From Linanthus parryae (lineage: Eukaryota > Streptophyta > Magnoliopsida > Ericales > Polemoniaceae), in the NCBI GenBank assembly GCA_023055425.1, contig JALGPY010000002.1:154515345-154579344 (forward strand): a DNA stretch of 64,000 nucleotides. Direction: 5' to 3'. The notes beneath the pieces were generated by a model, which saw nothing but the letters and a program-made list of their open reading frames with translations, was not told the origin of the DNA and ran no database searches. A program made the position numbers and the translations under genes. Below are positions 1-64,000 of the stretch, one piece after another (position 1 is the stretch's first letter; each line of letters opens with the position of its first letter).

Positions 1-492
1 TATGCCTACAAATGACATGCGGAGAACATTTTCATGAAATAATTATGGTTGGTTGAAGGGTTCAAATTTATTGTTTAGCTGAACTTATTTTCATTTAATC
101 TATACTTCAAATTATTTGGAGAATGTGTTATAAAGTAGACAAAAAGAGAAGAGTGTCGCAGTATGCATGACACAGTATGCATCACAGTTACAATTTTTGA
201 AAGCTTAGCTGAAGGGGGTGAAAATGGCATTTCTCAAACTAGAAGGTGTGCATTGTCTTTTCATCAAACCTAAGATGGTGAAAGGGTTTTTTATCCATTT
301 TAAAATTTAATTTATATATTTAAAACAAAAAATGAGATGTCTCTACTTTCAATAACAGAGATGGATGGAAATTGCATATGCGCGTCAAATTAGAATAATG
401 TAGGGGATTTTGGTGGTAAATTAATAGTGCAATAGGTTAAGTGTAAAAAAAAATAAAACAAATAAGTTTTCGATAGAAAAATCAAAAAATAT
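1..492 (+). repeat. Partial unit, B-type right end
   Basis: The window opens inside the third intron-like stretch of a B-type right half (tatgcctacaaatgacatgc). It could be the end of a dimer or of a hybrid, since both end in B sequence. It nearly matches 5125-5616, down to the shared shortened aaaatttaattt run. Confidence 0.9.
122..286 (+). pseudogene. NRPD1-like last exon fragment, B-type
   Basis: Only exon-like block 4 is inside the window. It encodes the VCITVTIFESLAE stretch, but a gggggtg run (one G more than in the open copies) breaks the frame. The usual acceptor gcag reads ggag here. Confidence 0.7.
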
Positions 493-509
493 ATGAATAA
501 TGCTAACAA

Positions 510-701
510 TACCCGGGATGACACGACGACAAGACATGAACCCAACACGAGCGGGATTAGGTCGACACGAACGTGCAACTGGTCAACAATGGGTCGAACA
601 AAAAGTGACACGAAAATAAATGGGTCTTCGCCGGGTCGACAAATTTCTGACCCGGTTCAACCCAACCCAGAACCCGTTGGGATTACCCAAATTGCCAGGC
701 C
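510..701. repeat. CpG-rich cgggtcgac/cacgaac segment, type A form
   Basis: A GC- and CpG-rich island in an otherwise AT-rich monomer. It contains gtcgac several times, repeated acacga(a)c and acccggttcaaccca, and ends attgccaggcc. Degenerate arrays of such motifs are common dispersed repeats in plant genomes (from memory; I do not assign a family). It recurs about 17-209 bases after every A or hybrid unit start and separates the last NRPD1-like exon of one monomer from the first of the next. An open frame of 89 codons crosses it on the + strand in A copies, but the homologous B frame has stops, so I do not call it a gene. Confidence 0.6.
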
Positions 702-870
702 ATTCCAGAGGCTACACACAAAGGAGTATTCTATCTTCCCAAAGGTATTAGAGCTCAAATGAACTAACAAATGGCTGATTTTTTTTTCTTTTTATAAAAA
801 CTACTTATAACTCCCCGAAAATATGAGCTCTTTGAATTGTGAAGCACAAAATGCTAGTTGTACCCTGCAG

Positions 871-2004
871 ATTCTTGACAAATGATAGATATACATCAAG
901 AAGGAAAAAACCTAGTCAAATTAAGCTTAATGGGTATGTTGGAAATTTGTGATGTCATATACGAGAAACTAAAAGACAATGACATTGTGATGATAAACAT
1001 GCCTCAGTCATCGCGTTGATGGTGAAGGTCCTTCCCCAAACTCAGTTTTAATTCATAAAGCCACTTATAGTTCGCCATTCCGAGGGGATTTAGTTGTGAC
1101 TATCTGCATGGGTATGTTCTTTAGCTTTTAGTATGCAGCCTTAGAGATACAGTCTCATCTGGAGAGTCCAAACTTTTCAAACATATTTCTATGGTGATGA
1201 TATTGTAAGATCTTGTCTCATTTATGCTCTTCTCTGGCATACCTAATGTTTGCCATAATGTTTATTGTGCTACATCTTCATTCGTACAATATCTTAATGT
1301 CCTTATAATTCATATTGCATTCTGATTATAATGAGAGTGTTTTTTAATTCCGGCTTATTTATCTTTCCTTTGGATTTTAGCTTCTCTCCGGAGACTGGGA
1401 GCCGCCGTAAACATGGTACCAGTCCATCCATGGGTCCGCCATTTTAATATCTCCAAGGTATGAAAATCCAGAATTAGTTCTCTTGTAAATTCTTTTTCTC
1501 ATTATTTCTTATCGGTTGTTATGTAATTTTCAAGATATATTAAAGAGGAGAAGACCTGTAGTGAAGCCAATTCTCAAAAAATATTAACCCATAACAGAAA
1601 ATAACAAGCAACTAAGCTTCTTTTTGTCTGTTGACCATCTGATTTGTTGTTCAGCTTTTGTAAGTCTAACTAAATTCTTGTTTTGTGTTTTTTCTCTGCG
1701 CCACTCTTTATTCGATTCTCTGTATCTACAAATGACATGTGAAAAACTTTGTTTCATGAAAGAATTATAGTTTGTTGAAAGGTTCAAATTTGTTATTTAG
1801 CTTAATTGATGATATATACTCCATACTTTAAATTATTTGCAAAATATGTTATGATTAAAATAAAAGAGAAGAGCGTCACAGTATGCATGACACAGTCTGC
1901 ATCACAGTTACAATTGCTGAAAGCTTAGCTGAAGAGGTGAAAGTGCCATTTCTAAAACTAGAATGTGTGAAGTGTTTTTTCATCAAACCTAAGGGGAGAA
2001 AGGG
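871..2004 (+). pseudogene. NRPD1 (RNA polymerase IV largest subunit) fragment, type A reference copy
   Basis: NRPD1 is the catalytic largest subunit of plant RNA polymerase IV, which starts 24-nt siRNA production in RNA-directed DNA methylation in the nucleus. Four exon-like blocks lie in gene order: 871-1204 (IHQEGKNLVKLSLMG, DVIYEKLKDNDIVMINMP, then, after a break, the metal-loop region and YAALEIQSHLE), 1381-1457 (GAAVNMVPVHPWVRHFNISK, followed by a GTATGA donor), about 1535-1611 (ILKRRR) and about 1843-2004 (VCITVTIAESLAEEVKVP). Damage: about 19 bases lost after INMPQS with a TGA at 1017, one base lost in the DFDGD metal loop, TAG in the next block, donor after block 3 changed to ctaagc, and acceptor before block 4 changed to gcaa. 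The match to NRPD1 is from memory; the polymerase call is strong, and the NRPD1 rather than NRPE1 choice rests on the SPFRG stem before the metal loop. Confidence 0.8.
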
Positions 2005-2223
2005 TCTTTTATACATTTTAAAAATGTAATTTAGATATTTAAAATAAAAGAGTGAGTTGTCGTTACTTTCAATAACGGAGATGGATGAAATCATACTATT
2101 CGTCCAAAATTAGGATAATGTAAGGGATTCTGGTGGAAATTAATAGTGTGATAGGTTAAGTGTAAAAAAAAAGACAATTAAATAACCGATGAAAAATGCA
2201 AAAATATATGCATAATTCTAACA

Positions 2224-2416
2224 ATATCTCGGTCGACACGACGATAAGACACGAACCCGACACGAGCGGGCTTTGATCGACATGAACGTGTAACGGGTAA
2301 AAACGGTTTGAACCGTAAGTGATACGAAAATAAATAGGTCTACGCCCGGTCGATAAATTTATGACCCGGTTCAACCCAACAAGGAACTCGGTGGGTTGAC
2401 CGGAATTTCCAGACCT
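2224..2416. repeat. CpG-rich cgggtcgac/cacgaac segment, type B form
   Basis: Homologous to the type A segment and in the same place in the monomer, so it was present before A and B split. It has diverged (atctcggtcgacacg, ggtttgaaccg, gaatttccagacc). It recurs about 16-208 bases after every B start. Confidence 0.6.
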
Positions 2417-2583
2417 AATTAAGAGGCTAAAGATAATGGAGTGTTTTGTCTTCACAAACGAAATAGAGATCAAATGAACTAACGCAGGGCAGGTTTTCTT
2501 CTTTTTATAATAACTACTTACAAGTCTCCAAAAATTTGAGCTCTTTGAATTGTGAAGCACAAAATGCCAGTTGTACTTTGCTG

Positions 2584-3713
2584 ATTTTGGAAGAATGAAA
2601 TCTATACATCCGGAGGGGAAAAACTTCTTCAAATTAAGCTTATCGGGTAAGTTGGAAGTTGGTAATGTCATATACCAGAAAATCAATGACTATGATATCG
2701 TGATGATAAACATGCCCCCATCTATTCAGCCACACTCATTCATCGCGTTGGCGGTGAAGGTCCTTACACAAAGCTCAGTTTTATTCATAAAGCTACTTTT
2801 ATGTTCGCCATTCCGAGGATAATTAGATTTGGTTGTCTGCTAGGGCATGTTCTTTGGATTTGAGTATGCAGCCTTAGAGATTCATTCTCATCCGGGGAGA
2901 CTACTCTTTTCAAACACTATTTCTGAGGTTATGATACTGTAAGATCTTGTTTCATTTAGGCTCTTATATGGCACACCTAATGTTTGTCATAATGTTTATT
3001 GAGCTACATGTTTAGTCATACAGTATCTTAATGTCCTTAAAATTCTTATAGCATTATGATTATAATGAGAGAATGCCGGATTTTTATCATTTCTATAGAA
3101 TTTCGCTTCTCTCCGTAACTTGGGAGCCGCTGTAAAAATTGTACCAGTCCATGGGTCTACCATTTTCATATCTTCAAGGTCTGATAATCAAGAATCATTT
3201 CTCTGGTTGCTTCTTTTCTCATTTTTTCTTACTAGGTTGTTATTTCCAGGATATATTAAAGAGGAGAAGACCTATGATGAAGCCAAATCTAAAAAATAGA
3301 ACTTAAAATAACAAGCAAGTTAGCTTATTTTTGTCTGTTGACCATCTGATTTGTTGTTTAACTTTTGTGTGTCTAACTAAATTTTTGTTTTATGTTCTTT
3401 TTGTGCTCCACTCTTTATTCCATTCTCTATGCCTACAAATGACATGCGGAGAACATTTTCATGAAATAATTATGGTTGGTTGAAGGGTTGAAATTTATTG
3501 TTTAGCTGAACTTATTTTCATTTATTCTATACTTTAAATTATTTGCAGAATGTGTTATAAAGTAGACAAAAAGAGAAGAGTGTCGCAGTATGCATGACAC
3601 AGTATGCATCACAGTTACAATTTTTGAAAGCTTAGCTGAAGGGGGTGAAAATGGCATTTCTCAAACTAGAAGGTGTGCATTGTCTTTTCATCAAACCTAA
3701 GATGGTGAAAGGG
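2584..3713 (+). pseudogene. NRPD1 fragment, type B reference copy
   Basis: The clearest evidence for the array's origin. Block 1 (2584-2938) reads openly through IHPEGKNFFKLSLSGKLEVG and INMPPSIQPHSFIALAVKVL to CSPFRG. This is the plant Pol IV form of the stretch leading into the catalytic metal-A loop. TAA follows at 2820 where DFDGDCLHGYV is expected; DNA like that loop remains (ggttgtctgctagggcatg) but is one base short. The sequence then jumps to GFEYAALEIHSHPERLLFSN, a block that in NRPD1 lies several hundred residues further on, and meets a gtaag donor at 2939. Block 2 (3106-3178) has lost four bases in the PWV motif. Block 3 (3250-3319) follows a tttccag acceptor. Block 4 (3549-3713) follows tttgcag and carries CITVTIFES. 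Confidence 0.85.
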
Positions 3714-3921
3714 TCTTTTATACATTTTAAAATTTTAATTTATATATTTAAAACAAAAAATGAGATGTCGCTACTTTCAATAACGGAGATGGATGGAAAT
3801 TGCATATGCGCGTCAAATTAGAATAATGTAGGGGATTTTGGTGGTAAATTAATAGTGCAATAGGTTAAGTGTAAAAAAACAATAAAACAAATAAGTTTCC
3901 GATAGAAAAATCAAAAAATAT

Positions 3922-5616
3922 ATGAATAATTCTAACAATACCCGGGATGACACGACGACAAGACATGAACCCAACACGAGCGGGATTAGGTCGACACGAA
4001 CGTGCAACTGGTCAACAATGGGTCGAACAAAAACTGACCCAAAAATAAATGGGTCTTCGCCGGGTCGACAAATTTCTGACCCGGTTCAACCCAATCCAGA
4101 ACCCGTTGGGATTACCCAAATTGCCAGGCCATTCCAGAGGCTACACATGAAGGAGTATTCTATCTTCCCAAAGGTATTAGAGCTCAAATGAACTAACAAA
4201 TGACTGATTTTTTTTTTCTTTTTATAAAAACTACTTACAACTCCCCGAAAATATGAGCTCTTTGAATTGTGAAGCACAAAATGCTAGTTGTACCCTGCAG
4301 ATTCTTGACAAATGATAGATATACATCCGGAAGGAAAAAACCTCGTCAAATTAAGCTTAATGGGTATGTTGGAAATTTGTGATGTCATATAACAGAAACT
4401 CAAAGACAATGACATTGTGATGATAAACATGCCTCAGTCATCGCGTTGATGGTGAAGGTCCTTCCCCAAACTCAGTTTTAATTCATAAAGACACTTATAG
4501 TTCGCCATTCCGAGGGGATTTAGTTGTGACTATCTGCATGGGTATGTTCTTTGGATTTGAGTATGCAGCTTTAGAGATTCATTCTCATCCGGAGAGACTA
4601 CTCTTTTCAAACACTATTTCTGCGGTGATGATACTGTAAGATCTTGTTTCATTTAGGCTCTTATATGGCCCACCTAATGTTTGTCATAATGTTTATTGAG
4701 CTACATGTTTAGACATACAGTATCTTAATGTCCGTAAAATTCTTATAGCATTATGATTATAATGAGAGAATGCCGGATTTTTATCATTTCTATAGAATTT
4801 CGCTTCACTCCGTAACTTGGGAGCCGCTGTAAAAATTGTACCAGTCCATGGGTCTACCATTTTCATATCTTCAAGGTATGATAATCAAGAATCATTTCTC
4901 TGGTTGCTTCTTTTCTCATTTTTTCTTACTAGGTTGTTATTTCCAGGATATATTAAAGAGGAGAAGACCTATGATGAAGCCAAATCTAAAAAATAGAACT
5001 TAAAATAACAAGCAAGTTAGCTTATTTTTGTCTGTTGACCATCATATTTGTTGTTTAACTTTTGTGTGTCTAACTAAATTTTTGTTTTATGTTCTTTTTG
5101 TGCTCCACTCTTTATTCCATTCTCTATGCCTACAAATGACATGCGGAGAACATTTTCATGAAATAATTATGGTTGGTTGAAGGGTTCAAATTTATTGTTT
5201 AGCTGAACTTATTTTCATTTAATCTATACTTCAAATTATTTGCAGAATGTGTTATAAAGTAGACAAAAAGAGAAGAGTGTCGCAGTATGCATGACACAGT
5301 ATGCATCACAGTTACAATTTTTGAAAGCTTAGCTGAAGGGGGTGAAAATGGCATTTCTCAAACTAGAAGGTGTGCATTGTCTTTTCATCAAACCTAAGAT
5401 GGTGAAAGGGTTTTTTATCCATTTTAAAATTTAATTTATATATTTAAAACAAAAAATGAGATGTCTCTACTTTCAATAACAGAGATGGATGGAAATTGCA
5501 TATGCGCGTCAAATTAGAATAATGTAGGGGATTTTGGTGGTAAATTAATAGTGCAATAGGTTAAGTGTAAAAAAAAATAAAACAAATAAGTTTTCGATAG
5601 AAAAATCAAAAAATAT
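3922..5616 (+). repeat. Hybrid unit 1 (A/B recombinant, 1695 bp)
   Basis: Type A up to about 4543 (ctgcatgggtatg), type B from about 4553 (ggatttgagtatgcagc). The crossover lies in the shared atgttcttt, 4544-4552. Unlike the other seven hybrids it keeps the ordinary attccgagg just before the junction, so it may be a separate event. Confidence 0.93.
4301..5410 (+). pseudogene. NRPD1 fragment in hybrid 1
   Basis: Left part of block 1 is type A (with the 19-base loss), the GFEYAALEIHSHPERL part onward is type B. A cagaaact follows a damaged catataa where other copies read catatacc. Confidence 0.78.
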
Positions 5617-5994
5617 ATGAATAATGCTAACAATACCCGGGATGACACGACGACAAGACATGAACCCAACACGAGCGGGATTAGGTCGACACGAACGTGC
5701 AACTGGTCAACAATGGGTCGAACAAAAAGTGACACGAAAATAAATGGGTCTTCGCCGGGTCGACAAATTTCTGACCCGGTTCAACCCAACCCAGAACCCG
5801 TTGGGATTACCCAAATTGCCAGGCCATTCCAGAGGCTACACATAAAGGAGTATTCTATCTTCCCAAAGGTATTAGAGCTCAAATGAACTAACAAATGGCT
5901 GATTTTTTTTTCTTTTTATAAAAACTACTTATAACTCCCCGAAAATATGAGCTCTTTGAATTGTGAAGCACAAAATGCTAGTTGTACCCTGCTG

Positions 5995-7128
5995 ATTCTT
6001 GACAAATGATAGATATACATCAAGAAGGAAAAAACCTAGTCAAATTAAGCTTAATGGGTATGTTGGAAATTTGTGATGTCATATACCAGAAACTCAAAGA
6101 CAATGACATTGTGATGATAAACATGCCTCAGTCATCGCGTTGATGGTGAAGGTCCTTCCCCAAACTCAGTTTTAATTCATAAAGCCACTTATAGTTCGCC
6201 ATTCCGAGGGGATTTAGTTGTGACTATCTGCATGGGTATGTTCTTCAGCTTTTAGTATGCAGCCTTAGAGATACAGTCTCATCTGGAGAGTCCAAACTTT
6301 TCAAACATATTTCTATGGTGATGATATTGTAAGATCTTGTCTCATTTATGCTCTTCTCTGGCATACCTAATGTTTGCCATAATGTTTATTGTGCTACATC
6401 TTCATTCGTACAATATCTTAATGTCCTTATAATTCATATTGCATTCTGATTATAATGAGAGTGTTTTTTAATTCCGGCTTATTTATCTTTCCTTTGGATT
6501 TTAGCTTCTCTCCGGAGACTGGGAGCCGCCGTAAACATGGTACCAGTCCATCCATGGGTCCGCCATTTTAATATCTCCAAGGTATGAAAATCCAGAATTA
6601 GTTCTCTTGTAAATTCTTTTTCTCATTATTTCTTATCGGTTGTTATGTAATTTTCAAGATATATTAAAGAGGAGAAGACCTGTAGTGAAGCCAATTCTCA
6701 AAAAATATTAACCCATAACAGAAAATAACAAGCAACTAAGCTTCTTTTTGTCTGTTGACCATCTGATTTGTTGTTCAGCTTTTGTAAGTCTAACTAAATT
6801 CTTGTTTTGTGTTTTTTCTCTGCGCCACTCTTTATTCGATTCTCTGTATCTACAAATGACATGTGAAAAACTTTGTTTCATGAAAGAATTATAGTTTGTT
6901 GAAAGGTTCAAATTTGTTATTTAGCTTAATTGATGATATATACTCCATACTTTTAATTATTTGCAAAATATGTTATGATTAAAATAAAAGAGAAGAGCGT
7001 CACAGTATGCATGACACAGTCTGCATCACAGTTACAATTGCTGAAAGCTTAGCTGAAGAGGTGAAAGTGCCATTTCTAAAACTAGAATGTGTGAAGTGTT
7101 TTTTCATCAAACCTAAGGGGAGAAAGGG
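5995..7128 (+). pseudogene. NRPD1 fragment, type A, dimer 2
   Basis: Near duplicate of the dimer 1 A copy. The acceptor-like ccctgcag before block 1 is changed to ccctgctg. Confidence 0.78.
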
Positions 7129-7707
7129 TCTTTTATACATTTTAAAAATGTAATTTAGATATTTAAAATAAAAGAGTGAGTTGTCGTTACTTTCAATAAC
7201 GGAGATGGATGAAATCATACTATTCGTCCAAAATTAGGATAATGTAAGGGATTCTGGTGGAAATTAATAGTGTGATAGGTTAAGTGTAAAAAAAAAGACA
7301 ATTAAATAACCGATGAAAAATGCAAAAATATATGCATAATTCTAACAATATCTCGGTCGACACGACGATAAGACACGAACCCGACACGAGCGGGCTTTGA
7401 TCGACATGAACGTGTAACGGGTAAAAAGGGTTTGAACCGTAAGTGATACGAAAATAAATAGGTCTACGCCCGGTCGATAAATTTATGACCCGGTTCAACC
7501 CAACAAGGAACTCGGTGGGTTGACCGGAATTTCCAGACCTAATTAAGAGGCTAAAGATAATGGAGTGTTTTGTCTTCACAAACGAAATAGAGATCAAATG
7601 AACTAACGCAGGGCAGGTTTTCTTCTTTTTATAAAAACTACTTACAAGTCTCCAAAAATTTGAGCTCTTTGAATTGTGAAGCACAAAATGCCAGTTGTAC
7701 TTTGCTG

Positions 7708-8837
7708 ATTTTGGAAGAATGAAATCTATACATCCGGAGGGGAAAAACCTCTTCAAATTAAGCTTATCGGGTAAGTTGGAAGTTGGTAATGTCATATACC
7801 AGAAAATCAATGACGATGATATCGTGATGATAAACATGCCCCCATCTATTCAGCCACACTCATTCATCGCGTTGGCGGTGAAGGTCCTTACACCAAGCTC
7901 AGTTTTATTCATAAAGCTACTTTTATGTTCGCCATTCCGAGGATAATTAGATTTGGCTGTCTGCTAGGGCATGTTCTTTGGATTTGAGTATGCAGCCTTA
8001 GAGATTCATTCTCATCCGGAGAGACTACTCTTTTCAAACACTATTTCTGAGGTTATGATACTGTAAGATCTTGTTTCATTTAGGCTCTTATATGGCACAC
8101 CTAATGTTTGTCATAATGTTTATTGAGCTACATGTTTAGTCATACAGTATCTTAATGTCCTTAAAATTCTTATAGCATTATGATTATAATGAGAGAATGC
8201 CGGATTTTTATCATTTCTATAGAATTTCGCTTCTCTCCGTAACTTGGGAGCCGCTGTAAAAATTGTACCAGTCCATGGGTCTACCATTTTCATATCTTCA
8301 AGGTCTTATAATCAAGAATCATTTCTCTGGTTGCTTCTTTTCTCATTTTTTCTTACTAGGTTGTTATTTCCAGGATATATTAAAGAGGAGAAGACCTATG
8401 ATGAAGCCAAATCTAAAAAATAGAACTTAAAATAACAAGCAAGTTAGCTTATTTTTGTCTGTTGACCATCTGATTTGTTGTTTAACTTTTGTGTGTCTAA
8501 CTAAATTTTTGTTTTATGTTCTTTTTGTGCTCCACTCTTTATTCCATTCTCTATGCCTACAAATGACATGCGGAGAACATTTTCATGAAATAATTATGGT
8601 TGGTTGAAGGGTTGAAATTTATTGTTTAGCTGAACTTATTTTCATTTATTCTATACTTTAAATTATTTGCAGAATGTGTTATAAAGTAGACAAAAAGAGA
8701 AGAGTGTCGCAGTATGCATGACACAGTATGCATCACAGTTACAATTTTTGAAAGCTTAGCTGAAGGGGGTGAAAATGGCATTTCTCAAACTAGAAGGTGT
8801 GCATTGTCTTTTCATCAAACCTAAGATGGTGAAAGGG
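7708..8837 (+). pseudogene. NRPD1 fragment, type B, dimer 2
   Basis: Open through CSPFRG, then TAA. The donor after block 2 reads gtctta instead of gtatga. Confidence 0.83.
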
Positions 8838-9424
8838 TCTTTTATACATTTTAAAATTTTAATTTATATATTTAAAACAAAAAATGAGATGTCGCTACTT
8901 TCAATAACGGAGATGGATGGAAATTGCATATGCGCGTCAAATTAGAATAATGTAGGGGATTTTGGTGGTAAATTAATAGTGCAATAGGTTAAGTGTAAAA
9001 AAACAATAAAACAAATAAGTTTCCGATAGAAAAATCAAAAAATATATGAATATTTCTAACAATACCCGGGATGACACGACGACAAGACATGAACCCAACA
9101 CGAGCGGGATTAGGTCGACACGAACGTGCAACTGGTCAACAATGGGTCGAACAAAAAGTGACACGAAAATAAATGGGTCTTCGCCGGGTCGACAAATTTC
9201 TGACCCGGTTCAACCCAACCCAGAACCCGTTGGGATTACCCAAATTGCCAGGCCATTCCAGAGGCTACACATAAAGGAGTATTCTATCTTCCCAAAGGTA
9301 TTAGAGCTCAAATGAACTAACAAATGGCTGATTTTTTTTTTCTTTTTATAAAAACTACTTACAACTCCCCGAAAATATGAGCTCTTTGAATTGTGAAGCA
9401 CAAAATGCTAGTTGTACCCTGCAG

Positions 9425-10559
9425 ATTCTTGACAAATGATAGATATACATCAGGAAGGAAAAAACCTCGTCAAATTAAGCTTAATGGGTATGTTGGAAAT
9501 TTGTGATGTCATATACCCGAAACTCAAAGACAATGACATTGTGATGATAAACATTCCTCAGTCATCGCGTTGATGGTGAAGGTCCTTCCCCAAACTCAGT
9601 TTTAATTCATAAAGCCACTTATAGTTCGCCATTCCGAGGGGATTTAGTTGTGACTATCTGCATGGGTATGTTCTTTAGCTTTTAGTATGCAGCCTTAGAG
9701 ATACAGTCTCATCTGGAGAGTCCAAACTTTTCAAACATATTTCTATGGTGATGATATTGTAAGATCTTGTCTCATTTATGCTCTTCTCTGGCATACCTAA
9801 TGTTTGCCATAATGTTTATTGTGCTACATCTTCATTCGTACAATATCTCAATGTCCTTATAATTCATATTGCATTCTGATTATAATGACAGTGTTTTTTA
9901 ATTCCGGCTTATTTATCTTTCCTATGGAGTTTAGCTTCTCTCCGGAGACTGGGAGCCGCCGTAAACATTGTACCAGCCCATCCATGGGTCCGCCATTTTA
10001 ATATCTTCATGGTAAGAAAATCCAAAATTAGTTCTCTTGTAAATTCGTTTTCTCGTTATTTCTTATCGGGTTGTTATGTAATTTTCAAGATATATTAAAG
10101 AGGAGAAGACCTGTAGTGAAGCCAATTCTCAAAAAATATTATCCCATAACAGAAAATAACAAGCAACTAAGCTTCTTTTTGTTTGTTGACCATCTGATTT
10201 GTTGTTCAACTTTTGTAAGTCTAACTAAATTCTTGTTTTGTGCTTTTCCTGTGCGCCACTCTTTATTCTATTCTCTGTATCTACAAATGACATGTGAAAA
10301 ACTTTGTTTCACGAAAGAATTATAGTTTGTTGAAAGGTTCAAATTTGTTATTTAGCTTAATTGATGATATTTACTCCATAGTTTAAATTATTTATAAAAT
10401 ATGTTATGATTAAAATAAAAGAGAAGAGCGTCACAGTATGCATGACACAGTATGCATCACAGTTACAATTGCTGAAAGCTTAGCTGAAGAGGTGAAAGTG
10501 CCATTTCTAAAACTAGAATGTGTGAAGTGTTTTTTCATCAAACCTAAGAGAAGAATGGG
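9425..10559 (+). pseudogene. NRPD1 fragment, type A, dimer 3
   Basis: As the type A reference. Block 3 stays open further than usual (KPILKKYYPITENN, where other A copies have a TAA), and block 4 ends agaagaatggg instead of ggggagaaaggg. Confidence 0.77.
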
Positions 10560-11144
10560 TCTTTTATACATTTTAAAAATGTAATTTAGATATTTAAAAT
10601 AAAAAAGTGAGTTGTCCTTACTTTCAATAACGGAGATGGATGAAATCATACTATTCGTCCAAAATTAGGATAATGTAAGGGATTTTGGTGGAAATTAATA
10701 GTTTGATAGGTTAAGTGTAAAAAAAATAAATAAGACAATTAAATAACCGATGAAAAATTCAAAAATATATGCATAATGCTAACAATATCTCGGTCGACAC
10801 GACGATAAGAAACGAACCCGACACGAGCGGGCTTTGATCGACATGAACGTGTAACGGGTAAAAACGGTTTGAACCGTAAGTGATACGAAAATAAATGGGT
10901 CTACGCCCGGTCGATAAATTTATGACCCGGTTCAACCCAACAAGGAACGCGGTGGGTTGACCGGAATTTCCAGACCTAATCAAGAGGCTAAAGATAAAGG
11001 AGTGTTTTGTCTTCACAAACGAAATAGAGATCAAATGAACTAACGCAGGGCAGGTTTTTTTCTTTTTATATAAACTACTTACAAGTCTCCAAAAATGTGA
11101 GCTCTTTGAATTGTGAAGCACAAAATGCCAGTTGTACTTTGCTG

Positions 11145-12273
11145 ATTTTGGAAGAATGAAATCTATACATCCGGAGGGGAAAAACCTCTTCAAATTAAGC
11201 TTATCGTGTAAGTTGGAAGTTTGTAATGTCATATACCAGAAAATCAATGACGATGATATCGTGATGATAAACATGCCCCCATCTATTCAGCCACACTCAT
11301 TCATCGCGTTGGCGGTGAAGGTCCTTACACCAAGCTCAGTTTTATTCATAAAGCCACTTTTATGTTCGCCATTCCGAGGATAATTAGATTTGGCTGTCTG
11401 CATGGGCATGTTCTTTGGATTTGAGTATGCAGCTTTAGAGATTCATTCTCATCCGGAGAGACTACTCTTTTCAAACACTATTTCTGCGGTGATGATACTG
11501 TAAGATCTTGTTTCATTTAGGCTCTTATATGGCACACCTAATGTTTGTCATAATGTTTATTGAGCGACATGTTTAGTCATACAGTATCTTAATGTCCTTA
11601 TAATTCTTATAGCATTATGATTATAATGAGAGAATGCCGGATTTTTATCTTATCTATAGAATTTCGCTTATCTCCGTAACTTGGGAGCCGCTGTAAAAAT
11701 TGTACCAGTCCATGGGTCTACCATTTTCATATCTTCAAGGTATGATAATCAAGAATCATTTCTCTGGTTGCTTCTTTTCTCATTTTTTCTTACCAGGTTG
11801 TTATTTCCAGGATATATTAAAGAGGAGAAGACCTATGATGAAGCCAAATCTAAAAAATAGAACTTAAAATAACAAGCAAGTAAGCTTATTTTTGTCTGTT
11901 GACCATCTGATTTGTTGTTTAACTTTTGTGTGTCTAACTAAATTCTTGTTTTATGTTCTTTTTGTGCTCCACTCTTTATTCCATTCTCTTTGCCTACAAA
12001 TGACATGCGGAGAACATTTTCATGAAATAATTATGGTTGGTTGAAGGGTTCAAATTTATTGTTTAGCTGAACTTATTTTCATTTAATCTATACTTCAAAT
12101 TATTTGCAGAATGTGTTATAAAGTAGACAAAAAGAGAAGAGTGTCGCAGTATGCATGACAAAGTATGCATCACAGTTACAATTTTTGAAAGCTTAGCTGA
12201 AGGGGTGAAAATGGCATTTCTCAAACTAGAAGGTGTGCATTGTCCTTTCATCAAACCTAAGATGGTGAAAGGG
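11145..12273 (+). pseudogene. NRPD1 fragment, type B, dimer 3
   Basis: Open to CSPFRG with SLSCKLEVCNV in place of SLSGKLEVGNV. It keeps ctgcatgggcatg (no TAG) in the metal-loop remnant, and a gtaagc donor after block 3. Confidence 0.83.
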
Positions 12274-12860
12274 TCTTTTATCCATTTTAAAATTTTAATT
12301 TATATATTTAAAAAAAAAATGAGATGTCGCTTCTTTCAATAACGGAGATGGGTGGAAATTGCACATGCGCATAATATTAGAATAATGTAGGGGATTTTGG
12401 CGGTAAATTAATAGTGCAATAGGTTAAGTGTATAAAAAACAATAAAACAAATAAGTTTCCGATAGAATAATCAAAAAATATATGAATAATGCTAACAATA
12501 CCCGGGATGACACGACGACAAGACATGAACCCAACACGAGCGGGATTAGGTCGACACGAACGTGCAACTGGTCAACAATGGGTCGAACAAAAAGTGACGC
12601 GAAAATAAATGGGTCTTCGCCGGGTCGACAAATTTCTGACCCGGTTCAACCCAACCCAGAACCCGTTGGGATGACCCAAATTGCCTGGCCATTCCAGAGG
12701 CTACACATAAAGGAGTATTCTATCTTCCCAAAGGTATTAGAGCTCAAATGAACTAACAAATGGCTGATTTTTTTTTTCTTTTTACAAAAACTACTTACAA
12801 CTCCCCGAAAATATGAGCTCTTTGAATTGTGAAGCACAAAATGCTAGTTGTACCCTGCAG

Positions 12861-13990
12861 ATTCTTGACAAATGATAGATATACATCCGGAAGGAAAAAA
12901 CCTCGTCAAATTAAGCTTAATGGGTAAGTTGAAAATTTGTGATGTCATATACCAGAAACTCAAAGAAAATGACATTGTGATGATAAACATGCCTCAGTCA
13001 TCGCGTTGATGGTGAAGGTCCTTCCCCAAACTCAGTTTTTATTCATAAAGCCGCTTATAGTTCGCCATTCCGAGGGGATTTAGTTGTGACTATCTGCATG
13101 GGTATGTTCTTTAGCTTTCAGTGTGCAGCCTTAGAGATACAGTCCCATCTGGCCAAACTTTTCAAACATATTTCTATGGTGATGATATTGTAAGATGTTG
13201 TCTCATTTATGCTCTTCTCTGGCATACCTAATGTTTGCCATAATGTTTATTGTGCTACATCTTCATTCGTACAATATCTTAATGTCCTTGTAATTCATAT
13301 TGCATTTTGATTATAATGAGAGTGTTTTTTAATTCCGGCTTATTTATCTTTCGTATGGAGTTTAGCTTCTCTCCGGAGACTGGGAGCCGCCGTAAACATT
13401 GTACCAGTCCATCCACGGGTTCGCCATTTTAATATCTCCAAGGTATGAAAATCCAGAATTAGTTCTCTTGTAAATTATTTTTCTCATTATTTCTTATCGG
13501 GTTGTTATGTAATTTTCAAGATATATTAAAGAGGAGAAGACCTGTAGTGATGCCAATTCTCAAAAAATATTAACCCATAACAGAAAATATCAAGCAACTA
13601 AGCTTCTTTTTGTCTGTTGACCATCTGATTTGTTGTTCAACTTTTGTAAGTCTAACTAAATTCTTGTTTTGTGCTTTTTCTGTGCGCCACTCTTTATTAT
13701 ATTCTCTGTATCTACAAATGACATGTGAAAAACTTTGTTTCATGAAAGAATTATAGTTTGTTGAAAGGTTCAAATTTGTTATTTAGCTTAATTGATGATA
13801 TTTACTCCATACTTTAAGTTATTTGCAAAATATGTTATGATTAAAATAAAAGAGAAGACCGTCACACTATGCATGACACAGTATGCATCACAGTTACAAT
13901 TGCTGAAAGCTTAGCTGAAGAGGTGAAAGTGCCATTTCTAAAACTAGAATGTGTGAAGTGTTTTTTCCTCAAACCTAAGGGGAGAAAGGG
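12861..13990 (+). pseudogene. NRPD1 fragment, type A, dimer 4
   Basis: Reads MFFSFQCAALEIQSHL without the TAG seen in most A copies (agctttcag), but a five-base deletion follows (atctggccaaac). Confidence 0.78.
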
Positions 13991-14573
13991 TCTTTATACA
14001 TTTTAAAAATGTAATTTAGATATTTAAAATAAAAAAGTGAGTTGTCGTTACTTTCAATAACGGAGATGGATGAAATCATACTATTTGTCCAAAATTAGGA
14101 TAATGTAAGGGATTTTGGTGGAAATTAATAGTGTGATAGGTTAAGTTTTTTTAAAAAAATAAGACAATTAAATAACCAATGAAAAATTCAAAAATATATG
14201 CATAATGCTAACAATATCTCGGTCGACACGACGATAAGACACGAACCCGACACGAGCGGGCTTTGATCGACATGAACGTGTAACGGGTAAAAACGGTTTG
14301 AACCGTAAGTGATACGAAAATAAATGGGTCTACGCCCGGTCGATAAATTTATGACCCGGTTCAACTTAACAAGGAACGCGGTGGGTTGACCGGAATTTCC
14401 AGACCTAATCAAGAGGCTAAAGATAAAGTAGTGTTTTGTCTTCACAAACGAAATAGAGATCAAATGAACTAACGCAGGGCAGGTTTTTTTCTTTTTATAA
14501 AAACTACTTACAAGTCTCCAAAAATTTGAGCTCTTTGAATTGTGAAGCACAAAATGCCAGTTGTACTTTGCTG

Positions 14574-15703
14574 ATTTTGGAAGAATGAAATCTATACATC
14601 CGGAGGGGAAAAACCTCTTCACATTAAGCTTATCGGGTAAGTTGGAAGTTGGTAATCTCATATACCAGAAAATCAATGACGATGATATCGTGATGATAAA
14701 CATGCCCCCATCTATTCAGCCACACTCATTCATCGCGTTGGCGGTGAAGGTCCTTACACCAAGCTCAGTTTTGTTCATAAAGCCACTTTTATGTTCGCCA
14801 TTCCGAGGATATTTAGATTTGGCTGTCTGCATGGGCATGTTCTTTGGATTTGAGTATGCAGCTTTAGAGATTCATTCTCATCCGGAGAGACTACTCTTTT
14901 CAAACACTATTTCTGGGGTGATGATACTGTAAGATCTTGTTTCATTTAGGCTCTTATATGGCACACCTAATGTTTGTCATAATGTTTATTGAGCTACATG
15001 TTTAGTCATACAGTATCTTAATGTCCTTAAAATTCTTATAGCATTATGATTATAATGAGAGAATGCCGGATTTTTATCATTTCTATAGAATTTCGCTTCA
15101 CTCCGTAACTTGGGAGCCGCTGTAAAAATTGTACCAGTCCATGGGTCTACCATTTTCATATCTTCAAGGTATGATAATCAAGAATCATTTCTCTGGTTGC
15201 TTCTTTTCTCATTTTTTCTTACTAGGTTGTTATTTCCAGGATATATTAAAGAGGAGAAGACCTATGATGAAGCCAAATCTAAAAAATAGAACTTAAAATA
15301 ACAAGCAAGTTAGCTTATTTTTGTCTGTTGACCATCTGATTTGTTGTTTAACTTTTGTGTGTCTAACTAAATTTTTGTTTTATGTTCTTTTTGTGCTCCA
15401 CTCTTTATTCCATTCTCTATGCCTACAAATGACATGCGGAGAACATTTTCATGAAATAATTATGGTTGGTTGAAGGGTTCAAATTTATTGTTTAGCTGAA
15501 CTTATTTTCATTTAATCTATACTTCAAATTATTTGCAGAATGTGTTATAAAGTAGACAAAAAGAGAAGAGTGTCGCAGTATGCGAGACACAGTATGCATC
15601 ACAGTTACAATTTTTGAAAGCTTAGCTAAAGGGGGTGAAAATGGCATTTCTCAAACTAGAAGGTGTGCATTGTCTTTTCATCAAACCTAAGATGGTGAAA
15701 GGG
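14574..15703 (+). pseudogene. NRPD1 fragment, type B, dimer 4: longest open copy
   Basis: The only copy in which block 1 is open from end to end, 123 codons to the stop at 14930-14932. It reads SPFRGYLDLAVCMGMFFGFE across the damaged metal loop and on through ALEIHSHPERLLFSNTIS to the gtaag donor. It shows directly that the two distant NRPD1 blocks are joined in one frame. The catalytic aspartates are still absent, so it could not work as a polymerase. It may be the copy closest to the ancestral repeat. Confidence 0.86.
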
Positions 15704-16288
15704 TCTTTTATCCATTTTAAAATTTAATTTATATATTTAAAACAAAAAATGAGATGTCTCTACTTTCAATAACGGAGATGGATGGAAATTGCATATGCGC
15801 GTCAAATTAGAATAATGTAGGGGATTTTGGTGGTAAATTAATAGTGCAATAGGTTAACTGTAAAAAAACAATAAAACAAATAAGTTTCCGATAGAAAAAT
15901 CAAAAAATATATGAATAATGCTAGCAATACCCGGGATGACACGACGACAAGACATGAACCCAACACGAGCGGGATTAGGTCGACACGAACGTGCAACTGG
16001 TCAACAATGGGTCGAACAAAAAGTGACACGAAAATAAATGGGTCTTCGCCGGGTCGACAAATTTCTGACCCGGTTCAACCCAACCCAGAACCCGTTGGGA
16101 TTACCCAAATTGCCAGGCCATTCCAGAGGCTACACATAAAGGAGTATTCTATCTTCCCAAAGGTATTAGAGCTCAAATGAACTAACAAGTGGCTGATTTT
16201 TTTTTCTTTTTATAAAAACTACTTATAACTCCCCGAAAATATGAGCTCTTTGAATTGTGAAGCACAAAATGCTAGTTGTACCCTGCAG

Positions 16289-17422
16289 ATTCTTGACAAA
16301 TGATAGATATACATCAAGAAGGAAAAAACCTAGTCAAATTAAGCTTAATGGGTATGTTGGAAATTTGTGCTGTCATATACCAGAAACTCAAAGACAATGA
16401 CATTGTGATGATAAACATGCCTCAGTCATCGCGTTGATGGTGAAGGTCCTTCCCCAAACTCAGTTTTAATTCATAAAGCCACTTATAGTTCGCCATTCCG
16501 AGGGGATTTAGTTGTGACTATCTGCATGGGTATGTTCTTTAGCTTTTAGTATGCAGCCTTAGAGATACAGTCTCATCTGGAGAGTCCAAACTTTTCAAAC
16601 ATATTTCTATGGTGATGATATTGTAAGATCTTGTCTCATTTATGCTCTTCTCTGGCATACCTAATGTTTACCATAATGTTTATTGTGCTACATCTTCATT
16701 CGTACAATATCTTAATGTCCTTATAATTCATATTGCATTCTGATTATAATGAGAGTGTTTTTTAATTCCGGCTTATTTATCTTTCCTATGGATTTTAGCT
16801 TCTCTCCGGAGACTGGGAGCCGCCGTAAACATGGTACCAGTCCATCCATGGGTCCGCCATTTTAATATCTCCAAGGTATGAAAATCCAGAATTAGTTCTC
16901 TTGTAAATTCTTTTTCTCATTATTTCTTATCGGTTGTTATGTAATTTTCAAGATATATTAAAGAGGAGAAGACCTGTAGTGAAGCCAATTCTCAAAAAAT
17001 ATTAACCCATAACAGAAAATAACAAGCAACTAAGCTTCTTTTTGTCTGTTGACCATCTGATTTGTTGTTCAACTTTTGTAAGTCTAACTAAATTCTTGTT
17101 TTGTGCTTTTTCTCTGCGCCACTCTTTATTCGATTCTCTGTATCTACAAATGACATGTGAAAAACTTTGTTTCATGAAAGAATTATAGTTTGTTGAAAGG
17201 TTCAAATTTGTTATTTAGCTTAATTGATGATATATACTCCATACTTTAAATTATTTGCAAAATATGTTATGATTAAAATAAAAGAGAAGAGCATCACAGT
17301 ATGCATGACACAGTATGCATCACAGTTACAATTGCTGAAAGCTTAGCTGAAGAGGTGAAAGTGCCATTTCTAAAACTAGAATGTGTGAAGTGTTTTTTCA
17401 TCAAACCTAAGGGGAGAAAGGG
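16289..17422 (+). pseudogene. NRPD1 fragment, type A, dimer 5
   Basis: As the type A reference, with tgtgctgtcatatacc for tgtgatgtcatatacc. Confidence 0.77.
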
Positions 17423-18003
17423 TCTTTTATACATTTTAAAAATGTAATTTAGATATTTAAAATAAAAGAGTGAGTTGTCGGTACTTTCAATAACGGAGAT
17501 GGATGAAATCATACTATTCGTCCAAAATTAGGATAATGTAAGGGATTCTGGTGGAAATTAATAGTGTGATAGGTTAAGTGTAAAAAAAAAAAGAAAATTA
17601 AATAACCGATGAAAAATGCAAAAATATATGCATAATTCTAATAATATCTCGGTCGACACGACGATAAGACACGAACCCGACACGAGCGGGCTTTGATCGA
17701 CATGAACGTGTAACGGGTAAAAACGGTTTGAACCGTAAGTGATACGAAAATAAATAGGTCTACGCCCGGTCGATAAATTTATGACTCGGTTCAACCCAAC
17801 AAGGAACGCGGTGGGTTGACCGGAATTTCCAGACCTAATTAAGAGGCTAAAGATAATGGAGTGTTTTGTCTTCACAAACGAAATAGAGATCAAATGAACT
17901 AACGCAGGGCAGGTTTTCTTCTTTTTATAAAAACTACTTACAAGTCTCCAAAAATTTGAGCTCTTTGAATTGTGAAGCACAAAATGCCAGTTGTACTTTG
18001 CTG

Positions 18004-19133
18004 ATTTTGGAAGAATGAAATCTATACATCCGGAGGGGAAAAACCTCTTCAAATTAAGCTTATCGGGTAAGTTGGAAGTTGGTAATGTCATATACCAGAA
18101 AATCAATGACGATGATATCGTGATGATAAACATGCCCCCATCTATTCAGCCACACTCATTCATCGCGTTGGCGGTGAAGGTCCTTACACCAAGCTCAGTT
18201 TTATTCATAAAGCTACTTTTATGTTCGCCATTCCGAGGTTAATTAGATTTGGCTGTCTGCTAGGGCATGTTCTTTGGATTTGAGTATGCAGCTTTAGAGA
18301 TTCATTCTCATCCGGAGAGACTACTCTTTTCAAACACTATTTCTGCGGTGATGATACTGTAAGATCTTGTTTCATTTAGGCTCTTATATGGCACACCTAA
18401 TGTTTGTCATAATGTTTATTGAGCTACATGTTTAGTCATACAGTATCTTAATGTCCTTAAAATTCTTATAGCATTATGATTATAATGAGAGAATGCCGGA
18501 TTTTTATCATTTCTATAGAATTTCGCTTCTCTCCGTAACTTGGGAGTCGCTGTAAAAATTGTACCAGTCCATGGGTCTACCATTTTCATATCTTCAAGGT
18601 ATGATAATCAAGAATCATTTCTCTGGTTGCTTCTTTTCTCATTTTTTCTTACTAGGTTGTTATTTCCAGGATATATTAAAGAGGAGAAGACCTATGATGA
18701 AGCCAAATCTAAAAAATAGAACTTAAAATAACAAGCAAGTTAGCTTATTTTTGTCTGTTGACCATCTGATTTGTTGTTTAACTTTTGTGTGTCTAACTAA
18801 ATTTTTGTTTTATGTTCTTTTTGTGCTCCACTCTTTATTCCATTCTCTATGCCTACAAATGACATGCGGAGAACATTTTCATGAAATAATTATGGTTGGT
18901 TGAAGGGTTCAAATTTATTGTTTAGGTGAACTTATTTTCATTTATTCTATACTTCAAATTATTTGCAGAATGTGTTATAAAGTAGACAAAAAGAGAAGAG
19001 TGTCGCAGTATGCATGACACAGTATGCATCACAGTTACAATTTTTGAAAGCTTAGCTGAAGGGGGTGAAAATGGCATTTCTCAAACTAGAAGGTGTGCAT
19101 TGTGTTTTCATCAAACCTAATATGGTGAAAGGG
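18004..19133 (+). pseudogene. NRPD1 fragment, type B, dimer 5
   Basis: Open to CSPFRG and then TAA (gaggttaatta). Block 2 reads gggagtcgctg where other copies have gggagccgctg. Confidence 0.83.
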
Positions 19134-19718
19134 TCTTTTATCCATTTTAAAATTTTAATTTATATATTTAAAACAAAAAATGAGATGTCGCTACTTTCAA
19201 TAACGGAGATGGATGGAAATTGCATATGCGCGTCAAATTAGAATAATGTAGGGGATTTTGGTGGTAAATTAATAGTGCAATAGGTTAAGTGTAAAAAAAC
19301 AATAAAACAAATAAGTTTCCGATAGAAAAATCAAAAAATATATGAATAATGCTAACAATACCCGGGATGACACGACGACAAGACATGAACCCAACACGAG
19401 CGGGATTAGGTCGACACGAACGTGCAACTGGTCAACAATGGGTCGAACAAAAAGTGACACGAAAATAAATGGGTCTTCGCCGGGTCGACAAATTTCTGAC
19501 CCGGTTCAACCCAACCCAGAACCCGTTGGGATTACCCAAATTGCCAGGCCATTCCAGAGGCTACACATAAAGGAGTATTCTATCTTCCCAAAGGTATTAG
19601 AGCTCAAATGAACTAACAAATGGCTGATTTTTTTTCTTTTTATAAAAACTACTTACAACTCCCCGAAAATATGAGCTCTTTGAATTGTGAAGCACAAAAT
19701 GCTAGTTGTACCCTGCAG

Positions 19719-20852
19719 ATTCTTGACAAATGATAGATATACATCAGGAAGGAAAAACCCTCGTCAAATTAAGCTTAATGGGTATGTTAGAAATTTGTGA
19801 TGTCATATACCATAAACTCAAAGACAATGACATTGTGATGATAAACATGCCTCAGTCATCGCGTTGATGGTGAAGGTCCTTCCCCAAACTCAGTTTTAAT
19901 TCATAAAGCCACTTATAGTTCGCCATTCCGAGGGGATTTAGTTGTGACTATCTGCATGGGTATGTTCTTTAGCTTTTAGTATGCAGCCTTAGAGATACAG
20001 TCTCATCTGGAGAGTCCAAACTTTTCAAACATATTTCTATGGCGATGATATTGTAAGATCTTGTCTCATTTATGCTCTTCTCTGGCATACCTAATGTTTA
20101 CCATAATGTTTATTGTGCTACATCTTCATTCGTACAATATCTTAATGTCCTTATAATTCATATTGCATTCTGATTATAATGAGAGTGTTTTTTAATTCCG
20201 GCTTATTTATCTTTCCTATGGATTTTAGCTTCTCTCCGGAGACTGGGAGCCGCCGTAAACATGGTACCAGTCCATCCATGGGTCCGCCATTTTAATATCT
20301 CCAAGGTATGAAAATCCAGAATTAGTTCTCTTGTAAATTCTTTTTCTCATTATTTCTTATCGGTTGTTATGTAATTTTCAAGATATATTAAAGAGGAGAA
20401 GACCTGTAGTGAAGCCAATTCTCAAAAAATATTAACCCATAACAGAAAATAACAAGCAACTAAGCTTCTTTTTGTCTGTTGACCATCTGATTTGTTGTTC
20501 AACTTTTGTAAGTCTAACTAAATTCTTGTTTTGTGCTTTTTCTCTGCGCCACTCTTTATTCGATTCTCTGTATCTACAAATGACATGTGAAAAACTTTGT
20601 TTCATGAAAGAATTATAGTTTGTTGAAAGGTTCAAATTTGTTATTTAGCTTAATTGATGATATATACTCCATACTTTAAATTATTTGCAAAATATGTTAT
20701 GATTAAAATAAAAGAGAAGAGCATCACAGTATGCATGACACAGTATGCATCACAGTTACAATTGCTGAAAGCTTAGCTGAAGAGGTGAAAGTGCCATTTC
20801 TAAAACTAGAATGTGTGAAGTGTTTTTTCATCAAACCTAAGGGGAGAAAGGG
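19719..20852 (+). pseudogene. NRPD1 fragment, type A, dimer 6
   Basis: As the type A reference, with LEICDVIYHKLKDND (cataaactc) in block 1, a change shared with dimer 7. Confidence 0.77.
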
Positions 20853-21432
20853 TCTTTTATACATTTTAAAAATGTAATTTAGATATTTAAAATAAAAGAG
20901 TGAGTTGTCGTTACTTTCAATAACGGAGATGGATGAAATCATACTATTCGTCCAAAATTAGGATAATGTAAGGGATTCTGGTGGAAATTAATAGTGTGAT
21001 AGGTTAAGTGTAAAAAAAAAAGAAAATTAAATAACCGATGAAAAATGCAAAAATATATGCATAATTCTAACAATATCTCGGTCGACACGACGATAAGACA
21101 CGAACCCGACACGAGCGGGCTTTGATCGACATGAACGTGTAACGGGTAAAAACGGGTTGAACCGTAAGTGATACGAAAATAAATAGGTCTACGCCCGGTC
21201 GATAAATTTATGACTCGGTTCAACCCAACAAGGAACGCGGTGGGTTGACCGGAATTTCCAGACCTAATTAAGAGGCTAAAGATAATGGAGTGTTTTGTCT
21301 TCACAAACGAAATAGAGATCAAATGAACTAACGCAGGGCAGGTTTTCTTCTTTTTATAAAAACTACTTACAAGTCTCCAAAAATTTGAGCTCTTTGAATT
21401 GTGAAGCACAAAATGCCAGTTGTCCTTTGCTG

Positions 21433-22562
21433 ATTTTGAAAGAATGAAATCTATACATCCGGAGGGGAAAAACCTCTTCAAATTAAGCTTATCGGGTAAG
21501 TTGGAAGTTGGTAATGTCATATACCAGAAAATCAATGACGATGATATCGTGATGATAAACATGCCCCCATCTATTCAGCCACACTCATTCATCGCGTTGG
21601 CGGTGAAGGTCCTTACACCAAGCTCAGTTTTATTCATAAAGCTACTTTTATGTTCGCCATTCCGAGGATAATTAGATTTGGCTGTCTGCTAGGGCATGTT
21701 CTTTGGATTTGAGTATGCAGCTTTAGAGATTCATTCTCATCCGGAGAGACTATTCTTTTCAAACACTATTTCTGCGGTGATGATACTGTAAGATATTGTT
21801 TCATTTAGGCTCTTATATGGCACACCTAATGTTTGTCATAATGTTTATTGAGCTACATGTTTAGTCATACAGTATCTTAATGTCCTTAAAATTCTTATAG
21901 CATTATGATTATAATGAGAGAATGCCGGATTTTTATCATTTCTATAGAATTTCGCTTCTCTCCGTAACTTGGGAGCCGCTGTAAAAATTGTACCAGTCCA
22001 TGGGTCTACCATTTTCATATCTTCAAGGTATGATAATCAAGAATCATTTCTCTGGTTGCTTCTTTTCTCATTTTTTCTTACTAGGTTGTTATTTCCAGGA
22101 TATATTAAAGAGGAGAAGACCTATGATGAAGCCAAATCTAAAAAATAGAACTTAAAATAACAAGCAAGTTAGCTTATTTTTGTCTGTTGACCATCTGATT
22201 TGTTGTTTAACTTTTGTGTGTCTAACTAAATTTTTGTTTTATGTTCTTTTTGTGCTCCACTCTTTATTCCATTCTCTATGCCTACAAATGACATGCGGAG
22301 AACATTTTCATGAAATAATTATGGTTGGTTGAAGGGTTCAAATTTATTGTTTAGCTGAACTTATTTTCATTTATTCTATACTTCAAATTATTTGCAGAAT
22401 GTGTTATAAAGTAGACAAAAAGAGAAGAGTGTCGCAGTATGCATGACACAGTATGCATCACAGTTACAATTTTTGAAAGCTTAGCTGAAGGGGGTGAAAA
22501 TGGCATTTCTCAAACTAGAAGGTGTGCATTGTGTTTTCATCAAACCTAATATGGTGAAAGGG
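21433..22562 (+). pseudogene. NRPD1 fragment, type B, dimer 6
   Basis: Open to CSPFRG. Upstream the frame reads SFADFERMKS where other copies read YFADFGRMKS. Confidence 0.83.
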
Positions 22563-23147
22563 TCTTTTATCCATTTTAAAATTTTAATTTATATATTTAA
22601 AACAAAAAATGAGATGTCGCTACTTTCAATAACGGAGATGGATTGAAATTGCATATGCGCGTCAAATTAGAATAATGTAGGGGATTTTGGTGGTAAATTA
22701 ATAGTGCAATAGGTTAAGTGTAAAAAAACAATAAAACAAATAAGTTTCGGATAGAAAAATCAAAAAATATATGAATAATGCTAACAATACCCGGGATGAC
22801 ACGACGACAAGACATGAACCCAACACGAGCGGGATTAGGTCGACACGAACGAGCAACTGGTCAACAATGGGTCGAACAAAAACTGACACGAAAATAAATG
22901 GGTCTTCGCCGGGTCGACAAATTTCTGACCCGGTTCAACCCAACCCAGAACCCGTTGGGATTACCCAAATTGCCAGGCCATTCCAGAGGCTACACATAAA
23001 GGAGTATTCTATCTTCCCAAAGGTATTAGAGCTCAAATGAACTAACAAATGGCTGATTTTTTTTCTTTTTATAAAAACTACTTACAACTCCCCGAAAATA
23101 TGAGCTCTTTGAATTGTGAAGCACAAAATGCTAGTTGTACCCTGCAG

Positions 23148-24281
23148 ATTCTTGACAAATGATAGATATACATCAGGAAGGAAAAACCCTCGTCAAATTA
23201 AGCTTAATGGGTATGTTAGAAATTTGTGATGTCATATACCATAAACTCAAAGACAATGACATTGTGATGATAAACATGCCTCAGTCATCGCGTTGATGGT
23301 GAAGGTCCTTCCCCAAACTCAGTTTTAATTCATAAAGCCACATATAGTTCGCCATTCCGAGGGGATTTAGTTGTGACTATCTGCATGGGTATGTTCTTTA
23401 GCTTTTAGTATGCAGCCTTAGAGATACAGTCTCATCTGGAGAGTCCAAACTTTTCAAACATATTTCTATGGTGATGATATTGTAAGATCTTGTCTCATTT
23501 ATGCTCTTCTCTGGCATACCTAATGTTTGCCATAATGTTTATTGTGCTGCATCTTCATTCGTACAATATCTTAATGTCCTTATAATTCATATTGCATTCT
23601 GATTATAATGAGAGTGTTTTTTAATTCCGGCTTATTTATCTTTCCTATGGAGTTTAGCTTCTCTCCAGAGACTGGGAGCCGCCGTAAACATTGTACCAGT
23701 CCATCCATGGGTCCGCCATTTTAATATCTCCAAGGTATGAAAATCCAGAATTAGTTCTCTTGTAAATTCTTTTTCTCATTATTTCTTAAAGGTTGTTATG
23801 TAATTTTCAAGATATATTAAAGAGGAGAAGACCTGTAGTGAAGCCAATTCTCAAAAAATATTAACCCATAACAGAAAATAACAAGCAACTAAGCTTCTTT
23901 TTGTCTGTTGACCATCTGATTTGTTGTTCAACTTTTGTAAGTCTAACTAAATTCTTGTTTTGTGCTTTTTCTCTGCGCCACTCTTTATTCGATTCTCTGT
24001 ATCTACAAATGACATGTGAAAAACTTTGTTTCATGAAAGAATTATAGTTTGTTGAAAGGTTCAAATTTGTTATTTAGCTTAATTGATGATATATACTCCA
24101 TACTTTAAATTATTTGCAAAATATGTTATGATTAAAATAAAAGAGAAGAGCGTCACAGTATGCATGACACAATATGCATCACAGTTACAATTGCTGAAAG
24201 CTTAGCTGAAGAGGTGAAAGTGCCATTTCTAAAACTAGAATGTGTGAAGTGTTTTTTCATCAAACCTAAGGGGAGAAAGGG
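23148..24281 (+). pseudogene. NRPD1 fragment, type A, dimer 7
   Basis: Shares the cataaactc change with dimer 6. Block 2 reads ctctccagagac for ctctccggagac. Confidence 0.77.
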
Positions 24282-24860
24282 TCTTTTATACATTTTAAAA
24301 ATGTAATTCAGATATTTAAAATAAAAGAGTGAGTTGTCGTTACTTTCAATAACGGAGATGGATGAGATCATACTATTCGTCCAAAATTAGGACAATGTAA
24401 GGGATTCTGGTGGAAATTAATAGTGTGATAGGTTAAGTTTAAAAAAAAAGACAATTAAATAACCGATGAAAAATTCAAAAATTTATGCATGATTCTAACA
24501 ATATCTCGGTCGACACGACGATAAGACACGAACCCGACACGAGCGGGCTTTGATCGACATGAACGTGTAACGGGTAAAAACGGTTTGAACCGTAAGTGAT
24601 ACGAAAATAAATGGGTCTACGCCCGGTCGATAAATTTATGACCCGGTTCAACCCAACAAGGAACGAGGTGGGTTGACCGGAATTTCCAGACCTAATCAAG
24701 AGGCTAAAGATAATGGAGTGTTTTGTCTTCACAAACGAAATAGAGATCAAATGAACTAACGCAGGGCAGGTTTTCTTCTTTTTATAAAAACTACTTACAA
24801 GTCTCCAAAAATTTGAGCTCTTTGAATTGTGAAGCACAAAATGCCAGTTGTACTTTGCTG

Positions 24861-25991
24861 ATTTTGGAAGAATGAAATCTATACATCCGGAGGGGAAAAA
24901 CCTCTTCAAATTAAGCTTATCGGGTAAGTTGGAAGTTGGTAATGTCATATACCAGAAAATCAATGACGATGATATCGTGATGATAAACATGCCCCCATCT
25001 ATTCAGCCACATTCATTCATCGCGTTGGCGGTGAAGGTCCTTACACCAAGCTCAGTTTTATTCATAAAGCCACTTTTATGTTCGCCATTCCGAGGATAAT
25101 TAGATTTGGCTGTCTGCTAGGGCATGTTTTTTGGATTTGAGTATGCAGCTTTAGAGATTCATTCTCATCCGGAGAGACTACTCTTTTCAAACACTATTTC
25201 TGCAGTGATGATACTGTAAGATCTTGTTTCATTTAGGCTCTTATATGGCACACCTAATGTTTGTCATAATGTTTATTGAGCTACATGTTTAGTCATACAG
25301 TATCTTAATGTCCTTAAAATTCTTATAGCATTCTGATTATAACGAGAGAATGCCGGATTTTTATCATTTCTATAGAATTTCGCTTCTCTCCGTAACTTGG
25401 GAGCCGCTGTAAAAATTGTACCAGTCCATGGGTCTACCATTTTCATATCTTCAAGGTATGATAATCAAGAATCATTTCTCTGGTTGCTTCTTTTCTCATT
25501 TTTTCTTACTAGGTTGTTATTTCCAGGATATATTAAAGAGGAGAAGACCTATGATGAAGCCAAATCTAAAAAATAGAACTTAAAATAACAAGCAAGTTAG
25601 CTTATTTTTGTCTGTTGACCATCTGATTTGTTGTTTAACTTTTGTGTGTCTAACTAAATTTTTGTTTTATGTTCTTTTTGTGCTCCACTCTTTATTCCAT
25701 TCTCTATGCCTACAAATGACATGCGGAGAACATTTTCATGAAATAATTATGGTTGGTTGAAGGGTTCAAATTTATTGTTTAGCTGAACTTATTTTCATTT
25801 AATCTTTACTTCAAATTATTTGCAGAATGTGTTATAAAGTAGACAAAAAAGAGAAGAGTGTCGCAGTATGCATGACACAGTATGCATCACAGTTACAATT
25901 TTTGAAAGCTTAGCTGAAGGGGGTGAAAATGGCATTTCTCAAACTAGAAGGTGTGCATTGTCTTTTCATCAAACCTAAGATGGTGAAAGGG
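24861..25991 (+). pseudogene. NRPD1 fragment, type B, dimer 7
   Basis: Open to CSPFRG, then TAA. It has cacattcattcatcgcg, a silent change in HSFIAL. Confidence 0.83.
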
Positions 25992-26574
25992 TCTTTTATC
26001 CATTTTAAAATTTTAATTAATATATTTTAAACAAAAAATGAGATGTCGCTACTTTCAATAACGGAGATGGATGGAAATTACATATGCGCGTCAAATTAGA
26101 ATAATGTAGGGGATTTTGGTGGTAAATTAATAGTGCAATAGGTTAAGTGTAAAAATTTAATTTAACAAATAAGTTTCCGATAGAAAAATCAAAAAATATA
26201 TGAATAATGCTAACAATACCCGGGATGACACGACGACAAGACATGAACCCAACACGAGCGGGATTAGGTCGACACGAACGTGCAACTGGTCAACAATGGG
26301 TCGAACAAAAAGTGACACGAAAATAAATGGGTCTTCGCCGGGTCGACAAATTTCTGACCCGGTTCAACCCAACCCAGAACCCGTTGGGATTACCCAAATT
26401 GCCAGGCCATTCCAGAGGCTACACATAAAGGAGTATTCTATCTTCCCAAAGGTATTAGAGCTCAAATGAACTAACAAATGGCTGATTTTTTTTTCTTTTT
26501 ATAAAAACTTACAACTCCCCGAAAATATGAGCTCTTTGAATTGTGAAGCACAAAATGCTAGTTGTACCCTGCAG

Positions 26575-27708
26575 ATTCTTGACAAATGATAGATATACAT
26601 CAGGAAGGAAAAAACCTCGTCAAATTAAGCTTAATGGGTATGTTGGAAATTTGTGATGTCATATACCAGAAACTCAAAGACAATGACATTGTGATGATAA
26701 ACATGCCTCAGTCATCGCGTTGATGGTGAAGGTCCTTCCCCAAACTCAGTTTTAATTCATAAAGCCACTTATAGTTCGCCATTCCGAGGGGATTTAGTTG
26801 TGACTATCTGCATGGGTATGTTCTTTAGCTTTTAGTATGCAGCCTTAGAGATACAGTCTCATCTGGAGAGTCCAAACTTTTCAAACATATTTCTATGGTG
26901 ATGATATTGTAAGATCTTGTCTCATTTATGCTCTTCTCAGGCATACCTAATGTTTGCCATAATGTTTATTGTGCTACATCTTCATTCGTACAATATCTTA
27001 ATGTCCTTATAATTCATATTGCATTCTGATTATAATGAGAGTGTTTTTTAATTCCGGCTTATTTATCTTTCCTATGGAGTTTAGCTTCTCTCCGGAGACT
27101 GGGAGCCGCCGTAAACATTGTACAAGTCCATCCATGGGTCCGCCATTTTAATATCTCCAAGGTATGAAAATCTAGAATTAGTTCTCTTGTAAATTCTTTT
27201 TCTCATTATTTCTTATCGGTTGTTATGTAATTTTCAAGATATATTAAAGAGGAGAAGACCTGTAGTGAAGCCAATTCTCAAAAAATATTAACCCATAACA
27301 GAAAATAACAAGCGACTAAGCTTCTTTTTGTCTGTTGACCATCTGATTTGTTGTTCAACTTTTGTAAGTCTAACTAAATTCTTGTTTTGTGCTTTTTCTC
27401 TGCGCCACTCTTTATTCGATTCTCTGTATCTACAAATGACATGTGAAAAACTTTGTTTCATGAAAGAATTATAGTTTGTTGAAAGGTTCAAATTTGTTAT
27501 TTAGCTTAATTGATGATATATACTCCATACTTTAAATTATTTGCAAAATATGTTATGATTAAAATAAAAGAGAAGAGCATCACAGTATGCATGACACAGT
27601 ATGCATCACAGTTACAATTGCTGAAAGCTTAGCTGAAGAGGTGAAAGTGCCATTTCTAAAACTAGAATGTGTGAAGTGTTTTTTCATCAAACCTAAGGGG
27701 AGAAAGGG
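26575..27708 (+). pseudogene. NRPD1 fragment, type A, dimer 8
   Basis: As the type A reference. Block 2 reads attgtacaagtcc, changing VPVHP to VQVHP. Confidence 0.77.
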
Positions 27709-28288
27709 TCTTTTATACATTTTAAAAATGTAATTTAGATATTTAAAATAAAAGAGTGAGTTGTCGTTACTTTCAATAACGGAGATGGATGAAATCATAC
27801 TATTCGTCCAAAATTAGGATAATGTAAGGGATTCTGGTGGAAATTAATAGTGTGATAGGTTAAGTGTAAAAAAAAAAGACAATTAAATAACCAATGAAAA
27901 ATTCAAAAATATATGCATAATTCTAACAATATCTCGGTCGACACGACGATAAGACACGGACCCGACACGAGCGGGCTTTGATCGACATGAACGTGTAACG
28001 GGTAAAAACGGTTTGAACCGTAAGTGATACGAAAATAAATGGGTCTACGCCCGGTCGATAAATTTATGACCCGGTTCAACCCAACAAGGAACGCGGTGGG
28101 TTGACCGGAATTTCCAGACCTAATCAAGAGGCTAAAGATAATGGAGTGTTTTGTCTTCACAAACGAAATAGAGATCAAATGAACTAACGCAGGGCAGGTT
28201 TTCTTCTTTTTAATAAAACTACTTACAAGTCTCCAAAAATTTGAGATCTTTGAATTGTGAAGCACAAAATGCCAGTTGTACTTTGCTG

Positions 28289-29416
28289 ATTTTGGAAGAA
28301 TGAAATCGATACATCCGGAGGGGAAAAACCTCTTCAAATTAAGCTTATCGGGTAAGTTGGAAGTTGGTAATGTCATATACCAGAAAATCAATGACGATGA
28401 TATCGTGATGATAAACATGCCCTCATCTATTCAGCCACACTCATTCATCGCGTTGGCGGTGAAGGTCCTTACACCAAGCTCAGTTTTATTCATAAAGCCA
28501 CTTTTATGTTCGCCATTCCGAGGATAATTAGATTTGGCTGTCTGCTTGGGCATGTTCTTTGGATTTGAGTATGCAGCTTTAGAGATTCATTCTCATCCGG
28601 AGAGACTACTCTTTTCAAACACTATTTCTGCGGTGATGATACTGTAAGATCTTGTTTCATTTAGGCTCTTATATGGCACACCTAATGTTTGTCATAATGT
28701 TTATTGAGCTACATGTTTAGTCATACAGTATCTTAATGTCCTTAAAATTCTTATAGCATTATGATTATAATGAGAGACTGCCGGATTTTTATCATTTCTA
28801 TAGAATTTCGCTTCTCTCCGTAACTTGGGAGCCGCTGTAAAAATTGTACCAGTCCATAGGTCTACCATTTTCATATCTTCAAGGTATGATAATCAAGAAT
28901 CATTTCTCTGGTTGCTTCTTTTCTCATTTTTTCTTACCAGGTTGTTATTTCCAGGATATATTAAAGAGGAGAAGACCTATGATGAAGCCAAATCTAAAAA
29001 TAGAACTTAAAATAACAAGCAAGTAAGCTTATTTTTGTCTGTTGACCATCTGATTTGTTGTTTAACTTTTGTGTGTCTAACTAAATTTTTCTTTTATGAT
29101 CTTTTTGTGCTCCACTCTTTATTCCATTCTCTTTGCCTACAAATGACATGCGGAGAAAATTTTCATGAAATAATTATGGTTGGTTGAAGGGTTCAAATTT
29201 ATTGTTTAGCTGAACGTATTTTCATTTAATCTATACTTCAAATTATTTGCAGAATGTGTTATAAAGTAGACAAAAAGAGAAGAGTGTCGCAGTATGCATG
29301 ACACAGTATGCATCACAGTTACAATTTTTGAAAGTTTAGCTGAAGGGGTGAAAATGGCATTTCTCAAACTAGAAGGTGTGCATTGTCTTTTCATCAAACC
29401 TAAGATGGTGAAAGGG
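28289..29416 (+). pseudogene. NRPD1 fragment, type B, dimer 8
   Basis: Open to CSPFRG with INMPSSIQPHS in place of INMPPSIQPHS. The metal-loop remnant reads ctgcttggg. Block 3 ends at an intact gtaagc donor. Block 4 is open for 76 codons from atgcatgacaca. Confidence 0.84.
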
Positions 29417-30004
29417 TCTTTTATCCATTTTAAAATTTTGATTTATATATTTAAAACAAAAAATGAGATGTCGCTACTTTCAATAACGGAGATGGATGGA
29501 AATTGCATATGCGCGTCAAATTAGAATAATGTAGAGGATTTTGGTGGTAAATTAATAGTGCAATAGGTTAAGTGTAAAAAAACAATAAAACAAATAAGTT
29601 TCCGATAGAAAAATCAAAAAATATATGAATAATGCTAACAATACCCGGGATGACACGACGACAAGACATGAACCCAACACGAGCGGGATTAGGTCGACAC
29701 GAACGTGCAACTGGTCAACAATGGGTCGAACAAAAACTGACACGAAAATAAATGGGTCTTCGCCGGGTCGACAAATTTCTGACCCGGTTCAACCCAACCC
29801 AGAACCCGTTGGGATTACCCAAATTGCCAGGCCATTCCAGAGGCTACACATAAAGGAGTATTCTATCTTCCCAAAGGTATTAGAGCTCTAATGAACTAAC
29901 AAATGGCTGATTTTTTTTTTTCTTTTTATAAAAACTACTTACAACTCCCCGAAAATATGAGCTCTTTGAATTGTGAAGCACAATATGCTAGTTGTACCCT
30001 GCAG

Positions 30005-31136
30005 ATTCTTGACTGATAGATATACATCCGGAAGGAAAAAACCTCGTCAAATTAAGCTTAATGGGTATGTTGGAAATTTGTGATGTCATATACCAGAAAC
30101 TCAAAGACAATGACATTGTGATGATAAACATGCCTCAGTCATCGCGTTGATGGTGAAGGTCCTTCCCCAAACTCAGTTTTAATTCATAAAGCCACTTATA
30201 GTTCGCCATTCCGAGGGGATTTAGTTGTGACTATCTGCATGGGTATGTTCTTTAGCTTTTAGTATGCAGCCTTAGAGATACAGTCTCATCTGGAGAGTCC
30301 AAACTTTTCAAACATATTTCTATGGTGATGATATTGTAAGATCTTGTCTCATTTATGCTCTTCTCTGGCATACCTAATGTTTGCCATAATGTTTATTGTG
30401 CTACATGTTCATTCGTACAATATCTTAATGTCCTTATAATTCATATTGCATTCTGATTATAATGAGAGTGTTTTTTAATTTCGGCTTATTTATCTTTCCT
30501 ATGGAGTTTAGCTTCTCTCCTGAGACTGGGAGCCGCCGTAAACATTGTACCAGTCCATCCATGGGTCCGCCATTTTAATATCTCCAAGGTGTGAAAATCC
30601 AGAATTAGTTCTCTTGTAAATTCTTTTTCTCATTATTTCTTATCGGTTGTTATGTAATTTTCAAGATATATTAAAGAGGAGAAGACCTGTAGTGAAGCCA
30701 ATTCTCAAAAAATATTAACCCATAACAGAAAATAACAAGCAACTAAGCTTCTTTTTGTCTGTTGACCATCTGATTTGTTGTTCAACTTTTGTAAGTCTAA
30801 CTAAATTCTTGTTTTGTGCTTTTTCTCTGCGCCACTCTTTTATTCGATTCTCTGTATCTACAAATGACATGTGAAAAACTTTGTTTCATGAAAGAATTAT
30901 AGTTTGTTGAAAGGTTCAAATTTGTTATTTAGCTTAATTGATGATATATACTACATACTTTAAATTATTTGCAAAATATGTTATGATTAAAATAAAAGAG
31001 AAGAGCATCACAGTATGCATGACACAGTATGCATCACAGTTACAATTGCTGAAAGCTTAGCTGAAGAGGTGAAAGTGCCATTTCTAAAACTAGAATGTGT
31101 GAAGTGTTTTTTCATCAAACCTAAGGGGAGAAAGGG
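30005..31136 (+). pseudogene. NRPD1 fragment, type A, dimer 9
   Basis: Carries the three-base loss near the start of block 1 (cttgactgatag). Confidence 0.77.
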
Positions 31137-31715
31137 TCTTTTATACATTTTAAAAATGTAATTTAGATATTTAAAATAAAAGAGTGAGTTGTCGTTACTT
31201 TCAATAACGGAGATGGATGAAATCATACTATTCGTCCAAAATTAGGATAATGTAAGGGATTCTGGTGGAAATTAATAGTGTGATAGGTTAAGTGTAAAAA
31301 AAAAGACAATTAAATAACTGATGAAAAATTCAAAAATATATGCATAATTCTAACAATATCTCGGTCGACACGACGATAAGATACGAACCCGACACGAGCG
31401 GGCTTTGATCGACATGAACGTGTAACGGGTAAAAACGGTTTGAACCGTAAGTGATACGAAAATAAATGGGTCTACGCCCGGTCGATAAATTTATGACCCG
31501 GTTCAACCCAACAAGGAACGCGGTGGCTTGACCGGAATTTCCAGACCTAATCAAGAGGCTAAAGATAATGGAGTGTTTTGTCTTCACAAACGAAATAGAG
31601 ATCAAATGAACTAACGCAAGGCAGGTTTTCTTCTTTTTATAAAAACTACTTACAAGTCTCCAAAAATTTGAGCTCTTTGAATTGTGAAGCACAAAATGCC
31701 AGTTGTACTTTGCTG

Positions 31716-32843
31716 ATTTTGGAAGAATGAAATCTATACATCCGGAGGGGAAAAACCTCTTAAAATTAAGCTTATCGGGTAAGTTGGAAGTTGGTAATGT
31801 CATATACCAGAAAATCAATGACGATGATATCGTGATGATAAACATGCCCTCATCTATTCAGCCACACTCATTCATCGCGTTGGCGGTGAAGGTCCTTACA
31901 CCAAGCTCAGTTTTATTCATAAAGCCACTTTTATGTTCGCCATTCCGAGGATAATTAGATTTGGCTGTCTGCTTGGGCATGTTCTTTGGATTTGAGTATG
32001 CAGCTTTAGAGATTCATTTTCATCCGGAGAGACTACTCTTTTCAAACACTATTTCTGCGGTGATGATACTGTAAGATCTTGTTTCATTTAGGCTCTTATA
32101 TGGCACACCTAATGTTTGTCATAATGTTTATTGAGCTACATGTTTAGTCATACAGTATCTTAATGTCCTTAAAATTCTTATAGCATTATGATTCTAATGA
32201 GAGACTGCCGGATTTTTATCATTTCTATAGAATTTCGCTTCTCTCCGTAACTTGGGAGCCGCTGTAAAAATTGTACCAGTCCATGGGTCTACCATTTTCA
32301 TATCTTCAAGGTATGATAATCAAGAATCATTTCTCTGGTTGCTTCTTTTCTCATTTTTTCTTACCAGGTTGTTATTTCCAGGATATATTAAAGAGGAGAA
32401 GACCTATGATGAAGCCAAATCTAAAAATAGAACTTAAAATAACAAGCAAGTAAGCTTATTTTTGTCTGTTGACCATCTGATTTGTTGTTTAACTTTTGTG
32501 TGTCTAACTAAATTTTTCTTTTATGATCATTTTGTGCTCCACTCTTTATTCCATTCTCTTTGCCTACAAATGACATGCGGAGAAAATTTTCATGAAATAA
32601 TTATGGTTGGTTGAAGGGTTCAAATTTATTGTTTAGCTGAACGTATTTTCATTTAATCTGTACTTCAAATTATTTGCAGAATGTGTTATAAAGTAGACAA
32701 AAAGAGAAGAGTGTCGCAGTATGCATGACACAGTATGCATCACAGTTACAATTTTTGAAAGTTTAGCTGAAGGGGTGAAAATGGCATTTCTCAAACTAGA
32801 AGGTGTGCATTGTCTTTTCATCAAACCTAAGATGGTGAAAGGG
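31716..32843 (+). pseudogene. NRPD1 fragment, type B, dimer 9
   Basis: Open to CSPFRG with GKNLLKLSLSG and INMPSSIQPHS. Block 3 has the intact gtaagc donor and block 4 is open. Confidence 0.84.
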
Positions 32844-33050
32844 TCTTTTATCCATTTTAAAATTTTGATTTATATATTTAAAACAAAAAATGAGATGTCG
32901 CTACTTTCAATAACGGAGATGGATGGAAATTGCATATGCGCGTCAAATTAGAATAATGTAGAGGATTTTGGTGGTAAATTAATAGTGCAATAGGTTAAGT
33001 GTAAAAAAACAATAAAACAAATAAGTTTCCGATAGAAAAATCAAAAAATT

Positions 33051-34733
33051 ATGAATAATGCTAACAATACCCGGGATGACACGACGACAAGACATGAACC
33101 CAACACGAGCGGGATTAGGTCGACACGAACGTGCAACTGGTCAACAATGGGTCGAACAAAAACTGACACGAAAATAAATGGGTCTTCGCCGGGTCGACAA
33201 ATTTCTGACCCGGTTCAACCCAACCCAGAACCCGTTGGGATTACCCAAATTGCCAGGCCATTCCAGAGGCTACACATAAAGGAGTATTCTATCTTCCCAA
33301 AGGTATTAGTGCTCAAATGAACTAACAAATGGCTGATTTTTTTTTTCTTTTTATAAAAACTACTTACAACTCCCCGAAAATATGAGCTCTTTGAATTGTG
33401 AAGCACAATATGCTAGTTGTACCCTGCAGATTCTTGACTGATAGATATACATCCGGAAGGAAAAAACCTCGTCAAATTAAGCTTAATGGGTATGTTGGAA
33501 ATTTGTGATGTCATATACCAGAAACTCAAAGACAATGACATTGTGATGATAAACATGCCTCAGTCATCGCAGGTCCTTCCCCAAACTCAGTTTTAATTCA
33601 TAAAGCCACTTATAGTTCGCCATTCAGAGGGGATTTAGTTGTGACTATCTGCATGGGTATGTTCTTTGGATTTGATTATGCAGCTTTAGAGATTCATTCT
33701 CATCCGGAGAGACTACTCTTTTCAAACACTATTTCTGCGGTGATGATACTGTAAGATCTTGTTTCATTTAGGCTCTTATATGGCACACCTAATGTTTGTC
33801 ATAATGTTTATTGAGCTACATGTTTAGTCATACAGTATCTTAATGTCCTTATAATTCTTATAGAATTATGATTATAATGAGAGAATGCCGGATTTTTATC
33901 ATTTCTATAGAATTTCGCTTCTCTCCGTAACTTGGGAGCCGCTGTAAAAATTGTACCAGTCCATGGGTCTACCATTTTCATATCTTCAAGGTATGATAAT
34001 CAAGAATCATTTCTCTGGTTGCTTCTTTTCTCATTTTTTCTTACTAGGTTGTTATTTCCAGGATATATTAAAGAGGAGACGACCTATGATGAAGCCAAAT
34101 CTAAAAAATAGAACTTAAAATAACAAGCAAGTAAGCTTATTTTTGTCTGTTGACCATCTGATTTGTTGTTTAACTTTTGTGTGTCTAATTAAATTTTTGT
34201 TTTATGTTCTTTTTGTGCTCCACTCTTTATTCCATTCTCTTTGCCTACAAATGACATGCGGAGAACATTTTCATGAAATAATTATGGTTGGTTGAAGGGT
34301 TCAAATTTATTGTTTAGCTGAACTTATTTTCATTTAATCTATACTTCAAATTATTTGCACAATGTGTTATAAAGTAGACAAAAAGAGAAGAGTGTCGCAG
34401 TATGCATGACACAGTATGCATCACAGTTACAATTTTTGAAAGCTTAGCTGAAGGGGTGAAAATGGCATTTCTCAAACTAGAAGGTGTGCATTGTCTTTTC
34501 ATCAAACCTAAGATGGTGAAAGGGTCTTTTATCCATTTTAAAATTTTAATTTATATATTTAAAACAAAAAATGAGATGTCGCTACTTTCAATAACGGAGA
34601 TGGATGGAAATTGCATATGCGCATCAAATTAGAATAATGTTGGGGATTTTGGTGGTAAATTAATAGTGCAATAGGTTAAGTGTAAAAACAACAATAAAAC
34701 AAATAAGTTTCCGATAGAAAAATCAAAAAATAT
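33051..34733 (+). repeat. Hybrid unit 2 (A/B recombinant, 1683 bp)
   Basis: Switches from A to B in 33659-33667. It carries the derived attcagagg (33622) that marks hybrids 2-8. It is the shortest hybrid, partly because about 13 bases are lost after cagtcatcgc near 33570. Confidence 0.93.
33430..34524 (+). pseudogene. NRPD1 fragment in hybrid 2
   Basis: A-type left with the three-base loss and a further loss of about 13 bases after cagtcatcgc. B-type right, where block 3 reads gaggagacgacc and block 4 is open. Confidence 0.78.
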
Positions 34734-35112
34734 ATGAATAATGCTAACCATACCCGGGATGACACGACTACAAGACATGAACCCAAAACGAGCGGGATTA
34801 GGTCGACACGAACGTGCAACTGGTCAACAATGGGTCGAACAAAAAGTGACACGAAAATAAATGGGTCTTCGCCGGGTCGACAAATTTCTGACCCGGTTCA
34901 ACCCAACCCAGAACCCGTTGGGATGACCCAAATTGCCAGGCCATTCCAGAGGCTACACATAAAGGAGTATTCTATCTTCCCAAAGGTATTAGAGCTCAAA
35001 TGAACTAACAAATGGCTGATTTTTTTTTTCTTTTTATAAAAACTACTTACAACTCCCCGAAAATATGAGCTCTTTGAATTGTGAAGCACAAAATGCTAGT
35101 TGTACCCTGCAG

Positions 35113-36246
35113 ATTCTTGACAAATGATAGATATACATCCGGAAGGAAAAAACCTCGTCAAATTAAGCTTAATGGGTAAGTTGGAAATTTGTGATGTCAT
35201 ATACCAGAAACTCAAAGACAATGACATTGTGATGATAAACATGCCTCATTCATCGCGTTGATGGTGAAGGTCCTTCCCCAAACTCAGTTTTAATTCATAA
35301 AGCCACTTATAGTTCGCCATTCCGAGGGGATTTAGTTGTGACTATCTGCATGGGTATGTTCTTTAGCTTTTAGTATGCAGCCTTAGAGATACAGTCTCAT
35401 CTGGAGAGTCCAAACTTTTCAAACATATTTCTATGGTGATGATATTGTAAGATCTTGTCTCATTTATGCTCTTCTCTGGCATACCTAATGTTTGCCATAA
35501 TGTTTATTGTGCTACATCTTCATTCGTACAATATCTTAATGTCCTTATAATTCATATTGCATTCCGATTATAATGAGAGTGTTTTTTAATTCCGTCTTAT
35601 TTATCTTTCCTATGGAGTTTAGCTTCTCTCCAGAGACTGGGAGCCGCCGTAAACATTGTACCAGTCCATCCATGGGTCCGCCATTTTAATATCTCCAAGG
35701 TATGAAAATCCAGAATTAGTTCTCTTGTAAATTCTTTTTCTCATTATTTCTTATCGGTTGTTATGTAATTTTCAAGATATATTAAAGAGGAGAAGACCTG
35801 TAGTGAAGCCAATTCTCAAAAAATATTAACCCATAACAGAAAATAACAAGCAACTAAGCTTCTTTTTGTCTGTTGACCATCTGATTTGTTGTTCAACTTT
35901 TGTAAGTCTAACTAAATTATTTTTTTGTGCTTTTTCTCTGCGCCACTCTTTATTCGATTCTCTGTATCTACAAATGACATGTGAAAAACTTTGTTTCATG
36001 AAAGAATTATAGTTTGTTGAAAGGTTCAAATTTGTTATTTAGCTTAATTGATGATATATACTACATACTTTAAATTATTTGCAAAATATGTTATGATTAA
36101 AATAAAAGAGAAGAGCATCACAGTATGCATGACACAGTATGCATCACAGTTACAATTGCTGAAAGCTTAGCTGAAGAGGTGAAAGTGCCATTTCTAAAAC
36201 TAGAATGTGTGAAGTGTTTTTTCATCAAACCTAAGGGGAGAAAGGG
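35113..36246 (+). pseudogene. NRPD1 fragment, type A, dimer 10
   Basis: As the type A reference but reading atgggtaagttgg, the base also found in type B, so GKLEIC replaces GMLEIC. Confidence 0.77.
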
Positions 36247-36828
36247 TCTTTTATACATTTTAAAAATGTAATTTAGATATTTAAAATAAAAGAGTGAGTT
36301 GTCGTTACTTTCAATAACGGAGATGGATGAAATCATACTATTCGTCCAAAATTAGGATAATGTAAGGGATTCTGGTGGAAATTAATAGTGTGATAGGTTA
36401 AGTGTAAAAAAAAAAAAGACAATTAAATAACCGATGAAAAATTCAAAAATATATGCATAATTCTAACAATATCTCGGTCGACACGACGATAAGACACGAA
36501 CCCGACACGAGCGGGCTTTGATCGACATGAACGTGTAACGGGTAAAAACGGTTTGAACCGTAAGTGATACGAAAATAAATGGGTCTAAGCCCGGTCGATA
36601 AATTTATGACCCGGTTCAACCCAACAAGGAACGCGGTGGGTTGACCGGAATTTCCAGACCTAATCAAGAGGCTAAAGATAATGGAGTGTTTTGTCTTCAC
36701 AAACGAAATAGAGATCAAATGAACTAACGCAGGGCAGGTTTTCTTCTTTTTATAAAAACTACTTACAAGTCTCCAAAAATTTGAGCTCTTTGAATTGTGA
36801 AGCACAAAATGCCAGTTGTACTTTGCTG

Positions 36829-37956
36829 ATTTTGGAAGAATGAAATCTATACATCCGGAGGGGAAAAACCTCTTCAAATTAAGCTTATCGGGTAAGTTGG
36901 AAGTTGGTAATGTCATATACCAGAAAATCAATGACGATGATATCGTGATGATAAACATGCCCCCATCTATTCAGCCACACTCATTCATCGCGTTGGCGGT
37001 GAAGGTCCTTACACCAAGCTCAGTTTTATTCATAAAGCCACTTTTATGTTCGCCATTCCGAGGATAATTAGATTTGGCTGTCTGCTAGGGCATGTTCTTT
37101 GGATTTGAGTATGCAGCTTTAGAGATTCATTCTCATCCGGAGAGACTACTCTTTTCAAACACTATTTCTGCGGTGATGATACTGTAAGATGTTGTTTCAT
37201 TTAGGCTCTTATATGGCACACCTAATGTTTGTCATAATGTTTATTGAGCTACATGTTTAGTCATACAGTATCTTAATGTCCTTAAAATTCTTATAGCATT
37301 ATGATTATAATGAGAGAATGCCGGATTTTTATCATTTCTATAGAATTTCGCTTCTCTCCGTAACTTGGGAGCCGCTGTAAAAATTGTACCTGTCCATGGG
37401 TCTACCATTTTCATATCTTCAAGGTATGATAATCAAGAATCATTTCTCTGGTTGCTTCTTTTCTCATTTTTTCTTACCAGGTTGTTATTTCCAGGATATA
37501 TTAAAGAGGAGAAGACCTATGATGAAGCCAAATCTAAAAATAGAACTTAAAATAACAAGCCAGTAAGCTTATTTTTGTCTGTTGACCATCTGATTTGTTG
37601 TTTAACTTTTGTGTGTCTAACTAAATTTTTGTTTTATGTTCTTTTTGTGCTCCACTCTTTATTCCATTCTCTTTGCCTACAAATGACATGCGGAGAACAT
37701 TTTCATGAAATAATTATGGTTGGTTGAAGGGTTCAAATTTATTGTTTAGCTGAACGTATTTTCATTTAATCTATACTTCAAATTATTTGCAGAATGTGTT
37801 ATAAAGTAGACAAAAAGAGAAGAGTGTCGCAGTATGCATGACACAGTATGCGTCACAGTTACAATTTTTGAAAGTTTAGCTGAAGGGGTGAAAATGGCAT
37901 TTCTCAAACTAGAAGGTGTGCATTGTCTTTTCATCAAACCTAAGATGGCGAAAGGG
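36829..37956 (+). pseudogene. NRPD1 fragment, type B, dimer 10
   Basis: Open to CSPFRG. Block 2 reads attgtacctgtcc, and block 4 has atgcgtcacag and ctaagatggcg changes but stays open. Confidence 0.83.
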
Positions 37957-38543
37957 TCTTTTATCCATTTTAAAATTTTGATTTATATATTTAAAACAAA
38001 AAATGAGATGTCGCTACTTTCAATAACGGAGATGGATGGAAATTGCATATGCGCGTCAAATTAGAATAATGTAGAGGATTTTGGTGGTAAATTAATAGTG
38101 CAATAGGTTAAGTGTAAAAAAACAATAAAACAAATAAGTTTCCGATAGAAAAATCAAAAAATATATGAATAATGCTAACAATACCCGGGATGACACGACG
38201 ACAAGACATGAACCCAACACGAGCGGGATTAGGTCGACACGAACGTGCAACTGGTCAAAAATGGGTCGAACAAAAACTGACACGAAAATAAATGGGTCTT
38301 CGCCGGGTCGACAAATTTCTGACCCGGTTCAACCCAACCCAGAACCCGTTGGGATTACCCAAATTGCCAGGCCATTCCAGAGGCTACACATAAAGGAGTA
38401 TTCTATCTTCCCAAAGGTATTAGAGCTCAAATGAACTAACAAATGGCTGATTTTTTTTTTCTTTTTATAAAAACTACTTACAACTCCCTGAAAATATGAG
38501 CTCTTTGAATTGAGAAGCACAATATGCTAGTTGTACCCTGCAG

Positions 38544-39674
38544 ATTCTTGACTGATAGATATACATCCGGAAGGAAAAAACCTCGTCAAATTAAGCTTAA
38601 TGGGTAAGTTGGAAATTTGTGATGTCATATACCAGAAACTCAAAGACAATGACATTGTGATGATAAACATGCCTCAGTCATCGCGTTGATGGTGAAGGTC
38701 CTTCCCCAAACTCAGTTTTTATTCATAAAGCCACTTATAGTTCGCCATTCCGAGGGGATTAGTTGTGACTATCTGCATGGGTATGTTCTTTAGCTTTCAG
38801 TATGCAGCCTTAGAGATACAGTCTCATCTGGAGAGTCCAAACTTTTCAAACATATTTCTATGGTGATGATATTGTAAGATCTTGTCTCATTTATGCTCTT
38901 CTCTGGCATACCTAATGTTTGCCATAATGTTTATTGTGCTACATCTTCATTCGTACAATATCTTAATGTCCTTATAATTCATATTGCATTCTGATTATAA
39001 TGAGAGTGTTTTTTAATTCCGGCTTATTTATCTTTCCTATGGAGTTTAGCTTCTCTCCGGAGACTGGGAGCCACCGTAAACATGGTACCAGTCCATCCAT
39101 GGGTCCGCCATTTTAATATCTCCAAGGTATGAAAATCCAGAATTAGTTCTCTTGTAAATTCTTTTTCTCACTATTTCTTATCGGTTCTTATGTAATTTTC
39201 AAGATATATTAAAGAGGAGAAGACCTGTAGTGAAGCCAATTCTCAAAAAATATTAACCCATAACAGCAAAATAACAAGCAACTAAGCTTCTTTTTGTCTG
39301 TTGACCATCTGATTTGTTGTTCAACTTTTGTAAGTCTAACTAAATTCTTGTTTTGTGCTTTTTCTCTGCGCCACTCTTTATTCGATTCTCTGTATCTACA
39401 AATGACATGTGAAAAACTTTGTTTCATGAAAGAATTATAGTTTGTTGAAAGGTTCAAATTTGTTATTTAGCTTAATTGATGATATATACTCCATACTTTA
39501 AATTATTTGCAAAATATGTTATGATTAAAATAAAAGAGAAGAGCATCACAGTATGCATGACACAGTATGCATCACAGTTACAATTGCTGAAAGCTTAGCT
39601 GAAGAGGTGAAAGTGCCATTTCTAAAACTAGAATGTGTGAAGTGTTTTTTCATCAAACCTAAGGGGAGAAAGGG
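38544..39674 (+). pseudogene. NRPD1 fragment, type A, dimer 11
   Basis: Has the three-base cttgactgatag loss, a further lost T in the metal loop (ggggattagttg), and a sense CAG (agctttcag) where most A copies have TAG. Confidence 0.78.
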
Positions 39675-40253
39675 TCTTTTATACATTTTAAAAATGTAAT
39701 TTAGATATTTAAAATAAAAGAGTGAGTTGTCGTTACTTTCAATAACGGAGATGGATGAAATCATACTATTCGTCCAAAATTAGGATAATGTAAGGGATTC
39801 TGGTGGAAATTAATAGTGTGATAGGTTAAGTGTAAAAAAAAAAGACAATTAAATAACCGATGAAAAATTCAAAAATATATGCATAATTCTAACAATATCT
39901 CGGTCGACACGACGATAAGACACGAACCCGACACGAGCGGGCTTTGATCGACATGAACGTGTAACGGGTAAAAACGGTTTGAACCGTAAGTGATACGAAA
40001 ATAAATGGGTCTACGCCCGGTCGATAAATTTATGACCCGGTTCAACCCAACAAGGAACGCGGTGGGTTGACCGGAATTTCCAGACCTAATCAAGAGGCTA
40101 AAGATAATGGAGTGTTTTGTCTTCACAAACGAAATAGAGATCAAATGAACTAACGCAGGGCAGGTTTTCTTCTTTTTATAAAAACTACTTAGAAGTCTCC
40201 AAAATTTGAGCTCTTTGAATTGTGAAGCACAAAATGCCAGTTGTACTTTGCTG

Positions 40254-41384
40254 ATTTTGGAAGAATGAAATCTATACATCCGGAGGGGAAAAACCTCTTC
40301 AAATTAAGCTTATCGGGTAAGTTGGAAGTTGGTAATGTCATATACCAGAAAATCAATGACGATGATATCGTGATGATAAACATGCCCCCATCTATTCAGC
40401 CACACTCATTCATCGCGTTGGCGGTGAAAGTCCTTACACCAAGCTCAGTTTTATTCATAAAGCCACTTTTATGTTCGCCATTCCGAGGATAATTAGATTT
40501 TGGCTGTCTGCTAGGGCATGTTCTTTGGATTTGAGTATGCAGCTTTAGAGATTCATTCTCATCCGGAGAGACTACTCTTTTCAAACACTATTTCTGCGGT
40601 GATGATACTTTAAGATCTTGTTTCATTTAGGCTCTTATATGGCACACCTAATGTTTGTCATAATGTTTATTGAGCTACATGTTTAGTCATACAGTATCTT
40701 AATGTCCTTAAAATTCTTATAGCATTATGATTATAATGAGAGAATGCCGGATTTTTATCATTTCTATAGAATTTCGCTTCTCTCCGTAACTTGGGAGCCG
40801 CTGTAAAAATTGTACCAGTCCATGGGTCTACAATTTTCATATCTTCAAGGTATGATAATCAAGAATCATTTCTCTGGTTGCTTCTTTTCTCATTTTTTCT
40901 TACTAGGTTGTTATTTCCAGGATATATTAAAGAGGAGAAGACCTATGATGAAGCCAAATCTAAAAAATAGAACTTAAAATAACAAGCAAGTTAGCTTATT
41001 TTTGTCTGTTGACCATCTGATTTGTTGTTTAACTTTTGTGTGTCTAACTAAATTTTTGTTTTATGTTCTTTTTGAGCTCCACTCTTTATTCCATTCTCTA
41101 TGCCTACAAATGACATGCGGAGAACATTTTCATGAAATAATTATGGTTGGTTGAAGGGTTCAAATTTATTGTTTAGCTGAACTTATTTTCATTTAATCTA
41201 TACTTCAAATTATTTGCAGAATGTGTTATAAGTAGACAAAAAAGAGAAGAGTGTCGCAGTATGCATGACACAGTATGCATCACATTTACAATTTTTGAAA
41301 GCTTAGCTGAAGGGGGTGAAAATGGCATTTCTCAAACTAGAAGGTGTGCATTGTCTTTTCATCAAACCGAAGATAGTGAAAGGG
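40254..41384 (+). pseudogene. NRPD1 fragment, type B, dimer 11
   Basis: Open to CSPFRG. The block 1 donor is lost (atactttaag for atactgtaag). Confidence 0.83.
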
Positions 41385-41970
41385 TCTTTTATCCATTTTT
41401 AAATTTTAATTTATATATTTAAAACAAAAAATGAGATGTCGCTACTTTCAATAACGGAGATGGATGGAAATTGCATATGCGCGTCAAATTAGAATAATGT
41501 AGGGGATTTTGGTGGTATATTAATATTGCAATAGGTTAAGTGTAAAAAAACAATAAAACAAATAAGTTTCCGATAGAAAAATCAAAAAATATATGAATAA
41601 TGCTAACAATACCCGGGATGACACGACGACAAGACATGAACCCAACACGAGCGGGATTAGGTCGACACGAACGTGCAACTGGTCAACAATGGTTCGAACA
41701 AAAAGTGACACGAAAATAAATGGGTCTTCGCCGGGTCGACAAATTTCTGACCCGGTTCAACCCAACCCAGAACCCGTTGGGATTACCCAAATTGCCAGGT
41801 CATTCCAGAGGCTACACATAAAGGAGTATTCTATCTTCCCAAAGGTATTAGAGCTCAAATGAACTAACAAATGGCTGATTTTTTTTTCTTTCTATAAAAA
41901 CTACTTACAACTCCCCAAAAATATGAGCTCTTTGAATTGTGAAGCACAAAATGCTAGTTGTACCCTGCAG

Positions 41971-43104
41971 ATTCTTGACAAATGATAGATATACATCAGG
42001 AAGGAAAAAACCTCGTCAAATTATGCTTAATGGGTATGTTGGAAATTTGTGATGTCATATACCAGAAACTCAAAGACAATGACATTGTGATGATAAACAT
42101 GCCTCAGTCATCGCGTTGATGGTGAAGGTCCTTCCCCAAACTCAGTTTTAATTCATAAAGCCACTTATAGTTCGCCATTCCGAGGGGATTTAGTTGTGAC
42201 TATCTGCATGGGTATGTTCTTTAGCTTTTAGTATGCAGCCTTAGAGATACAGTCTCATCTGGAGAGTCCAAACTTTTCAAACATATTTCTATGGTGATGA
42301 TATTGTAAGATCTTGTCTCATTTATGCTCTTCTCTGGCATACCTAATGTTTGCCATAATGTTTATTGTGCTACATCTTCATTCGTACAATATCTTAATGT
42401 CCTTATAATTCATATTGCATTCTGATTATAATGAGAGTGTTTTTTAATTCCGGCTTATTTATCTTTCCTATGGAGTTTAGCTTCTCTCCGGAGACTGGGA
42501 GCCGCCGTAAACATTGTACCAGTCCATCCATGGGTCCGCCATTTTAATATCTCCAAGGTATGAAAATCCAGAATTAGTTCTCTTGTAAATTCTTTTTCTC
42601 ATTATTTCTTATTGGTTGTTATGTAATTTTCAAGATATATTAAAGAGGAGAAGACCTGTAGTGAAGCCAATTCTCAAAAAATATTAACCCATAACAGAAA
42701 ATAACAAGCAACTAAGCTTCTTTTTGTCTGTTGACCATCTGATTTGTTGTTCAACTTTTGTAAGTCTAACTAAATTCTTGTTTTGTGCTTTTTCTCTGCG
42801 CCACTCTTTATTCGATTCTCTGTATCTACAAATGACATGTGAAAAACTTTGTTTCATGAAAGAATTATAGTTTGTTGAAAGGTTCAAATTTGTTATTTAG
42901 CTTAATTGATGATATATACTCCATACTTTAAATTATTTGCAAAATATGTTATGATTAAAATAAAAGAGAAGAGCATCACAGTATGCATGACACAGTATGC
43001 ATCACAGTTACAATTGCTGAAAGCTTAGCTGAAGAGGTGAAAGTGCCATTTCTAAAACTAGAATGTGTGAAGTGTTTTTTCATCAAACCTAAGGGGAGAA
43101 AGGG
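41971..43104 (+). pseudogene. NRPD1 fragment, type A, dimer 12
   Basis: As the type A reference, with aaattatgctt for aaattaagctt in KLSLMG. Confidence 0.77.
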
Positions 43105-43684
43105 TCTTTTATACATTTTAAAAATGTAATTTAGATATTTAAAATAAAAGAGTGAGTTGTCGTTACTTTCAATAACGGAGATGGATGAAATCATACTATT
43201 CGTCCAAAATTAGGATAATGTAAGGGATTCTGGTGGAAATTAATAGTGTGATAGGTTAAGTGTAAAAAAAAAAGACAATTAAATAACCGATGAAAAATTC
43301 AAAAATATATGCATAATTCTAAAAATATCTCGGTCGACACGACGATAAGACACGAACCCGACACGAGCGGGCTTTGATCGACATGAACGTGTAACGGGTA
43401 AAAACGGTTTGAACCGTAAGTGATACGAAAATAAATGTGTCTACGCCCGGTCGATAAATTTATGACCCGGTTCAACCCAACAAGGAACGCGGTGGGTTGA
43501 CCGGAATTTCCAGACCTAATCAAGAGGCTAAAGATAATGGAGTGTTTTGTCTTCACAAACGAAATAGAGATCAAATGAACTAACGCAGGGCAGGTTTTCT
43601 TCTTTTTATAAAAACTACTTACAAGTCTCCAAAAATTTGAGCTCTTTGAATTGTGAAGCACAAAATGCCAGTTGTACTTTGCTG

Positions 43685-44812
43685 ATTTTGGAAGAATGAA
43701 ATCTATACATCCGGAGAGGAAAAACCTCTTCAAATTAAGCTTATCGGGTAAGTTGGAAGTTGGTAATGTCATATACCAGAAAATCAATGACGATGATATC
43801 GTGATGATAAACATGCCCCCATCTATTCAGCCACACTCATTCATCGCGTTGGCGGTGAAGGTCCTTACACCAAGCTCAGTTTTATTCATAAAGCCACTTT
43901 TATGTTCGCCATTCCGAGGATAATTAGATTTGGCTGTCTGCTAGGGCATGTTCTTTGGATTTGAGAATGCAGCTTTAGAGATTCATTCTCATCCGGAGAG
44001 ACTACTCTTTTCAAACACTATTTCTGCGGTGATGATACAGTAAGATCTTGTTTGATTTAGGCTCTTATATGGCAAACCTAATGTTTGTCATCATGTTTAT
44101 TGAGTTACATGTTTAGTCATACCGTATCTTAATGTCCTTAAAATTCTTATAGCATTATGATTATAATGAGAGAATGCCGGATTTTTATCATTTCTATAGA
44201 ATTTCGCTTCTCTCCGTAACTTGGGAGCCGCTGTAAAAATTGTACCAGTCCATGGGTCTACCATTTTCATATCTTCAAGGTATGATAATCAAGAATCATT
44301 TCTCTGGTTGCTTCTTTTCTCATTTTTTCTTACCAGGTTATTATTTCCAGGATATATTAAAGAGGAGAAGACCTATGATGAAGCCAAATCTAAAAATAGA
44401 ACTTAAAATAACAAGCAAGTAAGCTTATTTTTGTCTGTTGACCATCTGATTTGTTGTTTAACTTTTGTGTGTCTAACTAAATTTTTGTTTTATGTTCTTT
44501 TTGTGCTCCACTCTTTATTCCATTATCTTTGCCTACAAATGACATGCGGAGAACATTTTCATGAAATAATTATGGTTGGTTGAAGGGTTCAAATTTATTG
44601 TTTAGCTGAACTTATTTTCATTTAATCTATACTTCAAATTATTTGCAGAATGTGTTATAAAGTAGACAAAAAGAGAAGAGTGTCGCAGTATGCATGACAC
44701 AGTATGCATCACAGTTACAATTTTTGAAAGTTTAGCTGAAGGGGTGAAAATGGCATTTCTCAAACTAGAAGGTGTGCATTGTCTTTTCATCAAACCTAAG
44801 ATGGTGAAAGGG
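43685..44812 (+). pseudogene. NRPD1 fragment, type B, dimer 12
   Basis: Open to CSPFRG with IHPERKNLFKL. The block 1 donor region reads atacagtaag. Block 3 has the gtaagc donor and block 4 is open. Confidence 0.83.
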
Positions 44813-45020
44813 TCTTTTATCCATTTTAAAATTTTGATTTATATATTTAAAACAAAAAATGAGATGTCGCTACTTTCAATAACGGAGATGGATGGAAATT
44901 GCATATGCGCGTCAAATTAGAATAATGTAGGGGATTTTGGTGGTAAATTAATAGTGCAATAGGTTAAGTGTAAAAAAACAATAAAACAAATAAGTTTCCG
45001 ATAGAAAAATCAAAAAAAAT

Positions 45021-46719
45021 ATGAATAATGCTAACAATACCCGGGATGACACGACGACAAGACATGAACCCAACACGAGCGGGATTAGGTCGACACGAAC
45101 GTGCAACTGGTCGACAATGGGTCGAACAAAAACTGACACGAAAATAAATGGGTCTTCGCCGGGTCGACAAATTTCTGACCCGGTTCAACCCAACCCAGAA
45201 CCCGTTGGGATTACCCAAATTGCCAGGCCATTCCAGAGGCTACACATAAAGGAGTATTCTATCTTCCCAAAGGTATTAGAGCTCAAATGAACTAACACAT
45301 GGCTGATTTTTTTTTTTCTTTTTATAAAAACTACTTACAACTCCCCGAAAATATGAGCTCTTTGAATTGTGAAGCACAAAATGCTAGTTGTACCCTGCAG
45401 ATTCTTGACAAATGATAGATATACATCCGGAAGGAAAAAACCTCGTCAAATTAAGCTTAATTGGTATGTTGGAAATTTGTGATGTCATATACCAGAAACT
45501 CAAAGACAATGACATTGTGATGATAAACATGCCTCAGTCATCGCGTTGATGGTGAAGGTCCTTCCCCAAACTCAGTTTTAATTCATAAAGCCACTTATAG
45601 TTCGCCATTCAGAGGGGATTTAGTTGTGACTATCTGCATGGGTATGTTCTTTGGATTTGAGTATGCAGCTTTAGAGATTCATTCTCATCCGGAGAGACTA
45701 CTCTTTTCAAACACTATTTCTGCGGTGATGATACTGTAAGATCTTGTTTCATTTAGGCTCTTATATGGCACACCTAATGTTTGTCATAATGTTTATTGAG
45801 CTACATGTTTAGTCATACAGTATCTTAATGTCCTTAAAATTCTTATAGCATTATGATTATAATGAGAGAATGCCGGATTTTTATCATTTCTATAGAATTT
45901 CGCTTCTCTCCGTAACTTGGGAGCCGCTGTAAAAATTGTACCAGTCCATGGGTCTACCATTTTCATATCTTCAAGGTATGATAATCAAGAATCATTTCTC
46001 TGGTTGCTTCTTTTCTCATTTTTTCTTACTAGGTTGTTATTTCCAGGATATATTAAAGAGGAGAAGACCTATGATGAAGCCAAATCTAAAAAATAGAACT
46101 TAAAATAACAAGCAAGTTAGCTTATTTTTGTCTGTTGACCATCTGATTTGTTGTTTAACTTTTGTGTGTCTAACTAAATTTTTGTTTTATGTTCTTTTTG
46201 TGCTCCACTCTTTATTCCATTCTCTATGCCTACAAATGACATGCGGAGAACATTTTCATGAAATAATTATGGTTGGTTGAAGGGTTCAAATTTATTGTTT
46301 AGCTGAACTTATTTTCATTTAATCTATACTTCAAATTATTTGCAGAATGTGTTATAAAGTAGACAAAAAAGAGAAGAGTGTCGCAGTATGCATGACACAG
46401 TATGCATCACAGTTACAATTTTTGAAAGCTTAGCTGAAGGGGGTGAAAACGGCATTTCTCAAACTCGAAGGTGTGCATTGTCTTTTCATCAAACCTAAGA
46501 TGGTGAAAGGGTCTTTTATCCATTTTAAAATTTTAATTTATATATTTAAAACAAAAAATGAGATGTCGCTACTTTCAATAACGGAGATGGATGGAAATTG
46601 CATATGCGCGTCAAATTAGAATAATGTAGGGTATTTTGGTGGTAAATTAATAGTGCAATAGGTCAAGTGTAAAAAAACAATAAAACAAATAAGTTTCCGA
46701 TAGAAAAATCAAAAAATAT
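45021..46719 (+). repeat. Hybrid unit 3 (A/B recombinant, 1699 bp)
   Basis: First of five consecutive hybrids. The A-to-B switch is in 45644-45652, with the derived attcagagg just before it. Confidence 0.93.
45401..46511 (+). pseudogene. NRPD1 fragment in hybrid 3
   Basis: A-type left, B-type right from GFEYAALEIHSHPERL. Block 4 is frame-broken by the gggggtg run and reads gaaaacggcat. Confidence 0.78.
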
Positions 46720-48416
46720 ATGAATAATGCTAACAATACCCGGGATGACACGACGACAAGACATGAACCCAACACGAGCCGGATTAGGTCGACACGAACG
46801 TGCAACTGGTCAACAATGGGTCGAACAAAAACTGACACGAAAATAAATGGGTCTTCGCCGGGTCGACAAATTTCTGACCCGGTTCAACCCAACCCAGAAC
46901 CCGTTGGGATTACCCAAATTGCCAGGCCATTCCAGAGGCTACACATAAAGGAGTATTCTATCTTCCCAAAGGTATTAGAGCTCAAATGAACTAACAAATG
47001 GCTGATTTTTTTTTCTTTTTATAAAAACTACTTACAACCCCCCGAAAATATGAGCTCTTTGAATTGTGAAGCACAAAATGCTAGTTGTACCCTGCAGATT
47101 CTTGACAAATGATAGATATACATCCGGAAGGAAAAAACCTCGTCAAATTAAGCTTAATGGGTATGTTGGAAATTTGTGATGTCATATACCAGAAACTCAA
47201 AGACAATGACATTGTGATGATAAACATGCCTCAGTCATCGCGTTGATGGTGAAGGTCCTTCCCCAAACTCAGTTTTAATTCATAAAGCCACTTATAGTTC
47301 GCCATTCAGAGGGGATTTAGTTGTGACTATCTGCATGGGTATGTTCTTTGGATTTGAGTATGCAGCTTTAGAGATTCATTCTCATCCGGAGAGACTACTC
47401 TTTTCAAACACTATTTCTGCGGTGATGATACTGTAAGATCTTGTTTCATTTAGGCTCTTATATGGCACACCTAATGTTTGTCATAATGTTTATTGAGCTA
47501 CATGTTTAGTCATACAGTATCTTAATGTCCTTAAAATTCTTATAACATTATGATTATAATGAGAGAATGCCGGATTTTTATCATTTCTATAGAATTTCGC
47601 TTCTCTCCGTAACTTGGGAGCCGCTGTAAAAATTGTACCAGTCCATGGGTCTACCATTTTCATATCTTCAAGGTATGATAATCAAGAATCATTTCTCTGG
47701 TTGCTTCTTTTCTCATTTTTTCTTACTAGGTTGTTATTTCCAGGATATATTAAAGAGGAGAAGACCTATGATGAAGCCAAATCTAAAAAATAGAACTTAA
47801 AATAACAAGCAAGTTAGCTTATTTTTGTCTGTTGACCATCTGATTTGTTGTTTAACTTTTGTGTGTCTAACTAAATTTTTGTTTTATGTTCTTTTTGAGC
47901 TCCACTCTTTATTCCATTCTCTATGCCTTCAAATGACATGCGGAGAACATTTTCATGAAATAATTATGGTTGGTTGAAGGGTTCAAATTTATTGTTTAGC
48001 TGAACTTATTTTCATTTAATCTATACTTCAAATTATTTGCAGAATGTGTTATAAAGTAGACAAAAAAGAGAAGAGTGTCGCAGTATGCATGACACAGTAT
48101 GCATCACAGTTACAATTTTTGAAAGCTTAGCTGAAGGGGGTGAAAATGGCATTTCTCAAACTCGAAGGTGTGCATTGTCTTTTCATCAAACCTAAGATGG
48201 TGAAAGTGTCTTTTATCCATTTTAAAATTTTAATTTATATATTTAAAACAAAAAATGAGATGTCGCTACTTTCAATAACGGAGATGGATGGAAATTGCAT
48301 ATGCGCGTCAAATTAGAATAATGTAGGGGATTTTGGTGGTAAATTAATAGTGCAATAGGTCAAGTGTAAAAAAACAATAAAACAAATAAGTTTCCGATAG
48401 AAAAATCAAAAAATAT
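46720..48416 (+). repeat. Hybrid unit 4 (A/B recombinant, 1697 bp)
   Basis: Switch in 47341-47349. It begins to show the changes of the hybrid run: aggtcaagtgt for aggttaagtgt, and, near its end, ctcaaactcgaagg. Confidence 0.93.
47098..48208 (+). pseudogene. NRPD1 fragment in hybrid 4
   Basis: As hybrid 3. Block 4 ends gtgaaagtg instead of gtgaaaggg. Confidence 0.78.
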
Positions 48417-50114
48417 ATGAATAATGCTAACAATACCCGGGATGACACGACGACAAGACATGAAACCAACACGAGCGGGATTAGGTCGACACGAACGTGC
48501 AACTGGTCAACAATGGGTCGAACAAAAACTGACACGAAAATAAATGGGTCTTCGCCGGGTCGACAAATTTCTGACCCGGTTCAACCCAACCCAGAACCCG
48601 TTGGGATTACCCAAATTGCCAGGCCATTCCAGAGGCTACACATAAAGGAGTATTCTATCTTCCCAAAGGTATTAGAGCTCAAATGAACTAACAAATGGCT
48701 GATTTTTTATTTTCTTTCTATAAAAACTACTTACAACTCCCCGAAAATATGAGCTCTTTGAATTGTGAAGCACAAAATGCTAGTTGTACCCTGCAGATTC
48801 TTGACAAATGATAGATATACATCCGGAAGGAAAAAACCTCGTCAAATTAAGCTTAATGGGTATGTTGGAAATTTGTGATGTCATATACCAGAAACTCAAA
48901 GACAATGACATTGTGATGATAAACATGCCTCAGTCATCGCGTTGATGGTGAAGGTCCTTCCCCAAACTCAGTTTTAATTCATAAAGCCACTTATAGTTCG
49001 CCATTCAGAGGGGATTTAGTTGTGACTATCTGCATGGGTATGTTCTTTGGATTTGAGTATGCAGCTTTAGAGATTCATTCTCATCCGGAGAGACTACTCT
49101 TTTCAAACACTATTTCTGCGGTGATGATACTGTAAGATCTTGTTTCATTTAGGCTCTTATATGGCACACCTAATGTTCGTCATAATGTTTATTGAGCTAC
49201 ATGTTTAGTCATACAGTATCTTAATGTCCTTAAAATTCTTATAACATTATGATTATAATGAGAGAATGCCGGATTTTTATCATTTCTAAAGAATTTCGCT
49301 TCTCTCCGTAACTTGGGAGCCGCTGTAAAAATTGTACCAGTCCATGGGTCTACCATTTTCATATCTTCAAGGTATGATAATCAAGAATCATTTCTCTGGT
49401 TGCTTCTTTTCTCATTTTTTCTTACTAGGTTGTTATTTCCAGGATATATTAAAGAGGAGAAGACCTATGATGAAGCCAAATCTAAAAAATAGAACTTAAA
49501 ATAACAAGCAAGTTAGCTTATTTTTGTCTGTTGACCATCTGATTTGTTGTTTAACTTTTGTGTGTCTAACTAAATTTTTGTTTTATGTTCTTTTTGAGCT
49601 CCACTCTTTATTCCATTCTCTATGCCTACAAATGACATGCGGAGAACATTTTCATGAAATAATTATGGTTGGTTGAAGGATTCAAATTTATTGTTTAGCT
49701 GAACTTATTTTCATTTAATCTATACTTCAAATTATTTGCAGAATGTGTTATAAAGTAGACAAAAAAGAGAAGAGTGTCGCAGTATGCATGACACAGTATG
49801 CATCACAGTTACAATTTTTGAAAGCTTAGCTGAAGGGGGTGAAAATGGCATTTCTCAAACTCGAAGGTCTGCATTGTCTTTTCATCAAACCTAAGATGGT
49901 GAAAGGGTCTTTTATCCATTTTAAAATTTTAATTTATATATTTAAAACAAAAAATGAGATGTCGCTACTTTCAATAACGGAGATGGATGGAAATTGCATA
50001 TGCGCGTCAAATTAGAATAATGTAGGGGATTTTGGTGGTAAATTAATAGTGCAATAGGTCAAGTGTAAAAAACAATAAAACAAATAAGTTTCCGATAGAA
50101 AAATCAAAAAATAC
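48417..50114 (+). repeat. Hybrid unit 5 (A/B recombinant, 1698 bp)
   Basis: Switch in 49040-49048. From here three units in a row are almost identical, with private gattttttattttct, gttcgtcataatg and catttctaaagaattt. Confidence 0.93.
48797..49907 (+). pseudogene. NRPD1 fragment in hybrid 5
   Basis: As hybrid 3. Block 4 reads gaaggtctgcattg (LEGLHC for LEGVHC), a mark shared by hybrids 5-8. Confidence 0.78.
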
Positions 50115-51812
50115 ATGAATAATGCTAACAATACCCGGGATGACACGACGACAAGACATGAACCCAACACGAGCGGGAATAGGTCGACACGAACGTGCAA
50201 CTGGTCAACAATGGGTCGAACAAAAAGTGACACGAAAATAAATGGGTCTTCGCCGGGTCGACAAATTTCTGACCCGGTTCAACCCAACCCAGAACCCGTT
50301 GGGATTACCCAAATTGCCAGGCCATTCCAGAGGCTACACATAAAGGAGTATTCTATCTTCCCAAAGGTATTAGAGCTCAAATGAACTAACAAATGGCTGA
50401 TTTTTTATTTTCTTTTTATAAAAACTACTTACAACTCCCCGAAAATATGAGCTCTTTGAATTGTGAAGCACAAAATGCTAGTTGTACCCTGCAGATTCTT
50501 GACAAATGATAGATATACATCCGGAAGGAAAAAACCTCGTCAAATTAAGCTTAATGGGTATGTTGGAAATTTGTGATGTCATATACCAGAAACTCAAAGA
50601 CAATGACATTGTGATGATAAACATGCCTCAGTCATCGCGTTGATGGTGACGGTCCTTCCCCAAACTCAGTTTTAATTCATAAAGCCACTTATAGTTCGCC
50701 ATTCAGAGGGGATTTAGTTGTGACTATCTGCATGGGTATGTTCTTTGGATTTGATTATGCAGCTTTAGAGATTCATTCTCATCCGGAGAGACTACTCTTT
50801 TCAAACACTATTTCTGCGGTGATGATACTGTAAGATTTTGTTTCATTTAGGCTCTTATATGGCACACCTAATGTTCGTCATAATGTTTATTGAGCTACAT
50901 GTTTAGTCATACAGTATCTTAATGTCCTTAAAATTCTTATAATATTATGATTATAATGAGAGAATGCCGGATTTTTATCATTTCTAAAGAATTTCGCTTC
51001 TCTCCGTAACTTGGGAGCCGCTGTAAAAATTGTACCAGTCCATGGGTCTCCCATTTTCATATCTTCAAGGTATGATAATCAAGAATCATTTCTCTGGTTG
51101 CTTCTTTTCTCATTTTTTCTTACTAGGTTGTTATTTCCAGGATATATTAAAGAGGAGAAGACCTATGATGAAGCCAAATCTAAAAAATAGAACTTAAAAT
51201 AACAAGCAAGTTAGCTTATTTTTGTCTGTTGACCATCTGATTTGTTGTTTAACTTTTGTGTGTCTAACTAAATTTTTGTTTTATGTTCTTTTTGAGCTCC
51301 ACTCTTTATTCCATTCTCTATGCCTACAAATGACATGCGGAGAACATTTTCATGAAATAATTATGGTTGGTTGAAGGATTCAAATTTATTGTTTAGCTGA
51401 ACTTATTTTCATTTAATCTATACTTCAAATTATTTGCAGAATGTGTTATAAAGTAGACAAAAAAGAGAAGAGTGTCGCAGTATGCATGACACAGTATGCA
51501 TCACAGTTACAATTTTTGAAAGCTTAGCTGAAGGGGGTGAAAATGGCATTTCTCAAACTCGAAGGTCTGCATTGTCTTTTCATCAAACCTAAGATGGTGA
51601 AAGGGTCTTTTATCCATTTTAAAATTTTAATTTATATATTTAAAACAAAAAATGAGATGTCGCTACTTTCAATAACGGAGATGGATGGAAATTGCATATG
51701 CGCGTCAAATTAGAATAATGTAGGGGATTTTGGTGGTAAATTAATAGTGCAATAGGTCAAGTGTAAAAAACAATAAAACAAATAAGTTTCCGATAGAAAA
51801 ATCAAAAAATAT
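50115..51812 (+). repeat. Hybrid unit 6 (A/B recombinant, 1698 bp)
   Basis: Switch in 50738-50746. Differs from hybrid 7 at only a handful of sites, such as gtgacggtcc for gtgaaggtcc, gattatgcag for gagtatgcag and ataatattatg for ataacattacg. Confidence 0.93.
50495..51605 (+). pseudogene. NRPD1 fragment in hybrid 6
   Basis: As hybrid 5, with FDYAALEI (gattatgcag) for FEYAALEI. Confidence 0.78.
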
Positions 51813-53510
51813 ATGAATAATGCTAACAATACCCGGGATGACACGACGACAAGACATGAACCCAACACGAGCGGGAATAGGTCGACACGAACGTGCAACT
51901 GGTCAACAATGGGTCGAACAAAAAGTGACACGAAAATAAATGGGTCTTCGCCGGGTCGACAAATTTCTGACCCGGTTCAACCCAACCCAGAACCCGTTGG
52001 GATTACCCAAATTGCCAGGCCATTCCAGAGGCTACACATAAAGGAGTATTCTATCTTCCCAAAGGTATTAGAGCTCAAATGAACTAACAAATGGCTGATT
52101 TTTTATTTTCTTTTTATAAAAACTACTTACAACTCCCCGAAAATATGAGCTCTTTGAATTGTGAAGCACAAAATGCTAGTTGTACCCTGCAGATTCTTGA
52201 CAAATGATAGATATACATCCGGAAGGAAAAAACCTCGTCAAATTAAGCTTAATGGGTATGTTGGAAATTTGTGATGTCATATACCAGAAACTCAAAGACA
52301 ATGACATTGTGATGATAAACATGCCTCAGTCATCGCGTTGATGGTGAAGGTCCTTCCCCAAACTCAGTTTTAATTCATAAAGCCACTTATAGTTCGCCAT
52401 TCAGAGGGGATTTAGTTGTGACTATCTGCATGGGTATGTTCTTTGGATTTGAGTATGCAGCTTTAGAGATTCATTCTCATCCGGAGAGACTACTCTTTTC
52501 AAACACTATTTCTGCGGTGATGATACTGTAAGATCTTGTTTCATTTAGGCTCTTATATGGCACACCTAATGTTCGTCATAATGTTTATTGAGCTACATGT
52601 TTAGTCATACAGTATCTTAATGTCCTTAAAATTCTTATAACATTACGATTATAATGAGAGAATGCCGGATTTTTATCATTTCTAAAGAATTTCGCTTCTC
52701 TCCGTAACTTGGGAGCCGCTGTAAAAATTGTACCAGTCCATGGGTCTCCCATTTTCATATCTTCAAGGTATGATAATCAAGAATCATTTCTCTGGTTGCT
52801 TCTTTTCTCATTTTTTCTTACTAGGTTGTTATTTCCAGGATATATTAAAGAGGAGAAGACCTATGATGAAGCCAAATCTAAAAAATAGAATTTAAAATAA
52901 CAAGCAAGTTAGCTTATTTTTGTCTGTTGACCATCTGATTTGTTGTTTAACTTTTGTGTGTCTAACTAAATTTTTGTTTTATGTTCTTTTTGAGCTCCAC
53001 TCTTTATTCCATTCTCTATGCCTACAAATGACATGCGGAGAACATTTTCATGAAATAATTATGGTTGGTTGAAGGATTCAAATTTATTGTTTAGCTGAAC
53101 TTATTTTCATTTAATCTATACTTCAAATTATTTGCAGAATGTGTTATAAAGTAGACAAAAAAGAGAAGAGTGTCGCAGTATGCATGACACAGTATGCATC
53201 ACAGTTACAATTTTTGAAAGCTTAGCTGAAGGGGGTGAAAATGGCATTTCTCAAACTCGAAGGTCTGCATTGTCTTTTCATCAAACCTAAGATGGTGAAA
53301 GGGTCTTTTATCCATTTTAAAATTTTAATTTATATATTTAAAACAAAAAATGAGATGTCGCTACTTTCAATAACGGAGATGGATGGAAATTGCATATGCG
53401 CGTCAAATTAGAATAATGTAGGGGATTTTGGTGGTAAATTAATAGTGCAATAGGTCAAGTGTAAAAAACAATAAAACAAATAAGTTTCCGATAGAAAAAT
53501 CAAAAAATAT
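51813..53510 (+). repeat. Hybrid unit 7 (A/B recombinant, 1698 bp)
   Basis: Switch in 52436-52444. Last of the five-unit run. The gggaataggtcgac change near its start is shared with hybrid 6 and dimer 13. Confidence 0.93.
52193..53303 (+). pseudogene. NRPD1 fragment in hybrid 7
   Basis: Almost identical to hybrid 6, but keeps FEYAALEI. Block 3 reads tagaatttaaaat for tagaacttaaaat. Confidence 0.78.
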
Positions 53511-53887
53511 ATGAATAATGCTAACAATACCCGGGATGACACGACGACAAGACATGAACCCAACACGAGCGGGAATAGGTCGACACGAACGTGCAACTGG
53601 TCAACAATGGGTCGAACAAAAAGTGACACGAAAATAAATGGGTCTTCGCCAGGTCGACAAATTTCTGACCCGGTTCAACCCAACCCAGAACCCGTTGGGA
53701 TTACCCAAATTGCCAGGCCATTCCAGAGGCTACACATAAAGGAGTATTCTATCTTCCCAAAGGTATTAGAGCTCAAATGAACTAACAAATGGCTGATTTT
53801 TTTTCTTTTTATAAAAACTACTTACAACTCCCCGAAAATATGAGCTCTTTGAATTGTGAAGCACAAAATGCTAGTTGTACCCTGCAG

Positions 53888-55019
53888 ATTCTTGACAAAT
53901 GATATATACATCAGGAAGGAAAAAACCTCGTCAAATTAAGCTTAATGGGTATGTTGGAAATTTGTGATGTCATATACCAGAAACTCAAAGACAATGACAT
54001 TGTGATGATAAACATGCCTCAGTCATCGCGTTGATGGTGAAGGTCCTTCCCCAAAAGTCATTTTAATTCATAAAGCCACTTATAGTTCGCCATTCCGAGG
54101 GGATTTAGTTGTGACTATCTGCATGGGTATGTTCTTTAGCTTTTAGTATGCAGCCTTAGAGATACAGTCTCATCTGGAGAGTCCAAACTTTTCAAACATA
54201 TTTCTATGGTGATGATATTGTAAGATCTTGTCTCATTTATGCTCTTCTCTGGCATACCTAATGTTTGCCATAATGTTTATTGTGCTACATCTTCATTCGT
54301 ACAATATCTTAATGTCCTTATAATTCATATTGCATTCTGATTATAATGAGAGTGTTTTTTAATTCCGGCTTATTTATCTTTCCTATGGAGTTTAGCTTCT
54401 CTCCGGAGACTTGGAGCCGCCGTAAACATTGTACCAGTCCATCCATGGGTCCGCCATTTTAATATCTCCAAGGTATGAAAATCCAGAATTAGTTCTCTTG
54501 TAAATTCTTTTTCTCATTATTTCTTATCGGTTGTTATGTAATTTTCAAGATATATTAAAGAGGAGAAGACCTGTAGTGAAGCCAATTCTCAAAAAATATT
54601 AACCCATAACAGAAAATAACAAGCAACTAAGCTTCTTTTTGTCTGTTGACCATCTGATTTGTTGTTCAACTTTTGTAAGTCTAACTAAATTCTTGTTTTG
54701 TGCTTTTTCTCTGCGCCACTCTTTATTCGATTCTCTGTATCTACAAATGACATGTGAAAAACTTTGTTTCATGAAAGAATTATAGTTTGTTGAAAGGTTC
54801 AAATTTGTTATTTAGCTTAATTGATGATATATACTCCATACTTTAAATTATTTGCAAAATATGTTATGATTAAAATAAAAGAGAAGAGCATCACAGTATG
54901 CATGACACAGTATGCATCACAGTTACAATTGCTGAAAGCTTAGCTGAAGAGGTGAAAGTGCCATTTCTAAAACTAGAATGTGTGAAGTGTTTTTTCATCA
55001 AACCTAAGGGGAGAAAGGG
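53888..55019 (+). pseudogene. NRPD1 fragment, type A, dimer 13
   Basis: Two-base loss in block 1 (aaatgatatatacatc) and an altered ccaaaagtcattttaattc. Block 2 reads gagacttggagcc for gagactgggagcc. Confidence 0.77.
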
Positions 55020-55599
55020 TCTTTTATACATTTTAAAAATGTAATTTAGATATTTAAAATAAAAGAGTGAGTTGTCGTTACTTTCAATAACGGAGATGGA
55101 TGAAATCATACTATTCGTCCAAAATTAGGATAATGTAAGGGATTCTGGTGGAAATTAATAGTGTGATAGGTTAAGTGTAAAAAAAAAATACAATTAAATA
55201 ACCGATGAAAAATTCAAAAATATATGCATAATTCTAACAATATCTCGGTCGACATGACGATAAGACGCGAACCCGACACGAGCGGGCTTTGATCGACATG
55301 AACGTTTAACGGGTAAAAACGGTTTGAACCGTAAGTGATACGAAAATAAATGGGTCTACGCCCGGTCGATAAATTTATGACCCGGTTCAACCCAACAAGA
55401 AACGCGGTGGGTTGACCGGAATTTCCAGATTTAATCAAGAGGCTAAAGATAATGGAGTATTTTGTCTTCACAAACGAAATAGAGATCAAATGAACTAACG
55501 CAGGGCAGGTTTTCTTCTTTTTATAAAAACTACTTACAAGTCTCCAAAAATTTGAGCTCTTTGAATTGTGAAGCACAAAATGCCAGTTGTACTTTGCTG

Positions 55600-56727
55600 A
55601 TTTTGGAAGAATGAAATCTATACATCCGGAGGGGAAAAACCTCTTCAAATTAAGCTTATCGGGTAAGTTGGAAGTTGGTAATGTCATATACCTGAAAATC
55701 AATGACGATGATATCGTGATGATAAACATGCCCCCATCTATTCAGCCACACTCATTCATCGCGTTGGCGGTGAAGGTCCTTACACCAAGCTCAGTTTTAT
55801 TCATAAAGCCACTTTTATGTTCGCCATTCCGAAGACAATTAGATTTGGCTGTCTGCTAGGGCATGTTCTTTGGATTTGAGTATGCAGCTTTAGAGATTCA
55901 TTCTCATCCGGAGAGACGACTCTTTTCAAACACTATTTCTCCGGTGATGATACTGTAAGATCTTGTTTCATTTAGGCTCTTATATGGCACACCTAATGTT
56001 TGTCATAATGTTTATTGAGCTACATGTTTAGTCATACAGTATCTTAATGTCCTTAAAATTCTTATAGCATTATGATTATAATGAGAGAATGCCGGATTTT
56101 TATCACTTCTATAGAATTTCGCTTCTCTCCGTAACTTGGGAGCCGCTGTAAAAATTGTACCAGTCCATGGGTCTACCATTTTCATATCTTCAAGGTATGA
56201 TAATCAAGAATCATTTCTCTGGTTGCTTCTTTTCTCATTTTTTCATACCAGGTTGTTATTTCCAGGATATATTAAAGAGGAGAAGACCTATGATGAAACC
56301 AAATCTAAAAATAGAACTTAAAATAACAAGCAAGTAAGCTTATTTTTGTTTATTGACCATCTGATTTGTTGTTTAACTTTTGTGTGTCTAACTAAATTTT
56401 GGTTTTATGTTCTTTTTGTGCTCCACTCTTTATTCCATTCTCTTTGCCTACAAATGACATGCGGAGAACATTTTCATGAAATAATTATGGTTGGTTGAAG
56501 GGTTCAAATTTATTGTTTAGCTGAACTTATTTTCATTTAATCTATACTTCAAATTATTTGCAGAATGTGTTATAAAGTAGACAAAAAGAGAAGAGTGTCG
56601 CTGTATGCATGACACAGTATGCATCACAGTTACAATTTTTGAAAGTTTAGCTGAAGGGGTGAAAATGGCATTTCTCAAACTAGAAGGTGTGCATTGTCTT
56701 TTCATCAAACCTAAGATGGTGAAAGGG
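55600..56727 (+). pseudogene. NRPD1 fragment, type B, dimer 13
   Basis: Open past CSPFR: gaagacaatta replaces gaggataatta, so the frame runs on as RQLDLAVC to a TAG at 55857, seven codons beyond the usual stop. Confidence 0.84.
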
Positions 56728-57312
56728 TCTTTTATCCATTTTAAAATTTTGATTTATATATTTAAAACAAAAAATGAGATGTCGCTACTTTCAATAACGG
56801 AGATGGATGGAAATTGCATATGCGCGTCAAATTAGAATAATGTAGGGGATTTTGGTGGTAAATTAATAGTGCAATAGGTTAAGTGTAAAAAAACAATAAA
56901 ACAAATAAGTTTCCGATAGAAAAATCAAAAAATATATGAATAATGCTAACAATACCCTGGATGACACGACGACAAGACATGAACCCAACACGAGCGGGAT
57001 TAGGTCGACACGAACGTGCAACTGGTCAACAATGGGTCGAACAAAAAGTGACACGAAAATAAATGGGTCTTCGCCGGGTCGACAAATTTCTGACCCGGTT
57101 CAACCCAACCCAGAACCCGTTGGGATTACCCAAATTGCCAGGCCATTCCAGAGGCTACACATAAAGGAGTATTCTATCTTCCCAAAGGTATTAGAGCTCA
57201 AATGAACTAACAAATGGTTGATTTTTTTTCTTTTTATAAAAACTACTTACAACTCCCCGAAAATATGAGCTCTTTGAATTGTGAAGCACAAAATGCTAGT
57301 TGTACCCTGCAG

Positions 57313-58443
57313 ATTCTTGACAAATGATATATACATCAGGAAGGAAAAAACCTCGTCAAATTAAGCTTAATGGGTATGTTGGAAATTTGTGATGTCATAT
57401 ACCAGAAACTCAAAGACAATGACATTGTGATGATAAACATGCCTCAGTCATCGCGTTGATGGTGAAGGTCCTTCCCCAAACTCATTTTAATTCATAAAGC
57501 CACTTATAGTTCGCCATTCCGAGGGGATTTAGTTGTGACTATCTGCATGGGTATGTTCTTTAGCTTTTAGTATGCATCCTTAGAGATACAGTCTCATCTG
57601 GAGAGTCCAAACTTTTCAAACATATTTCTATGGTGATGATATTGTAAGATCTTGTCTCATTTATGCTCTTCTCTGGCATACCTAATGTTTGCCATAATGT
57701 TTATTGTGCTACATCTTCATTCGTACAATATCTTAATGTCCTTATAATTCATATTGCATTCTGATTATAATGAGAGTGTTTTTTAATTCCGGCTTATTTA
57801 TCTTTCCTATGGAGTTTAGCTTCTCTCCGGAGACTTGGAGCCGCCGTAAACATTGTACCAGTCCATCCATGGGTCCGCCATTTTAATATCTCCAAGGTAT
57901 GAAAATCCAGAATTAGTTCTCTTGGAAATTCTTTTTCTCATTATTTCTTATCGGTTGTTATGTAATTTTCAAGATATATTAAAGAGGAGAAGACCTGTAG
58001 TGAAGCCAATTCTCAAAAAATATTAACCCATAACAGAAAATAACAAGCAACTAAGCTTCTTTTTGTCTGTTGACCATCTGATTTGTTGTTCAACTTTTGT
58101 AAGTCTAACTAAATTCTTGTTTTGTGCTTTTTCTCTGCGCCACTCTTTATTTGATTCTCTGTATCTACAAATGACATGTGAAAAACTTTGTTTCATGAAA
58201 GAATTATAGTTTCTTGAAAGGTTCAAATTTGTTATTTAGCTTAATTGATGATATATACTCCATACTTTAAATTATTTGCAAAATATGTTATGATTAAAAT
58301 AAAAGAGAAGAGCATCACAGTATGCATGACACAGTATGCATCACAGTTACAATTGCTGAAAGCTTAGCTGAAGAGGTGAAAGTGCCATTTCTAAAACTAG
58401 AATGTGTGAAGTGTTTTTTCATCAAACCTAAGGGGAGAAAGGG
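57313..58443 (+). pseudogene. NRPD1 fragment, type A, dimer 14
   Basis: Shares the two-base loss with dimer 13. It reads tatgcatcctta where other A copies have tatgcagcctta. Confidence 0.77.
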
Positions 58444-59023
58444 TCTTTTATACATTTTAAAAATGTAATTTAGATATTTAAAATAAAAGAGTGAGTTGTC
58501 GTTACTTTCAATAACGGAGATGGATGAAATCATACTATTCGTCCAAAATTAGGATAATGTAAGGGATTCTGGTGGAAATTAATAGTGTGATAGGTTAAGT
58601 GTAAAAAAAAAATACAATTAAATAACCGATGAAAAATTCAAAAATATATGCATAATTCTAACAATATCTCGGTCGACACGACGATAAGACGCGAACCCGA
58701 CACGAGCGGGCTTTGATCGACATGAACGTGTAACGGGTAAAAACGGTTTGAACCGTAAGTGATACGAAAATAAATGGGTCTACGCCCGGTCGATAAATTT
58801 ATGACCCGGTTCAACCCAACAAGAAACGCGGTGGGTTGACCGGAATTTCCAGACCTAATCAAGAGGCTAAAGATAATGGAGTATTTTGTCTTCACAAACG
58901 AAATAGAGATCAAATGAACTAACGCAGGGCAGGTTTTCTTCTTTTTATAAAAACTACTTACAAGTCTCCAAAAATTTGAGCTCTTTGAATTGTGAAGCAC
59001 AAAATGCCAGTTGTACTTTGCTG

Positions 59024-60151
59024 ATTTTGGAAGAATGAAATCTATACATCCGGAGGGGAAAAACCTCTTCAAATTAAGCTTATCGGGTAAGTTGGAAGTT
59101 GGTAATGTCATATACCAGAAAATCAATGACGATGATATCGTGATGATAAACATGCCCCCATCTATTCAGCCACACTCATTCATCGCGTTGGCGGTGAAAG
59201 TCCTTACACCAAGCTCAATTTTATTCATAAAGCCACTTTTATGTTCGCCATTCCGAGGATAATTAGATTTGGCTGTCTGCTAGGGCATGTTCTTTGGATT
59301 TGAGTATGCAGCTTTAGAGATTCATTCTCATCCGGAGAGACTACTCTTTTCAAACACTATTTCTGCGGTGATGATACTGTAAAATCTTGTTTCATTTAGG
59401 CTCTTATATGGCACACCTAATGTTTGTCATAATGTTTTTTGAGCTACATGTTTAGTCATACAGTATCTTAATGTCCTTAAAATTCTTATAGCATTACGAT
59501 TATAATGAGAGAATGCCGGATTTTTATCATTTCTATAGAATTTCGCTTCTCTCCGTAACTTGGGAGCCGCTGTAAAAATTGTACCAGTCCAATGGTCTAC
59601 CATTTTCATATCTTCAAGGTATGATAATCAAGAATCATTTCTCTGGTTGCTTCTTTTCTCATTTTTTCATACCAGGTTGTTATTTCCAGGATATATTAAA
59701 GAGGAGAAGACCTATGATGAAGCCAAATCTAAAAATAGAACTTAAAATAACAAGCAAGTAAGCTTATTTTTGTTTATTGACCATCTGATTTGTTGTTTAA
59801 CTTTTGTGTGTCTAACTAAATTTTTGTTTTATGTTCTTTTTGTGCTCCACTCTTTATTCCATTCTCTTTGCCTACAAATGACATGCGGAGAACATTTTCA
59901 TGAAATAATTATGGTTGGTTGAAGGGTTAAAATTTATTGTTTAGCTGAACTTATTTTCATTTAATCTATACTTCAAATTATTTGCAGAATGTGTTATAAA
60001 GTAGACAAAAAGAGAAGAGTGTCGCAGTATGCATGACACAGTATGCATCACAGTTACAATTTTTGAAAGTTTAGCTGAAGGGGTGAAAATGGCATTTCTC
60101 AAACTAGAAGGTGTGCATTGTCTTTTCATCAAACCTAAGATGGTGAAAGGG
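59024..60151 (+). pseudogene. NRPD1 fragment, type B, dimer 14
   Basis: Open to CSPFRG. The donor after block 1 reads gtaaaa. Block 2 reads gtccaatggtc. Block 4 is open. Confidence 0.83.
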
Positions 60152-60359
60152 TCTTTTATCCATTTTAAAATTTTGATTTATATATTTAAAACAAAAAATG
60201 AGATGTCGCTACTTTCAATAACGGAGATGGATGGAAATTGCATATGCGCGTCAAATTAGAATAATGTAGGGGATTTTGGTGGTAAATTAATAGTGCAATA
60301 GGTTAAGTGTAAAAAAACAATAAAACAAATAAGTTTCCGATAGAAAAATCAAAAAATAT

Positions 60360-62040
60360 ATGAATAATGCTAACAATACCCGGGATGACACGACGACAAG
60401 ACATGAACCCAACACGAGCGGGATTAGGTCGACACGAACGTGCAACTGGTCAACAATGGGTCGAACAAAAACTGACACGAAAATAAATGGGTCTTCGCCG
60501 GGTCGACAAATTTCTGACCCGGTTCAACCCAACCCAGAACCCGTTGGGATTACCCAAATTGCCAGGCCATTCCAGAGGCTACACATAAAGGAGTATTCTA
60601 TCTTCCCAAAGGTATTAGAGCTCAAATGAACTAACAAATGGCTGATTTTTTTTTCTTTTTATAAAAACTACTTACAACTCCCCGAAAATATGAGCTCTTT
60701 GAATTGTGAAGCACAAAATGCTAGTTGTACCCTGCAGATTCTTGACAAATGATAGATATACATCAGGAAGGAAAAAACCTCGTCAAATTAAGCTTAATGG
60801 GTATGTTGGAAATTTGTGATGTCATATACCAGAAACTCAAAGACAATGACATTGTGATGATAAAAATGCCTCAGTCATCGCGTTGATGGTGAAGGTCCTT
60901 CCCCAAACTCAGTTTTAATTCATAAAGCCACTTATAGTTCGCCATTCAGAGGGGATTTAGTTGTGACTATCTGCATGGGTATGTTCTTTGGATTTGAGTA
61001 TGCAGCTTTAGAGATTCATTCTCATCCGGAGAGACTACTCTTTTCAAACACTATTTCTGCGGTGATGATACTGTAAGATCTTGTTTCATTTAGGCTCTTA
61101 TATGGCACACCTAATGTTTGTCATAATGTTTATTGAGCTACATGTTTAGTCATACAGTATCTTAATGTCCTTAAAATTCTTATAGCATTATGATTATAAT
61201 GAGAGAATGCCGGATTTTTATCATTTCTATAGAATTTCGCTTCTCTCCGTAACTTGGGAGCCGCTGTAAAAATTGTACCAGTCCATGGGTCTACCATTTT
61301 CATATCTTCAAGGTATGATAATCAAGAATCATTTCTCTGGTTGCTTCTTTTCTCATTTTTTCTTACTAGGTTGTTATTTCCAGGATATATTAAAGAGGAG
61401 AAGACCTATGATGAAGCCAAATCTAAAAAATAGAACTTAAAATAACAAGCAAGTTAGCTTATTTTTGTCTGTTGACCATCTGATTTGTTGTTTAACTTTT
61501 GTGTGTCTAACTAAATTTTTGTTTTATGTTCTTTTTGAGCTCCACTCTTTATTCCATTCTCTATGCCTACAAATGACATGCGGAGAACATTTTCATGAAA
61601 TAATTATGGTTGGTTGAAGGGTTCAAAATTATTGTTTAGCTGAACTTATTTTCATTTAAACTATACTTCAAATTATTTGCAGAATGTGTTATAAAGTAGA
61701 CAAAAAAGAGAAGAGTGTCGCAGTATGCATGACACAGTATGCATCACAGTTACAATTTTTGAAAGCTTAGCTGAAGGGGGTGAAAATGGCATTTCTCAAA
61801 CTCGAAGGTCTGCATTGTCTTTTCATCAAACCAAAGATGGTGAAAGGGTCTTTTATCCATTTTAAAATTTTAATTTATATATTTAAAACAAAAAATGAGA
61901 TGTCGCTACTTTCAATAACGGAGATGGATGGAAATTGCATATGCGCGTCAAATTAGAATAATGTAGGGGATTTTGGTGGTAAATTAATCGTGCAATAGGT
62001 CAAGTGTAAAAAACAATAAAACAAATAAGTTTCCGATAGA
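60360..62040 (+). repeat. Hybrid unit 8, cut near its end by the CACTA insertion
   Basis: Switch in 60981-60989, with the derived attcagagg. The unit runs 1681 bases to aagtttccgataga and then stops. About 17 bases are missing relative to the 1698-base hybrids, and should lie beyond the transposon. Confidence 0.93.
60738..61848 (+). pseudogene. NRPD1 fragment in hybrid 8
   Basis: Last NRPD1-like copy before the transposon. A-type left with gataaaaatgcctc (INMP changed to IKMP), B-type right with LEGLHC in block 4. Confidence 0.78.
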
Positions 62041-62053
62041 CACTACTAGAAAT
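62041..62053 (+). repeat. CACTA left terminal inverted repeat
   Basis: cactactagaaat, directly abutting satellite sequence. The CACTA core is diagnostic. The partner repeat is beyond the window. Confidence 0.85.
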
Positions 62054-62067
62054 ATTAGCAAAAGCGT

Positions 62068-62405
62068 CATTAGATTAATGCGGTATTTGCTAAAATTAAT
62101 GCTGTATTTGGCAAAAACAGCATTAATTGCAGCATTAATACTAATGCTGCATTTGCCAGTGCTGTTTTTTGAATTGCAGCATTAAGCTAATGCTGCTAGC
62201 AAAAACAGCATTACTTGCAGCATTAACTAATGCTGCACATTTTTACTCACACTTTGCAGCATTAACACACTAATGCTGCATCTGGAATCAAATTGCAGCA
62301 TTATTGGACATTAATGCTGCATTTTTTAATAAAATTTGCAGCATTATTTGAGCTTAATGCTGCATTTTTGAATCAGATTGCAGCATTATTAAAGCTTAAT
62401 GCTGC
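62068..62405. repeat. Left subterminal hairpin array (gcagcatta...taatgctgc)
   Basis: At least seven units in which gcagcatta is followed after 2-8 bases by taatgctgc: 62129-62150, 62176-62196, 62217-62236, 62256-62279, 62295-62320, 62338-62363 and 62380-62405. A degenerate unit lies at the outer edge near 62068. Each can fold into a 9-bp stem. In characterised CACTA elements such repeats bind transposase. Confidence 0.85.
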
Positions 62406-62425
62406 ATTTTACATACTTCATTTGT

Positions 62426-62517
62426 AAATCTTCTTTCTTCTATTTACTTTCTTTTTGAAAGAATTCTTTTAAAATCTTCTTTCTTCTATTTACTTTCTTT
62501 TTAAAAGAATTCTTCTA
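62426..62517. repeat. 46-bp direct duplication
   Basis: aaatcttctttcttctattt begins at 62426 and again at 62472. The two copies are almost identical through gaattctt. Confidence 0.85.
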
Positions 62518-62546
62518 CTTATCAATTTGTCACAACAAAAACAAGA

Positions 62547-62672
62547 ACAGATCTAAACAATAACAATAAAAACAAATCTAAACATAAATAATTACAAAAA
62601 CAAGAACAAATCTAAACATAAATAATTACAATAAAAAGAACAAATCTAAACATAAACAATTACAGTAACAAT
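62547..62672. repeat. A-rich tandem repeat of ~34 bp
   Basis: Four imperfect copies begin acaaatctaaac or acagatctaaac, at 62547, 62571, 62606 and 62640, with ataaataattaca in the later copies. Confidence 0.8.
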
Positions 62673-63170
62673 AACAGCCAGAACAGAAATCTCTATGAAA
62701 TTACAAGGATTCGGATTACAAAAGTTTAACGAAGAAATTACCAATTTGATTTACAACACAACAACTTCCAGAAATCTCTCAAAAACTAACACATTCTGAG
62801 AAAAATTACAAGGGGAAGAAGAAAAACAACACTATTACACAAAACTGACGAACAAAGCCACACAAAACCACCCTTCAACCAGCGAATACAGCTACACAAA
62901 ACGAAATCCAAGTAATTGAAGAGTGAACTTGAAAGGGTCGCTGGTACCATCAAGCAAAATCCCTGCACAAATCAATTTAACACATCAAAAATATGAAAAA
63001 GCTGAACAAAATTTCACATAAATCAAACAAGTAGAGATACAGACACGATTCTGGGTAACGGGGCGATTGAAGAACGAAGGCGGTTCTGGGTTTGGAGTGG
63101 TTCAACCACCCCCAAATCTTCAACTGCGCCGTTACCGCTACTGTTACGGTCGCCAGTGAGACAGAACCCA

Positions 63171-63252
63171 GAGGGAGAGAGAGAGAGAGACGAAGAGAGG
63201 GAGAGAGAGAGAACACTCACCAGATCAGGAACGCAGAGGGAGAGAGAGACTC
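63171..63252. repeat. GA-rich microsatellite with first cagatc..gaacgcagaggg cassette
   Basis: Runs of gagaga interrupted by cgaagaga, then actcaccagatcaggaacg at 63215. Related cassettes lie at 63314-63338 and 63428-63450. Confidence 0.75.
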
Positions 63253-63313
63253 GCCGTCGAAATCATCGCCGTTGACCGTCCCCGCCGGATCTGGAGATCC
63301 ATCGCCTCCCTCT

Positions 63314-63450
63314 CAGATCTGGAATACAGAGGGAGAACTAAGATCAGAAGAATACACAGAGAGGGAGAGAGAGAGATAGAGAGAGAGAGGGAGATAAGGA
63401 CAGAGAGGGAGAGAGAGAGAGACTCACCAGATCTGGAACGCAGAGGGAGA
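63314..63450. repeat. Second and third cagatctgga cassettes with GA microsatellite between
   Basis: cagatctggaatacagaggg at 63314 and cagatctggaacgcagaggg at 63428 repeat the cassette at 63221. The space between is largely (ga)n, with gata and gaca breaks. Confidence 0.75.
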
Positions 63451-63599
63451 GACGCCGACGAGGATGCTCCGTTCGGCGGGACACAGAGGCGAAGACGACG
63501 GGGGATGCTGCATCTCCGTTCGGCGGTGGCGTTCGTTGGCGGTGGAAGAGATCGAGACAGAGAGAGGGGAAGATGAAGAGGACGACGGATGCTCCATCG

Positions 63600-63740
63600 C
63601 CGTCTCCCTCTCTCTCTCTCTCCCGCTCTTCCTCAACTCCATCTCCGTCTCCCTCCCTCTGTTCTCATCTCCGTCTGTCTCTCTCTCTCCCTCTCTGTGT
63701 GTTCTCCGTCTGTCTCTCTCTCTCCCTATCTGTGTATTCT
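63600..63740. repeat. CT-rich microsatellite
   Basis: Runs of ctctct with ctccgtctgtctctctctct repeated at about 63668 and 63706. It forms the probable leader of the minus-strand gene-like region when read as GA. Confidence 0.75.
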
Positions 63741-63821
63741 CTGTGTATTTTTATCTTCCCCAACTGTGTGTGATGTGGTTGTGGGCGGTGGGGTGGATAA
63801 AGAAGAGATAGGGTTTGTTTT

Positions 63822-63887
63822 GTGAAAGTTTCAATTTCCCCCCAATTTTTAGTGAAATTTTGAATGTCCCCCCCAAATTTTTTTGTC
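63822..63887. repeat. 30-bp direct duplication with C-runs
   Basis: gtgaaagtttcaatttcccc at 63822 and gtgaaattttgaatgtcccc at 63852 are diverged copies, each followed by an aattttt or aaatttt run. Confidence 0.7.
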
Positions 63888-63891
63888 ATAG

Positions 63892-63987
63892 CAGCATTAC
63901 AAGTAATGCTGCAATATTAATCAAATTTTTTTTTTTAGAAAATAGCAATTTTTTGTAAAAAGCAGCATTAACTCACTTTAATGCTGC
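63892..63987. repeat. Start of the right subterminal hairpin array
   Basis: gcagcatta and taatgctgc pair again at 63892-63912 and 63962-63987, the same unit as in the left subterminal region. The array continues past the window. Confidence 0.8.
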
Positions 63988-64000
63988 AATGTTATTTTTT

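Follow-up and report, generated by a model that had tools for sequence, protein, structure and literature searches.

Results

Organization and extent of the array

Positions 1-62040 of the window (the whole 64,000-nucleotide stretch of Linanthus parryae DNA analysed here) are a macrosatellite derived from NRPD1, and this stretch is a portion of a longer array. NRPD1 is the largest, catalytic subunit of RNA polymerase IV and forms part of the repeat-silencing machinery. The following features were assigned, all on the + strand.

1..62040, +: NRPD1-derived macrosatellite, ~36 monomers of types A, B and C (landmark spacing, monomer alignment)
826..2538, +: monomer m01, representative of type A (monomer classification)
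2539..4255, +: monomer m02, representative of type B (monomer classification)
4256..5949, +: monomer m03, representative of hybrid type C (resembles A up to alignment column 309 and B from 319 on)
62041..64000, +: CACTA transposon, first 1960 of 2300 bp, in a B-like monomer (ends and target duplication)

A 19-base landmark recurs 36 times in 1-62040 at a spacing of 1683-1720 bp, consistent with the tandem array of about 36 copies described in an earlier note on this DNA. The monomers, ~1.7 kb long, are arranged head-to-tail, and types A and B mostly alternate as a 3.43 kb dimer. The 35 complete monomers comprise 14 of type A, 14 of type B and seven hybrids (C); identity is 84% between A and B+C, 98% inside A and 97% inside B+C. 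All seven C monomers switch from A-like to B-like at the same alignment columns, 309-319, and in the 14 AB pairs the distances among A monomers correlate with those among the neighbouring B monomers (Mantel rho 0.56; 6 of 2000 permutations were as high). Its length and its head-to-tail units, similar to one another and of kilobase size, identify the array as a satellite or macrosatellite, and the co-amplified AB dimers and single C breakpoint represent the higher-order units or concerted evolution of such DNA.

In the whole assembly the landmark was matched 311 times in forward and 0 times in reverse orientation. Array-type places extend from C35:154099313 to 154972110, about 0.87 Mb broken up by other DNA, on a chromosome-sized contig of 191.6 Mb (C35); those of the 311 matches that were listed all fall on this contig. 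The span read was 264 kb including the window, of which 51 kb was non-monomer DNA, together with 10 kb at the left edge, and the array runs on both left and right of the window. Position 62040, formerly taken as the end of the array, is the edge of the 2300 bp CACTA insertion, beyond which the array resumes. This element was classified by its identical inverted ends (CACTACTAGAAATATTAGCAAA) and a 3 bp target duplication, AGA. The transposase gene of an autonomous element was not found in the scanned part, as no Pfam domain of any kind was matched at E<=1 in six frames of 62041-64000, and a literature search with the CACTA end gave unrelated papers only.

Similarity to NRPD1 at the protein level

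Residues 1-1078 of Arabidopsis NRPD1 were used as the tblastn query against three consensus monomers (A, B and C). The four best matches per consensus were collinear on the + strand, as the earlier note had proposed, and taken together they cover residues 378-457, 939-983, 967-1011 and 1041-1068. The best chain scores were 52 (A) and 84 (B), whereas 150 dinucleotide shuffles for each reached no more than 33 and 32, and the four segments were matched at 35, 36, 36 and 37 places on the + strand of the window and at 0 places on the - strand (at least 19 bits). The assignment to NRPD1 was also borne out: segment 1 (2541-2930) gave E 2e-12 with NRPD1 and 8e-6 with NRPE1, matched none of the Pol II subunits at E<=10, and contained RNA polymerase Rpb1 domain 2 according to Pfam (E 6.4e-6), while the spliced C-terminal exons matched NRPD1 (E 3.2e-12) and no other polymerase, NRPE1 included. 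In the chain test, the NRPE1 comparison covered residues 307-637 and 736-1039 only. Such collinear similarity, better to NRPD1 than to NRPE1 and Pol II, identifies an NRPD1-derived pseudogene. A - strand match of NRPE1 in A (E 3.6) and a Fungal_trans_2 match on the spliced C-terminal piece (E 0.07, below the Pfam cut-off) were taken as chance. The read-through frame of the window gave 198 candidates, none at E<=10, in a protein database that may be without plant NRPD1.

Several peptides had been expected in every monomer. CSPFRG (one mismatch) and ILKRRR (exact) are indeed in 35/35 complete monomers, and PWVRHFNIS, assigned to the A copies, was recovered in 14/35, all of them A (one mismatch). 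INMPPSIQPHSFIALAVKVL is confined to B (14/35, up to three mismatches), 19 of its bases being missing in 21/21 A and C copies, and GFEYAALEIHSHPERL held for B and C (21/35, three mismatches) and failed for A. The parts of a single type B monomer (m02) are as follows.

2518..2852, +: NRPD1 exon with the lead-in and the decayed metal-A loop, residues ~347-457 as numbered in Arabidopsis (DNA match, host block 3462-3798; positions transferred from the B consensus)
2856..2938, +: part of an NRPD1 exon, GFEYAALEI..., from residue 939 to ~966 (protein match; GT donor at 2939)
2939..3105, +: retained NRPD1 intron (alignment with the intron of the host gene)
3106..3178, +: NRPD1 exon FSP..SPWVYHFHIFK (protein match and host gene alignment)
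3250..3297, +: NRPD1 exon DILKRRR... (CAG acceptor precedes; host gene alignment)
3596..3631, +: NRPD1 exon TVCITVTIFES, residues 1041-1052 (gene homology stops here)
3628..3830, +: ~200 bp repeat adjoining the 3' end of the gene homology (inverted copy at the left edge of the array)
3831..4234, +: ~0.4 kb remainder of the monomer, without NRPD1 or Pfam match

Inspection of the joint in m02 showed that the piece at 2856..2938 is joined to the metal-loop exon across an internal deletion. The NRPD1 fragment makes up about two thirds of each monomer. When one B monomer was translated in all six frames outside its NRPD1-derived part, Pfam gave no match at E<=1. Scans of the window yielded neither a tRNA nor, at the gathering threshold, an Rfam family.

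Relationship to the host NRPD1 gene

The NRPD1 gene of the host was located outside the array, at C1:193601763-193603586, and looks intact. In the mapping that the earlier note had proposed as a check, the monomer aligns with this locus across exons and introns in two collinear blocks, host gene positions 3462-3798 (72-73% identity) and 5323/5348-6106 (65-67% identity), with E down to 2.6e-95 and splice sites that line up. Between these blocks ~1.5 kb of the host gene is absent, and therefore the monomers descend from an internally deleted genomic, non-processed fragment; a processed (retro) pseudogene is ruled out by the retained introns with their splice sites.

No coding constraint was detected on the old NRPD1 frames, which are broken by stops and frameshifts in the consensus monomers. 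The A/B differences in segment 1 (19/80, 14/80 and 11/81 at codon positions 1, 2 and 3) have no third-position bias, and A/B identity hardly differs between exons (83-89%) and introns (81-86%). Transitions account for 126/272 differences. Differences of C-to-T type were observed at 24/158 CG, 17/166 CHG and 85/856 CHH sites; the slight CG excess is too weak for a methylation signature and was not counted as evidence.

A second, differently deleted NRPD1 repeat family forms two clusters on C1, the contig that bears the host gene, which suggests that copying of this kind happens readily at, or is favoured for, the NRPD1 locus. At fixed sites in block 1, C35 and C1 agree against the gene 18 times, C35 and the gene against C1 once, and C1 and the gene against C35 10 times; the corresponding counts in block 2 are 3, 0 and 2. 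The C35 and C1 families may share a pseudogene ancestor, and these counts compare three lineages without an outgroup. A shared stop codon was rejected as proof of common ancestry, as C35 has both AGCTTTCAG and AGCTTTTAG, and other copies have GGATTTGAG.

Left edge of the array

At the left edge, inverted ~180-200 bp repeats adjoin the gene homology on both sides, the inverted copy (L033 3766-3955) lying directly before its 5' end, and the edge copy holds more of the NRPD1 gene than the other monomers. The flanking repeats are 67-74% alike; on the left, the outermost ~86 bp of the flank match a different repeat that is very common, and the ~200 bp monomer segment is also found at two other C1 places (78-80% identity). 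No target-site duplication (~9 bp) or Mutator-type ends were identified by eye at this edge, and among 19 and 8 short inverted pairs inside the monomers none was convincing as inverted ends.

Discussion

The array is probably a pseudogene fragment of NRPD1, perhaps captured by a terminal-inverted-repeat transposon, that was amplified by unequal exchange into a non-coding satellite. Genomic NRPD1 DNA (~3353-6106 of the host gene as oriented here, exons and introns) would have been copied to C35, where it would have lost ~1.5 kb internally and persisted as a pseudogene, possibly inside the transposon that captured it. Tandem duplication and divergence of variants A and B by ~16% would have followed, and the AB pair may then have become the unit that spread by unequal exchange. 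A single crossover between A and B would have generated the C hybrids, which would then have been copied themselves, the end product being non-coding satellite DNA that probably lacks a function. The array is most likely packed as heterochromatin. The NRPD1 origin, internal deletion, retained introns, co-amplified AB dimers and shared C breakpoint are shown directly by the sequences; transposon capture, unequal exchange as the driving process, the heterochromatic state and the lack of function are inferences from them.

Pack-MULEs are gene fragments, introns included, carried between inverted repeats inside Mutator-like elements, and are recognised by a ~9 bp target-site duplication and Mutator-type ends. 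Capture of the NRPD1 fragment between terminal inverted repeats in this manner, before tandem amplification, is given slightly less than an even chance. The introns were kept, as in DNA-level capture, the monomer segment next to the 3' end of the homology recurs in inverted orientation (~190 bp) immediately ahead of the 5' end, and the same segment occurs at the two other C1 places; however, the low similarity of the repeats and the missing target duplication argue against it, neither a transposase nor a complete element of the family was identified, and independent insertions of this repeat on the two sides could have produced the arrangement. A likeness to Pack-MULEs would lie in the intron-bearing genomic fragment between putative terminal inverted repeats, whereas tandem amplification is outside their definition. 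Capture is a version of the first step of the origin proposed above and not an alternative to it.

Other readings of the locus are less probable. The array might be a source of small RNAs acting in trans on the intact NRPD1 gene in a feedback loop like that of Suppressor of Stellate on Stellate, which we consider unlikely. It is homologous to a living gene, two NRPD1-derived repeat families occur in one genome, and its 10,968 distinct 21-mers include 19 exact sense matches to the host gene, with 82, 276 and 600 at one, two and three mismatches (antisense 0, 0, 0 and 5 at zero to three mismatches); 13 exact 24-mers are also common to both. However, the exact matches are confined to gene positions 5545-5568 and 5690-5724, partly intron or splice-site, and overall identity is 65-73%. 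A wider version, in which NRPD1 is a recurrent source of satellites (two deleted fragments, three places) that feed small RNAs onto NRPD1 or Pol IV, is slightly less probable still on the basis of these sequences; if true, the silencing polymerase would be tuned by repeats made from its own gene. A structural role, e.g. as a centromere or other heterochromatic block, appears just as improbable: the array is large, homogenized and in a single orientation wherever seen on C35, but it was seen in a single region of C35 (154.1-155.0 of 191.6 Mb), none of the landmark matches listed lies on another contig, and the C1 family differs; such a distribution could still suit the centromere of a single chromosome. 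Tandem arrays are prone to mis-assembly, and yet an assembly artefact or chance resemblance is highly improbable, as the monomers differ, the hybrids have one common breakpoint and a transposon with a target duplication interrupts the array. Chance resemblance is refuted by the shuffle test, which the similarity far exceeds, and by the match to the host gene.

The array represents a well-documented case of a large plant satellite arising from a known gene, in which the parent gene, an internally deleted derivative, a fuller edge copy, the dimer unit and the hybrids are all visible in one assembly. Since the parent encodes the catalytic subunit of Pol IV, the silencing of repeats derived from the silencing machinery, and feedback on the gene, can be directly tested. 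No report of NRPD1- or gene-derived satellites was found in a literature search conducted largely without subscription papers. Plant satellite DNAs that arose from transposons or rDNA spacers form homogenized head-to-tail arrays with higher-order units; the array described here has the same form, but it arose from a protein gene whose parent copy is present and alignable within this genome. In Drosophila, Stellate and Suppressor of Stellate are gene-derived tandem repeats that have a living relative and are tied to a small-RNA pathway. The present array resembles them in its gene origin and surviving relative, but its identity to that gene is only 65-73%, and any transcripts, small RNAs or target effect would be hypothetical here. 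The human macrosatellites RS447 (a deubiquitinase open reading frame), D4Z4 (DUX4) and TAF11-Like consist of gene-bearing kilobase units that reach about a hundred copies and occupy one or two loci (PMC3018141). These keep an open reading frame, whereas the present array has broken frames, retained introns and a deletion of ~1.5 kb; in addition, the host is a plant and the source is the gene of a silencing polymerase. TAF11-Like units contain transposon pieces (PMC3018141), as does the array described here.

Origin of the repeat

The earlier note read window 1-62040 as a satellite built from a fragment of NRPD1, and in the present study this reading was borne out at the level of both the protein and the host gene DNA; the claim was understated, as the array is very large. 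The repeat unit is ~1.7 kb long and occurs as types A, B and C. The first protein-matching piece of a B monomer (segment 1, frame at window 2541-2930) matched Arabidopsis NRPD1 (8xmb, 7eu0) at E 2e-12, compared with E 8e-6 to 1.1e-4 for NRPE1, 0.012-0.13 for archaeal Rpo1N, and 0.28 and 0.72 for Pol III, and no Pol II chain matched at E<=10, the outcome that the earlier note had named as support (NRPD1 clearly ahead of NRPE1 and NRPB1). When two pieces of NRPE1 (residues 307-637 and 736-1039) were compared with the monomers, one scored 50 bits on B segment 1, against 61 bits for NRPD1, and the other gave just one match to the consensus monomers, on the - strand at E 3.6, which is regarded as chance. 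The collinear order of the NRPD1 pieces was also recovered: the best four tblastn matches of each consensus monomer are collinear on the + strand and together comprise residues 378-457, 939-983 (its terminal part running into an intron), 967-1011 and 1041-1068, with similarity extending upstream from residue 347 at 20-22 bits. Chain scores were 52 (A) and 84 (B), and the shuffle maxima were 33 and 32 (150 shuffles each). With the B exons joined at GT/AG sites, the C-terminal part matched NRPD1 at E 3.2e-12, the sole other match being one unrelated chain at E 1.2. The first-intron acceptor is TCG in the B consensus and is kept as TAG in A, and the second is AAG in A and is kept as CAG in B.

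The same assembly (1.51 Gb, 121 contigs; window at C35:154515345-154579344) contains an NRPD1 gene at C1:193601763-193603586 (strand -), with 56% identity to Arabidopsis across residues 298-912 and an open frame of 682 codons. Ordered exon matches from residues 28 to 1443 were found in a 9.9 kb stretch there (L029, within which gene positions are numbered on the gene's own strand). The consensus monomers could be mapped on this intact-looking locus, in two blocks and at E values as low as 2.6e-95:

Gene 3462-3798: block 1 of the monomer consensus, 72-73% identity
Gene 5323/5348-6092/6106: block 2 of the monomer consensus, 65-67% identity

Block 2 covers introns as well as exons, and its splice sites line up with those of the host gene, so the monomers come from genomic DNA, not from a processed copy. 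The monomers lack the ~1.5 kb of the gene that separates the blocks, and the deletion joint is located between GGGTATGTTC and GGATTTGAGTATGC. NRPD1 accounts for ~1.1 of the 1.7 kb of each monomer; no Pfam match was found in the final ~0.56 kb of a B monomer.

Structure and extent of the array

The window array is head-to-tail, and the estimate of about 36 copies was matched by 36 landmarks (19 bases, <=2 mismatches) spaced 1683-1720 bp apart. The 35 complete monomers, taken from landmark to landmark, comprise 14 A, 14 B and 7 C copies, with mean identities of 98.3% among A, 97.0% among B plus C, and 83.8% between A and the other two. Types A and B mostly alternate, resulting in a period of 3.43 kb. 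The distances among A copies correlate with those among neighbouring B copies (14 AB pairs; Mantel rho 0.56, with 6/2000 permutations as high), showing that amplification acted on the AB dimer as one unit. The C monomers start A-like and are B-like in the remainder, and because the switch falls at alignment columns 309-319 in 7/7 copies (325 diagnostic columns), a single exchange was probably the ancestor of all of them.

Across the assembly, a landmark of 29 bases (<=2 mismatches) gave 311 forward and 0 reverse matches, and the reversed-landmark control gave 0. Those listed all lie on C35, from 154099313 to 154431897, and 14 of 47 protein matches place NRPD1-positive array sequence, all +, as far as C35:154972110. 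From these outermost positions, the array would span at least ~0.87 Mb. Within the window and its surroundings, 264 kb in all, monomer sequence (all +) takes up 212.6 kb and other DNA 51.4 kb; the array resumes right of the window, beyond a CACTA element, to at least C35:154689344.

Left edge and possible transposon capture

The first copy of the array, in the left-edge stretch L033 (C35:154091000-154100999), holds more NRPD1 than an ordinary monomer, namely gene 3353-3426 and 3420-3790, broken by insertions, and then 5347-6106. Directly 5' of gene position 3353 lies an inverted repeat of the ~180-200 bp segment that follows the gene homology in monomers, with 74% identity to the first full monomer and 67-70% to others. 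Because inverted repeats abut both ends of an intron-containing fragment, we propose that the fragment may have been captured by a terminal-inverted-repeat transposon; a Pack-MULE-like capture would leave a fragment with introns between inverted repeats, and the edge copy agrees with this. Since no target duplication was found by eye and, in the left flank, the outermost ~86 bp match a separate, very common repeat (~38 of 41 scored matches; 40 of 1992 first-look candidates scored), the capture step is one that we infer.

Coding, small RNAs and methylation

Differences between A and B in segment 1 showed no third-position bias (19/80, 14/80, 11/81), and exons have diverged about as much as introns, so that no coding constraint since the A/B split is detected from these comparisons. 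Among the 21-mers in the window array (10,968 different ones), 19 are identical to the host gene and another 358 differ from it at 1-2 positions; the exact matches are confined to gene 5545-5568 and 5690-5724, partly intron or splice-site sequence. Small-RNA feedback on NRPD1 is thus possible in principle, but it would have little sequence to act through. In the array the CpG observed/expected ratio is 0.74, with only slightly faster change at CG, and base composition is a weak guide to methylation. The array most likely has no function.

A second NRPD1-derived repeat

A DNA search with the region of the host gene gave at least 85 matches (40 of 575 candidates scored). Among those listed, the gene itself aside, all fall on the - strand in two clusters at 163.57-163.92 and 170.21-170.47 Mb of C1, the contig carrying NRPD1, ~6.3 Mb apart; the C1 protein matches other than the gene fall in the same clusters, the second from 170.20 Mb. 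In these clusters gene 4195-4616 is joined to 5210/5221-5441, each piece occurring at six places in a 10 kb stretch (L032) at spacings of 1.57-1.66 kb, and longer, irregular copies including gene 3585-4616 are present in L030 and L031. The internal deletion differs from that of the C35 family; this is a second NRPD1-derived tandem repeat family in the same genome, beyond what had been claimed. Further NRPD1-like loci are as follows:

C35:102543703-102544083: isolated fragment with five stops, outside the array
C46:30503942-30505579: open gene candidate from the protein search, 33-37% to NRPD1, perhaps NRPE1
C79:98533340-98533681: weaker gene candidate from the protein search, 33%

Consistent with the earlier note, a literature search by listings alone found no described satellite of NRPD1 origin, and no account of one with introns and an internal deletion, twice per genome. 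Gene-bearing macrosatellites are known in humans (PMC3018141), so this kind of event is already known; here the parent is NRPD1, introns are kept and there is an internal deletion.

Insertions and other repeats

Window 62041-64000, on to C35:154579684: CACTA transposon, 2300 bp, identical 22-base ends, 3 bp duplication AGA
C35:154595201, 154609224, 154614697, 154620169, 154625625 (L019-L022): 348 bp insert, five copies, 99-100% identity

The CACTA transposon is inserted in a B-like monomer; it has numerous subterminal GCAGCATTAATGCTGC-type repeats and GA/CT-rich tracts inside. One copy of the 348 bp insert is ~18 bp shorter, and 3 of 4 successive distances are ~5.46 kb; the insert has itself been amplified within a higher-order unit. 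In the edge copy, an insertion of ~0.55 kb (L033 ~6326-6880) is flanked by two TCTGCATG copies, its right end being similar to inverted CAGGGGCGGA, and by eye it looks hAT-like. Both A and B contain a region in which GACACGA and CCCGG-type words are frequent (e.g. window 3935-4130) and which we take to resemble a non-autonomous hAT-type repeat.
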